64,000 nt of DNA from Tricholoma matsutake (taxonomy: Eukaryota; Basidiomycota; Agaricomycetes; Agaricales; Tricholomataceae): positions 10,478,001-10,542,000 of the forward strand of contig AP026541.1 in NCBI GenBank assembly GCA_026075535.2, written 5' to 3'. Both the position numbers and the translations under genes were made by a program. The notes under the pieces were generated by a model. The model saw only the letters and a list, made by a program, of their open reading frames with translations, searched no databases and was not told the DNA's origin. This document shows, in pieces, positions 1 to 64,000 of this stretch (positions within the stretch are counted from its first letter, which is position 1; the number at the start of each line of letters is the position of its first letter).

Positions 1-1197
1 AGCAGAGAAAACAGAGGGCGAGTCAGAGATCTCTGACGCATTGAAGGCACGCGCCAACTATTTCACGAGGATTGGTGAAAAGGTAACGAGTATCAACTTC
101 GGTGTAATATACATATACTGACATGTATGGCTTATATAGGACAAAGCCCTCGACGCACAGAAACTTGCCCTAGAAAAAACACCAGGACTCGGTTCACGGA
201 TAGATATCGTGCTAACCATCGTCCGCATCGGCTTCTTTTTGGGGGACAACGACGTCATTACACAGAACATGCGTAAAGCTGAATCGTACTTCTATCTCTT
301 CTCTCCCATTATTTTAATTAACCTACCCTTTCAGACTAATAGAAGAAGGTGGTGATTGGGACCGGCGTAACCGCCTCAAAGTATACCAAGGCCTGCATCT
401 GATTTCAACCAGGCAGTTTGCTCGCGGCGGCACCCTATTCATCGACGCCCTCTCCACCTTCACCGCATCCGAGCTTCTCCCCTACAACGATTTTGTGGCA
501 CTCACAGTTGTGGCGAGCGCGTTGGCGCTCAGCAGGGTTGATCTGAAGAAGAAGGTTCGCTTGAATTGTATATGGCGTATGCGCCTCGGCGCTAATTGGT
601 GACTTCTGTCTGGTAGATCATCAGTGCACCAGAAGTGAATCAAGCCCTTCCCGAACTTCCCGTCCTCGGCGACCTGATCAAGAATCTATATGACTGCCAC
701 TACGACAAGTTCTTCATTGCACTGGGTATGTCCCTTCCACTCCCCCTCTCACCAAATCTCACAATTTCCAACAGCTACCCTCGAACAAACCCACCTCCTT
801 CCCTCACGCGTCCTTGCACCGCATGCACGATTCTACGTCCGCGAGATGCGTATCCTCGCTTATTCCCAACTACTAGAATCATACCGCAGTCTCACCATGG
901 AAAGCCTCAGCGCCGCTTTCGGTGTCAGCGTCGATTTCGTCGACGTGTACGTCCTTTCTCTTACTGCTTGCCCATATTACCTCTGACCAATGTGTTCACT
1001 TCTCTTTGTCATTTGCAACGAACAGGGAACTATCTCGATTCATTGCAGCAGGCCGGCTACACGCAAGCATCGACAAAGTGAATGGTATCGTGGAGACCAC
1101 CCGTCCGTCCCTAAAGAACGCACAGTATGAAACTGTAGTGAAGAAGGGGGATGTCCTGCTGGGGAGTGTGCAGCGCTTGAGTAAGGTGCTGTATTAG
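1..1197 (+). CDS. RPN7: 26S proteasome regulatory subunit Rpn7 (PSMD6), 3' part
   Basis: Subunit of the 19S regulatory particle lid of the 26S proteasome, which recognises and deubiquitinates substrates. The gene enters from the left edge, so its start is missing. Exons read from sequence: <1-82, 140-285, 335-554, 617-725, 775-946 and 1026-1197. All five introns are GT-AG and 49-79 bp long. The joined frame gives 299 codons to a TAG stop. The first visible residues carry the conserved helical repeats ([19 protein letters not shown]), followed by the family signature [18 protein letters not shown]. The C-terminal half is the PCI domain, ending in a winged-helix stretch ([21 protein letters not shown]). 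Codons are CpG-rich, unlike the transposon DNA to the right. Identity rests on remembered similarity to Rpn7 and is very secure. Confidence 0.96.
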
Positions 1198-2225
1198 GAT
1201 GGGATTCTTTATGGTTTGTGGTGGTAGAAAACAGTATAATCTAATTCCTTTTCCTGACAGTCTGGTGTAGACTGAGAGCTGAAGATTTTGTTAGGACATA
1301 CATTGTCTGTTAACGCATAACGCGTTGTTCATCCTTCCGGGGAAAAGTCATAACACATTCACAACACTATTAACATCTACAGCTCCTTCCCGTTTGCTCA
1401 AATGATCTTACCTTCCCGGTAGTCAGTGCCTTTGTACCCCACGTTCATAGTTGCTGGGGTATGAACGCGTACCCCTTGACAAGAGTAACCTTGATATCTA
1501 TCTTGGCCATCGGAAGTCAGTTGAAGACAACTTGGATTGCGGCCCTAGAGTGGTAGGAGATGTCAATCAACTGATATATCTTCATTCTGAACCTTGGGGT
1601 TTAGATAACAAGTGCCTTCGTGTGCCTTGGCTCGAAGGACGGCGAGTCATACCCGGTAGAAAGCATTCGCACATTGTTCACACAGCAAGTCCTTGTGATC
1701 ACTGAATCCCCCAATCCTGATGTATCGTCCTCCTTGCCATCCCCAATGTATACGTCCAGACATAGATCTGCCTGCTGAGGTCAACCTGATCGGAATATCT
1801 AGCGTCGAGTTTATCTCGATGCGTGCATGTTCTCCCCTACATTCCTCATCTCCTAGTGTCCTAGCTACCGCGTGAATCCCAATCTAAGGTTGATCTAAGG
1901 ACTATGTCTGTACCGTGAGTGTTGCAATATTAATAGTATCTATTCAACGTACCTTAAGCACGTGCCTAATTGGGCGTTTCTTTACTTACTTAGTACTACG
2001 CTCAACTATTACCCCACAACTTTATCCGTATTCATTATATTCAGCCATGCCACCCGCGTTCTTGTCCGCGATTGGCGACCTCTTCTCGAGTAAAAGGATC
2101 CAGCTCCAAAAGGAAAGATGATGAGTGTCATACAAATGGTGGATCGTGGATTTCAAAAAGGCAAACAAAAGATGATATATCCGTGGTCGTTAGTCTCTAG
2201 CAACGTCCTTTGACCAGAAAGACGA
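1198..2225. other. Intergenic, no recognised gene
   Basis: Downstream of RPN7. Short open frames occur (for example 1451-1705), but none resembles a known protein or has convincing splice structure. Position 2041 begins a short ATG frame just before the TPR pseudogene. It could be a remnant of that gene's N-terminus, but nothing supports it. Confidence 0.5.
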
Positions 2226-3273
2226 TCTATCGGATCTCGACGCTGTACTTGAATACAATACTGCAGTAGTGCATGCCGACGCCCATCCTTCCTTGCCCGA
2301 CTACTATGAGTCTCTCGCAATGTTTCATTCTGCGATTTGATAGGAAAGGTGATCGTGCTGATGTGGAGTCTGGCCAGGCATCTGTGACTAGCACTGTAGC
2401 GGAACATCCTGATCTACCTCGGCGTCATCGGATTCTGGCCGTTGCATATGTGACCCGGTTCCGGGAGCTGGGAAACATGGACGATCTCGAGTCTGCTCTG
2501 AAATACCACCATGCCGCAGTTGATGCCACCCCAGCTGATGATCCTGCTCTTCTTGTCCGCAAAACTAACTTGGGAGCATCATATTTTGATCGATTCGCTA
2601 GGCTGGGCGACAAGGCTGATATTGATGCTGCTCTGCAGTATGATCTCTCTGTTCTGGAAGCCGTTGCTAGTGATGATCCTGAACTCCCCCGCTAGCCTTG
2701 GAATCTCTTATGGTAGACATTTGGGGATTTGGAAGATTTAAAATCTGCTTTGAAGTATAATCAAGAAGCTGTTGACCACCTAGCAATGATCCCAATCTTG
2801 CTTTCCGTAAACAAAATCTGGCTGTATGCTTAACAGAGTACTTTGAGTAGGTGGGCAACTTGGGAGGTATTGAACAGGCTATTGTACATGGGAAGGCTGC
2901 AGAGGAATTCACACCTGAAGGACATCTGAATCTGCCTGACAGTCAGCAAAGTCTAGCCATGAGCTATGGTGTCTTATTCAGCAGATGTCGAAATCCAGAG
3001 GATCTGGAGGCAGTTATTCACTTCAAGCAAATATCAGTAAATGCTACTCCCAATGGTCATCCAAAGCTACCAAGCTGTCAGACAGATCTAGTTGTTGCAT
3101 ACACTGACAGGAGGCTGGAGGATATGAAGGTGGAATTAACTCAAGTATAACAGAGCAGTAGCTGGAAATACACCATCTGATCATCCAGATCTGCCCCACC
3201 ACCAACACAGCTTGGCGGTGTCATATATTGACAGATTTGAAAGGCTCCATAATTTGGATGATATAAATCAGGC
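2226..3273 (+). pseudogene. TPR-CHAT protein pseudogene, part 1 (TPR repeats)
   Basis: First visible part of a large tetratricopeptide-CHAT protein of the kind expanded in mushroom genomes. Repeats of about 44 residues are clear, with the pattern DLESALKYHHAAVDATPADD and then DKADIDAALQYDLSVLEAVA. Each unit has the HPDLP-type linker and the YxxRFxxLGD helix. The frame is broken by a stop near 2340, a TAG near 2693, and frameshifts around 2700-2870 and 3150. It stops at 3273, where a hAT transposon enters. The frame resumes at 7449 with the same repeat unit (DDINQA continuing into IHYSKASVDAT), so this is one gene. CHAT proteases fused to TPRs are known or suspected cell-death and defence factors. 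That role is inferred from the family. Confidence 0.85.
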
Positions 3274-3589
3274 TAGGGACTAACGTGGATACATCTGGAT
3301 ACATCTGGATATGCAACTATGGATACAGATACAGTATGGATACAGATACAACTATATATGGATAAACTGTGGATATCCATACTTAAAAAATGAAATTGCT
3401 TTTGGGTGACTGATTTGGCTTCCTACTGTTCTTAGATTCACATATTCATAACTCTTCTTTACTAGTTCTGCAAAAGCTTTCAGGGTAATACCTATTGACA
3501 ACATTTGTAACATAATCAAAAACATTTCAAAGTTCCTCTTCCAATTCAATCCCTATATTCTCCTCCTCACACTCCTCTCCCCTTTCAGA

Positions 3590-5720
3590 CTTGACTATCC
3601 CTACCATCTTGTCAAACCCAACATACAGTGGTGATTGGGCCCAAGATCCCACAGCCATTTGTGCTCTAAAGGTCTGTGAGTTCATGTTATGCTGTAGGTG
3701 ACTGATCTGGAGATGTCCACTTGAAAATGCCCGTTCAGCATCAACTGAGGAAGCTAAAACCCATGTGAGGGCCTGAATACCTCATACAATAATGTACACT
3801 CACCTGGCACAGAGCAAAAGTCTGAGCCCATTTTTGCCAGGCATGGACGATGTGCACTCGCTTGGTGCAATATTGCATGTAACCACCAGCCTCTGCAATT
3901 GCATCGGATGCAAGAACTGGATCCGAAAGATATGTTGTGATGTCATCAGAAGGTCCATGTGTTGATTTAGTAGCTGACTTCTTGACCCATTTATTCTTTG
4001 GCTAGCAAACAATTAGTAAGTAGCAATATATATGACAGTAGTAAAAATACCGCTAGAGCTGATTCTTCATGAGCATCAGATGACTCAGCTGGGGCATATG
4101 ACTCCTTAAAGTGATTGACAACCAATTTTTTGATGTCTCTAATTTGAGCTGAAGTGCAACCATGATCTTTGAACCACTTTAACTTCTGGTCAGGACACAT
4201 GACTAAAATAAAACAAAAAATAAGCAAAATTCTCAGCAGAAATTGGGTAACAGCCAACCAATTGCAATTTGATATAGCTCGCAATCAGCTGATAAGAGCG
4301 AGTATTTATGTGTGAGAAGCAGTGCTGCCTGTGCTGCCACCCGGACAACATTGGGAAGCTCATCATCTTCATCATCACAAACAGCCTGCAGAGAGTCTCC
4401 AATATCCTCCAAGATGGGCACTGCATCCACAATCAATGGTACTTCTGATGTTGAAAAAAGTTTAGTAGCACTCCAGTAAGAGACTGGACAATACTTTTGA
4501 AATGAATATGTGCTTTTAAGCAATCAAAGTCAGAGTTCCATTGTGTGGGAACACGTCAGGTCAACATTTTCATGCTGCCTTCCAGCTCAGTGTCCTCCTG
4601 AACAAGTCTATCAAACTTCTCATGCAGAGTAGAAGAATCATGCACCCAGCGAGCAAGTCCAGCAACCTATTGAGCAGTTAGCTATCATAAATTGAAGTTA
4701 CTGAAGACTTACATGTGGAAAAATTTGTAATGCCATCTGCTCTTCATCTTTCTCAATAACAACCCCTTGTTCTGCCATCATCCAGATTGCTGTTCCACAA
4801 AGTGAACCAACAACCAAGTCATCATGCACACCATGGCCATCATCCTCCAACTCCATTGCAGCTGTATCAATTGCCTCCTCCTCAATTGCCAGATTTTCTT
4901 CACCCAGCAGCTCATCTTCACCTTCCTCAAGCACAACTTCTTCCTCAAAATTGACCACATCCAAAGGAATATTATGACCCTGAGCATATTGAGGTACTGC
5001 ACCTGCTGCAACCTTGATGGCCTTTTTCTTCTTGGGCTGTTTGAAAAAAAAAGGAAATGAATATTTGCAATTATAATATCATATTAGCTAATCAGTAATA
5101 TAAATAACAGAGTTTGTACCTTTGCAATTAAGTTGATAATATGGGCAAAGCATTGTCCATGAGATGCCATGCCATGAAATGAAGGTATCAGCCTTGCAAG
5201 ATATTTTGCCAAACCATCACAATTGCTTGCATTATCCATGCATAATGCATGAAGCTACAATAATTGTTATATATAGTTGACAAAGAGAATAGCTCTTACT
5301 AGTTTGTCAAGCCCAAACCATTCAAGACATTCTGCGACAATCTTTGCCAGATAATCTCCACTATGTTTAGATGTGAGTCTACAAATAAATGAGTATTTTG
5401 GCAATAACACAGAAAAACCAATCTTGCTGAATGAAGTCCAAAATTGCTTTGTGGACCAATCCATTTTCATACCAGACAACTACCAGACCAAGATATGGAG
5501 CCATGATTGGTGCTGTGGCAACGACGGACTGGAGATGCAACTACTGCAGGGTGGCTATGAGATTCTGCATCTGAGTGCTCGGGAGTTGTCAATGGTGTGC
5601 GAGGAAGGGATCCAGGTGTCATTTCTCGGCTTCTTGAGGTTGTATCATGAATCCCAGGGGTATTACCATGACTAACAGGTGTTGGTCATCGGCTAGAACC
5701 TTGACCACGCTGACTAGAAC
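3590..5720 (-). pseudogene. hAT transposase, decayed
   Basis: Minus-strand transposase of the Agaricomycete hAT type. In coding order there is a low-complexity Ser/Pro N-terminus (about 5720-5500), then HSGDYLAKIVAECLEWFGL (about 5370-5300). Next is the catalytic-core segment LHALCMDNASNCDGLAKYLA with GQCFAHIINL (5255-5125), an acidic insertion (4960-4780), and the segment EVPLIVDAVPILEDI with LPNVVRVAAQAALL (4450-4330). The CPDQKLKWFKDHGCTSAQIR block lies at about 4200-4140. Last is the C-terminal dimerisation region with ASSVDAERAFSSG (about 3760-3720). Several introns are retained. Scattered stops and frameshifts make it non-functional. The DAERAFS motif is the hAT dimerisation signature. 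Confidence 0.88.
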
Positions 5721-5924
5721 TCCTGGGTGGCATGGGGGTAGGGAAGAAAGAATGTGTCATCAAATATCAGTGGAGTTTCAAAATAGCTATATATAGCTAT
5801 GCCTACACATGCATGGGCCACGCCACACTTACCGCACCCATACCCATCTTTCACCAATAGCTCCTGCATCTGAGAAGACCTGCAATTGCAGGCTCCCTTG
5901 ATTACAGGAGCTAAGTGGAGGAGT

Positions 5925-6295
5925 AGGCAGTGGGGTAGGGAATCCACCACCCCACGAGCAGTTGCTTGCGGGCGTGGGTGTCGTCTCATAGTGGGGTAAG
6001 GGATCTACCACCCCATGAGCAGTTGCTCGAGGGTGTGGGTGTCGTCTCATAGGCAGCGGGGTAAGGAATCCACCACCCCATGAGCAGTTGCTTGCAGGTG
6101 TGGGTGTCGTCCCATAGGCAGGTGGGTAAGGGATCCACCATGAGCAGTTGCTCAAGGGCATGGGTGTCATCTTGTAGGCAGCGGGGTAAGGAATCCACCA
6201 CCCCATGAGCAGTTGCTCGAGGGCATGGGTCTTGTCTCATAGGCAGTGGGGTATGGGATCCACCACCCCACGAGCAGTGGCTCATGGTGGTGGGT
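5925..6295. repeat. Tandem repeat, about 65-bp unit, six copies
   Basis: The core GAGCAGTTGCT recurs at 5956, 6017, 6082, 6142, 6207 and 6272, with spacings of 61, 65, 60, 65 and 65 bp. Each unit carries a GGGTGTCGTCTCATAG-like block and an ATCCACCACCCCAY block. The array lies inside the hAT element, upstream of its transposase. Its core is the same near-palindromic GAGCANNTGCTC found in other hAT elements of the window. Confidence 0.92.
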
Positions 6296-7448
6296 GTTGT
6301 TTGTGGGTGAGCATGGTAGATAGTATACATCCTAAAGAAAGAAAACATCGTTAGTGAATAAAACACACAAAAGAAGGAAAAAATGTACCTGGGGCCCAAA
6401 CGACACATCATTCATGTCATTTGGCCCCCCTCCATGCACTTGTTCCTCCTATTGTTGTTGTTCCACGCACCATGCACCCCACGAGCAACTGCTCATGAGG
6501 CTAGAGGCATGTGGTGTGCCATCCATCATGGGTGTGGCGCATTGTCTGTCATGGGTGTGGCGTGTCATCTGTCATGGGTGTGGTGTGTGGTGCCTCGTCC
6601 ATTGTGGGTGTGGTGGTGGTGACCTGCCACCTCTCTCCCCCCTCCCCACCATCTCCCACTGGGTCCTAGGCATCAGCACCCACAATCTACCCTGCAAGCA
6701 GTTGCTCGCAGGCAAGGGGCAGGTACTGGGCATGCCTGGGCCTGTAGGCATGTTGTGGGGGTTGTAGTGCCTAGGTCAAGGGGGTTAGGAGGGTGTTAGT
6801 GATGTGGTGCACATCGAGTGGCTGGGAGGTGCTTACTGTATGGGTATCCCACCTCCTGGGTCTCCCAGTTCCCCTTGTTGCCCCTCATTGCCCTTCTGAC
6901 CCTAATCCACACCCTCGCATCCCATTTGATGGGGAGGAGAGGGTTTACGCAGGTGTCGTGGACATGTGTCATCTTGTGTCATCCCAGTAGTCTAGGTCCT
7001 AGAAAATAACAAAGTGGAATCAGTTATTCATGATAATGGGAAACAAAGAAGAAAAAAACTTACTTAGGGCCCAAATGACAACAATTGCATCACTTGGGCC
7101 CATGTTGTAGCTCTGAAAGCTTGTTTGCAGGGTCTGGTGGTGATGGAGGGGAGTGAGTGGAGCTGGGAGCAGCAGTTAGATGTGTGGGAACAGTGGTGAT
7201 AGGGTGGGAAGGTGGGAGGCAGTGGTGTCAATGGTGCTGGTGGTGGGGGATGGCATTGTCGAAGTGTGGTGGTGGTGGTTGATGGCAGTGACAATGGTAT
7301 TGTCTGGCAATGTCAGGTTTACAGTTTTACCCATATACCTGTGTTGTATCCAGATACCCATACCAATCTATCTGTATCCAATCTGGATCTGTAATACGGT
7401 TATTATCCAGTTATGTAACCAGATAAGCCATATCCGTGTTAGTCCTTA

Positions 7449-9077
7449 AATCAGGCTATACACTATAGCAAAGCATCAGTAGATGCAACATCACCAAGTC
7501 ACGGTCAGTTGACAAGAAAGCCTAGCTATTTGCTACAAAGAGGTTTCAAAAGCTTCATCATTTGGAGAATCTTCAGTTTGCCCTTGGATTGAAACAGCTT
7601 GTGGTGAATTCTACACCAATTCATTATGCTCAGCTTATGCTAGTCTTGCAAACACTCATTTGGATTATTATTCAAGTCAGAACAGTCTTGACAATCTCAA
7701 ATTTATCATAGAATTTTATCAGAAGGCAGTTGATAGCTCTCCTGAAGAGCATATAAATCTTTCTATATATTAGCAAAGCCTGGCAGTAACATATGGTGCA
7801 TACTACCAGAAATTAGAAGATAAAGCAGACCTACACACTGCACTCTTCTATTTTAAGAAAGCTACTCAATCACCTCTTGCAAAGCCTTCAACACACTGGA
7901 ATGCAGCTAGAGAATGGGGATCTCTTGCTGCTCAAAACAATTCTCCTGAATGTCTTGAAGCATATATATATCCATAGCTCTCAAAACTCTGCCACAATGG
8001 GTTTGGATTGGAAACTCTATTTCAGTCAGGCCCAATATTTTGGCAAAATATGAGATACCCACTGTTGCTGGGGTTGCACAGGAGCAGCAATTCAATTTGA
8101 GAAGCCTGAGAAAGCTGTTGAGTTTTTGGAGCAGGGGCTTGCTGTTACTTATAGGCAACTTCTCCAGCTTAAGGATGAATCTGCTTTACTAACTCAGAAA
8201 TTGGCAAATCAACTCAAACAGATATCTCTATATCTTCAGAAGATAGAAGGTACACATCCACTAAAGCACATCAGAATTACCATCTTCTTGCTTTGGAGAG
8301 AAAGAACTTGATTGAAAAAATCAGCAGACCTGATGGATTTCCAAAGATTTTCTCTACCACCCTCCCACCATGATCTCTCTTATGCTGCCAAAGAAGGCCT
8401 AATCATCTTGATTAACAATACAGCTTTGAGAAGTGATGCATTAATCATTTTGTCACCTCATACACCTGTGGAGACTGTAGCCTTGTCTGATGTCACTCTA
8501 GCTCTTGCAAACAAGAAGCTAGAAACACTGCACTTAGTATTATATATATGCTAATCAAATCTAAAAGTGATCATGATCCCCCGTGGTGAAAAATTCTGAA
8601 GCTATAGGAATGCAAAGTTGTCATCCAAACATTTTCAGGATGTTCTTTCATGATTATGGTCTGCTGTAGTGAACCCAGTTTTCAGGTACTTGACAAGGTA
8701 AGTTCTTGGAAAATTGTGTAGCTATCTACACTGTCATTTTTAGCATGGAATCTCAAGTGGGAGAATTTGGTGGTGTCTCTCAGAGACTCTCTCTGGGCCA
8801 TTCACCTATCTTCCTTTGCATGCAGGAGGAAACAACAGTTCTTTTATCCACTCATACATTTCCACACTGGATGCTCTTACTCAGGGCAGAATGAAGACCT
8901 TACCTGTCAAGGGCAGAGAACTAAAAATAACTCTTCTAAGAGTTCCAGAGCTTCCAAACCAACCTCATCTAAACTTGCCATTAGTCAGAAAGAGTTGTCA
9001 CAGATTTCCATTATAGTTGGAGAGCCCAGAATTCTCAAGCTGGTAGATCAAGATGCAAAAGTGAAAGTTGTCCTAGA
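7449..9077 (+). pseudogene. TPR-CHAT protein pseudogene, part 2 (last TPRs and start of CHAT)
   Basis: Continues the gene cut at 3273. TPR units run to about 7900. Next comes the pre-CHAT signature EKAVEFLEQGLAVTYRQLLQL (about 8110-8175), normally a WLEQGR-WxQLLQLR segment in this family. It is followed by DGFQRFSLPPSHHDLSYAAK and a SDALIIL strand (8335-8450), then LWSAVVNPVFRYL (about 8660). The catalytic-histidine motif PLHAGG has its His codon at 8819-8821. The frame is broken by several shifts. It stops at 9077, where a composite transposon entered. Removing that insert and one copy of the duplication GTCCTAGA joins it in frame to 10176. Confidence 0.86.
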
Positions 9078-9473
9078 TAAGGCATGACAGGGGTATGAAA
9101 AATGCATGGCAGGGGTATGGCCTTATCTTCAAAATTTTATTACTAACCACCTAGCAAGAGTTTTATCACAGCTAGGCAATATATAAGGCTTTGAGAAACC
9201 TCAAATTATTAAGCCATTAAAGGAAAATTACACTCAACAGAAAGGTAAGGGTATAGAAAAACACATGAAAATCTGACCTTTTCTGTTTTTCATGGGCTTT
9301 TCTATACCCTTACCTTTCTGTTGAAAGCAGTTTTCATTTTAATAACTTGAGGTTTCTCAAAGCCTTATATATTGCCCAGCTGTGATAAAACTCTTGCTGG
9401 GTAGTTAGTAATACCATTTTGAAGATATGGCCATACCCTTGCCATGCATTTTTCATATCCCTGTCATGCCTTA
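9078..9473. repeat. Foldback MITE with arms of about 190 bp
   Basis: The left arm starts TAAGGCATGACAGGGGTATG. The right arm is its near-perfect reverse complement, ending in CCCTGTCATGCCTTA. Matching internal landmarks include CAAGAGTTTTATCACAGCT, ATATATAAGGCTTTGAGAAA and CAGAAAGGTAAGGGTATAGA on opposite strands. The whole unit could fold into one hairpin. Confidence 0.88.
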
Positions 9474-9648
9474 GTAGGGCATGACAGGGGTTACCCTTAT
9501 TTTCCTCAACCCCTACCCGTACCTGTGAACACCATACCTGTACGGTAACAGGTGTGGTGTTACTGCAGGTTTGGGTGGGTTTACTACAGTTTTGAGTGGT
9601 TTCACTTGGTTTTCTACAGTTTTATTATAAATATATATATAAGTAAGC

Positions 9649-9935
9649 TACAAAACCCTCCATTTGCATTTGGAGTGAGGGAGGGGGGTTGTCGTCATCG
9701 TTGCCTAGATCAGAAGAACCCCCCACTTGTGTTTGGAGCAAGGGAGGGGGTGGTGGCAGCCATAGTCAGGTAGAAAAAAAGACAGGAACCCCCCACTCAC
9801 ATTTGAAGCAAGGGAGGGGATGGGGGTGCCATTGTCACCTAGAGGGGGTTGTTGTCACCTAGAATAGAATAACAAACCCCTCCACTCGCATTTGGAGTGA
9901 GGGAGGGGGTGGTGGTGGTCACCCAGAGGGGGCTA
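9649..9935. repeat. G-rich tandem repeat, about four units
   Basis: Units of roughly 80-95 bp are built on an ACCCCYCCACTCGCATTTGG-like block followed by AGYGAGGGAGGGGGTGGTGG. The same motif recurs as two units at 52595-52710 in a related element. Runs of G could form quadruplexes, but this was not tested. Confidence 0.85.
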
Positions 9936-10175
9936 GTTGTTGCCATTGTTGTCATTGTTGTTGTTGTTGATGTTGTTGTTGATCATTGTTGATGTTGATC
10001 AACAAAGTCAGGTGATTGGGCACCCGGCTATCAGTACCCACAAAACCCATACAACTGCGGGAATGGGTATGGTATTGCCCAGGTACAGCAATGTCCAACC
10101 CGTACCTGTACCCGAGCATACCCATGACCCCATTATCAGGGTGTTACCCATACCTATGTCATGCCTTATGCCTTA

Positions 10176-10340
10176 GTCCTAGAACACATTAAAACAGCTA
10201 CATGGTTGCATTTGTCATGTTATTTTTAGCAAAACCTCACTCAACCATTACATAGTAGTCTGCCTTTACAGGATGGATTGTTTGAACTTGGCCAGATTCT
10301 TGATACAAACCTTCCTGCTGCAGAATTTACTGCCTTGCAG
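10176..10340 (+). pseudogene. TPR-CHAT protein pseudogene, part 3 (CHAT catalytic-Cys segment)
   Basis: In-frame continuation of the CHAT domain after the composite insertion. WLHLSCYF matches the family's WxHxACHG motif, with the catalytic Cys codon at 10218-10220. A TAG stop follows at 10227-10229. Then come LPLQDGLFELGQI and NLPAAEFTALQ, which match the strand-helix pattern after the catalytic Cys. After about 10340 the sequence becomes antisense gypsy coding DNA, so the CHAT C-terminus has been lost. Both dyad residues (His 8819, Cys 10218) are preserved, though 1.4 kb apart. Confidence 0.85.
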
Positions 10341-10375
10341 TACTTGTTAATCTTCTTGGCGAGGGGTTTCCTCAT

Positions 10376-11183
10376 TAGTGTTTAAAGGTCCAGTCCAGTC
10401 TGGTTTTTGACCTCCAAATGGGGCAACCAGCAACTGCAACTGGTCTAGGACTGACCCAGGCATTGGGGGACCACAGCCAGACCATTTAGGACTGGTCCTA
10501 ATTGGTCTATGAACCAAAAAAAGACTGGTTCAGACCAGTCTTTTGTCATAAAATTTTTCATTGGAATTTATATGACCAATACCTTATATATATTATATTG
10601 ACAGATGGATATTGTAATTCCCTGTAGACTGGTCCAACTTTTAAGGGATTCCACCAAAATTTGACTGAGATATGGCCAAAACTGAAAGGGCATGCATTCA
10701 AGTTGTGGTTTGTAGTTTGAAATTTGTAGTTTGTAGTCACAACTCATTTGGGCTGTTAAATCATAAAATCACATGATACAGATGGTTAGGTGTGTTGCTG
10801 TTATGTTTATGATGTCATATAGCTGTACAAAAAAAAATATAGCTCAGGTAATAAGCAATGCAATCAAAGTTGTTCTGATACAACAAAATACTCATACAAA
10901 AATGTTTTTGGTCATATCTCAACCAATTCTTAACTGTTTTTGATGATCCAGTGACCAAAAATGAAATGAATATGTGTAGGAGTAAGGTCAAGTGTGTGTT
11001 GGGACAAAAGACTGGTTGCAACCAGTTTTCCATCAGTCCTACTATATTTTTTGAAACAAAAGACCAGCAACTGGACTGCAAAAGACTGGTCCATAAATAG
11101 ACCTCTGGTCCAGTCTTTTCCAGTCCAATTCAGTCCAATTTTGGTCTTCTTTTTGGTCCTATGGACTGGACCTGTGAACACTA
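10376..11183. mobile_element. Non-autonomous hAT, 808 bp, duplication TTCCTCAT
   Basis: The left end is TAGTGTTTAAAGGTCCAGTCC. The right end, read inward, is TAGTGTTCACAGGTCCAGTCC. The duplication TTCCTCAT lies at 10368-10375 and 11184-11191. The interior is rich in GACTGGTCC-type motifs on both strands. No coding capacity is seen. It splits the gypsy D reverse transcriptase. Confidence 0.9.
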
Positions 11184-12685
11184 TTCCTCATCAAGTCAGG
11201 ACACTTTGGAAGATAGTAGTTATACTTCTTCTTTTCATCCACCAATGGGATGTGGTGGTTTATCTCCCTCAGGGGAGGTAACTGGTCAGGAACTCCATTA
11301 AGGATGTCCTGACATGATTGTTTCCACTCCTCACAGAGGCATGGAAGGTCCTTTTTGGAAAGAGGACATTTAGCTTTTGCTTTTCCAGCCAGGTCTTTGC
11401 ATATCATAAAGAGTATGTTGTTCAGGTCATTGACCTGATTTGGTGGGAGTACCACAGGTATCGAAGCATCAAACCCAGGAGGTTCAAAGTTGGGTCCATC
11501 AGGAAAGTGATCCCAAGTGAATTCTTTGATGATCTGTTCTAGATTGTCATCTTTGTCACTTACAGGTTCCTCTTTGGGCCCCAGAAGAACAGGGTCCAAA
11601 CTTTTCATTCCAGAAGGAAAATGTTTGTCAACATTGTCCACTTCTTCCATTTCAATGTTCCTTTGTCAAATATACAGAGGCCATACTTTGGTGGAACTTG
11701 GACCAGGCTTGTCTGGGTCCTTTTTCTTGTGAGTGGCCAGGTGGCCATGATGGAGTCACTCATCCTTGGGAGGTTGAGGATGCATAGCATGCCTACGGGC
11801 TTGCTTAAATGTATTAGGGCCCTCAATAATTGTATCAAGGTGTTTGCCCTTGACTTGTACTTCATCATGTTTGAAGTCTAGGACTATTCCATGTTTTCTC
11901 ATAAACACAGTGCCTAGGATGGCATTGTACCTGTTGATGTTGACTACATCAAAATAATGGACACCTTTTACTTCACCAATTTTGAAATTGGTGAATAGTC
12001 CAAAGTTAATCTTCAAATGACTGCTGATGGTGCCTAATTGCAATGGCACTGGCTCTTCCAACTCATGGGCTTTGAGATTTGCAGACATGGTGAATTCAGG
12101 GGAAATTGAATCAGATGTACAGCCTGAATTGAGTAGAACAAAAGCTTCAAGGTTGTGAAGCTTCACCTGTGCTACAAAGGAACAGTTGTCCTTCTCACTT
12201 TGAGGAGAATGGGTGATTTTCTTTGAGGATTTCCTCAAAGTAGTTGCACCATTGGAGCACAGCTTGTTTTTGAATAGGTTGTCCATCATGACACATAATC
12301 TCTCAGAAAAGGACAGAGATTTGTTCTCCCTCTTGTCCTCTGAGTCTTCCTCAGAGTCAGATACCAACTGCGTGGAAGGGTAGCTATCAGAGTCATACTC
12401 TGAAAGAATTTCTTGTATTGCACCAAAGCATTCCAAGCCTGAATATTCACTGGGGTAATTTCCAGTGTCTGATGCCAAGTTGTACAGTTCACCCTCTGAA
12501 CTGTACTGAGAGCCATCTGGTTTCAAGTCTGAAAAGGCTGAACCATACATAGAGGAAGTGTGTTCCTCTGAGTTGCTGCATGCAGCAGCAAACCTTTCTT
12601 TTGTTTCAGATTGAGAGTCCAAGTCTTTGATGTGACTTGTACGTTTGTATGCCTCCATTGATTGAGAGGTTTTTGGCTCAGTCAT
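11184..12685 (-). pseudogene. Gypsy D protease and pre-RT region, catalytic Asp replaced
   Basis: A long frame at 12685-11756 carries an acidic, Ser-rich spacer and then the retroviral-type aspartic protease fold. It has FVLLNSGCTSDSIS (12140-12100), then NRYNAILGTVFMRKHGI with its hydrophobic-hydrophobic-Gly core (11930-11885). The active-site triplet expected as DSG/DTG reads NSG. The Asn codon is at 12128-12130, a single G-to-A change in the coding strand. A frame change near 11760-11650 leads to the Glu/Asp-rich linker and RT start. The protease would be dead as read. Confidence 0.82.
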
Positions 12686-14381
12686 GGAGACTGATCCTTC
12701 TCAAGCAGCATACATTTTAGCCACTGGTTTGGGTTGTCCATATCTGAGACATTTGGCATCTGTGGAGTAATGTGGTGCTCTACAGCTGTAGCAAGTTGGT
12801 GTTTTACTGTCACCAGACTTTTTGTTGGATTTGTATCCTTGGTGTCTGGAGGGTTTTCCTCCAGATGAAGGTCATCGTGTATCATGATGATCCTTATCAC
12901 AGCAACCTCTGTCACTGGGATTTCAATGTTCCTTCTCAGGATACTTTGACTTGGAAGGTCGAGATTGACCACAATATTTTTTATTGTGTGTGTATGAACA
13001 GTCAGTGGATCAGTCAAGGGACCTTTCAGGTGAAGGGTCCTTGTGTTTTGAAGTTTTGGTCGAAGAGGATGTGCTCTTTGACATGGTAGCATCCTTGATA
13101 TGCATCCTTTCAGAGAAGCATTTCCTCATCTTATCTATTTCCTCCACCTGGCAGGCAAAGTGTAAAATGTCTTTCACTGAGACCAGCTCAGTGGGACATC
13201 CTTTGTCTAAGACAAAGGATATGATGTTTGTGGGCAATCCGGACACGAAGTGTATCTTGAATGTAAATGGATTGGGTGCCTGGATCATCCTGGTAGTGTA
13301 TCACTCCAGCCTGTTGTAGTACCCCATAACACTGTCCTTTGCATTAAATTCAACATGCCAGAACTTGTCTGTTGCATTGTGGGTTGCATTTTCATGCACA
13401 AACTGGTCATATAGGCCAGTGATGACTTCCTTGAAAGTCCAGGCTGCTCATTGTTGGTATGCACTGTCAATGCTGTCCTTGAACCAAGTGAGGGCAGTGT
13501 TCTCTAGAAACATTGCCATATACTTGGTGTGGTCTGTGTCCAAATCTAGACCACAGACTTTGTTTACCTTGAGCCACTGAAGAAGAGAGCTCAGCCATCT
13601 CTCAAAGGCTTTGGTATCTGGTAGTTTGATTGATTGGGGACATGGGGGCCATTCTTGCCTCCCATGGCTGGAATTTTGGTCAAGACAGAGACTTTATTGT
13701 CGGTATTTTGGCATGAATGTCCCTCAAGTATTTTGAGGGATGCTGAGAATCAGGATGGGAATGGGTGGACCAGTATGGGCTACCCAGTCTTTGCTGGGTA
13801 TGAGGCTTTCTAGATGGGGTTCATCTGGAAGAACTATGCTCTAGATCCTTGTCTGTGTTGTGACGAGTGTCTTTGTGTTGTCTCTTCCTCTGACTGGGAA
13901 GAATCATCTGTATTTTCATCACTCAATGTACTGTACATCGAGTCATCCTCACTTCCATCCCTGTCATCCCCCAATCCATCTCCTCCTGGTGGTCCTCCAT
14001 GGACTAGAACTCCCAGGTGGTGGGCTCTCTCACTTCTGTTGGTGAGAGATAGGGTCATCCTTATCAAAAAGGATCCCTGGGTCAGGAATCGATGTGGAAT
14101 GTCCATCACAGAGATTGCCATCATGAATCCTCTGCAAGACAATCCTGTTATTATCGATGTAATGTACCTTCTTCTTGGAAGGTACTTCATGGGGCAATGT
14201 GAGACTGTCCAGATGTGTAGGTCCATGTCTGGTAGGGGGGGTTCTTCTCATTCCACTGGCATTGTGGGACAAGGTATGGTAGGGCTGGATGCAGCCCACG
14301 GGGAAAAAGATTGGCGTGATTCAACACCAGTTCTCTAAGTTGGTTTTCCAACTTAATAGGTTTCAAGTCCCTTGCAGTCAT
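12686..14381 (-). pseudogene. Gypsy D gag, decayed
   Basis: Reads from MTARDLKPIKLENQLREL (14381) through an acidic linker with EDDSMYSTLSDENTDDSS (about 13900). The retrotransposon gag core is FKEVITGLYDQFVHENATHN followed by the block NPFTFKIHFVSGLPTNIISF (13280-13215). A basic Ser/Lys-rich tail and a degenerate CxHC-like region (about 12760) follow. Stops and shifts interrupt it at several points, including near 13450 and 13620. The family call rests on the gag core pattern. Confidence 0.75.
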
Positions 14382-14397
14382 GCAATGGGACTATAAG

Positions 14398-14709
14398 TAG
14401 GGAACTGCATGGGTTTCCCATGCTTTTATTTCCTAATTTATTCAATGAATTTTGCATGAAAAATCATGAAAAAAAGATTTTCTGGAAGCTTTTTGTTGGC
14501 TCTTTGTGATCTAACACATAAAACAATATTTGGGTGACATCTGTCATGTGACAAGGTCAAAAATAAATTATTTTGTCCCTTGTATCACAAGCATCCATTG
14601 AATAGCTATCAGAAAATCATTTTTTCATGAGTTTTCATGCAAAACTCATGGAATAAATTAGGAAATAAAAGCATGGGAAACCCATGGGTAAAACCTGTGC
14701 AGTTCCCTA
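14398..14709. mobile_element. hAT-type MITE, 312 bp, duplication ACTATAAG
   Basis: Ends are TAGGGAACTGC and GCAGTTCCCTA, with inverted arms of about 95 bp built on CATGGGTTTCCCATGCTTTT and AAATTAGGAAATAAAAGCAT. The duplication ACTATAAG lies at 14390-14397 and 14710-14717. It landed across the gypsy D / gypsy C boundary, so it is younger than both. Confidence 0.92.
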
Positions 14710-14713
14710 ACTA

Positions 14714-15146
14714 TAAGGGCAACCTCAGCCTCTAGCAAAGGGAAATCCTAAGTTAAAATTATACTACATATTACAGGGATTGGAGGCGCACCTAGCAAAG
14801 GGAAATCTGAAGAGAAAACTCTGAGGACCCCTTTGCCAATGCCCAGTATATGTGAAGACTGCAAAAATCAAATAATAATCTAAAAATAGAAAAGGCAGAG
14901 ATAGGCAGATCAAGGCCGCTGAATGACATCATACCAAGGGGTAGATGTCAGAAGGGGTGCTCTGCCTCTAAATATAAAACTGTCAACATGCACAAACATG
15001 ATGGAAAGGGAAATTAGTAATAAAATAAGGAAAAATCATAGAAAATGAAGAATAGAAGGAAATAAAGTGAGGAAAATATAGGACAAACATAAAAAATAGG
15101 AGAAACACACAGGGCACCCCCCCAAGTCCCCCCTAGTCCCCTTACA
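14714..15146 (-). repeat. 3' LTR of gypsy C
   Basis: About 433 bp, nearly identical to the LTRs at 55648-56081 and 61389-61811. Read on the element strand it starts TGTAAGGGGACTAGG and ends GAGGTTGCCCTTA. A purine-rich tract (GAGAGGGGGTGA) adjoins its inner edge at about 15147-15160. Confidence 0.92.
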
Positions 15147-16498
15147 TCACCCCCTCTCTAAGATGCATTGCCCCAATGGATTTGAAATCCCATACAACCA
15201 AAGTCAGTGACTTGAATGTGATGTGGTACAGCAGTGTGCCGTCAATGGAATTCCTTGACTAACCAAGGGGCATTCACATTGGACTCTTCGACCCATGAGT
15301 TCTCCTCATACCTATAACCCTTCCAGTGCACCAAATACTGGAGTTTTCCTTGGCACAACCAGCTGTCCAAGATTGACTCAACTTTGTACTGGGGTTCTTC
15401 CTCAATCACTGTAGGTGGTGGTGGACATGAATGGCATCCTGGGAATGGATCTGGGGGAGCTGGAAGGAGTTTGACAACATGGAAGACTGGGTGGAGTCTG
15501 GACATGGAGGCTGGGAGGTGTAGATGATAGGCATGTGTTCCAACACACTTGACACTGGGGAAAGGTCCCAGGAAGCGATGAGCAAGTTTCTTGGATGGAC
15601 ACATAGTGGAGATGTCACTGGAGTCAAGGTAAACTCAATCACCAACCTTGTACTGAGGGGTCAGAGAATGGTGTTGGTTGTAAAAGTGCACCATGTCATC
15701 CTTTGCCTAAGGCTGCCTTTGCCTCCTCCAAGCTATCCTGCATGCATTCTGTGAACTCATTCACCATCTTGATGTGTGAGGGAGTTTGGCGAGGTTCAAA
15801 TCCCATGCATGGATGTTGTCCAGTGTCTAAGAGGAAAGGGGTCTGTTGAGTGGAAGCATGGACATGGTTGTTGTATCCAAACTTGGCCAAGGGGAGAAGA
15901 TTGTCCCAATTGTCCTGGCACTCATTGACAAAGATGTGGATGTACTGCTCCAGTTCCTGGTTGACTCACTCAGTCTGGCTGTCAGTGTGTGGGTGATAGG
16001 CAGACTAAGGCAGTTGAAGCAAGGAGTTTGATCCCCAGAAGTTGGTACAGCTCGCAAGTGAACTCTGCCATGAACTGAGGGCCACGGTCAGAGAGGAAGG
16101 CACCAGGAAATCCATGTAATTTCCACACATGGTGGAGATAGAGTTGGGTGGCACCAAGGGTGCTGACAGTTGTGTGAGTGGGAATGAAGTGAGTGTGTTT
16201 TCCCACTGAATCAACTGTGCACATCACTGCATCAAACCCATTCGACTCTGGCAACTCCACCACAAAGTGGACACTGACAACATCCCAATGACTCTGGAAC
16301 AGGAAGAGGGTGTAGCTCACCAATGGGTTTGTGATGACAAATCTTGGTGCATAAGCAAAGGTCACAAGTACAACAATACTGACCAATGAGTCATGACATT
16401 TGTGGCCACCAATAATTCCATGAGGTGAGCTCCAAGGTCTTCCAGTGTCCAAGATGACTGGCAATCTGTGAGTTATGGTGTTGGGATATGATGCGCTG
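15147..16498 (-). pseudogene. Gypsy C 3' half: integrase and chromodomain
   Basis: Starts abruptly at 16498 inside the integrase zinc-binding region (GCGC then ATCATATCCCAACACC). It runs through the DDE core (WDVVSVHFVVELPESNGFDA, then [13 protein letters not shown]), the FGYNNHVHASTQQTPF block, and ends in a chromodomain (VESILDSWLCQGKLQYLVHW, 15400-15250). In the core, SIDF of the intact copy has become SVHF, losing the first catalytic Asp. A segment carrying the TYHPQTDGQTERVNQE motif is damaged near 16020. The missing 5' half is at 47649-51962 on the other strand. Confidence 0.88.
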
Positions 16499-17335
16499 AT
16501 AGGTCCACCTTGTTGTTCAAGCTCGGAAAACACATCTACGATCATTGTCAAAGCTCTACAAACCCATACAAACCCTTCCGAAGCTCTACGAACCCCTCTG
16601 AAGCTCTACAAACCTCTACAAACCTCTACAAAGTCACAAGAATGCTTCCAAACTCTTTGCGACACCTTGAAATTCTTTGTATGCCTTTGGCCACCATAGT
16701 ACAATTCCCCCGAGCCTTGTACAGCTCAGGATATACACTTGGAACATCATCAAAGAGTTCCAAACCAGTATTGAGCAATATCGCAGTGATATCAGCCTTT
16801 GAACAAGTCCAATATTTCCTCAACTGACTTCGAAAATCATCGAACATTGAAAATTGACATTGGACACTATATCGCTATCCAAATAATCATCGCACACATG
16901 CCAGACATATTCCCTACCATTGTCGAACAATATCACACCGATATCGGGCCATGAACAAAGTCTGAAGAATCTTCAAAAATCTTCAAAAAACATTGAACCT
17001 TGAAAAACATTGTCAGACACAGTATTTCCTGTTCAAACAATCTTCGGATGCATGCTGGACACATGGGACACTATATCAAGTATATTGAACACATTTCGAC
17101 TGCATGTGCATGCATACAATCCGCTCGAAGCAGTTTCCAATCTTTTATTCAATTTATAACAAGGACAGTCCAGTTTTAGCTATTCTTTCTTATTATTTCT
17201 TCATCATGTGTTATATTCACCCCTTCTAGGCTCGCTTTATTGTTCTGATATACTTATATTGTCTTTTGCCTCGAGTTTTCCACATGTTTGCCTCATGTTC
17301 TCTAGCCTTTTTAGGTACTTTCTTTATTTTATATA
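16499..17335 (-). repeat. Copia LTR fragment (3' part) inserted in gypsy C
   Basis: Read on the minus strand, it begins in an AT-rich, TATA-like segment near 17335 and ends GAACAACAAGGTGGACCTATCA directly before the gypsy integrase. The same terminus (CAACAAGGTGGACCTA) closes the copia LTR at 39296-40297. The repeated CTCTACAAACC-type motif is shared too (16550-16630 versus 40140-40220). The LTR's 5' part is absent here and matches the piece at 51963-52410. Confidence 0.78.
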
Positions 17336-18253
17336 AAAAGATGTACTAGATACAAAGAAAAAGAAGAAAGTTGTTCTGTTGTCAAATCTCTCCAACCACC
17401 TCCACCCTTCAAGACATCCTTGTTACCAGACCATATGTAATCATCTCCATCTGTAATTCCACCATCAGATGCTACCTCTTCAACAGATTGTGAGTTGTCC
17501 ATTCCTCTGAGCTCTGGGTGTTGATAGATTGGTATGGTCCAATGCCAAATAACCTCATGCCAAAATTGCTTGGACAGAGGAGCAACCTCCTTGACAAGGT
17601 GTTTGCATAAATGATGTTGGTCATACTTCTGGTGCCCACATGAACAAGTCCAGTCTTCAATGTTTGTTTCATAGACTTTACCACTGACTTGACTATCCAG
17701 CAGCTTCCTCCAAGATGCCTTGAAATATTTTTGGTATATGGTTGATTGCTTTGACCGCTCCAGTCAATGACTGTCATTTAGAATTTCAGCCCGTGCAATA
17801 TATGCAGGAGTAACTTTGTGGATTAGCACCCAGACAAAATGGTCTAGTCAGGGTTGGGCAACTCGGTGAAGGTAATCATGTTTCAGCTGCCGCCAGAAAT
17901 TCTCAACATTCATGGTTGTTTGGAGATGTGAAATATATGGGGATGTTGATTGTGCCCAGAGACACCACATTTTTGGTGAGTACCAGCATGCCCACATGTC
18001 TCCTGCAGGCCACGTGTATGGCAGAAGTGATATATGTTGTAAACAGCTTCATGGCAGATCTTGTCTGGGGACCATTGTCCATCATGTTCCACAAATAGAG
18101 GGTGCTGACAAAAATGTTGTATAAATAAGTGCAGCAGTTGCTTGCAGTGAGGTGCAGGGCAGAAGACATAGTTGGGATCTTTAGATGTGACTTCCTCAGC
18201 TTCAAACATCAGTCAGGACCATCCTCTGCATCTTCACTTCCACCTCTCTCATA
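17336..18253 (-). pseudogene. MULE transposase, C-terminal part with SWIM finger
   Basis: Minus-strand Mutator-like transposase remnant. Readable blocks are DPNYVFCPAPHCKQLLHLF, HDGQWSPDKICHEAVYNIYH (18170-18030) and the ISGGS/FRRQLKHD-type segment (about 17900). A SWIM zinc finger follows with pattern WTCSCGHQKY...HHLCKHLV (about 17655-17590), then a tail ending near 17340. The SWIM finger (CxC...CxH) is diagnostic of MULEs. Stops and frameshifts are frequent. It continues upstream at 19602 on the far side of a hAT insertion whose 8-bp duplication is intact. Confidence 0.84.
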
Positions 18254-18261
18254 CTCATGAT

Positions 18262-19601
18262 TAGAGTTTGAAGGTCCAGTCCCTCAGACTGAGGACCAGA
18301 CTGAACCGGACTGGATTTCGAACTGGTCCAACAGGACCATCAGTCCCAGTTCGGGGTAGTCTCATAGCAGTTCGATCCTCAGTCCTACTAATTCTTAATA
18401 TGACATGAACTGGGTGGAGACCAGTTTGGACCAGTTTGGGATCGGACTCACAGTCCACCTATCCAGGCTATTCTATGTAATTTTATTATATATTATACTA
18501 GTTATGTATTAGGGGACAGAGGCCTGGGGGATTATAATAGTGAAATCTTGGGGGTTTATATACAGTACACTAGTTGTGCATGTTTGTGTTGTTTACATAC
18601 ATTTGTTTACAGTAAATGAACATGCAAACACACATCAATCAAAGGTGGTGCAGCTTTTTTGATTTTATTTTTTGTGATCCACCCATCACCACCACTACCA
18701 CATGTTGGCCCAAATGATGATTGCATCATTTGGGCCCTGCCATAAGTCTTTTGTTCATTTGTTTCTTTTATTCAACTAATCAAATACATTGTTTGGTTTT
18801 TTAGGAGCTATTCTACTGCTAACAATGGGTGGTGAAACCATGAGCATGCTAGGTAAGCCCCCCATAAACCTGCCATGTCACCACTAACAACAAACTGCCC
18901 CAGCCTCCCCAATGACACAGCACCTGCATCTCCTGCTATGAGCCACTGCTCACAGGGGAGATTGTGGGTGCAAGGATGAGAACGGCAACAACACAAGAAG
19001 GACATGACAATGACAATGACAATGCAATGATGGCAACAACAACGATGACCATGCAATGACAATGACCATGCAACAACAATGACCATGCAATAACAACAAT
19101 GATGATGGAACAACAACAACCATGCAACAACAACAACAATGCAATGATGATGACAACGATGCAAAGGCCCCCCTTGCTCAAAACACGAGACGATGGGGCC
19201 ATTTTGATGTTTTTTTTCTCTCTCTCTCCACTTTACTACTAACTACTATGTCATACCTCACAATGACAATGATGATGATGCAATGATGATGACGACAATG
19301 TGAGGGCCCCCCTCACTCAAGACATGAGATGGCGGGGATGTTTTGGTGTTTTTCTCTCTCTCTCCATTTTACTACTAACTACTAATGATATTTCATACCT
19401 CCACCCACTCACCTGAGATGCACCTGCCTCCAGCCTTGTGAGCCACTGCTCGTGGGGTGGATCATGAGTAGTTTTTTTAATTTTAATTATATTAATATGT
19501 ATATTATTTACATGTACATAATAGCTTGTAGGACCAGTCCGAACCTGCTAATGGAGTTTGATAGATAGTTAAATAAAATAGGACCAGACTTTAAAACTCT
19601 A
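18262..19601. mobile_element. Non-autonomous hAT, 1340 bp, duplication CTCATGAT
   Basis: Ends are TAGAGTTTGAAGGTCCAGTCC and, read inward from the right, TAGAGTTTTAAAGTCTGGTCC. The duplication CTCATGAT lies at 18254-18261 and 19602-19609. The interior holds a GGCCCAAATGATG...CATCATTTGGGCC inverted repeat (18706-18737), an intron-like GT...TTTTTTAG stretch, CAATGA/CAACAA simple repeats, and two GAGCCACTGCTC motifs (18940 and 19440). No transposase is seen. It splits the MULE. Confidence 0.93.
18975..19305. repeat. Simple-sequence tract (ATGACAATG / CAACAA)
   Basis: Degenerate trinucleotide and hexanucleotide repeats in two blocks, about 18975-19165 and 19258-19305, separated by a near-duplicate of a CTCTCTC...TTTTACTACTAACTACTA segment (19217-19247 and 19355-19390). 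Apparent long frames on the minus strand here are low-complexity artefacts. Confidence 0.8.
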
Positions 19602-20196
19602 CTCATGATCAACCTCATCCAGCAAGTCATTCTCTTCCCCTTCCCCATCCTCATTAGTGTTATTCAAATTGTCATCACTTTCAGAAATTTAATGGCTGGA
19701 CTATTTAGGAATAGGAACCAAGGAACGGACAATCCCATTAAGCTGAATAACAAGTCGAGGAGCAGTAGAAGTGGGTTCAGGGGCAGAATTTTGCAGTACC
19801 CCTCCAAGGCAAACAGTTACATGTGGTATAGCCTTTTCAGCTACATGAATATTCTGTTGTAAATGTTACAATTATAAATTTAAAAGAGCAAGGAGATCAT
19901 ACAATGTTTGCTTTTTTAGACTGAGCAACTGGAACAAAATCTTCATCAATCCAGTCAAACTCCCTCCATGCCTCCAAAACATCATAGAATTTTGGTCGCC
20001 TGCAAAGAATTGATAGTCTGGTTTTGATGGCCCGCAAGCAGTGCCAGAAGCAAAGCTGATGCTTTGCATTGAGATATACAGTCAGAAATGTGTTAATTTC
20101 TGAGACATCTTTTCAGTGAGTGTGATGATTGCCTTGACTTTCCACTTTTCATTGAAGTCCAGTAATAAACCACTCCTTTCCACCAGATTCTCCGTC

Positions 20197-20576
20197 TAGT
20201 GTTGCCACAGCTTAAGCTGACTTAAGCCAAGGTTTTTTGCTATCTTGTGAAATAAATTAAGTAATATTACCAAAATATTTGAGGAGCTAGATCCCATTAA
20301 AAGCCGAGGGGTCTCCTGCCAACTCTAAGCGATTGGAGAAGCCATTCCTGAGATATTTAAACGGCTTTGAAACAGCTCTCAAATGGCTTGGCTTGAGCTA
20401 TTTCAAAGCCACTTAAATATCTTGGGAATGGCTGCTCCGATCGCTTAGAGTTGGCAGTAGACCCCTCAGCTTTTGATGGGATCTAGCTCCTCAAATATTT
20501 TGGTAATTTTATGTAATTTATTTCCCAAGATAGCAAAAAATCTCGGCTTAAGTCAGCTTAAGCCATGGCAACACTA
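20197..20576. mobile_element. hAT-type MITE (family M1), 380 bp, duplication TCTCCRTC
   Basis: Ends are TAGTGTTGCCACAGCTTAAG and its complement CTTAAGCCATGGCAACACTA. Nearly the whole element is an inverted repeat around 20390. Flanks are TCTCCGTC (20189-20196) and TCTCCATC (20577-20584), differing only by a CG-to-CA change. A second copy is at 37820-38201. Confidence 0.93.
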
Positions 20577-20707
20577 TCTCCATCACTAGAATACAGGAGT
20601 AAGTAACCCAATGGACAACCTGATCCATAAACCTCTCCAAGTAAGGCATAAACCTCATAATTAGAGCCATTGGTGTTCTGATGATGTCCATAAACAAAAC
20701 CCAAGTT

Positions 20708-20961
20708 TTTTTTTTTTTTGGTAACTGGTTAGGGCCCGAAGCCCCCGGTCAACTCCGACTACACATAACATGCACGTCTAGGAGGACACTGGCCGGAGAG
20801 AATGCTTTTACGCACACCATCAGATGGTAGTGTGGGACTCCACTGTTTGTCAGCAATACCCACTAAACTCTCTGGGGGGGTCAGGGTTCAAACCAAGAGT
20901 GCAAGGGTATCCCCCTGAATGAGATGATGGAGTTAACCATTGAGCCATCTCGCCCCCCCCT
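20708..20961 (-). mobile_element. tRNA-derived SINE with A-tail and 14-bp target duplication
   Basis: On the minus strand it starts in a G run, then carries a pol III A box (TGGCTCAATGG, 20947-20937) and, about 43 nt on, a B box (GGTTTGAACCC, 20894-20884). A unique body and an A-tail (about 20720-20706) follow. The duplication ACAAAACCCAAGTT lies at 20694-20707 and 20962-20975. Box spacing, poly-A and a long target duplication are the signature of LINE-mobilised SINEs. No family name is assigned. Confidence 0.93.
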
Positions 20962-21029
20962 ACAAAACCCAAGTTCAACTTCGGCCATTCCCGAAAATGA
21001 CGTGTTGCGAAGAATCTGCTGGGTCAATA

Positions 21030-21317
21030 CTACGTTCAGTCATGTTTACCAGTTTACCCATGGATTGCTATCAATGAACATCGTTATCGATATCAATGAA
21101 ATGGAAAAATATTAATATATACAAGAAGATAAGGGAGATATACAGGAGAGAACTACCAGTCAAGGTAGAAAAAGTTAGAAAGACAATGTTAGGGGAAAAT
21201 GAGTCCGAGTCACGGTATCCGTTACTGTGGTTGTGTTGGTAACGGGCCTGATACACTCACCAGACGGTGTATACATCCCCAAATCCCGTAGATGGTGTTG
21301 AATAACTAACAACGCAT
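21030..21317 (+). promoter_or_regulatory. Upstream region of IML1 (288 bp)
   Basis: Short interval between the MULE terminus (21029) and the IML1 ATG. It holds no other gene. The AT-rich stretch at 21100-21130 could contribute to a promoter, but no firm element is recognised. The transposon end therefore sits immediately upstream of a nutrient-signalling gene. Confidence 0.4.
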
Positions 21318-24300
21318 ATGACAACTGCTTCACGAGCTGAATCTCAGCAGCCATATGGCCGTCGAAGGTCAAACACTGCCCAATCTATTCTGCGATCTAC
21401 ACCTGTCACACCTCTGAAATACGGAGATTGGAAAGTCCTCAATTCATGGGTACACGACACGAAGGAGTCTACTTCTGTGATTTTCAACCAGTCGTGGTGG
21501 CCTGGCGTTTCGGAAGGCGATTTGTTGAGAGTGGGGAGCTGCAGTTCGAAAGATCCTGACTTCGCATTTCTGTTCATAGTTCCGAAGGATGATGGTTGCG
21601 CAAAGCATCAACTGCAGGTATGTTGCAAGTAGTGAGTGCCCTTCGTCATTAGCTGATGTACCTGTTCTCCTTGCACACACCAGATCTCAATACCCAAACC
21701 AATCGCAGAGGCATTTGATCTGAGAAATAATTCTGAAGTCACTGTGACGAAGGTACTGCTCTGCATTTCGTTCTCGTTACTAAACGGAGTTCAGACAAAT
21801 TACAGGTAAAGGAGGATAACTGTGGGGCAGAATATGTGGAGCTTGTTTTTCAGGATCAGTATCTTGGTCGAAACGACATGTGGCGACTAGGAGAACATCT
21901 AGTTGGGCAGTGCGTGTATACGAACCAAGATATCACATTTGTCGGTAACATCGCTGCAAAGATCCAGAATATCTACATAAGCGGGAAAAATGCTAGTTCA
22001 TTCATTTGTTACTCATGACATCTGATTAATGTGTAGTGTTGTAGGTGTCTTCTGCTCGTATGACCCGTGCAACCAAAGCTATCTACAGGTCACTATCCGC
22101 GAAGGTGACCATTTTCATCCAGGTCTGTAATGAACTCTGGGAATTCACTGGCGACGGAGAGCGCTATAATGAAAAAATTGTCCATGCCTTCTTACCTACT
22201 CTCTTCGCCAAGTGGCGTCAGGCCGGTACAAATCACATAGTGACCATCGTTTTCATATCCCGTGTATTTTACGACGAGGCTGATGTGGACTACGCTGCGG
22301 GCCCTATGCGCCGCGATGACTACGGACGATGGTACAAAGATTTCTTCAAAGTCGTCACTGATCTTGAGGTCATCGACGATTGGAAACCCACTCTTGCCAG
22401 TCTGAAGAATTCTTTTTGGGATTTTCAGCGAGACATTCTTCTCACGCATCATTACCATCAAGCAACCAAGGATTCAGCCATTGGTCCACCTGCACAGGTC
22501 CGCCTCATTGGACGCATTTCCTTTGCACACGATGGCCCAATTTTGGAAGCTCTGAATCTTGCGCTTAACCCGACAGAAACTCATTACATTGATCGCTCCC
22601 TATCGTTGACAGGATCTATGATTATGCTGCTCACTCCTGGGACAGGCTATTTCCGAGTGTCGAAGCATCTCCTTCGTCTCACCACCACTCGGCTGCTTGA
22701 TCAAGGTTTCGGTCTCGATATGGTATCACTTGCGAAGCAACCCCTCCACCAAAGCCCCATCTTTAGTTTCCAGAGTGTTGACCCGGATCTTAAGGCTGAC
22801 GAGGGAAAGCCTGGACCAAAATCGATGGATCCCCTTTGGGCCTCCGTAGACGGTGATGTAAATGACTCTAGCAACAAGAAAACTTTCTGGTGGGTGCCAT
22901 TTTGGATCTCAATCTCGTTCTGGGAGACGCAGTTGTACTTGCCCTTCCGAGAAGACAGGTAAGATTTATGTTTAAGATCACGGAAGATGAGGTGTGCTGA
23001 CCATTTGTCTTAGATTTGTTGGTCGGGCTAAGATGCACCAGATCCAAATGCTAGGTCTTCTAGATTTCGATGTTGTCTCTAGCATCGAGATCCCTTTCCT
23101 GCCTGAACCTATCAATGTTTCTCCGGAGGTTCTTGGGGATGTTCCAATTTCCAAAGAGGAGGCAGATAAATTTGACATGGATATCTTTGCCCCCAAAGGG
23201 GGACCTCAGCTCCCGAATACAAATCGCAGCTCTGTGACATCACTAGGTGGTATAACGATTCGCAATTCAGAAAGGCATCGAAATTCTCTTATAGCGACAA
23301 AAATCCCCCCGATTGAGGAAAGCCCTAAACGAGTGATAGTTGATCTTCCTGTTGAAGATTCTCTCAGCAGTGTGGCAACCCCATCGTTCAGTGGACTAAG
23401 CACTTCCCCGTCGCAGTCTTCAATACACTCATTGCGGTCTACTATGTCTGCTACATCCGTAAGGGCACCACGCGATTCCTCCGCGCGGAGTACTCTGGCT
23501 AAGCTTGCGCCGTTATGGCTGTTCAGTCCTTTCAGAAGTGGACCAAGCGAACAACAGACGTCGCAAGTTTCTGCATCGAGCTCACCTAGCACGCCTAGTA
23601 CCCCAACTCCGACTCGGACAACTCCCCTCCCCCCAACAACCTCAACCTCAACTCGCGCGTTTACGCCCTCCAAACCGCCTCCAGCTGCTCAAGTCGGCCG
23701 TTCTCCCATGCCTATGGCCATTAAAGGAGCAACCCCGATTGTAAATCGTTCGAGTATTAGTTACACGTTCGAGGAAGATGGGCTCGTATCACAGCGAGCT
23801 TCGTACATTCGTCACTCTCCCATGAACACTCCACCAAGGGAAGAAGTAAATTTTGGGAAGCGCCGTAGCACGACGAGTACACACACTGCCCAATATTCTT
23901 CGCCATCTCCCGGAATGATGTGTAATCCATCCCAACCACAAACTTGTGTTTCACATTCACAGTCAACTCTTGCCCGTCGATGGCAGCACATGTACCCGCA
24001 AGTTCTGTACAAGCATCAAATCAAATGGAAGGCACTGACAGTACCCGTATGCTTGCCATTGACAGTGGAACAATTTCCCTCCGCTTCTGAGCTAGAGACC
24101 TCTTATGACGTCTTCTCGTACGACTTTGTCGTGGATCCGCACGAGATGTTTTCGTTCCTCGTCAAGCCGCCCACTGACGAAGACAATTTAGATGAATTGC
24201 GTCGTGCGTGGGCATTGGTTGTCATGCGAGGCATGGCTGCAGTACGATTGGCTCAGGGGTTCCAGTTCGTGCTGAGGCCCCCACAAAAGGCAACAAATGC

Positions 24301-26327
24301 AGAGGACAGAGGGGTTCTCCGGCGGACGAAGTCCATTTTGAAAGAGGAAGACCTGACACCGAAACCTATCGGCGCAGCAGACGTGTTGCCCTTGAATGCT
24401 GACAATGTCTATCTTATTGACCCGGTGTATCTGAGCATGACGAACGAGATCCATCAGATTTCTTATACTGGCGAGGCTATCCAAGTTCGGCGTTATGTGC
24501 GACGTATGCCGCCTCTGCGTTCTTTTGACTACCAGTGTCTTATGTGGCCTAAGCTTGGAGGCAAGTTCTTCCGTCGTTGGACGGATTCTTAAATAGCTAA
24601 CAATAATCGAGCACAGGCGGGTACACTGAATTGTCGACCACCTTCGCCCCCCACGGACTCGAAAATTACGGATGGAACCGGTATGTGCTTCAGTCATTGT
24701 TTCGAAGTGTTCATTCATCTCCTCGACAGCTTAGACATGCTGGTTGCTGGCTACGAGCACAACTTCAACGAATCACTCCGATATTGGCGAACCCGATTCA
24801 TCATTATCCCAACTATAGAACCTCCGACATCGACAACCGGCCCCTCCGGAGAAAAGCTTAATGACGAGGAAATCCGCATCTCGGGGATCGAAAAGCTCGC
24901 TGACCAATTCACCCGGCTACGCTGGCAGCCTGCAGAAGAACGGGCGAACCACCCTGCACCTCCTGTGCGATTTCTCCAAACGACGCTCGGTCCCGCCATG
25001 TGTGTACTCGACGCATCCCTAATGGACCAGCTGGAGCAAGTCAATGCTGCCTCATTACGCAAGAAGATGAAGAGTGAGAAGGACGTTGGGGATATGTCGT
25101 TGGCTGCGATCGCCAAGGCCATGCGAGAAGAGGACGGTGTGCCGATCAAAACCTATCAGTGGCATCATTCGCCGTATCCTGACTCGTTCATTGGATATGA
25201 TTTCGTGTCATGGCTGGTTCGCGAGTTCCGGGACGTGTCAACCCGATTACAGGGGGTGGAATTAGGGGTCAAGTTGATGGAACAAGGCTTGTTTGAGCAT
25301 TGTAGAGGACAACACAGTTTCCTGGATGGGTACGAATATTTTCTTCGTGTCATCTGTTTACACTATCACTGACTGATGTTTTTACGCTATAGTCACTATT
25401 ATTATCGGCTGAAGGGGGAGTACACTGTTCCGATGACTCCGAAAGGATGGTTTAGCAGGAGACACGCGGCTGAGGAATTGAATACGCGGTCTCTGTCCGG
25501 CCGGGCCAAAAACTTGAGTCCTCGTAGATCTACGAGAAACCGGTTAATTGTCAGCCAGAGTATGGTCATTGATATTGATCCTAACAAAGTAGGATTGAAT
25601 CGTCGTCACTACATTCACTCAAGACTCATGAAATAAATTCCAGAAAAGCGATCAGGCGGAAGCCGTTGTACTGCATCATGATATCATCCATAATCCCACG
25701 ACATGCTTCCACTTTGAACTGCAGTGGATCGGAACGACTCCGCGATGCATTGAAGACCTCATCCGGCAATGGAGCAAGCTCATCGAACGCCACGGCTTAA
25801 AGCTTGTTGAAGCCTACGTGACCCAGATTAGCGACATACGAGACCGCAACGCTTTCCAGTCCTGTTTTCCTATTCGCTTAGTTGTTCCACCTCCTGTCGT
25901 GCCAGACCTCGATAAAAGAGTACCAGAGGGAACGCAGACAGCACAATACTTTGAATATGCGCTCTTACTGCAATTTGGATACGTACTGGATGTTGAAGCA
26001 GCTTGGATGTACCCTGAGCAGATTGAGGTGATTTACTCATACCGGAGGTCACCATACCAGTACTCTCAGTTTGTGCACCACTCTGGGGCCGGCTTTGTCC
26101 AAGTCTTACGGGACGCTCAAGGTTTCTTGTTCCTAACAAATCGGCTGGTAGGTCCTGGTAGGGTAGGCCCTATGAAGACGAAGGACCGGCCGGGAGCAAT
26201 CGCTGACGAAATCAGGAAAGAGCTTCATAGCCTCTGCTCCGACAAGGAGGCACTGACGAGGTTTTACGACGAAGAGTTGGAGAAGTTGGAACATACGGTG
26301 GAAGAACCACCTCCATTGAGTATATAA
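21318..26327 (+). CDS. IML1: Iml1/DEPDC5, GATOR1 (SEACIT) subunit
   Basis: Vacuole-associated GATOR1/SEACIT component that restrains TORC1 in amino-acid starvation, acting with Npr2 and Npr3 on Gtr GTPases. Exons: 21318-21617, 21684-21752, 21806-21991, 22045-22958, 23014-24560, 24617-24680, 24730-25329, 25393-25588 and 25644-26327. They sum to 4560 nt, or 1519 residues. The N-terminal Iml1 domain spans about residues 40-490 (AKVTIFIQVCNELWEFTGDG, VTIVFISRVFYDE). A Ser/Pro/Thr-rich linker runs from about 560 to 785. The DEP domain is about 1158-1240 (FIGYDFVSWLVREF, GQHSFLDG), followed by the conserved C-terminal domain. Seven introns start with GT. Introns 3 (21992) and 5 (24561) read best as GC-AG: the fifth has GAG|GCAAGT, and only these choices keep frame and family sequence. 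The gene is CpG-rich and intact, and convergent with NAA20 170 bp downstream. Confidence 0.95.
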
Positions 26328-26496
26328 TTAGGTGTGAACGCGGTATAATTTGTAGTACTAGCTCTGGATACTTTTGAATACTTCTCTTCTCGTTATGAGA
26401 CATCGTGGGCGCTGACAAGCATGTCTCGTCCGTTAGCCCGTACTGATCGTCGGTTTGAATCTCGGGAGAGAGGTTTCCTCATATCTAACATGGCAA

Positions 26497-27150
26497 TCAA
26501 TATTTTGCCCCAGAGAAAAAGAGGGTCAACACACCAAAAGCATCCTCCTCGTCTCTCCCTCCCTTCCCTACTCCCAAATTCCCGTAATATTCTCGCACCC
26601 TGCGATACACACTGTACCCGAGCCCCTCATACATGTTTATCGCCACCAGATTGGCACACCGCACATACAGGTCAACGAAGAACCCCTTGTAGCTCTCGTC
26701 GGAAACCATCTCGAGGAGGTTCATCATTTTGCGCGCAAGCCCAAGTCGCCGGTATTCTGGCGCGACGGTGAGCGCAGTGACGTGACCATGCCATTCCAAG
26801 TTGATACCCTCGGCTTTTCCAATGACTGTATAACATCAAAATTAAGCATTGGTTAAAAAAGAAATGAGAAACTCACCATAACCCATCATGCGGCCGCTCG
26901 GCGATTCTTGCACGCAACAGAGATCAGGCCACCGGGACAAGTAGCTCAGATAGAAACCAATTCCATACTGTTACGTCCGACTGAGTGACGTCTTGGTAAA
27001 TTTCCGACTCGCAGCTTACCGTCTCTGTCCAGATGTCCAAATTGCTTTGTCGAAAAGAATGAAAATTAGGTGGAAAGAGAAAGGAAAGAGAAAGTACATA
27101 TTGTTGAATTTGAACATATCTGAGGCTCGAAAAGGACGTAGAACGCTCAT
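26497..27150 (-). CDS. NAA20: NatB catalytic subunit Naa20 (Nat3), N-alpha-acetyltransferase
   Basis: Acetylates N-terminal Met of nascent proteins starting MD/ME/MN on the ribosome, together with auxiliary subunit Naa25/Mdm20. Minus-strand exons: 27150-27098, 27044-27020, 26967-26877 and 26825-26497, giving 498 nt or 165 residues. The three introns are GT-AG and 51-53 bp. The start MSVLRPFRASDMFKFNN and continuation INLDIWTETYGIGFYLSYLS match the family N-terminus. The GNAT core has HVTALTVAPEYRRLGLARKM, with acetyl-CoA P-loop RRLGLA, followed by GFFVDLYVRCANLVAINMYE and LGYSVYRRVREYY. It is slightly shorter than the yeast and human proteins because the C-terminal tail is short. It looks intact. 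Confidence 0.96.
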
Positions 27151-28974
27151 AGTTATAAGAGAAAGACGTGGAAAGATGATGACAAAATTCGGGACAAGTC
27201 GCAAGTGGAAAATAACCGGCCTCAACGTTCCTCATAACGTTCAACGTTCAACACTTATAAGTATGTGAACAGTGACCGTTTTCCGAGTTATAATGCTGCC
27301 AGCAAAAAAAGCATTACTGTAGAGTGTCTGATAGGTTTTAGTATAGTGCTCAATTTCAACTCTCGTCGAATCCTGTTCAGCTTTATGTCGGCAGACCCGG
27401 GCAGTCTCACCGCCCATGTTGTATGAGATGTACTGACACTTGTCAGTCTGTGTCGCCGAGAACATGGTCGGAACACGACACAGCACTGCAGTATCAGTGA
27501 TATGGATCTCAGACGACCCAGGGCCACTATCCTTCGACCCACATGGCGCCACGCGCCGTTACTAGCATACTTCATTGGAGGCGCTTCAAGTTCACAACCA
27601 TTTGATTAGATGCAGAGACTGTGCCAGGCAATGTCATTCTCAGAATCTCAGCTACATAGCATGTATCTAGCGTGAGATTATTTATTAAGATCGTCATATC
27701 TGTATTAAAGTTTTATTAATGAACATGGAGGAATAGGATTCGGTCAACTATCGTTATCTCTGTGAAAGATATATATACATAAGTCATGCCAGAGGACATG
27801 TTGACAATGACAACGACGGATAACCGAGGAGTGCAAGGGTCGAGGTGATACTGCGGCTCCACTTGGCGGGCTGGCCAGGTCACGCCAGGTGAATTCAGAC
27901 CATGCTTTGATCACCGTTCAGGCAGTTCAGCACCGCAGGGTCGCTCGTGGGAAGGAAAGCAGAATGTAATTTTGGGCGCCTGTCCTGGCTTGTCTGAGTC
28001 GTTGAGCAGCTGCATCGATGGATCCAACCCTCCAGATCTTATGGATCGGGTCAAAGCAGGACCTGGTCGTGACCGTCGATTATTAAGTTAATTTAATGTT
28101 ATTGTCTCCTCACCAGCCCGCCCTGGGAAGAAAGAGGTGATAGCGCCATGCCATTGCCATATTGTTCGAAGTGATGTGACAGCGTCTCATGAAAACGGAG
28201 AAACCAACTATATCAGGTTTGCTTTGCCCGCGGTGCTGCCCCTCCGCATCTAAGCAACAGCTTGATAGAGCATGACAAGATTACATTTACGGTACTGTTG
28301 AAACACGAGCTCCTATTGCGACAGACGAGAACAAAGTGACAGCCTGAGGGAGATCAAGAGCCAAAACATAGCCATCGACCATAAATAATCTTGTACTGAT
28401 GGGCCAACATAGGTCAACATCCAGTGTCCACAGAAGGAAGCCGCATATCGAAAGATATATCTTCTGTAGTCCCTGGTATATGGCATCTTTTCAGGGTTGG
28501 ATAAGATGCCTACATTCCCGAATCCAAATCGAGTTGCATGTCAATAACCGAGGACGCACCAGTTCATCCTGGGCACTAGGAATGTGCACGGCGTCTGACC
28601 TGCGGGTCGTCCGCAGATGATTCATCATTACGCTGTGGGAGATGCTTTAGCCGTCGCATGTCTGTGGTCAAGTTCCGGCGATTCGCCCGTATTGCAATTG
28701 AAGATCGAACGCAGCTCGGGGAGGAAGAGTATCTTGCCCGCAGTGTTGCCTGAGTAGGACAATGCCTATGATATGTTTGCCTGTGTTCTGCCTTGTCCAG
28801 TTTCAATGTCACGTGGTGATGGGCAATCCATGCCAAATTAAAACTTCCGCAAAATGACACACATTTTATGGCAAACATTTCCCCAGCTCTAACCACACAC
28901 TTTCGCAATAGGTTTTGGTGGAGTAATATATTTAGAAGTTGATTTTATATGTATTGTACAGAGCATAATTGTAA
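27151..28974. other. Intergenic, no recognised gene
   Basis: Between NAA20 and the young copia. Short frames occur on both strands (for example 27241-27575 and 28576-28908), but none shows a known domain, family pattern or plausible intron structure. Base composition is less CpG-poor than the transposon blocks, so it may be ordinary intergenic DNA including the NAA20 promoter. No RNA gene was recognised. Confidence 0.5.
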
Positions 28975-28979
28975 AAAGT

Positions 28980-29241
28980 TGTTGGAGCAGACTATATACA
29001 CTGCACAGGGGAAGAGACAACATGTTCCTTACAACCTACCTGGGGTTTAGTTAGACTTACAGCTAGGGGTTAGCAGAGGTAAGAACACTATATTCCTACT
29101 ACAGTACAGGTTCTCCTTATATACATAATAGTAAGGATATCACATGACTCCAGAGGAATATGCATATGAAACATGTATCAATATTGGTAATTAATGTGGG
29201 AGAATATGCACATGCAACAATATTGGTAATTAATTTCAACA
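28980..29241 (-). repeat. 3' LTR of the young copia
   Basis: 262 bp. Identical to the 5' LTR except for TG in place of CA within GACAACATGTTCC versus GACAACACATTCC. TG...CA termini. Confidence 0.95.
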
Positions 29242-29273
29242 CCCCCCCTCAAACTATAAAGTGCTCTAAGCAG

Positions 29274-30965
29274 CTAAGTTTGAACCTCGAAAGTAATTCC
29301 AAGAGAGTCTCTAAATTTCCTGAATAGGACGGCGCCAAGGTTCTTTGTGAACATGTCAGCCGGATTATCACTTCCAGGAATGAAAACGACTGTGACTTTG
29401 TCATTTTCTATGCATTTGTGGGTATAGTGGTAGCGAATGTCTATATGTTTGGTCCTTCTTTCCTGAACTGGATTTGATCCGATAAAGATGGATCCCTGAT
29501 TATCAGCGCAGATTGGTATGTGCTTCAGTATATATCCAAGTTCCTGGAATAAGGACTCTATCCACACTATCTGTCGACAAGTGTTGGAGAGAGCCATATA
29601 TTCAGCTTCTGTGGATGACAGTGCTACAGTTTTTTGTAAACGGGACTGCCAGCACACAATGCCACTTGCTAGAGTAGCAAAGTAACCCATTGTAGATTGG
29701 TGCTTGACAGTGTCAGCTGCCCAATCAGAGTCTGTGAAGGCCTGTAGCCCTTCAGATTTCTCTCCATCGTAGACTATGTTATATTTCTGGGTTCCCACCA
29801 GATAGCGCATGATGTACATCGCTTTGTCTAGATGTTCTTGGCTAGGATTAGCCGAGAATTGCGACATCCTGATTACCGCGTAAGCGATATCAGGTCACAT
29901 TCCAAGCATCAGATACAATAAAGATCCGATCACAGACTGATATTTTGATCTAAGTGCTGCATTTGGCATTGCTGTGTTTTCTGACGGTTTGTAACCAGTC
30001 GGGAGCGGAGTGGGGGCAGCTTTGGCATTTGTCATCTCGAACCTCTCGAGCACTTTGGCGAGATATTCAGTTTGATTGAGTTTGACTTTGCTTGCAGTCT
30101 GGGTGACGTGCATGCCTAAGAATTCCATGACTTTTTCAGTACTACAGCACTCCCAATGCTTCAGACAAGCATTCTTCTTTTCATCCACAAGTTTCTTGTT
30201 CTTCCCCATGAACAAGCCATCATCAACATAGACCAGCACAATAACAATGTTGGTCTTAGGATCCTTGTGTATGAAAATGCTGGCATCAGAGCTGGCGCGC
30301 ACAAACCCAATGGTGCGCATAAATGCCTCTAGCTCTTTCCACCATGCTAGTGAGGCCTGTTTAAGGCCATACAATGCTCAGCGTAAGCGCATTACTTTGT
30401 GCTCTTTTCCCTCAAGTCTGAAACTCTCAGGTTGATCCATATAGATCTCCTCTTCTAGTTTGCCATATAAAAATGCGGTTTTTACATCTAGACCAGTCAT
30501 ATACATGCCTTCTAGAGATACAAGTGCAAACATGAGGCGTATGGTCTCATAGCAGACTACTGGTGAGAAAATCTCATCAAAGTCAACACCTTCAACTTGT
30601 GAAAAGCCTTTTGCCATGAGTCTGGTTCGTTTTCTTCCATCTGATTTCACGGAGAAAACCCATCTATTTTTGATCGTTTTTTGATCATGTGGAAGATTGA
30701 TGATGTCATAGACTTGTCGCTTGTGAAGAGCCTCTAATTCTTCACGACAAGCCTGTTTCCACTCAAATTGCTGTTGCCGTGGTAGGCGCGCAATATTGTG
30801 AAATTGGTTTGGAACTTGGCTTATTTTGCTTGATGGTGTGACTGCTTTTGACAACAGCCAGCAAATAAGCTTATCTCCACTTTCCTTGGTTATCTTTTGA
30901 ATATAACCTGCTTCGTCCAGTTCCCCCATTGGGTGATCATGTTCTTGATTATTGGAATCGGGCAC
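29274..30965 (-). pseudogene. Copia reverse transcriptase and RNase H, two stops
   Basis: Starts around 30965 and reads WVFSVKSDGRKRTRLMAKGF, VEGVDFDEIFSPVVCYETIR and LDVKTAFLYGKLEEEIYMDQ. ALYGLKQASLAWWKEL leads to the catalytic YVDDGLFMG (about 30230). RNase H shows FTDSDWAAD (29730), ALSSTEAEYMALS (29610), CADNQGSIF (29510) and the KHIDIRYHYTH block (29430), ending EVQT at 29274. Two TGA codons interrupt it, just before ALYGLKQ (about 30376) and before PDIAYAV (about 29895). Both fit CpG deamination of CGA arginine codons. Otherwise all catalytic residues are present. Confidence 0.93.
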
Positions 30966-33225
30966 ACTTTCATGGGGTGCCGAACTCGGTCCAGCAACCA
31001 GTTCTTGCTGTTGAGATCATGGTTGTGTTTGGTTATGATCTGAATCTTGACCCACAGATCTCTTCCAATATTGATCACATGCAATGTCTCTCTCTATGTC
31101 AGAGGGGAGTTGCTTCTCTCCATAGGTATTGCCAGGATGGTTTGGGATGTTCCTCTGCCTACCTGATCGATGGGGCAATTGCTGCCATTCCTGTTGATCT
31201 TCACGTCTTGGACAAAAGTCCTCAGTGGTTACTGGAGGTGGCGGAGGAGGAGCGTCAGTTGCATCATCATGCGCCTTTTGCTCACTTGGTACATCATCAT
31301 CATCATCATTTTCTGATGATGGAGGAAGGGGCAGATTTTTGTGGCGGTATAGAATCATCGCCATCCATTCCAGATGAGTGGTCATCATCTTCTGGTTCTG
31401 GAGGTGGAAAATTACCAAGGTCTGTCTTGGCAGGAGTTTTAGCTCCGGGACAGCATGGGAACAACATTTCATCAAATAGTGCTGTAGCACCAATGAATAT
31501 TGCGCCATTAAGTCACATGAAACGGTATGCTTTAATGCCATCTTCTAATCCAAGGTACATCATTAACTCCAATCAAGGAGCTAATGTGGTTGGACATTTC
31601 TCCTTGGGTAGATAGACATAAGCACTGCAACCAAAGACCTTCAGATTGTTTAGATCTGGGCAGACCTTCATCAGGTCCTCAAAAGGTGTCAGCCATTTCA
31701 GACGCCTTATTGGGGTTCGGTTGTATAGATGTGTTGCATGTTCAATGCAAAATTCCCACCATGATTGTGGTAGACAAGCGGTAAATCCCAGGGTTTGCAA
31801 CTTTTCCATTATTGTCCTTATGGCGCGCTCTGTGTGCCCATTCTGTTGGTGAACATGGGGTGCAGACATCTCTATTTTGATGCCAAAATCCTTGAGCGTA
31901 TTTTGTAGCTCATGATCTTTGAACTCCCCCCCTGGATCAACACGCCAGCACTTGATTGTAGTGCCATACTGGGTCAAAGCCATTGCCTGAAATTGTCTAA
32001 TTGCTGCAGCAGTGTCAGACTTCTTTCTAAGGCACTGGACCCAGATATGTGATGTCTTGTCATCCAGAAATACAATAAAGTATTTATGTTTGTGGTACAA
32101 TAGTACTGGGAGTTCCTTTAGATCAGAATGTATTAATTCAAAGGGTTTCTCTGCACGTGAATTTGATTTGGGAAAATATTTTGATGTCATTTTCCCTACA
32201 GCACACCCTGGACATATAATTTTGTCTTTAGGAATAATTAAATTCCTCAGGAATTTGATGGTGCTATTAGGCATTTTCCCTAGCACCTCTTTGGATGGGT
32301 GTCCAAGTCGCCTATGCCAAGTCAAGTAGTCAGCAACATATATGGTCGCAACATTGACCTTTTTGGTGCTCATTATATGAGTCTGAACCCAATAAATCGT
32401 GTCACTTCTCCTAAGAGGGACACAATGCATAATTGGGTTTCCTTTCTCGATAAATGAAATGTGTGCGGAGGAACCACGCACATCACTTCTGTCTTGTAAG
32501 AAGACACCCATTGACATTAATCGAGTATTAATGTCGGGTATGTAGTAGACGGGGTATAATCGTGTTTCACATGTCTCTGACTTCCCGTGACATACTACCT
32601 GATGTCTAATGAAGACTGCTCCTTTTCCTACTATATGAGTAGTACCTGTGGCTGTTTGAACCAAGGTAGAGTTCTTTCTTGGTAAAGGCTCATAGGAATC
32701 GAAATCTTTCATTTCACCAGTGAAGTGTTTTGATGTGCCTGAATCCATGATCCAGTCTGCACCTTTCTTACAATTTCCATTTGCACACATAACACATATA
32801 TTAAGATCTAAATAATTCCATGATACATTTAATAGCGGTAAAATTTCACATGAAAAGTTTGCTGTATTCATAGGAATATTAATCTTTGTGCTTGTGGCAG
32901 GGAAAAGGACTGACCTGTCATCATATGCTCCCATTTCAAGGGGTTCATCGACGAGATGCTCATTGATGGCTTTCCATACATCCTCATCAGAAACCAGAGG
33001 TTCCGATCCAAGGGAGACAATGTCGTCTTCTACCTCCACAATCCTCAGTTCTGGTTCAATCCTCCTCCTCTTACCTTCTCACACTGTTAGGTGCTCTTCC
33101 AGTGGTCACAGATTTTTTGCGCTGTGCAGAAGATGCATTTGCTTGAGGGTGTCTCGAGCTTGCTGATATTTGGCATAAACTGAATGAGAGGTAGAGGCCG
33201 CACCTGTATATGCCTGTGCAGGCGG
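30966..33225 (-). pseudogene. Copia protease-integrase and linker
   Basis: Reads ADWIMDSGTSKHFTGEMKDF, with the aspartic protease DSG (about 32750), then the GAG-pre-integrase block WHRRLGHPSKEVLGKMP (32320). The integrase zinc site HRRLGH...CPGCAVGK follows. The core catalytic residues lie in HSDLKEL (32130), CWRVDPGGEF (31945) and QQNGHTERAIRTIMEKL (31830). The end carries LYNRTPIRRLKWLTPFE. Below 31560 the frame shifts into an Asp/Pro-rich linker running to the RT at about 30965. The protease-integrase frame 33039-31573 is open over 488 residues. Confidence 0.92.
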
Positions 33226-34127
33226 TCAGTGGTGAGGATCTCTTGTGGGAGTGTGGTCGCGCTTTTCGATGCGCTGAATGAGTGGCATTGGCAGTATGAT
33301 GGTGCCATTACCATTTATGGTGGTAAAGGCACTGGAGGCAAGGTGGGTATGTTTCTCTTTAGGTGTTTCCTCCTTAGTCTTTTTGTCCCCGTGTTGTCCA
33401 CTTTTTTGGGATGAATCTCCATTGTTGTTTTGCCCTGCCATTTGGGGTTTCCCCCTTTGCATTTGACAGCGGAAAGTTTGTTGGCCTGAGGCTGGCTAGT
33501 GGGCTTTCCTACTGCCATGCGCCTTGAGGCTTCAGCAACAATGGAGTCCTTGACATGTTTAAACATCAAGGCACTAGTAGCGGTCATGTTAAGGACCATG
33601 GCGGACAAAGAATTGTACTCGCGCAGCATCGCAGCAAGTAGGATCATTGCCTGAACTAGTTCGGGGATGGCAACATTGGCAGCCATGAGGCGCTCAAACT
33701 TGTCAGCCATCTTAGCAATCTCTGGTGTGGGATTTGCAGCTGGAATTTTGATTGCTATTGCAGACCTAAAGTCTGCAAAGACTTGGGAGGGGCCATCAAC
33801 ACCATAATCGGTGCGAATGAGGTCCCACACCTCCTCAGCAGTGTCCTTGGTGTTGGCACACTGCCGAATGGAGGGGGCCAGGCAGAGCACTAGGCTACCA
33901 ATAGCCTGGTCATTTTTGTTGCTCCAGGTCTGGAGCTTGGTAGTAGCATCTGCTATGAGAGTAGTGTTCGTCACTGTCAAAGGAGGTGCCGGAGGCAGTT
34001 TGATTTCCGCCCCGCTAGTTATCTGCCAGAGGCCCTGAGACCTGAGCCACGCCTTCATGGAGTCGGCCCATTGAATGTAATTTGAGCCATCGAAAGTTTG
34101 TACGAGTTTTTCAAGGGTTGAAGACAT
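33226..34127 (-). pseudogene. Copia gag (UBN2-like)
   Basis: Most likely starts at the ATG at 34127 (MSSTLEKLVQTFDGSNYIQW). The FDGSNYxxW and EEVWDLIRTDYG patterns are those of copia gag. It stays open through LSAVKCKGGNPKWQGK, after which a frame change near 33450 is needed to continue into the basic, Gln/Lys-rich nucleocapsid-like tail ending at 33226. No clear CCHC zinc knuckle survives. An upstream in-frame ATG at 34160 is possible but less typical. Confidence 0.88.
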
Positions 34128-34357
34128 GATTTTGTGGTGGCAGCTGTTATAAGTGCTCAATCAGTCTTTTATCCAAGAAAACATGTTTCACAATCTCAGG
34201 AAAAAACACTCCTTCAGAGTGGTTAACCCTAGTCAACCTAGGTTTTAAGTGCAGCTCGCAGGGAGCACGATGCAGCTCATGAAGAGTGCAAGGTTATAAT
34301 TTGGAGACGATGAAGTCAACATCGTTCGCAGCCAATTAAGGCACATTTGCGACATGC

Positions 34358-34375
34358 CCAGCAGGGCCCATAACC
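34358..34375 (-). other. Primer-binding site, initiator-Met half-tRNA type
   Basis: Immediately inside the 5' LTR the minus strand reads GGTTATGGGCCCTGCTGG. The first 12 bases are complementary to the GGGCCCAUAACC anticodon-arm sequence of eukaryotic initiator tRNA-Met. Priming by a tRNA-iMet 5' half is known for Drosophila copia and yeast Ty5. Its use here is inferred. Confidence 0.75.
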
Positions 34376-34637
34376 TGTTGGAGCAGACTATATACACTGC
34401 ACAGGGGAAGAGACAACACATTCCTTACAACCTACCTGGGGTTTAGTTAGACTTACAGCTAGGGGTTAGCAGAGGTAAGAACACTATATTCCTACTACAG
34501 TACAGGTTCTCCTTATATACATAATAGTAAGGATATCACATGACTCCAGAGGAATATGCATATGAAACATGTATCAATATTGGTAATTAATGTGGGAGAA
34601 TATGCACATGCAACAATATTGGTAATTAATTTCAACA
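34376..34637 (-). repeat. 5' LTR of the young copia
   Basis: 262 bp with TG...CA ends, 2-base difference from the 3' LTR. The AAAGT duplication follows at 34638. Confidence 0.95.
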
Positions 34638-34642
34638 AAAGT

Positions 34643-35137
34643 GATTGTTGTATGTGTGTTCTGCACATGTGTGATGTAGCTTCAAGCACTTCCAGACCAA
34701 AATTTGGCAATTTTCTCTGTACATTACAAACAAAATGTAAATTAGATGCATATCAGACTCCCAGATTGTGCCAATCTGGTGTGAGAAACTGGCAAAAGTG
34801 TAACTCTAAACACGTGTTATGTAATCTAATTAATGCATGTGACAAGAGCTATGCACATAAACTGTGCTTGTTATCACTCTTGAAATGCCCCCAAAAAATA
34901 TTGAATAGGCAGAAGTAGTAGACACCAAATATGCCAATTAATTAACACATCACACATCTTGTAAGACCTCATTTTGATTATATAACTTGCTTGACATGAC
35001 ACAACATCCCAAAGCCTTCATGAAAGAAACACACACATGCTATACTTGGGCACTACATCCTCAATTGTATATGGGAAAAATATGAGATCTATTTTGATGG
35101 TGACCATCCAAAAAACAAAAAACTGCCACCCAAACAG
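34643..35137. other. No recognised gene (flank of transposase-like element)
   Basis: AT-rich. Nothing recognisable on either strand. It may be the 5' flank or terminal region of the coiled-coil transposase-like element that follows, but no terminal repeat was found. Confidence 0.4.
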
Positions 35138-36781
35138 GTGCAAGCTTTGACAAGGAGAATGCCAGTGATAGGACAGAAGGAGATGGAAAAGCTAGAGGAG
35201 GAGGCTGAAAGATATGAGCAGAAGTACAGAAACAAGAGGAAGAAAACTGGGTGGATGGCACAAAACCTCAAAGCAGTCAAGCAAAAACTGTGTGACATGA
35301 CATCCTCACAGAACAGTTCACAGACCCTACTTCAAGAGGTGGAGGCACAACTGGATAAGAAGAACCAAGAGGTGCTACAGCTTGAGAATAGCAAGCAACA
35401 CCTGGAAAAAAGGAACAGAGGGCTCTGCACACGCATTTGCCAAGCATCACATCAGAAAGATAGAGCAGTGGAGAAGGCCATCAAAGAAGGATGAAAACAC
35501 AAGACTCAGTTTCATACACAGGAAAAGGGAGTGATCACAGAGGCTTCCTGAGTGATGATGCAAGACCTTGTCAGCTTAGGAGTAAAGGCCAATAGTGTTG
35601 ACGCAGCTGTAGGTTGCATAGCAGGACACCTTGGCATGAAGATAGAAAGCAAGTTTACCAGGCAAAGCACCCATCGAGCTGTGATTGAAGGTGGGGTCGC
35701 ATAGAGCATGCAGATTGCATAAGAGATCAAAAGTGGTGAAGGTACAGCAGACAGTTCAATGCTCATGAAAACTGTTCACATCAATTTCTAGGAATAACTA
35801 TCAGCAGCAATGGAACAACACACAGAAACATCAACTATGAATCATGCTTTATGAATATCACAAATGAGAATGGGGACCACAAAACCCACTTCCTCGGCAT
35901 CAGCACTGCTACCCACCATACAAGCGAAGAGCAGCTAGAGGGATGGGTTAAGGTGGTCCAACTGATCCTTGACATATTCAATGCCAGTCCTCATGCACAA
36001 ACATTGGGTAAAATTGAGTTCTGAGAATTCCTCACACTTCTCAAGGGCATGCATACAGACCACACAGAAGACCAGAAAAAACTTGTCTGGTTGGTGAAAG
36101 CACTAAAGGAAGCCTACAAGCATGAGGGGAGGGGTGAGGATGAGCTTCTATCAATGAGCATGGTGGAGTTGATGTTGATCCTTCTCAAAGTTGGGCAGTG
36201 CACAGTAGAGCATGCAGGAGGTCCTGACCTCTGGAACACTCTCTCAAAAGAAGAGCAGGATGCATATATGCATGAGAGCCACTGAGTGTTGTACCATGAA
36301 TATGGACAGAAACAATTTGAAACCCTCTCAGAGGACGAGAAGTGTTCTGTGGACTCGTTCTTATGGGCTGGGTGCTGCATGCACAAGGAATTAAGTTCAG
36401 TCAAGGGAGGAAATGCATGAATGATGGTGCGGTGGCCTGAAAATAAAGTTGTCAGATCAATCAAGCTCATGAACCAAGATAACGCCGCTGCCATGAGTGC
36501 AGGTGGTAGCATGGCTACACAAGCAACCAATGTTTTGCAGGGTGGAGCCATCAAAGTAACAGGTCTGGCAGGTGCTATGTTCAACCACAAAGATGATAAG
36601 AAAGGGCAACAGAACACTTACCGCTTTTTTATGGAGGTCATATTTGGCTACATCATGTCATTCCAGGACACCAGCAACACATGCTACCAAACATTCTGCC
36701 TGGCAGCCACAGTGCTTATTATCTATCTGGACACTTTTATTTGATTGATCCTCCTTATCAAGGATAAGAAGGAGAGCTGTA

Positions 36782-37215
36782 AGGTAGATCTCATTCAGAA
36801 TTAACTTGATCACATGAAATGGGTGACATTCTCCAAATCATAATTACCATTTGGCTAGATCACACCTCGAGAATTGTGGTCCCACAGAAATGTTTAAAAA
36901 CATTTTATCTAAAGATATGTTACTTCTCTTTCTCCAAAAGTGGTGAGTTTAAGTCACCATTAGGTTTGTGAGCATTGAATCTGGCTGCTGTGACCATGTT
37001 GTCACATCCCAAAGTTCTTGTTATCAGAAACTTAATGGCAGCTTCCACAGTCAAGTTTTTCATATTGTAAATTCATTAGCACCTGGAATAGTATGGTTTA
37101 AATAACTCTGTGGGAAGGGATTTTTTGATAATGTGCTGTGAAGAAACTTCAGCAGAAGTCTGTTGAAATGTCACCCATTTCATGTGATCAAGTTAATTCT
37201 GAACGAGATCTACCT
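36782..37215. mobile_element. MITE with TA target duplication, 434 bp
   Basis: Inverted ends AGGTAGATCTCATTCAGAAT and ATTCTGAACGAGATCTACCT match over about 50 bp, including CATGAAATGGGTGACATT. TA lies at 36780-36781 and 37216-37217. This suggests a Tc1/mariner-type origin, unlike the 8-bp hAT insertions. No coding capacity. Confidence 0.82.
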
Positions 37216-37819
37216 TACCTTGAACAACTTGGAGCAAAATGTCCAAGCTGGCCTCCAAGATATTCTGACCATCCATGAGCTATGCGTCCTAGTGGTATAT
37301 TCACAAGCAATTAGCATGCCATATCTATGCCAAGCCTGAGGGAATAAACTTACCAATATCCTTGACCTTGGCCCACTGCATCAACAAGTCGCCAATCACT
37401 GCCAAAAAATCATTGTGAATCCTGACCTTCTCATGGGATCAGATGCAACACATACCTCAGGCTCACTAGATGGCTCGATGTGGACACAACCTGATGCAAT
37501 GTATGCCATGCTTTGACTTGCACCAACATTACTGCATTTATGTCCACTAGTTTGTACATTTTTTGAAGGTGCACCGAGACCTGGGTGCATTTCAGCACAG
37601 AATTTGTCAAAGGTGGTGTAACCAGTGGGACAACCGCATCTGAGCATTGTGTTGCTTGGATGGAGACTACAAACGACTTGAATGAAGGTGCTCTAGAGGC
37701 ATTTCACAAGGCAGCACAAGATGACATGAATATGTCACTGTTGTATTACAATGGGAAAACAATGTATAAGGGCAACAACATGGTGAAGTATATGGAAACA
37801 CTACTACCTGATGACCGTC

Positions 37820-38201
37820 TAGTGTTGCCATGGCTTAAGCTGACTTAAGCTGAGGTTTTTTGCTATCTTGGGAAATAAATTATGTAAAATTACCAAAATA
37901 TTTGAGGGGCTAGATCCCATCAAAAGCCGAGGGGTCTCCTGCCAACTCTAAGTGATTGGAGAAGCTATTCCTGAGATATTTAAATGGCTTTGAAACAGCT
38001 CTAAAATGGCTTGGCTTTAGAGCTGTTTCAAAGCCATTTAAATATCTCAGGAATGGCTTCTCCAATCACTTAGCATTGGCAGGAGACCCCTCAGCGTTTG
38101 ATGGGATCTAGCTACCCAAATATTTTGGTAATTTTATGTAATTTATTTCCCAAGATAGCAAAAAACCTTGGCTTAAGTCAGCTTAAGCTGTGGCAACACT
38201 A
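37820..38201. mobile_element. hAT-type MITE (family M1), 382 bp, duplication TGACCRTC
   Basis: Second copy of the MITE at 20197-20576, with ends TAGTGTTGCCATGGCTTAAG and GCTTAAGCTGTGGCAACACTA. Flanks are TGACCGTC (37812-37819) and TGACCATC (38202-38209). It splits the transposase-like pseudogene in frame. Confidence 0.93.
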
Positions 38202-38690
38202 TGACCATCAATATGTTCGATCCAAAGCATGCAGTCTTGATTCCAGCCAGTTGGAATGGGGTAACTGGCAGAAGCAGATCACATACAACAAAGCCCATGT
38301 AGAAAAGAAACACGCTGGTGATGCAGTTTGACAGCAGAAGAAGGATGCACATGAAGAGATGATGAATAATCTGGTAGTCATCTTGAATGTCAAGGAGATT
38401 CATGAGAAAAATCTCAATGTTGCAGCTATTGATGCTCAGCTAGATTGGCATCATACATGGGGTTCAGAAGCATTATTAATCCCAGTGAAGAGTAAGTGTG
38501 GTGTGAAGTCATCTAGGCTTGAGATATTGCACCCAGCAGTTACCAGGTTCAACGAGAGTGGGCAAAAATTAGAGGGCTGTACATGGGTCAGTGCTGGGAG
38601 CATGGGTGCAGACAATGTGGCGATGGCTGTTGAGCACAGCGGGTTAAATTGGGGTGATGATACTGATACCAATATAGAGTAAAGCCTCCA

Positions 38691-39295
38691 TGCCAACGAG
38701 CATTGCTGATTCAATCCAAAATAGGTCCACCCTGACACATGTACAACATATTTTACCATAATAAGATAGACAGCCTTCCATTAAGTGTGTTCAGCCCTAA
38801 AAATGAGCTTAAAGAAGTAGAATTAGGATGAGGTGCAGGTATGTGCCTCCATACATTGAGATTTGCCATCAGAATTGGCTTTAAGCATATTACATAATGC
38901 AACATTTCTTTGGCAGGGATTGCCCATCACCACTTGAATGTGGCATTCAACCAAAGTGTCATGAGGCATGGCCATGCTTAGTCATAGGCATAGAATAGCA
39001 TATCCTCCAAATATCCAGTCTGTGTTCATGTGTGGGGGTCAAACCATGACATGATTTTGGACTCAATAGCATCACATGCAACAATTCAGCCAATTAATGA
39101 AACAGTCGCGTCGTGTTCTTCATGCGACTGCAGGTGATGAATTTACTCAAATGGTCCAGAAATGAGTACACTTGCTGGATATGTATAACAAAAAACCTGT
39201 CTCAGGCTGCTCATAGTTTAGAATCCTTGACAGCAGTGTAGCTACATCATGATGGATGAATGCATAAGTATACTGTGAATCACCTCTTACCTCAT
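38691..39295. other. No recognised gene
   Basis: Between the transposase-like pseudogene and the older copia LTR. No family pattern, terminal repeat or RNA gene was recognised. Confidence 0.4.
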
Positions 39296-40297
39296 TGATG
39301 TTACTCAACCCAGAAACCCAAACAAAACCTATAAAATGGCTTTAAATGATATAACATGAGTCAGAGGAAGGGTGCAAGGTGGTACTAAATATTGCTGTTG
39401 GCAATGAACATGAATGTGATGTGATTGGATGCTGTACAAAGTACTGCGAAAGCTTGTGAACATGTTCAAAGAATTTCAAGTGCATGCAAAGTTGTTTCAA
39501 AGATTTTTGAGGATAGTGACAAGAATAGGGTGTGGATAGTACGAAAGGGCAATGGGAGTCAAAGGTGACAAGAGATGATTGAGATGATAGGAGAGAGTTT
39601 AGAGACAGTATGACAAATTTTGAAGAAGTTCGCAATGATTCATAGAACTTTAGAGCTAAGATGAGGTGCTGGAACTCAAGAGGGAAACTCCTGAGTCAGA
39701 CTAATACAATATACAAGGGACTGATGCAACAATATATTCTTCTCCCATGTTGTATAGTAGTACAAAACTATATAAGTTTTGGGGAAATAGCACTAAAAAG
39801 GAAATAAGGCCATGAGGCTCCCATGAGGCAAGGTATAAGACAATAAAGAATTATCCAAATCACAGAATAAATGAGAAATGATGTGAGGGGAAACATGTAG
39901 AAGCATAATATATCAAAGGTACTTGTCCTATTGTTCCAATATATCATGGAAATGTCAAAAACACTGCAATGTGTTCTAAAAAGTGAAATGTCTTGTCTCC
40001 TCATGTCTGGTGTGCTTGGCATGCAATGTGGCAACATGTAGCAAGTGTGGAATGTGTGTCTGAAGGTTGGGGGAATTGTATTACAGCAGCCAAAGATATA
40101 CAAAGAATTTCAAAGTGTTGCAAAGAATTTCGAAGCATTTTTGTGACTTTGTAGAGGTTTGTACATGTTTGTAGAACTTTGGAGGGGTTTGTATGGGTTT
40201 GTAGAGCTTTGTAGAGGTCCATAGAGACTCATAGAGCTTCAACAACAATCATAGATGTGTTCTCCAAGCTTGAACAACAAGGTGGACCTATTATTGT
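39296..40297 (+). repeat. 5' LTR of the older copia
   Basis: Starts TGATGTTACTCAACCCAGAA and ends near AACAACAAGGTGGACCTATTA. The terminal CA of the other copy (16499) reads TA here. A TATATAAG box lies near 39770. The start matches 51963 (TGATGATGCTCAACC) and the end matches 16499, which fixes both LTR boundaries. Confidence 0.82.
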
Positions 40298-40687
40298 CAT
40301 TTACACCTCTCCATGCCAGCCTATTGTTATGGTATACTCATCACATTTAGGACCACATGACTCATCACCACTTCCTTGTTGATTCACCATCTATGTCCTC
40401 AGTTGTCTACCACCATCAGCTGACCTCTGAGGATGTGAGTACCTACTGCATCTCATGTCTACTACATGTACTTACTTCCACTAGACACATACCACTGTCT
40501 AGGTAATTCTAAAGTTGTCTACCACCATCAGCTGACCTCTGAGGACATGTGTACTGCCATCTAGGTCTGGACTTACAGGTTATGGGCCTCTTTTAGTCCC
40601 AGATCTACTTGATGATATGGTGGTTAGCACGATTGGACAACTTGCCCAGGTGGCTACCCTCATTTGACTTGTTATTGAGCCTGTCTC

Positions 40688-43600
40688 ATGCAATCCTTTC
40701 TCAATCTCTTATTGATGTTCAATACCGATACTCCCATGGATTTTTCTTTTTCCATCTGTGACACCAATTTTACCATGGAGCAACAAATTGATAATCAAGC
40801 AACTTTACCCATGTCTTTCACTGCAGTGTTACCTGAACAATCGACAAGGCATCGTCCTGCTGATGGCAAGATGCATCAAAGCAAAGATCAGACCTTGCCT
40901 TCTCAGCGACATGCCTGTCAAACTTCTGTCCCTTCCCCTTATTTACCAAATAGTCAGTCATTTAGACCTACTATGTACTCTTTCCCTCCATCTCATGAAA
41001 AACCTCTTCCACACTCTCCACATATAGCCACCTCTTCTAATACAATCCCTCTCAATACTACACAGTTTCATCATCTGCCTCCTCATCTTGATCATTATCA
41101 TCCACCTGTGCACCCACCCTTCAACCATGTTCCTTCTCATTATTCTTATCCATCTTTTCTTTATCACTCATCTTTTTATCCTGTCCAACCTCAGCAACAT
41201 CCTGTTATGTATAATTACTTGCCACAACAACAACCTTGTTCTTTACCATCTCCTTTAGATACAGTACCTACCATAGGCTCTCTTATGCACATTACTGGGT
41301 GCCTTGGTCTGATCAGATTGGCGCTACACTCTTGTCCCACGATCTCATTTCGCATATCTGTGAACTGCTTGAGCTGAATACTCCTTTTGACATTTGTTAT
41401 GTTCCTTCATATCCTCCTCATCACAACATGCATTCTACACCTGAGGAGCTATCATCTTTGGTGTCGCCGGGATGGTGCAGCCTTAAGTGTGCTCTTTGGT
41501 CACTTATTGCCTTCTGCTCACTTGTTACTTCCTAATACTGGAGCATGCATCTCCTGTCTGACCACAGCTCATCTTATCTACAGCATGTTTCTTCATCATT
41601 TTGGTGGAGGAGACTGGACTTTGACTGTTGACCTCAAAAAGGTGCTAAGGACAACTGTCTGCATCCCTTCTTGTGTTCAGGAGTATGTTGGTACTTGGTG
41701 TTCTGGTGTCAACCAACTTGAGAGCTCTGGCTGGGCTATGGATCAGCATGAGGCATTACAAGAATTCATGGACCATTTGCCTCCTGCTTCACAGTTCACT
41801 GGCATTTGAGATTGTGTGTGGGAGGCTCTTAAGTGTCCTCAAGGCTCACCCCTCCCTCTGTTTGCTGAGATTGCAGATGATGTCCTAGATGCAGATAAGG
41901 ATTATTGACACACTATGGTCATGTATCCCCCATGTCACCCTGGCAACATGTCATCCCTTTCCTTGGCTCCACCTGCATCTTCCCCATCTGCACCTTCTCT
42001 GAATCTTTCTTCTTCTACACCTGCCTCTCAGCTGAATCATCAAACTTTGCAATCATCTTCCTGGACTCCTAGTCAACCATTGGATCAATATCACAGGTTG
42101 GTCAATATACTGGATGGTTCTCATTCTTGCCATGTGCCTGCTCAGGCTCATCTTGCTGAGGCAGAAATCCCTGGTGGCAATACAGAGATCCATGACAATG
42201 ACTCACTCCATGAAGAACCTCCACCTAGTGATACCACTCCTTCCAACTTTGCTGCCCTTGGTGTAGCTCCATCTGTTTCTTCTCCTACTTTTCATAATAC
42301 AGACTATTTCTTTGATGCTTACCACATGCATGAATTGAGTCCCGTGTCCTTCATGGTCATACCACCTGGACATGTTGATCCCATATCTTCACCATTATAT
42401 GACTTCATTCAAACTGAAGGTCCCATTGCCTTTGCTACTTTTCAGCAATGTTATAACAGCATTCTGGATTCTGGGTGCACCAACCACATTTTCCATGATC
42501 ATTCTGTGTTTTGGTCTTATGATCCTGAACATGCAGTTAGCCTAACTGTGGTACATTGTGCACACTAGCATGTGGTGATGTCAAATTTTGTGCCCGATGT
42601 GGTTCAGATTCTGTTGTGATGACTCTCTGTGACTACCTTCATGCACCAGATGTCCCCTTGAACTTGCTTTCTACGGGAGCTTTACAGGAGGGTAGGATGT
42701 GGCTTGTCTTTGATCATGACAAGACCACCATTCATTTCCCATCAAACTCACTGCTTGCACACCTTTCCTTTGATAATCTTATCGTCGCCTTTCCTTCCTG
42801 CCTTGTGATTTCCTTTTGCTGACTCCAAGCCTGATCATTGGTGCTTCTGCTGATTTGCCTCTTCTAGTATTTCCTCATGTAGAACTCACACCAGATCTTT
42901 GGCATCATCATTTTGGCCATCTTGGTCGGGATGCTACCCAAGCAGTCTTAATGAACTATGCTACCAGAATTGAGTTTAAAGAATCTTTCCATCATTCACA
43001 CTGCATTCCTTGTCTGGTTGGCAAGCAACCTCAATCTCCATTTGATCACCATGGTAATCATGCATCAGACATCTGCGATCTCCTACACATGGACACATGT
43101 GGACCATTCTCCACTCTTACTCTGCAGAAGACTTATTTCTGGACTATCCTTGATGACACTTCTAACTTTGGTCATACATCCCTTCTTGCTGCCAAAAGTG
43201 CTTACTGTTCTGTCGAGGCATCTTGGGTACTGAAATCTGGTCATTGAGTTTGCATTATTTGCTGTGATGGTGCAAAGGAACTCATTCAGGGAGAATTTGG
43301 GAAATATTTGTCTTTGTGAGGCATCACTCAACAAATCACTGCACCATATGCACACTCACAGAATGGAAAAGCTGAGCATTATGTTCATACTCTTGAAGAT
43401 GGTGCCCAAACATTGTTGGCAGACTCTGGTCTACCTCCATCTTTTGTAGGGAATGCTGTCCTTACAATACAGTACCTTCACAATTGTCTCCCTACCACAA
43501 CTCTTCCTAGTGATATCACCCCTTATGAGCATATGGAGAAATCAAAGCCTGACTTATCCCACCTTTGTGTATGGGGGTGGTCCATATCCCTGTGGAATTT

Positions 43601-44875
43601 GTACTAAAGGTGGACCACATCAATTTGAAGCCATATTTTTTGGTTATGAAGAGAATCACATTGGTTGGCATGTTCATGGTCTATCTGGGAAGTACCATTT
43701 TTCCCATGATGTCATCTTTAATGAGTCCCTGCCTGGTCACCTTGGAAGGTCTCGTTCCTTCTTACCAGACATTCCTGTTGATACAGACACTCACATCTCT
43801 CATCTTAAGTGAACCATATATCAGACTACTGCTGGAAAAACATACAATGAAGATCTTACTCGATGCAAGGAATGGCTCCTTGCTCTACAATCTGCTTGTG
43901 GAACTGAGGATACATCTTATGCGGCTCTTGGTGACTTTATTTCCTTTGTTGCCATGCAGGATTTTATTCTTCCACTGGAATTGGAATGCCTATGGTTGGC
44001 TGAGATGGACATCATCACTGAACATTTTCTTCTTGCTGCTTATGCTGACCCATCCCAATTCTCCTGCATTCAACATTTTGATCCCTCTACAGCACCTGAC
44101 ATGTCTACTCAAGTGATTACTAGACCAGATACTTCTGTTTGGCATGAAGCAATGAAACATGAAGTTGACAGCTTGGAGGAATATAACATGTTCAAATGAA
44201 CTACTCTTCCCCCTGGTAGGAAAGCCATCGGTGCATGCTGGGTTTATGCTTTCAAGTTCAATCCTGATGGCTCAATTATCCATAGAAAGGAGAAGGCTCA
44301 TTTAGTGGTGCAGGGTTTCAGTCAGCAGCCTGAAGACTATGGTACTTATGCACCTGTTGCTAAGACTACCAGTATATGCATTGTTCTTGCACATGCCACC
44401 TATTATGACTGGGAAATTTTTAGCTTTGATGTCAAGACCATGTTCCTTCATGCTCCACTTACCCTTGATATCTACTTAAAGCAAATTCCTGGCTTCCCTG
44501 AGTCTGATCCCAGAACAGTACTCTGCCTTCTTCATGCCATCTATGGTCTTCGACAATCATCCTTTGAGTTCTACACACTACTATGCCATATTCTTGCTCA
44601 TGTTGGCCTATCACGTTGTGAGGTTGATCATGCAGTTTTCATGGTCACTGGTCTTCACCTCCAGATCCTTCCATTATGATGCCATCTGATGGTTGTGATC
44701 TTGAACTAATCGTTCCCATACATGTTGATGATGGACCAGCAACAACCAACTCCTTTGCATTGTACTGATGGTTCCTTGGGGAATTATGTAAAGAGATTGA
44801 AGTTGTTGATCTTGGTCCGGCCTCCCTTTATCTTGGTATATGGATCATCCAAGATCGTTCTCAGCTAGTGTTTGA
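40688..44875 (+). pseudogene. Older copia gag-pol, heavily decayed
   Basis: A Pro/His/Ser-rich gag-like region (40688-41900) leads to the protease ILDSGCTNHIFHDHSVF (about 42460-42510). The pre-integrase block HHFGHLGRDATQ is at 42907, with CIPCLVGKQPQSPF (43005). Integrase shows LLHMDTCGPF (43083), APYAHSQNGKAEHYVHTL (about 43345) and YLHNCLPTTTLPSDITPYEH (43470). RT shows GACWVYAFKFNPDGSIIHRK (44230), VVQGFSQQPEDYGTYAPVAK (44305), FSFDVKTMFLHAPL and LHAIYGLRQSSFEFY (44530). A weak VDD follows near 44725. Stops and frameshifts occur every few hundred bases. Codons are CpG-poor. Confidence 0.88.
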
Positions 44876-47648
44876 AAGTCCAGTCTATTGGACCAAAAAA
44901 AGACCATGGACTGAACCGAACTGGACTGATGGCAACTGGACCATTGGTTGCGGTTGGCCTAACATTTTCACAAGTCCGGTTCACAGTTCATGTTAAGGGC
45001 AAAGGCTCAACTACTTGATCTAGTCGATGTCATTCGACAAGGTGCTTCCTCGACGAGTTGTTCGGCACTAGTTTACTCGGAGCATCCAATGTAAGATAGG
45101 TAGTGCACTCTAGCAGGGCTTCTGTGTAGAGTTGTTCAGGTTCATGCACTAAGGGGCTTCCTTAGTGGTTTCGAGTAAGTTCGCAAGTTGCAAGTTAAGG
45201 CTGTTAATTGCCTAGATCTAAACTAAGGACATCCCTACTACAAGTCGCAGTACTTATACTAGTAGGAAGGTCCTTATTGTCCAATCGAAAAGGTAGATGT
45301 GTATCAGGTATGAATAGAAACAATAAGCCTCATGCCTAACATGAGGCGTCTGATGTCATGGATCTGATGTCAAGGATCCGATGTCAAGGACATGCTGCAG
45401 CGCAGCATGTCGATCGTGAGAGTCTGACATCATGGACCTCATGTCAAGGGGCTGTCGTATCACAGCATGTGTGGGAATGGGTTCGGGTGCATGGAGTCAC
45501 CATGCATCAAGGGTGCCTTCCATGGGAAGGGGATCGAATGCATGCAGTCAGCATGTGTTGTGCATGTGTCTGGTGTCAAGGACAGTGCCTCCTGTCTGGA
45601 GGGGATCATTGGGTCGGTTGGGTCAGTTGGGTTCCATGAGTTACAAGGAAAATTGTAACAGTTCATCAGTGATAGGGCATCTCAATGGACTGCCCAAAGA
45701 CTGACCACAACTGGTTGTAGACTGGACTTCAGTTGCATCAGGCTTGCGAGGTATAAATATATGAATAAATGCTAAATACTTTTTGTAATAGTATACTTTA
45801 CAGACTGAGATAAATATTATTATATTACTGTTACTTATGGGTGAGAGGGCCCAAAGTATCAGTTATTTCATGGGTGCTTATATACCTGTGGCAGTGCATG
45901 GACCATTTGGTCATGCTTGTGCTCCCAAAAAAACAAAGTGGCACCATTTGACAGATGACTCCCATGATCACCAGCACAACGATGCACAACTCCCATGACC
46001 CTCCACCATGTTGCATTCAATGCAAACCACCACCTCAACCAGGCAACAGACAATAAATGACAACGACTGTCAAACAACAACATCAATGATGACAATGAAC
46101 CTCCTGACTCCCTCCCTCCCTATCCCGACTCCCTCCCATCCACCACAATTACCCATGGCTGCAAACATGCCATGTCATGCATATTCTACGCATTCAACAA
46201 CTGAAGCCCATGGCTCCAACACATAATAAGTAAGTCTTATTTCATTCTTTCATTATTCTTTTTACTAACATTGTTGTTTTCTTTTCTTATAGGTTTAAAC
46301 TAATGTGAGAACAGACCAGCCCCATGAATGACTCAACACTGACATCCAGCCTTGTGAGCCACTGCTTGTGGGGTGGATCATTGGTACTATTTTCTATGAT
46401 GACAGAGACAATGACAACAGTGACAGCGATGGCAACAAAGCATGCACATCCAGCCTTGCAAGCCCCTGCTCATGCAGTGGATTGTGGGTGTGACTGATGG
46501 GAAACAGCTGGGGACGAACAATGTGGGTGATGAATGGCGATGATGACAGGCTGCAAATGTGCCACGTCACACACATTCAACACCCTTTGTGCATGTTTGC
46601 ACCTGTAGCTAAGTCTTTTGTTTTGTTTACTGTTACTGTTTTAACTTACATGCTTTCTTTAGGCTATATCATTGTTCTTGCCCATGATGCCCACCTCCCA
46701 CAAACCTCCCACAAACCACAACCTGTCAAAATATGATGTGAGGGACTGGATGATGACAGGGAGCAACAATGAAAGGTATGCACCCCAACCCCCCCATCTT
46801 CCTGTCCCCACTGATTGCAGGCAACACCCCACCAGCTAGTGTTTGAAAGTCCAGTTCACGCAACTGGAAAAAAACTGAAACTGAACCGAACCGAACTGCG
46901 GTCCAGTTGGTTTTATGGTTGCAGTTGCCTCACATTTTTCTGGTGATCAGTTGTGGTTCTAATGATTGTATATTTATTTAAAACCAACAAAAACCAGTTG
47001 TAGTCGGTTGTAACCAGTTTATATACATACTATATACCTTACTATAGCTATATATAGCTAATATAAAGTGATAATAGGGCCATGCCCAAGGAAAGAAAAG
47101 CACAAAAAGTATGGGTTTATATACCTCAGGCTGCACATGGACCATTTGGTCATATTTGTGCAACCCAAACAAGAAAGTGGTGCCACTTTCTCACATCCAC
47201 AACCCACGTTGCCAACATCAACATCAACCACCACCTCCCTCATCACTGCCGCCACTGCTCCCCCCTTCCTCTGTGTCCTTCCACCAACACCACTCCATCA
47301 ACACCTACGTCCCCTATGTCGGATTGCACTGCCAAATGCCGCAAACACCCAAACTATGACAGATGTAGTTTGGGCCTCAAGTACAGTTTTTTTAATGTTC
47401 CGTTTTCAACTAACTAATGTTTTTCTTGTCTTTTTTAGGTTCTAACTATGTTTTAGCAACGAAACAGTGCCCATGGCCATCTGCTTTGCACCCACCCACC
47501 ACCGCTGCGAGCCCCTGCTCGCAGGGTGATAATGGGTCCCATCCTGGACAACACCACCACAGAACCAACACACCACCCACACCTCTGCTGCGAGCAACTG
47601 CTCATGGAGTGGATGGGGGTGGTGATGAACAACCAACAAAGGGCTCAA
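44876..47648. mobile_element. Two overlapping hAT relics with a solo LTR inside
   Basis: hAT-type left ends at 44876 (CAGC|TAGTGTTTGAAAGTCCAG) and again at 46837 (CAGC|TAGTGTTTGAAAGTCCAG), both followed by ACTGAACCGAACTG-type sequence. No matching right end was found before gypsy C begins at 47649. Interiors carry CCATTTGGTCATG blocks (45900 and 47145), intron-like GTAAGTCTT...CTTATAG segments (46230-46295), and GAGC-type palindromes at 46356, 46460, 47509 and 47592. No transposase was seen. Confidence 0.75.
44991..45660. repeat. Solo LTR, 670 bp, duplication GTTCA
   Basis: Ends are TGTTAAGGGCAAAG and GGAAAATTGTAACA, with canonical TG...CA and a short TGTTA/TAACA inverted repeat. The 5-bp duplication GTTCA lies at 44986-44990 and 45661-45665. 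No internal retroelement remains, so the LTRs have recombined. It is inserted within the hAT relic. An internal GATGTCAAGGA motif repeats at 45345-45450. The LTR family is not found elsewhere in the window. Confidence 0.87.
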
Positions 47649-50600
47649 TTTCCCTTTGCTAGAGGCTGAGGTTGCCCTTATATTAGAAAACTCTCCTATG
47701 GCCTGAAATTGTGAACACGCTGCCCAAGATAGGCAGGGACAGAGTGGACAATGTTTCCCAAAGCTCCACAGACTCCCTACACACCATTCCCAACAGTCCC
47801 GCCTTTAGTGCGCCACCATTTTTGCCAAACACACCCCCTAGCAACATGGACACATCAGAGCACCTCAACACGCTTGAAAGTGATGTTACTGGAATATGCA
47901 TGCAAATCAATTCACTTAAATCTATGATCGAAGACTTCATCAGAACCCTTCAGACTAGCTCCATGACCAATATTCCCCCTATTGCGACTCCAAGTGCACC
48001 CAACAATGACGTGCCACCTAACACGCCCACTAAGGAGCATGCCCAGATCAAACTGTCTCCCCCTGCCAAATTTAATGGTGTGCATGCACAGGGGTGTGCA
48101 TTCCTTAATTCCTGTGAGTTGTACATCAGTCTCCAGTCCCATCAATTTGTCGACGAGGCTGCAAAAATTTATTGGGCCTTCACATACATGAAATCTGAAT
48201 GCACCTATCTCTATGTGGACTGTATTCTGCACCAAACTAAGGAGCTTGGTTCTCTATCTTTCTCCACTTGGGGTGACTTTCAAGCAGAGTTTGTATGCCA
48301 CTTTTGTCCCCTCAATGAGCGCCACCAAGCAGTGACATGGCTTGCCTCTTACCATCAGGCACATCAATCCATGGATGACTATATTAATGAGTTTAAGGAT
48401 TTGGTGGACATGGCAGGATATGGGAGTGGGCTACCAGTTGTGGTGAACTTCCAACGGGGCCTCAATCGAGAAATTTAGGACCAGATTGCACAGATGTTGG
48501 AAGGGCACCCAGTGGACAATGATATCTATGCTTGGTATGAAGCTGCTTCACTCTGTGATGAGAACCAACTCACAAATGTGGTGTTTAATGCTGCATTCCG
48601 TGCTCCAACTACCACTCATGCACCCTACACCTTTAATTGAACCCTTCCCCACCATAACCCCTTTCCTGTCCATCAGACTCCCGCACCCACCATCAATGTC
48701 CTGGTACCAATGGATGTTGATGCAGCCCACAGCCGTGCACATAGGTTGGATCTCTGCTACTGCTGTGGGGAAACTGGGCACAGGGCCAGAGTGTGTCCCC
48801 ATCATTAGGATATCCACATGCTCACCCCCGAGGGGTGAGATGAACTCCTCCAAGACCTGTTGGTGCTTGTAGACGTTGAGGAAGCGAAGGATCAGGTTGC
48901 AGAGGAGATCAAGTCAGAAGTTGTAGAGGAGCAGGATTTTTCTATTTGCAGCAAGTGAATCATATGCCCTCACTGCCTGTCCATAACCACTTTGAAGTTT
49001 TGTCAGTTGAATCCCTGGAGAATGAATCTATTTCCATAACTGTTCCCCTCTCTGACCCTTCGAAGTTTGCTAAAGATGTACCTGCTCTTCCCATCTCTCC
49101 CTCTGCTCCATGCCCCAAAATTAAATCATGGGAGTGCAAACTACCATGCAAATATATTGTTGCATCTAGGGAAGCACAAGGGTTTTAGCCTAAGTGTAAT
49201 AGCCAAATTTCTGCTACCAATAAAAATGTCCTACTTCTAACCAGTTGTTGAACTCAAAATCTTTATCAGACATTCTTCATATGCTTAGCATTAATATTCA
49301 CATGTAGCATTATGCAAGAACATATAATTTCTACCTGTTAAAAATAAAAGAAATATATTATCCCCTGCAAACTCCAAGGTTTTCATTACTTTGAACCCTT
49401 GGTGTTTAACCCATGGGTTTTGTACAACACTTTGGGCAGTATTGGTTCAGAAGGCATTCTGTTGGGTTTGGCCTTTGGAAGCAATCTTGACAGGGTTTCT
49501 ACCTATCCTTTTTCTTAATGCATTAAAAGATTTGCTGTTGAATTGAATTCATAATTTACAAAATCATTTTAAAGTTCTCAAAACCCTTGAAAACACTTGT
49601 GCTTCCCTAGTTGCATCCACTCCCTCTACACATTCCTTGAATCTAGCAATTGAACTACAGACTACTGACACTGGACAGATACTTGGTGTCTCTGCACTCC
49701 TGGACTCTGGTGTGACTGGTCTCTCCATCGATGTGCATCTCGCACAACAACATCACCCACTCACTCTCACATCCGATACCTGTTTATAATGTGGATGGGT
49801 CCCCAAATAAAGCTGGTGCCATCCAAGAGGTTGTAGACCTGGTCCTCCATTAAAAAGATCATAGTGAGTGTGCCCTTTTTGCTGTCACTCAATTAGGGAA
49901 GCAGAAGGTGATTTTGGGCATATCCATGGCTTTGAGACCATAACCCAGAGGTCAACTGGCATACTGGGGAGGTTACAATGAGCCGGTGTCCATCCCGCTG
50001 TCACACTTGTTTCATGGAAGCCAGGCAAGAATGTCATGGACAAAGGGCCTCAATACGACGTACTCAGAAGTGTTGTGCTGGACCCTTGCCTATACCTGAA
50101 GTGGAGTTAGAAGGGGTTTCCGATCTGATGTCAGACTCAGATGATGATAAGGAGGAGCCAGAGGAAGTGGAGGAAGGTGATCAGATCTTCTACACTGCAA
50201 TTTGTCCATTGCACGAGGTGTGTGCTACATCAAACATATCCCAATGCCTTCCTGAGGCCTTCCACAAAAACAATGCTGCTAAATCCTCTACTGATTCCTT
50301 GCTTCCTCATCTCCATGAGTTTGGGGATGTGTTCTCCAAGGAATTGTTCGACTCTCTCCCTGTGTGCAAGCCATGGGATCATGTGATCAAACTCACCCCT
50401 GGTGCAACCCCTTCATCCTGCAAGGTCTCCTGAAGAACAGCAACAGCTTGACCAGTTTATTGACGAGCACCTGGCCTCTGGACATATTTGACCATTGAAG
50501 TCACCCATGGCCTCTCCCTTTTTCTTTGTCAAGAAGAAGGATGGCTCACTTTGACCAGTTCAAGACTACAGAAGGCTCAATGACATCACAGTCAAAAATT

Positions 50601-51962
50601 GCTACCCATTACCTCTCATCTCCAAACTTGTGAACCAGCTCTGTGGAGCCCAATCAATACTTCACCAAGATCAACATCCATTGGGGTTACAATAATGTGA
50701 GGATAAAGGAGGGAGATGAGTGGAAGGCAGCCTTTCATACCAACCGTGGTCTTTTTGAACTGCTCGTCATGTTCTTTGGCCTTACTAATAGTCCTGCCAC
50801 CTTTCAGACCATGATGAACGACATCTTCCACAACCTCATCCTTGAAGGCATTGTTTGTATCTATCTTGATGGCATCCTTGTCTTCACTTGCACGGTTGAA
50901 GAGCACCATCGCATCATGTGCCTTGTCCTAGAACAACTTCAATGGTACAAACTCTACCTTCATCAGGACAAGTGCAAATTTGAGAAGACCAAGATCGAGT
51001 ACCTCGGCCTGATTATCTCAGAGGGTCAGGTGGAGATGGATCCTATCAAGGTGAATGGGGTCACGGCTTGGCCGACGCCCACAAACAAGAAAGAGGTGCA
51101 GTCTTTCCTGGGCTTCATCAATTTCTATTGGTGTTTTATCAAGGATTTCTCACATCATGCATGACCACTGTTCGACTTGACAGGAAAGGAGGCATGGAGG
51201 TGGGATAATGCACAACAGGAGGCATTCAAAAAGCTTAAGGAGATGGTCACTTCTGCTCCCATTCTTACCTTTGCTGACAATTCACAACCCTTTTCATGTA
51301 GAAGCCAACAGTTCTGACTTTGCGATGGGTGCCATGTTGTCTCAGCAGTCTCTGGAGGACCAGAAGTGGCATCTTTTTGTGTTCTACTCCAAAAGCCTTA
51401 GTGTTGTAGAGCAAAACTATGAGATCCATGACAAGGAGATGTTGGCAATAATGCATGCGCTTGAGGAGTGGCAACACTTCCTTGAGGGTGCCCAACACAA
51501 GGTGGAAATTTGGATGGATCACAAGAATCTCAAGTACTTTATGACAGCCAAGAAATTGAACTGTCGTCAAGCTCGTTGGTCCCTGTATCTATCCAGATTC
51601 AACTTCTCCTTGCACCACCATCTGGGTTGCAGCATGGGGAAGATCGATGCTCTCTCCCAATGTGCAGACCATGGGGATGGCAGCGATGACAATCAAAACA
51701 TTGTGTTGTTGCAGCCAGACCTGTTCACCATTTGGGCACTGGAAGGCATTGCACCCCAGGGCAAGGAGCAGGACATCCTACACAACATTCATTGTGCAAA
51801 CCATAGCGGTTTACATGAGGATGTTGTTGCCCATGCTGTTAAAGAACTGAAGAAGGGATCTGCCCTTTCCTTGTGTGTGGCAGAGTGGGCTGAAAAGGAG
51901 GACTTGTTGTATTTCAGGGATCACATCTATGTCCCCAATGACCCAGACCTTTGCCGGCGCTG
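47649..51962 (+). pseudogene. Gypsy C 5' half: LTR tail, gag, protease, RT, RNase H
   Basis: Begins with the last ~36 bp of the 5' LTR (CCCTTTGCTAGAGGCTGAGG), then gag (47711-48478) and a damaged zinc knuckle (LCYCCGETGH, about 48750). The protease LLDSGVTGLSID (about 49695) is split by a MITE at 49167-49609. RT reads [18 protein letters not shown] and CIYLDGILVFT (50855), where the catalytic YLDD has become YLDG. RNase H (HVEANSSDFAMGAMLSQQ, 51290) and the integrase start follow, ending PNDPDLC plus two Arg codons at 51962. A TGA stop at 50552-50554 replaces an Arg codon before PVQDYRRLN. The missing 3' half is on the minus strand at 14714-16498. Confidence 0.9.
49167..49609. mobile_element. 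hAT-type MITE, 443 bp, duplication GTTGCATC
   Basis: Ends are TAGGGAAGCACAAGGGTTTT and AACACTTGTGCTTCCCTA. The duplication GTTGCATC lies at 49159-49166 and 49610-49617. Removing it restores the gypsy frame seen in the intact copy (KYIVAST then PSTHSLNLA). Confidence 0.94.
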
Positions 51963-52410
51963 ATGATGCTCAACCTGGAAACCCAAACAAAACCCACAAA
52001 ATGGCTTCGGATGGTATAACACGAGTCAGAGGAAGGATATGAGGCCCTCTAGATGTCATCTGTCAGACTGACTATCAAATAGTCATAAAACAACTGCTTG
52101 TCAAAGCAGTTCGAAGCTAAGAGAATGTGTTTCGAGACCTTGCAATGATTTTTGAGATGTCACAATATTTTTTGAGATTTTTTTGAAGAAGTTTCGAGGA
52201 ATTCCGAGTGCGCAAATATGTTCAGATGCAAGATCAGGGGACTAGACGAGTAGTAGAAGTGAAGAAAAGGCTAATCAAGGAAAGCGAGAGCGAAAATAGC
52301 ATAATGTGAGGAATTTTGAGGAATTTTGAGGGAGTTTAGCATAAAACACCAAACTTCAGACTGAATAAGACTAAACCGAACTCTCAAATCACTGTGATCT
52401 GGGAGGAAGA
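51963..52410 (+). repeat. Copia LTR fragment (5' part) inserted in gypsy C
   Basis: Starts TGATGATGCTCAACCTGGAA, with AACCCACAAAATGGCTTCGG and AACACGAGTCAGAGGAAGG matching the copia LTR at 39296. It is cut near 52410, roughly before the TATA region, where a hAT element begins. Its lost 3' part corresponds to 17335-16499. Confidence 0.8.
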
Positions 52411-53329
52411 TGACATGGCACAGGTAACCCTCGGGTATATTTTTATTATACCCCTACCTGTACCCGTGAACACCATACCTGCACGGGTACAGTGTTACTG
52501 TGGGTTTCTGTGGGTTACCCATGGTTATTCATGGGTTTCAGCATGAATATGTATTTTAATAATCTAATTACACTAAATTAATAGATAGAAAGTGACCCCC
52601 CTCTCACATTTGGAGCGAGGGAGGGGGGTGGTGCCTGTAGTTGCCAAGAACAGAATGAGTAACCCCCCTGCTCACATTTGCAGTGAGAGAGGGGGGGGGG
52701 TGCCTGTAGTTGTCATTCAATCCCTGTTTCCACCCCATGAGCAGTTGCTTGTGGTGGCAGTTGGGTCCTCAGGTCCTCCTCCTGGTCATCATTGTCATTC
52801 CGAGGGAATTCCAACCTAGGAAATGAAAGAAACAAAATAGTTAGTTTACAAAAAAAGAAACAAACGAAAAAAAAAACTTACCATGGGCCCAAATGATGCA
52901 ATCACATCGTTTGGGCCTGGGTGACATGGCACTGTTGGGTGTGTGTTGTTAGCTGTAGTCATCCATCGTTATCAGTAGTTTAGAACCTGAAAAAGAAGAA
53001 ACATAATCAGTTAGTTTACAAAAAAACAAGAAATGAAACACAAAAAAACTTACTATAGGCCCAAACGATGATTCACGTCATTTGGGCCATGCTATGGTGG
53101 TGGTTGGATCATCCTATAGTTTAGAATTAGACATGTCGTGAGTATTCAACAAGGTCAGATGATTACTCACCTGACCAAAATCTGGGTACTGGCATACCTG
53201 CACATACCCGTAACACCATGGAAAAGGGTACAGTGTTGCCCAGGTATGGCAATCCCATACCTGTACCCATACCCATGCATACCCATGACTGGAAACACAC
53301 GGTGTTACCCATACCTGTGCCGTGCCCTA
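52411..53329. mobile_element. Non-autonomous hAT-type element, left end clipped
   Basis: The right end, read inward, is TAGGGCACGGCACAGGTATG. The left end begins only at TGGCACAGGTAACCC, lacking the first bases, and no 8-bp duplication is visible. It contains G-rich units (52595-52710), a GAGCAGTTGCTT motif (52739), and two minus-strand exon-intron-like cassettes with GGGCCCAAATGATG inverted repeats at 52884-52918 and 53058-53088. It resembles the inner unit at 9474-10175. It lies exactly at the proposed inversion breakpoint. Confidence 0.78.
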
Positions 53330-54563
53330 CACTGTATACAATGGATTTATGCCAGCCCTTGCTTGAGAGGCCTCTTCAATGAGAATTTTGGCAGACTTTA
53401 CTTCATCAGGATCCCATTTCCATTTTTGACTAGTTTGATCCAACCAAAGCTGGTATATTGCTTTCCAAGAAAATGGTGGAGAAGAATTAGTTTTGAGAAT
53501 CTCATCCCACAACTGAACAGGAATCAGTTATCTATACAATAGCCAAATGCATGACTTGCCTGGGTTGGATTTAAATTTGGATTTTGTACTACAAATGCTT
53601 TCACATCTGCAGGAACATCAATACACCAGTAGGGAACATGGTCATCCTCATGTTTCAACTTGACAATTGCCACATTCTCTCCAGTAGTAATTGTGATGTA
53701 CAGCCACCCAGAGCAATCAAATACATCCATTGAGTCTTTGTCACGAGACTTCACCCCTTCATGTCCACTCTTTTTGGACTTGTGCTGATGTGAGTTCACC
53801 TGAGCACAGTGGTACATGGATCAGGATGTTGGCATGCACTTGTGATGGTAGATGCTATGGTAGCTTGTAGATAATGAGCATCATATAACAAGACCAAATT
53901 AGATGTGAGGTCAATAATGGTAAACTTACACAAATCGATATTTCAGCTGTCCCCATATTTTTTTGACAAAGGAGTCTGAAACAGTCCTGCTATCCATGGC
54001 TGTAGTCATGAGAGAAGACAGATCCACCTGAGTATCAAGAGAAACTACATTTTCTGATTCAGAAAGAGCCCCAAGAGAACCCAAGAAGGTGTCAAGGTCC
54101 ACAATAGACAAATCAGAAAGGTCATCATTCCCCTCAGTCTGAGATGCAGGAGTGGGTGGCACATTTTCTTTATCACCTTGTCCATGTTTTTGATCTGCAG
54201 TCACTTCAGCACTTCTTTTCAAGCATGGCAGACAGGATTTAAAAAAGCCATCATGCATCTTTCTAAAGTTTGACATGTCACATGGCCATGATCTTCTGCA
54301 TTTGGTACAAGTCTTCTGTTCTGGACTCTCAGGGTCCATGAGTAACCAGGGAAATAGATCAGTAAGGCAGAGAAGTTTGATGCACCTCAAGAGAAGTAAA
54401 TGTGTCGAGAGTTTGATGCATGCTTGACATGAGTTTGATGCATGTTTGATGTGATGTGAGAAGAAGATGCATACATGAATGTGGAAGCTATATTGTGTAT
54501 GTAATCTATAAGGTATGGCTTTTCCCAAAAATCATGTGTTGCGAAGAATCTGCTGGGTCAATA
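53330..54563 (-). pseudogene. MULE transposase, N-terminal part
   Basis: Probable start MDPESPEQKTCTKCRRSW at 54339, a Cys-rich N-terminus (CTKCRRSW...SCLPCLK), then an acidic Ser-rich linker to about 53935. An intron follows, then YHCAQVNSHQHKSKKSG, DKDSMDVFDCSGWLYITI and KHEDDHVPYWCIDVP (53820-53590). A second intron leads to WDEILKTNSSPPFSWKAIYQ and SAKILIEEASQ, ending at 53330 against a hAT element. This is the N-terminal domain of the same MULE type whose C-terminal part is at 17336-21029. The element end at 54563 reads inward TATTGACCCAGCAGATTCTT, identical to that at 21029. Relatively well preserved. Confidence 0.82.
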
Positions 54564-54635
54564 GTGTTCAGTACCCATCTACACTACACCTACTAAGAGA
54601 CTAAGGCTAGTTAAATAGCTACCCTCGACGGATCA

Positions 54636-55642
54636 TTATACAAATGATGAGTACATAAATTCAGTCCAAATCACTTCCTTATCATCCTCAATTTTGCCAC
54701 TCTTCACTGATAGTCCCCAAATATTCTCCCTGCCAAACAAATGCTTGTTGTATGCCAATCTGATCTTCTTCTTGATTTCTCCAATGGGTATTGTGGCATG
54801 CTTGATGATGCAATTAAGGTCTAGCAGCTGACCTAGATAAAACATTGTATAATGCAGCGGCCACACCGATGGATCATCAAGAAAGAGTGACTTAGCTGCT
54901 TTGAGGAGGCCATCCTGTACAACCTCCTCTACATCTAGATTCTCAAGCTTCAGCACCATCTTCTTGATTATTTCTTCTGTTGCCTCTCTCCTCCATTCCT
55001 CATATAGCCTGCAATGCACAAACAAATGATGCATGTCCTCCACTGCATCACAACCATGCAAACATCTATCTTCCTCCAGCTCCCCATGTGAGAACAACAC
55101 ATCAGCTGTTGCAAGTTGTCCTGATCTTGCATACAGTTGGACAGCTGCAGAGTGGGCTGATGTGGCTTTGATGTATAAGTATTCCAGAGGTCAGGTCGGG
55201 TCATGTGCCCATGTTGACATTCAATGCCTGTTACCAATGCCAAGAGTAAGCACCATCTCATGCACCATGACACTGTCCACAAATGCGGCAATGTTTGACT
55301 CCATCCATCTATCAATTTCATGAAAGAAGGTGTACTCATTCATGTGGAAGGTAGGAAGTGGTGCCTTGGGGATTAGATGTATGAGATTTTGAGACAACAA
55401 TGCATAATAGTCTGCTTCATCATTCATCCATGCTTCCATAGTGCTCTCATCAGAATGACCAGGTGTATATAAAATGTCGAGATTTTGTTTGTGAATCAGT
55501 GAGAGGATCCATCATTAATATGAACAGCTGTTCATCTCATGAAGTTGTGGTAGCTGACTGACATTTGTCTGACTATTGGTGATTAGTCTGACAGAGTTGA
55601 GGTGATCAGTGAATAGGCATCCAGGGTTTGCACTGTTTGGCC
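54636..55642 (-). pseudogene. LINE ORF2, RNase H end and C-terminal zinc-finger domain
   Basis: 3' part of the non-LTR retrotransposon interrupted by the gypsy at 55648. Reads CLFTDHLNSVRLITNSQTNV (RNase H Asp) and YTPGHSDESTMEAWMNDEAD (last RNase H motif). ADVLFSHGELEEDRCLHGCD and AVEDMHHLFVHC follow, forming the CCHC-type finger common after LINE RTs. The tail is well conserved to the stop at 54636. Few breaks occur (two stops near 55515, a shift near 55220). Deleting the gypsy and one TCCTC copy joins LFLSGRR to PNSANPGCLF in frame. Confidence 0.88.
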
Positions 55643-55647
55643 TCCTC

Positions 55648-56081
55648 TAAAGGGCAACCTCAGCCTCTAGCAAAGGGAAATCCAAAGTTAAAATTATACT
55701 ACATATTACAGGGATTGGGGACGCACCTAGCAAAGGGAAATCTGAAGAGAAAACTCTGAGGACCCCTTTGCCAATGCCCAGTATATGTGAAGACTGCAAA
55801 AATCAAATAATAATCTAAAAATAGAAAAGGCAGAGATAGGCAGATCAAGGCCGCTGAATGACATCATACCAAGGGGTAGATGTCAGAAGGGGTGCTCTGC
55901 CTCTAAATATAAAACTGTCAACATGCACAAACATGATGGAAAGGGAAATTAGTAATAAAATAAGGAAAAATCATAGAAAATGAAGAATAGAAGGAAATAA
56001 AGTGAGGAAAATATAGGACAAACATAAAAAATAGGAGAAACACACAGGGCACCCCCCCAAGTCCCCCCTAGTCCCCTTACA
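55648..56081 (-). repeat. 3' LTR of the complete gypsy
   Basis: 434 bp, nearly identical to 14714-15146. It differs from the 5' LTR mainly by an 11-bp indel in the CCCCC-rich end and scattered point changes. Confidence 0.93.
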
Positions 56082-56092
56082 TCACCCCCTCT

Positions 56093-57515
56093 CTAAGATG
56101 CATTGCCCCAATGGATTTGAAATCCCATACAACCAAAGTCAGTGACTTGAATGTGATGTGGTACAGCAGTGTGCCGTCGATGGAATTCCTTGACTAACCA
56201 AGGGGCATTCACATTGGACTCTTCGACCCATGAGTTCTCCTCATACCTATAACCCTTCCAGTGCACCAAATACTGGAGTTTTCCTTGGCACAACCAGCTG
56301 TCCAAGATTGACTCGACTTTGTACTGGGGTTCTTCCTCAATCACTGTAGGTGGTGGTGGACATAAATGGCATCCCGGGAATGGATCTGGGGGAGCTGGAA
56401 GGAGTTTGACAACATGGAAGACTGGGTGGAGTCTGGACATGGAGGCTGGGAGGCATAGATGATAGGCATGTGTTCCAACACACTTGACACTGGGGAAAGG
56501 TCCCAGGAAGCGATGAGCGAGTTTCTTGGATGGATGCGTAGTGGAGATGTCACTGGAGTCAAGATAAACTCAATCACCAACCTTGTACTGAGGGGTCGGA
56601 GAATGGCGTTGGTTGTAAAAGCATGCCATGTTGTCCTTTGCCTTTGCTAAGGCTGCCTTTGCCTCCTCCAAGCTATCCCGCATGCATTCTGTGAACTCAT
56701 TCACCATCTCAATGTGTGAGGGAGTTTTGCGAGGTTCAAATCCCATGCATGGATGTTGTCCAGTGTCTAAGAGGAAAGGGGTCTGTTGAGTGGAAGCATG
56801 GACATGGTTGTTGTATCTGAACTCGGCCAAGGGGAGAAGATCATCCCAATTGTCCTGGCGTTTATTGACAAAGATGCGGATGTACTGCTCAAGTTCCTGG
56901 TTGACTCGCTCAGTCTGGCCGTCAGTTTGTGGGTGATAAGTGGTCAAAGCAAGGAGTTTGATTCCCAGGAGTCAGTACAGCTCGCGAGTGAACTCTGCCA
57001 TAAACTGAGGGCCACAATCAGAGAGGAAAGCACCAGGAAGTCCATGTAATTTCCACACATGGTAGAGGTAGAGTCAGGCAGCACCCAGGGCACTGACAGT
57101 GGTGTGAATGGGAATGAAGTGAGTGCGTTTTCCCACTGAATCAACTGTGCACATCACCGCATCAAACCCATTCAACTCTGGCAACTCCACCACAAAGTCA
57201 ATGCTGACAACATCCCAATGACTCTCTGGAACAGGAAGAGGGTGTAGCTCACCAATGGGTTTGTGATGAGGAACCTTGGTGCATAAGCAAAGGTCACAAG
57301 TGCGACAATACTGACCAATGAGCTGTGACATTTGTGGCCACCAATAATTCCATGAGGTGAGCTCCAAGGTCTTCCAGCGTCCAGGATGGCCAGCAATCTG
57401 TGAGTCATGGTGTTGGGATATGATGTGCTGGCAAAGGTCTGGGTCATTGGGGACATAGATGTGATCCCTGAAATACAACAAGTCCTCTTTTTCAGCCCAC
57501 TCTGCCGCATGCAAG
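56093..57515 (-). pseudogene. Gypsy integrase and chromodomain
   Basis: Zinc-binding region SQHHDSQIAGHPGRWKT then YCRTCDLCLCTK (about 57420-57290). The DDE core has SIDFVVELP (first Asp, about 57195), [13 protein letters not shown] (second, 57025) and TDGQTERVNQELEQYI (Glu, about 56900). A GPF-type linker with KKLAHRFLGPFP is at 56540-56480. The chromodomain VESILDSWLCQGKLQYLVHW and GYRYEENSWVEESNV is at 56320-56220. Breaks are few: stops near 57080 and 56985 and a shift near 56575. Chromodomains of this class steer integration toward marked chromatin. All three catalytic residues remain. Confidence 0.92.
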
Positions 57516-58936
57516 GAAAGGGTGGATCCCTTCCTCAGTTCTTTAACAGCTTGGGCAACAACATCCTCATGTAAACCGCTACAGTTTGTGCAATGAATGT
57601 CACATAGGATGTCCCGCTCCTCACCCTGGGGTGTGATGCCCTCCAGTGCCCAAATGGTGAACAGGTCTGGCTGCAACAACACAATGTTTTGGTTGTCATC
57701 GCTGCCATCCCCATGGTCTGCACATCGGGAGAGGGCATTGGTCTTCCCCATGCTGTGACCCGGACGGTGGTGCAAGGAGAAGTCGAATCTGGATAGATAC
57801 AGGGACCAACAAGCTTGATGACAGTTCAATTTCTTGGCCATCATAAAGTACTTGAGATTCTTGTGATCCATCCAAATTTCCACCTTGTGTTGGGCACCCT
57901 CGAGGAAGTGTCACCACTCCTCAAGCGCATGCATTATTGCCAACATCTCCTTGTCATGGATCTTGTAATTTCGCTCTACAGCACTAAGGCTTTTGGAGTA
58001 GAACACAACAGGATGCCACTTCTGGTCCTCCGGAGACTGCTGAGACAACACGGCGCCCATTGCAAAGTCCGAACTGTCAGCTTCTACACGAAAAGGACGC
58101 AAATTGTCAGCAAAGGTAAGGATGGGAGTGGAAGTGACCATCTCCTTAAGCTTTTCGAATGCCTCCTGTTGTGCATTATCCCACCTCAATGCCTCGTTTC
58201 CTGTCAAGTCAAACAGTGGTCGTGCATGATGTGAGAAATCCTTGATAAAACACCGATAGAAATTGATGAAGCCCAGGAAAGACTGCACCTCTTTCTTGTT
58301 TGTGGGCATCGGCCAAGCCGTGACCCCATTCACCTTGATAGGATCCATCTCCACCTGACCCTCTGAGATAATCAGGCCGAGGTACTCAATCTTGGTCTTC
58401 TCAAACTCGCACTTGTCCTGACAAAGGTAGAGTTTGTACCATTGAAGCTGTTCTAGGATGAGGTGCATGATGCGATGGTGCTCTTCAACTGTGCGAGTGA
58501 AGATGGGGATGTCGTCAAGATAGATGCAGACAATGTCTTCGAGGATGAGGTCATGGAAAATGTCGTTCATCATGGTCTGAAAGGTGGCAGGACTATTAGT
58601 AAGGCCAAAGAACATGACAAGTGGTTCAAAAAGACCATGGTTGGTATGAAAGGCTGCCTTCCACTCATCTCACTCCTTTATCCTCACATTATTGTAGCCC
58701 CAATGGATGTCAAGCTTGGCGAAGTATTGGGCTCCATGGAGCTGGTTCATGAGTTCGGAGATGAGAGGTAATGGGTAGCGATTTTTGACCGTGATATTGT
58801 TGAGCCTTCTGTAGTCTTGAACTGGTCAAAGTGAGCCATCCTTCTTCTTGACAAAGAAAAAGGGAGAGGCCATGGGTGACTTCAATGGTTGAATACGTCC
58901 AGAGGCCAGGTGCTTGTTGATGAACTGGTCAAGCTG
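57516..58936 (-). pseudogene. Gypsy reverse transcriptase and RNase H
   Basis: Reads [15 protein letters not shown], stop, [10 protein letters not shown], then [16 protein letters not shown] (first catalytic Asp, about 58715) and CIYLDDIPIF (catalytic YLDD, about 58520). QDKCEFEKTKIEYLGLIIS and VQSFLGFINFYRCFIKDFS lead into RNase H (FRVEADSSDFAMGAVLSQQS, about 58090; KEMLAIMHALEEW, 57935). The spacer after RNase H continues to the integrase. Stops: TGA at 58826-58828 in place of Arg before PVQDYRR, another near 58670 (KE*DEW), and TGA after EEW near 57910. The first is shared with gypsy C at 50552. Confidence 0.92.
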
Positions 58937-59991
58937 TCATTGTTCTTCAGGAGAGAGAGGATAGACCTTGCAGGATGAAGGGGTTGCTCTGGGGGTGAGT
59001 TTGATCACATGATCCCATGGCTTGCGCGCAGGGAGAGAGTCGAACGATTCCTTGGAGAACACATCTCCAAACTCATGGAGATGAGGGAGCAAGGGATTAG
59101 TAGAGGATTTAGCAGCATTGTTTTTGTGGAAGGCCTCAGTGAGGCGTTGGGATATCTTTGATGTAGCACACACCTCATGCGATGGATGAATTGCAGTGTA
59201 GAAGATCCAATCACCTTCCTCCACTTCCTCTGGCTCCTCATCATCATCATCTGAGTCCAGCATCAGATCAGGAACCCCTTCCAACTCCACTTCAGGTATA
59301 GGCAGGGGTCTGGCACGACACTTCTGAGTACATCGTATCACAGCCTTCTGTCCACAATGTTCTTGCCTGGCTTCTGTGAAACAAGTATGACAGCGGGATG
59401 GACATTGGCTCATGGTAACCTCCCCGGTACGCCAGTCAACCTCTGGGTTATGGTCTCGAAGCCATGGATAGCCCAAAATCACCTTTTGCTTTCCTAATTG
59501 AGTGACAGCAAAAAGGCATGCTCACTATGATCTTTGTAACGGAGGACCAGGTCTACAACCTCTCGGATGGCACCAGCTTTGTTTGGGGACCCATCCACAT
59601 TATACACAGGTATCGGACGTGAGAGTGAGCGAGTATTTAGGCGATGTTGTTGTGTGAGATGGGCATCAATGGAGAGACCGGTTGCACCAGAGTCCAGGAG
59701 CGCAGAGACACTGAGTATCTGTCCAGTGTCGGTAGTCTGTAGTTTGATTGCTAGGTTCAAGGAATGTGTAGAGGGAGTGGATGCAACAATATATTTGCAT
59801 GGTAGTTTATGCTCCCATGATTTAATTTTGAGGTGTGGAGCAGAGGGAGAGATAGGAAGAGCAGGTACATCTTCAGCCAACTTCGAAGGGTCAGAGAGGG
59901 GAACAGTCACGGAAATAGATTCATTCTCCAGGGATTCAACTGACAAAACTTCAAAGTGGTTATGGACAGGCAGTGAGGGCATACAATTCAC
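58937..59991 (-). pseudogene. Gypsy protease region
   Basis: Frame 59991-59494 holds the retropepsin active site ALLDSGATGLSID (about 59710-59670) and the flap-like PVYNVDGSPNKAGAIREVVD. A frame change near 59490 continues with the conserved KVILGYPWLRDHNPEVDW (ILG motif, about 59480-59430). It then runs through a Cys-rich spacer and an acidic hinge (DSDDDDEEPEEVEEGD) to the RT. DSG and ILG are both intact, unlike gypsy D. Confidence 0.9.
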
Positions 59992-61536
59992 TCGCTGCGA
60001 ATAGAAAAATCCTGCTCCTCTACAACTTCTGACTTGGTCTCCTCTGCAACCTGATCCTTTGCTTCCTCGACACCTACAAGCACCAACAAGTCTTGGAGGA
60101 GTTCATCTTGCCCCTCAGGGGTGAGCATGTGGATATCCTGACGATGGGGACATGCTCCAGCCCTGTGTCCAGTTTCCCCACAGCGGTAACAGAGATCCAA
60201 CCTATGTGCACAGCTGTGGGCTGCATCACATCCCTTGTACTGGGACATTGACAGCTGGTGTGGGAGTCTGACAAACAGGAATGGGGTTAAGGTGGGGAAG
60301 GGTTCAATTGAAGGTGTAGGGCACACAGCTGCAGGCTGCATCAACATCCATTGGTACTGGGACATTGACAGCTGGTGTGGGAGTCTGACGAACAGGAATG
60401 GGGTTAAGGCAGGGAAGGGTTCGATTGAAGGTGTAGGGCATATGAGTGGTAGTTGGAGCATGGAATGCAGTGTTAAATGCCACATTTGTGAGTCAGTTCT
60501 CATCACAGAGTGAAGCAGCTTCATACCAAACATAGATATCATCGTCTGCTGGGCACCCTTCCAACATCTGTGCAATCTGGTCCTGAATTTCTCGGTTGAG
60601 GCCCCATCGGAACTTCACCACCACTGGTAGCCCACTCCCATATCATGCCATGTCCACCAAATCCTTAAACTCATCGATATAATCGTCCACGGATCGATGC
60701 GCCTGGTGGTAAGAGGATGACTCGAGTTGTGTCACTGCTTGGTGGCGCTCATTGAGGGGACAAAAGTGGCATACAAACTTGGCTTGAAAGTCACCCCAAG
60801 TGGAGAAAGGTAGAGAACCGAGTTCTTTAGTTTGACGCAGAGTACAGTCCACGTAGAGATAGGCGCATTCAGATTTCATGTATGTGAAGGTCCAATAAAA
60901 TTTTGCAGCCTCATCAATGAATTGATGTGACTGGAGACTGATGTATAACTCACAGGAATTAAGGAATGCATGTCCCTGCGCATGTGCACCATTAAATTCA
61001 GCAGGGGGAGACGGTTTGATCTGGGTGCGCTCTTTAGTGGGCACGTTTGGCAGTACATCGTTGTTGGGTGCGCTTGGAGTCGCAATGGGGGGAATATTGG
61101 TTGTAGGGTTAGTCTGGAGGGTCCTGACAAAGTTTTCGATTGTAGATTTAAGCGAATCGATTTGCATGCATATTCCAGAAACGTCGCTTTCAAGCGCATC
61201 GAGGTGCTCTGATGCATCCATGTCGCTAGGGGGCACGTTTGGTGAAAATGGTGGTGCAGTAAAGGCGAGACTGTCTGGAACAGTGTGTAGGGAGTCTGTG
61301 GAGCTTTGGGAAGCATCGTCCACTCTGTACCTGCCTATCTTGGGCAGTGCGTTCACGATTTCGGGCCTTAGGGGAGAGTTTTCTACTATAAGGGCAACCT
61401 CAGCCTCTAGCAAAGGGAAATCCGAAGTTAAAATTATACTACATATTACAGGGATTGGGGATGCACCTAGCAAAGGGAAATCTGAAGAGAAAACTGTAAG
61501 GATCCCTTTGCTGATGCCCAGTATATGTGAAGACAA
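59992..61536 (-). pseudogene. Gypsy gag, frame opening inside the 5' LTR
   Basis: The open frame begins at an ATG at 61536, inside the 5' LTR, about 110 nt after a TATA-like ATATTTAGAGGC (about 61647). It crosses the LTR edge without a stop (EAEVALIVENSPLRPEIVNA). A coiled region (HLDALESDVSGICMQIDSLK) and the gag core (FNGAHAQGHAFLNSCELYIS, SFSTWGDFQAKFV-type) follow to 60643. After a shift, the NREIQDQIAQMLEG block, a 117-bp tandem duplication (60238-60440), and the zinc knuckle LCYRCGETGHRAGACPH (about 60190-60140) follow. The end is an acidic tail. Initiation could instead occur at a later Met. The LTR start is an inference. Confidence 0.82.
60238..60440 (-). repeat. 117-bp tandem duplication in gypsy gag
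   Basis: TACTGGGACATTGACAGCTG occurs at 60238 and again at 60355, each followed by near-identical sequence. The period of 117 bp is 39 codons, so the reading frame is kept. Gypsy C has a single unit at the matching site (about 48640-48730). Confidence 0.88.
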
Positions 61537-61811
61537 TAAAAATCAAATAATAACCTAAAAATAGAAGAGGCAGAGATAGGCAGATCAAGGCCACCAAATG
61601 ACATCATACCAAGGGGTAGATGTCGGAAGGGGTGCTCTGCCTCTAAATATAAAACTGTCAACATGCACAAACATGATAGAAAGGGAAATTAGTAATAAAA
61701 TCCGGAAAAATCATAGAAAATGAAGAATAGAAGGAAATGAAGTGAGGAAAAATATAGAACAAATGTAAAAAATAGGAGAAACACACAGGGCACCCCCCTA
61801 GTCCCCTTACA
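61389..61811 (-). repeat. 5' LTR of the complete gypsy
   Basis: About 423 bp. Contains the presumptive promoter (ATATTTA near 61647 on the minus strand) and the start of the gag frame. Followed by the TCCTC duplication. Confidence 0.92.
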
Positions 61812-64000
61812 TCCTCCCTGACAGAAACAATGCAATTATCAGTCCCATTAGTTCACCATGGAGGATAGAAACATTATGCCCTGGGAGTTTCAGTACTAGC
61901 ATTAAAGGGCCTGCCATGGCACTGGTCACAGACTTGTTATCTAACATCCCTGCCAATGCCAGCACCATTGACCCATCAGACGCCCAGGTTCTACCATCAC
62001 CACTCCTTGAATATTTGAATTGGAATGCCTCAGCCAGACCACATATGAGGTCTTCTGCATTTCATCTTCACACACAATGGGATGTTGCAAGGTCTAGTGG
62101 ACCATTGATGATATGATTGAGCCAAACTGTTCTCAATGCACCAGCAAGCTTTACCCAGTTTTTCCTCACAGCTGGCAACCAGGTACTATCAAAGATCAGG
62201 GTGTGCACTTGGAAAGCTACCAATCCATCTACATTCACCATCCATTTCCCTGCATCTTCCAATCTATGGATTTCATTGAGTTGAAGTGATCTAAGAGATG
62301 TTCCATTCAAGCCTTTGAGATTCTGGGGAGCATGATGACTGCACAAATTCAACACATGAACTAGCGACACATCACCTTCTGCCACCATGGACTGATCAAC
62401 ATTTTGCAATGGCAGCGAGAGTACCTTCATCACTTTCTGGGCTACAATCCACTGGGAGGGAATGGATCCTGAGTAGTGCAAGAAGTCACATTTTAGTCCT
62501 TCACCATCTAGTGGGTTGATACATCCATTCTTCTTGCATATCCAATCCATCATCATGATCTGTGCCATTGACCTGTAGGCTGGAACATGATGAGTAAGAT
62601 CCTGAGCCAGTCCACTAAGCACTATACCAGCATTGATGCATCCAAGTGATGGGAAGCCAAAACCATGAAGTGAGACAGGGAGGGTAGCTATGGAGGTCTT
62701 CAGTCGGAAAGGAAAACCAAGCCCCACATGGACCTTTTCTATTATTTGCCTATCCAGTGTCTCTGCATCTGCCTGCTTCACTGGCTGCAGGTACAGTAAT
62801 GCCCGACATCATGATATGACACTCTGTGCTACTATCTTCCAGATCAGAGTGATGGGGAGTCGTCCATAGATCCGAGGGAACCGAAAGGCATCAATAAAGT
62901 CTCAGAGCTCCCTGAAATGAGCACCAGGATCATCGACACAAGTCTGTAGAAACTCCAGCTTGTTACAAACCAGTGTTACCTCATGCTCAGAGATTTTCAT
63001 GGGGTCAACATCAGGCCCAACTGATACAGATTAGAAGACTATTGAAGTTGGGTTATTGCCAGTGCCATTGAGGAGATATGCCATGGATTTGTCCCAGTTT
63101 GTTAGCCAGCCATATGCAGCCTGAAACCTTTCCATTTTAAGCATGTTTTGCTAAAGGGAAGACAGGGACTTAGCAAAGAGATATGTATCATCTGTCGCAT
63201 TGGTACAGCTAGTTTTGACCTTGAGTCTGCAAGGTGAGGATCACCTCTCTCTGAACTACTTGTTGAAATTACAAGTGAGTCTGGATCTCCTGCAGCAATA
63301 TCATTGAGATAGTAATGGCCCATACTGGTGGTGAATGTTGACTTTAGCAGAGACAGTGGACCACCCTGCTTTGTTACACCTGAGACTGTCAATGGGTTAG
63401 TTACACCATAAGCAGTTCAAATAAAATATTGTGTGTTTGTCTGAGCAGCCCCGTCCAGATCAATTATTGACAAGGGAAGTCCATAAGCATGAATTGCATC
63501 ATAAAAACCATCAGGTGACAGGTAATTGAAGCCCTTCATTTGGTCTCTTTTGATTGCGTACATTGCCTGCTTATGACATGTTGACCAGGTCTTGATACCA
63601 GCAAGGAAGCTCATCAGATCTTGGGTTTGTACTCCTGGTTGCGCTGCTACCTGTGTGTATCAGGGAGAATTCTCTTTTCTGCTGCATAACAAATAAGCCA
63701 GCTGTTTAGCCATGTCATGGGTGAGTTTGCAACATCAGCAAACCATGGGACATTCCTGTAGCAAAGGTCCTGGTCTGCAGCCCTACAGTAGTCTACTATA
63801 GACTACTGTAGGGCTGCACAGACCAGGACCTTTGCTACAGAAATGACCCATGATTTGCTGATAAGAAAATTTGATAACATTAGGCCTCTCCAATTCCTCA
63901 GGTCAGTGTGACGACCTCATTTGTGGAATGATGTCAACCACATATCTTTTAGATCTCCCAGAAATCAAGCATTCATCACTTCATAATTATAAAGGTCAAG
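61812..64000 (-). pseudogene. LINE ORF2, reverse transcriptase part, runs off the right edge
   Basis: Non-LTR retrotransposon polyprotein of a type common in mushrooms. In coding order it has AMYAIKRDQMKGFNYLSPDG and DAIHAYGLPLSIIDLDGAA (63560-63440), then VSGVTKQGGPLSLLKSTF (63390-63340, the RT GxxQG-like motif). TNATDDTYLFAKS carries the catalytic DD pair (about 63205-63165). FITT-like thumb sequence, RALLYLQPVKQADAETLDRQ (62800-62745) and SIATLPVSLHGFGFPSLGCI (62690-62635) follow, then PGHNVSILHGELMGL leading to RNase H at 61812. It continues at 55642 beyond the inserted gypsy. Several stops and shifts are present. An 85-bp palindrome sits at 63756. Confidence 0.9.
63756..63840. repeat. 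Near-perfect 85-bp palindrome
   Basis: Arms start CTGTAGCAAAGGTCCTGGTC and end GACCAGGACCTTTGCTACAG. They pair over about 40 bp with one 2-base bulge and a 3-nt loop near 63798. TA dinucleotides at both outer edges would fit a tiny Tc1/mariner-type foldback. It interrupts the LINE. Confidence 0.9.

Follow-up and report, generated by a model that had tools for sequence, protein, structure and literature searches.

Whether two half-elements that lie on opposite strands record an inversion of the DNA between them, and how such an inversion could have arisen, is the question raised by one stretch of 64,000 nucleotides (the window hereafter) from chromosome 4 of the Tricholoma matsutake assembly TMA_r1.1. 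A ~35-kb inversion that split a gypsy retrotransposon together with the LTR nested in it had been proposed in the first-pass annotation, and the observation behind it is confirmed here, the halves being on opposite strands and tiling at one bond. The reading of the locus as a flip of ~17,374-52,414 is supported, since after such a flip the two gypsy parts, the GCGC duplication and the two LTR parts all line up again with an error of no more than a few bases. The break positions first given (17,335 and 52,410) did not stand, the true ends being at ~17,373 and 52,414 as judged by the tiling in other LTR copies.

The yardstick for the gypsy halves was a complete minus-strand copy, delimited by alignment at 55,647-61,806. 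Its length of 6,160 bp, its LTRs of ~420 bp and the gypsy-type RT/RNase H agree with marY1, for which a size of ~6 kb and an LTR of ~426 bp are given in the literature (PMC10627285, PMC10211490). The minus-strand 3' part of the split element (14,711-16,496, with the 3' LTR at ~14,711-15,131) matches 55,647-57,430 of the complete copy with 94.3% identity over 14,711-16,498. The plus-strand 5' part (47,648-51,960), taken to have belonged to this same copy, matches 61,421-57,427 in three blocks of 86.7-90.8% identity over 47,648-51,958; the RT and RNase H domains are found in this region, which is without its own 5' LTR except for ~36 bp. That one half is 5' only and the other 3' only, meeting near 57,430, had been noticed from the sequence and is borne out by the alignment to the complete copy, in which the halves overlap by 4 bp where they meet; the duplication, first put at 4-5 bp, is thereby retained and its size settled at 4 bp (GCGC). 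For both halves the identity to the best-matching other copy in the genome is 93%, and the best 40 genome matches of each half (of ~1,800 candidates) contain no common locus within 10 kb. The differing identities and the non-shared nearest copies neither prove nor exclude one source copy, since a subfamily comparison with only 40 of ~1,800 candidates scored per search, among copies nearly equidistant from each other, is without discriminating power. GCGC itself was also considered as a marker of a single source copy and rejected, being common at this gypsy site.

The insertion carried by the gypsy element is solo-LTR-like, ~1.33 kb long and flanked by the 4-bp duplication GCGC. Its start half (51,961-52,414, plus strand) begins with TGATGATGCTC, and its end half (16,497-17,373, minus strand), which is cut at ~17,371-17,374, ends in ...CCTATCA; the bounds set by TG...CA run from 51,961 in the start half and to 16,497 in the end half, with GCGC outside each end at 51,957-51,960 and 16,493-16,496. 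The TG...CA ends and the direct target duplication are those of a solo LTR. Exact 4-bp duplications flank 9 of 24 other copies of the family, against ~0.65 expected from mismatched pairing, and 6 more have one difference. The tiling of the two pieces into one LTR, also claimed in the first-pass annotation, holds in all of the other copies examined (30/30, representing 29 loci and cut out of 40 scored places, partial left-half matches shorter than ~700 bp having been dropped). In these copies the match to the start half runs out at 52,410-52,415 and that to the end half sets in at 17,366-17,375, so that the halves abut with a gap of -3 to +7 bp, although the start half is only partly alignable in some of them (by its last 44 bp in the copy L021). 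Both parts of one nested element therefore lie on opposite strands and are cut at the same bond. The break was first located near the TATA region; it lies in fact ~35-40 bp upstream of the TATA-like stretch. The inserted LTR and the element at 39,296 are alike only at their ends (76 bp at 85.5% and 230 bp at 79%), and two ORFs of the latter gave no Pfam match, so that copia is a putative label of the inserted LTR. The weight of the inversion case is carried by the cut inside the LTR and not by the position of the insertion, which is weaker evidence than it seems, because in L087, a marY1-like copy that is not inverted, a related LTR occupies the identical position of the gypsy element. A supposed third insertion at this site (L088) was rejected, its LTR-like start being at a different gypsy position.

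The second breakpoint, which was absent from the first-pass annotation, sits in DNA transposons. On the left, the LTR half is joined to a Mutator-like (MULE) gene cut in mid-sequence, and the fragment, delimited by comparison with relatives, occupies 17,374-20,690 on the minus strand, with the aligned blocks D (17,373-18,232), C (19,735-20,158) and B (20,595-20,678) and with other repeats interrupting it at ~18,260-19,553 and 20,192-20,585. Its relatives L041 and L044 extend ~800 bp beyond the cut and have a further 804/853 bp in common there; the class is read from L041, in which the MULE transposase domain PF10551 was found (E 1.8e-10). Beside block B, and separated from it by a SINE-like insertion at ~20,700-20,961, there is a MULE terminal inverted repeat (20,962-21,043, plus strand) recognized by comparison with other copies; its inner motif was rejected as specific to the MULE 3' end, being present also at the 5' ends of the copies L082 and L084. 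On the right, the LTR half is joined to a hAT-type MITE (52,414-53,329, plus strand) inside another MULE piece. The MITE family has terminal inverted repeats and 8-bp target duplications, the latter in both of the copies fetched with both ends (2/2), and this length we take to be the mark of hAT. The copy in the window is without its outermost 5 bp, TAGGG, which are present at all other left ends fetched (4/4), and without the left 8-bp target duplication, the duplication being retained on one side only as CACTGTAT at 53,330-53,337. The MULE piece that carries it (53,330-54,575, minus strand), consisting of block A and the 5' terminal inverted repeat, was recognized by comparison with relatives, including the MITE-free relative L080; two ORFs of its region gave no Pfam match.

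The genes of the segment, IML1 and NAA20 as first annotated, were recovered as IML1 and a GNAT acetyltransferase, both inside it. The IML1 region (22,045-26,327, plus strand, the bounds being those of neighbouring ORFs) has N-terminal Iml1 and DEP domains, with Pfam matches in the ORFs 22,045-22,962 and 24,683-25,372 and none in the ORFs 22,994-24,592 and 25,818-26,327; the GNAT exon, from a domain scan, lies at 26,500-26,835 on the minus strand. The orientation that this segment would originally have had is the reverse of the present one.

At the junctions, ~2 bp of microhomology was recognized by eye both between the LTR and the MULE fragment (17,372-17,374) and between the LTR and the MITE (52,413-52,416; CA). 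A BLAST comparison of the breakpoint neighbourhoods, 2 kb each, returned no match longer than 13 bp. An inverted repeat of 70 bp with 83% identity (18,707-18,772 and 52,850-52,917) is 1.3 kb away from the one break and 0.4 kb from the other, and coincides with neither. The lack of long inverted homology together with ~2 bp of microhomology fits end joining and not recombination between LTRs. While the splitting of the LTR and of the gypsy, the sequences at the junctions, the truncation of the MITE and the MULE and the failure to find long inverted homology at the breaks are direct observations, an ordinary end-joining inversion with a deletion at one breakpoint is the most likely account of them. 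A marY1-like gypsy on chromosome 4 would have taken the insertion of an LTR element, now a solo LTR with its GCGC duplication; later, one double-strand break would have occurred within the LTR and one or more breaks ~35 kb away, within MULE/hAT transposon sequence; crosswise rejoining by end joining with ~2 bp of microhomology would then have inverted the segment with IML1 and the GNAT gene, and the distal site would have lost 5 bp of the MITE with one target duplication, and at least one MULE piece would have lost its 3' end. Taken as a whole, this explanation, an LTR break and a distal MULE/hAT break or breaks joined crosswise with the segment inverted, is given a probability of about 0.8; end joining is its presumed mechanism, and a single event would lie behind the rearrangement. 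The inversion is favoured since no considered alternative accounts equally well for the two halves of an LTR that was cut at one bond lying on opposite strands.

The MULE/hAT flanks on both sides make the original order ambiguous, so that the event may have involved three breaks and not have been a clean flip. In this variant of the end-joining explanation, which is possible but tentative, one break fell in the LTR, a second separated the MULE blocks A and B, and a third lay between D and the 3' end, so that 17,374 to ~20,690 was moved without a change of strand and only ~20,690-52,414 was inverted. It is consistent with the blocks A (on the right) and B-C-D (on the left) being found once each in the window, complementary, on the same strand and in the order seen in the relatives L041, L051 and L055, and with the outer bases (TCAATA...TTCAG) common to the left terminal repeat, the right one and its close relatives. 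However, the putative target duplications outside the two terminal repeats match in only 5/9 positions at the expected offset and 6/9 at best over offsets, the inner part of the left repeat is shared by other copies (L082, L084) at their 5' ends, and two MULE copies plus a deletion would give the same picture. A more specific form, in which one MULE with a hAT MITE suffered a break at the end of the MITE, perhaps through cleavage by hAT transposase, and another between two blocks, while the LTR 30 kb away was broken as well and the three-break joining both shuffled and flipped the segment, is more doubtful; if true, a complex local rearrangement in a mushroom would have been set off by a transposase.

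A join error of the assembly at 17.4 and 52.4 kb is quite improbable. The genome has 71.6% repeats, and the HiFi reads, from degraded DNA, had an N50 of only 10-11 kb, according to the assembly report (PMC10211490). However, the joins are between different sequence families with ~2 bp in common, and each is placed exactly once in the genome: with up to 3 mismatches allowed, the left junction 23-mer is found at 1 site, and the right one at 1 exact site and at 4 others that differ by 3 mismatches. Joins that are without a long repeat and unique in the genome offer nothing at the join itself to mislead an assembler. Two samples were, moreover, assembled separately and their chromosome-4 contigs (A11, B8) aligned, this locus not being seen in either in the portion of the report at hand (PMC10211490). 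Less probable still is the chance complementarity of two unrelated half-elements produced by independent LTR insertions at a target hotspot. The related LTR in L087 suggests that the site may be such a hotspot, the uninterrupted gypsy site matches 727 places at up to 1 mismatch (the 100 matches listed are exact, and 43 places with the exact GCAC form are included among the 1-mismatch ones), and the two gypsy halves have different nearest relatives among the best 40 matches of each; even so, two LTR copies would have to be cut at the same bond, to within ~5 bp in a length of 1.33 kb, the start alone surviving in one and the end alone in the other. The least probable reading is that inverted copies of an LTR or a transposon recombined ectopically, for although there is transposon sequence at both breakpoints and a 70-bp inverted repeat within 1.3 kb, that repeat is off the breaks, the longest match between the 2-kb breakpoint neighbourhoods is 13 bp, by which NAHR between inverted LTRs was likewise rejected, and the LTR halves together make up a single LTR and do not represent two copies.

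An inversion can be recorded at base resolution by split nested elements in one repeat-rich fungal genome, without an outgroup: here a segment of ~35,000 bases with two ordinary genes appears flipped, and the scar is readable to within a few bases. The locus suggests that at least one T. matsutake inversion arose by end joining inside transposons and not by recombination between copies. The search for two halves of a family member that lie on opposite strands and tile at one bond may be used genome-wide as a test.

Inversion by breaks inside old transposable elements is already a well-known type of event. The chromosomes of T. matsutake and T. bakamatsutake are separated by multiple inversions, in a comparison at chromosome scale that is without breakpoint sequences, the word "breakpoint" occurring 0 times in the main text (PMC10627285). 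The reading of post-insertion rearrangements from fragmented nested elements is the approach of REANNOTATE, which covers the case of repeated hosts with one LTR nested at an identical place, marks LTR elements that arose by segment duplication and builds separate models for fragments violating collinearity, an inverted split not being among the kinds described in the accessible part of that work (PMC2672092). The Galileo inversions of Drosophila buzzatii, with two opposite copies of one element, exchanged target duplications and ectopic recombination, are similar in having transposons at both breakpoints (PMC2775673), whereas at the present locus the two breaks were not found to have an element or any homology in common. 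At the LTR break, a second hAT end was not found. Ac is a hAT element. Alternative transposition of Ac/Ds causes rearrangements (PMC3470690), and the likeness is that one break here is at the end of a hAT-type element, whereas this break falls 5 bp inward of the MITE end and its partner is in an unrelated LTR. In simple end-joining inversions with breakpoints in repeats, two breaks are rejoined crosswise, with short microhomology and small losses. The present case differs from these inversions in that split nested elements of a single genome, and no outgroup, are what the uninverted state is deduced from, and it has in common with them the same crosswise rejoining, the short microhomology and the small losses at a breakpoint.

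The split of a gypsy element and of an LTR nested in it, taken in the first-pass annotation as evidence for an inversion of about 35 kb, is a real observation, and the argument for the inversion rests on a one-bond cut inside the LTR, whose complementary halves lie on opposite strands, the end half at 16,497-17,373 (-) and the start half at 51,961-52,414 (+). The T. matsutake assembly itself (161,040,721 bases, 13 contigs) was searched with the left half, and the best 40 of at least 2,680 first-look candidates were scored, the window among them; the 29 other loci cut out hold 30 left-half matches longer than about 700 bp, shorter ones having been left aside. Each of these 30 directly continues a right half on its own strand, the two being -3 to +7 bp apart. 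The alignment of LTR copies agrees with this abutment, although in some of them, such as that at the locus L021, the right half can be aligned over its final portion only, and uncut copies read across the break point, for example, as GATGACAAC and GATGACGAC. The earlier interpretation is right in essence, with the breaks corrected from 17,335 and 52,410 to about 17,373 and 52,414 and a description of the partner breakpoint added.

The inserted LTR begins with TGATGATGCTC at 51,961 and ends with CCTATCA at 16,497, with GCGC outside both ends, while the copies with both ends found (n=25) measure 1,285-1,465 bp, the outer TG and CA not counted. The 4-bp flanks of 24 copies, compared by eye with the exclusion of L005, whose end is altered, form an exact direct repeat in nine, differ by one base in six and by 2-3 bases in nine. 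Because the nine exact repeats exceed the 0.65 expected from mismatched pairing, the insertion within the gypsy is, as judged from these flanks, a real LTR-type insertion. The caps described as copia LTR sequence are indeed the halves of one LTR; their likeness to the element at 39,296, labelled copia in the first-pass annotation, is limited to the ends, and two ORFs of that element had no Pfam match.

The complete gypsy copy at 55,647-61,806 (-), with LTRs of ~420 bp, is comparable in size to marY1, given as ~6 kb with an LTR of 426 bp in passages of PMC10211490 and PMC10627285; this otherwise complete copy contains a 117-bp direct duplication at 60,209-60,440. In alignment to it, the piece at 14,711-16,498 (-) extends from 57,430 of the complete copy to the element 3' end and the 5' piece at 47,648-51,958 (+) from 61,421 to 57,427, which gives the two a 4-bp overlap. 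An insertion interrupts the 5' piece at about 49,167-49,609, and of the 5' LTR it retains only some 36 bp; its start at 47,648, ~36 bp short of the 5' LTR end, is an additional truncation. The unequal identity of the halves to the complete copy (94.3% versus 86.7-90.8%) could be held against one source copy, as could the lack of a locus common to both among the best 40 of about 1,800 candidates scored per gypsy half; with such a sample, and with each half 93% identical to its best other match, we give this comparison no weight either way. The undisturbed arrangement is exemplified by L087, a marY1-like copy on chromosome 12 with a related but different LTR (G000:C12:1702200-1706200, about 1,220-2,204) at the identical gypsy base and GCAC duplications on both sides, which suggests that this base may be a preferred target, or hotspot; the insertion position is not the strongest evidence for the inversion.

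At the partner breakpoint, a Mutator-like (MULE) transposon gene adjoins the left LTR half from 17,374 upward and stops where its relatives L041, which encodes the MULE transposase domain PF10551, and L044 stay alike for a further 804/853 bp. Bordering the MULE terminal repeat on its inner side is a SINE-like insertion at 20,700-20,961, with the 14-bp direct repeat ACAAAACCCAAGTT on either side. The right LTR half is adjoined by a 0.9-kb MITE (52,414-53,329), the other copies of which show the left end TAGGGCA(C/T)GG in 4/4 left ends fetched and 8-bp target duplications in 2/2 copies with both ends fetched, which we take to be a mark of hAT elements. The window MITE has neither TAGGG nor the left target duplication; its right duplication, CACTGTAT at 53,330, recurs in the window only once, on the opposite strand at 3,623. 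The MITE is carried by a second MULE piece (53,330-54,575), the close relative of which, L080, presents the MITE-free site.

For the second site before the event, we favour, at roughly two to one, two breaks with a flip of 17,374-52,414; the site would then have held two converging MULE copies, with the sequence between them lost. A simple flip sets the left MULE piece head-on to its right counterpart with the MITE, as is natural with converging copies. The less probable course would have three breaks, with block A on the right and blocks B (20,595-20,678), C (19,735-20,158) and D (17,373-18,232) on the left forming one MULE, from which B-C-D moved unflipped and only about 31.7 kb was inverted; it gains from the finding of A and B-C-D once each, in the strand and order of L041, L051 and L055, and from the outer bases common to both MULE terminal repeats, whereas the inner motif of that repeat is not end-specific. 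The putative target duplications flanking these two repeats agree at 5 of 9 bases at the expected offset and at 6 of 9 at best.

The left junction reads CAGAACAACTTTC and the right one GATGACATGGCAC, the partners sharing ~2 bp at each as read by eye. The left junction 23-mer has no second place in the genome at up to 3 mismatches, and the right one has four others, all with 3 mismatches. Since only ~2 bp are shared, BLAST between the 2-kb neighbourhoods of the two breaks gave no match longer than 13 bp, and a 70-bp inverted repeat of 83% (18,707-18,772 and 52,850-52,917) lies 1.3 kb and 0.4 kb off the breaks, the junction sequences point to end joining and not to recombination between copies. 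According to passages of PMC10211490, chromosome 4 of the telomere-to-telomere assembly TMA_r1.1 is represented by contigs A11 and B8, from two samples assembled separately, with HiFi reads of N50 10-11 kb, a heterozygosity of 1.05% and repeats making up 71.6% of the assembly.

Inside the flipped segment and away from the breaks are IML1, recognized by its Iml1 N-terminal and DEP domains, and a GNAT acetyltransferase, for which NAA20 is the name of the first-pass annotation only. A copia-type element with gag and integrase domains at 28,980-34,637 is probably a recent insertion, as its flanking 262-bp repeats are 99.2% identical. Near-palindromic repeats, each matching its own reverse complement, are located at 20,192-20,585 and 37,815-38,210, which are of one family, and at 9,078-9,473, 14,408-14,686 and 63,734-63,862.

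Literature on this locus was not found among the matches listed, which is far from proving its absence. Multiple inversions separate T. matsutake from T. bakamatsutake according to passages of PMC10627285, in which no breakpoint sequence is given, and the event described here is of a kind ordinary in repeat-rich genomes.
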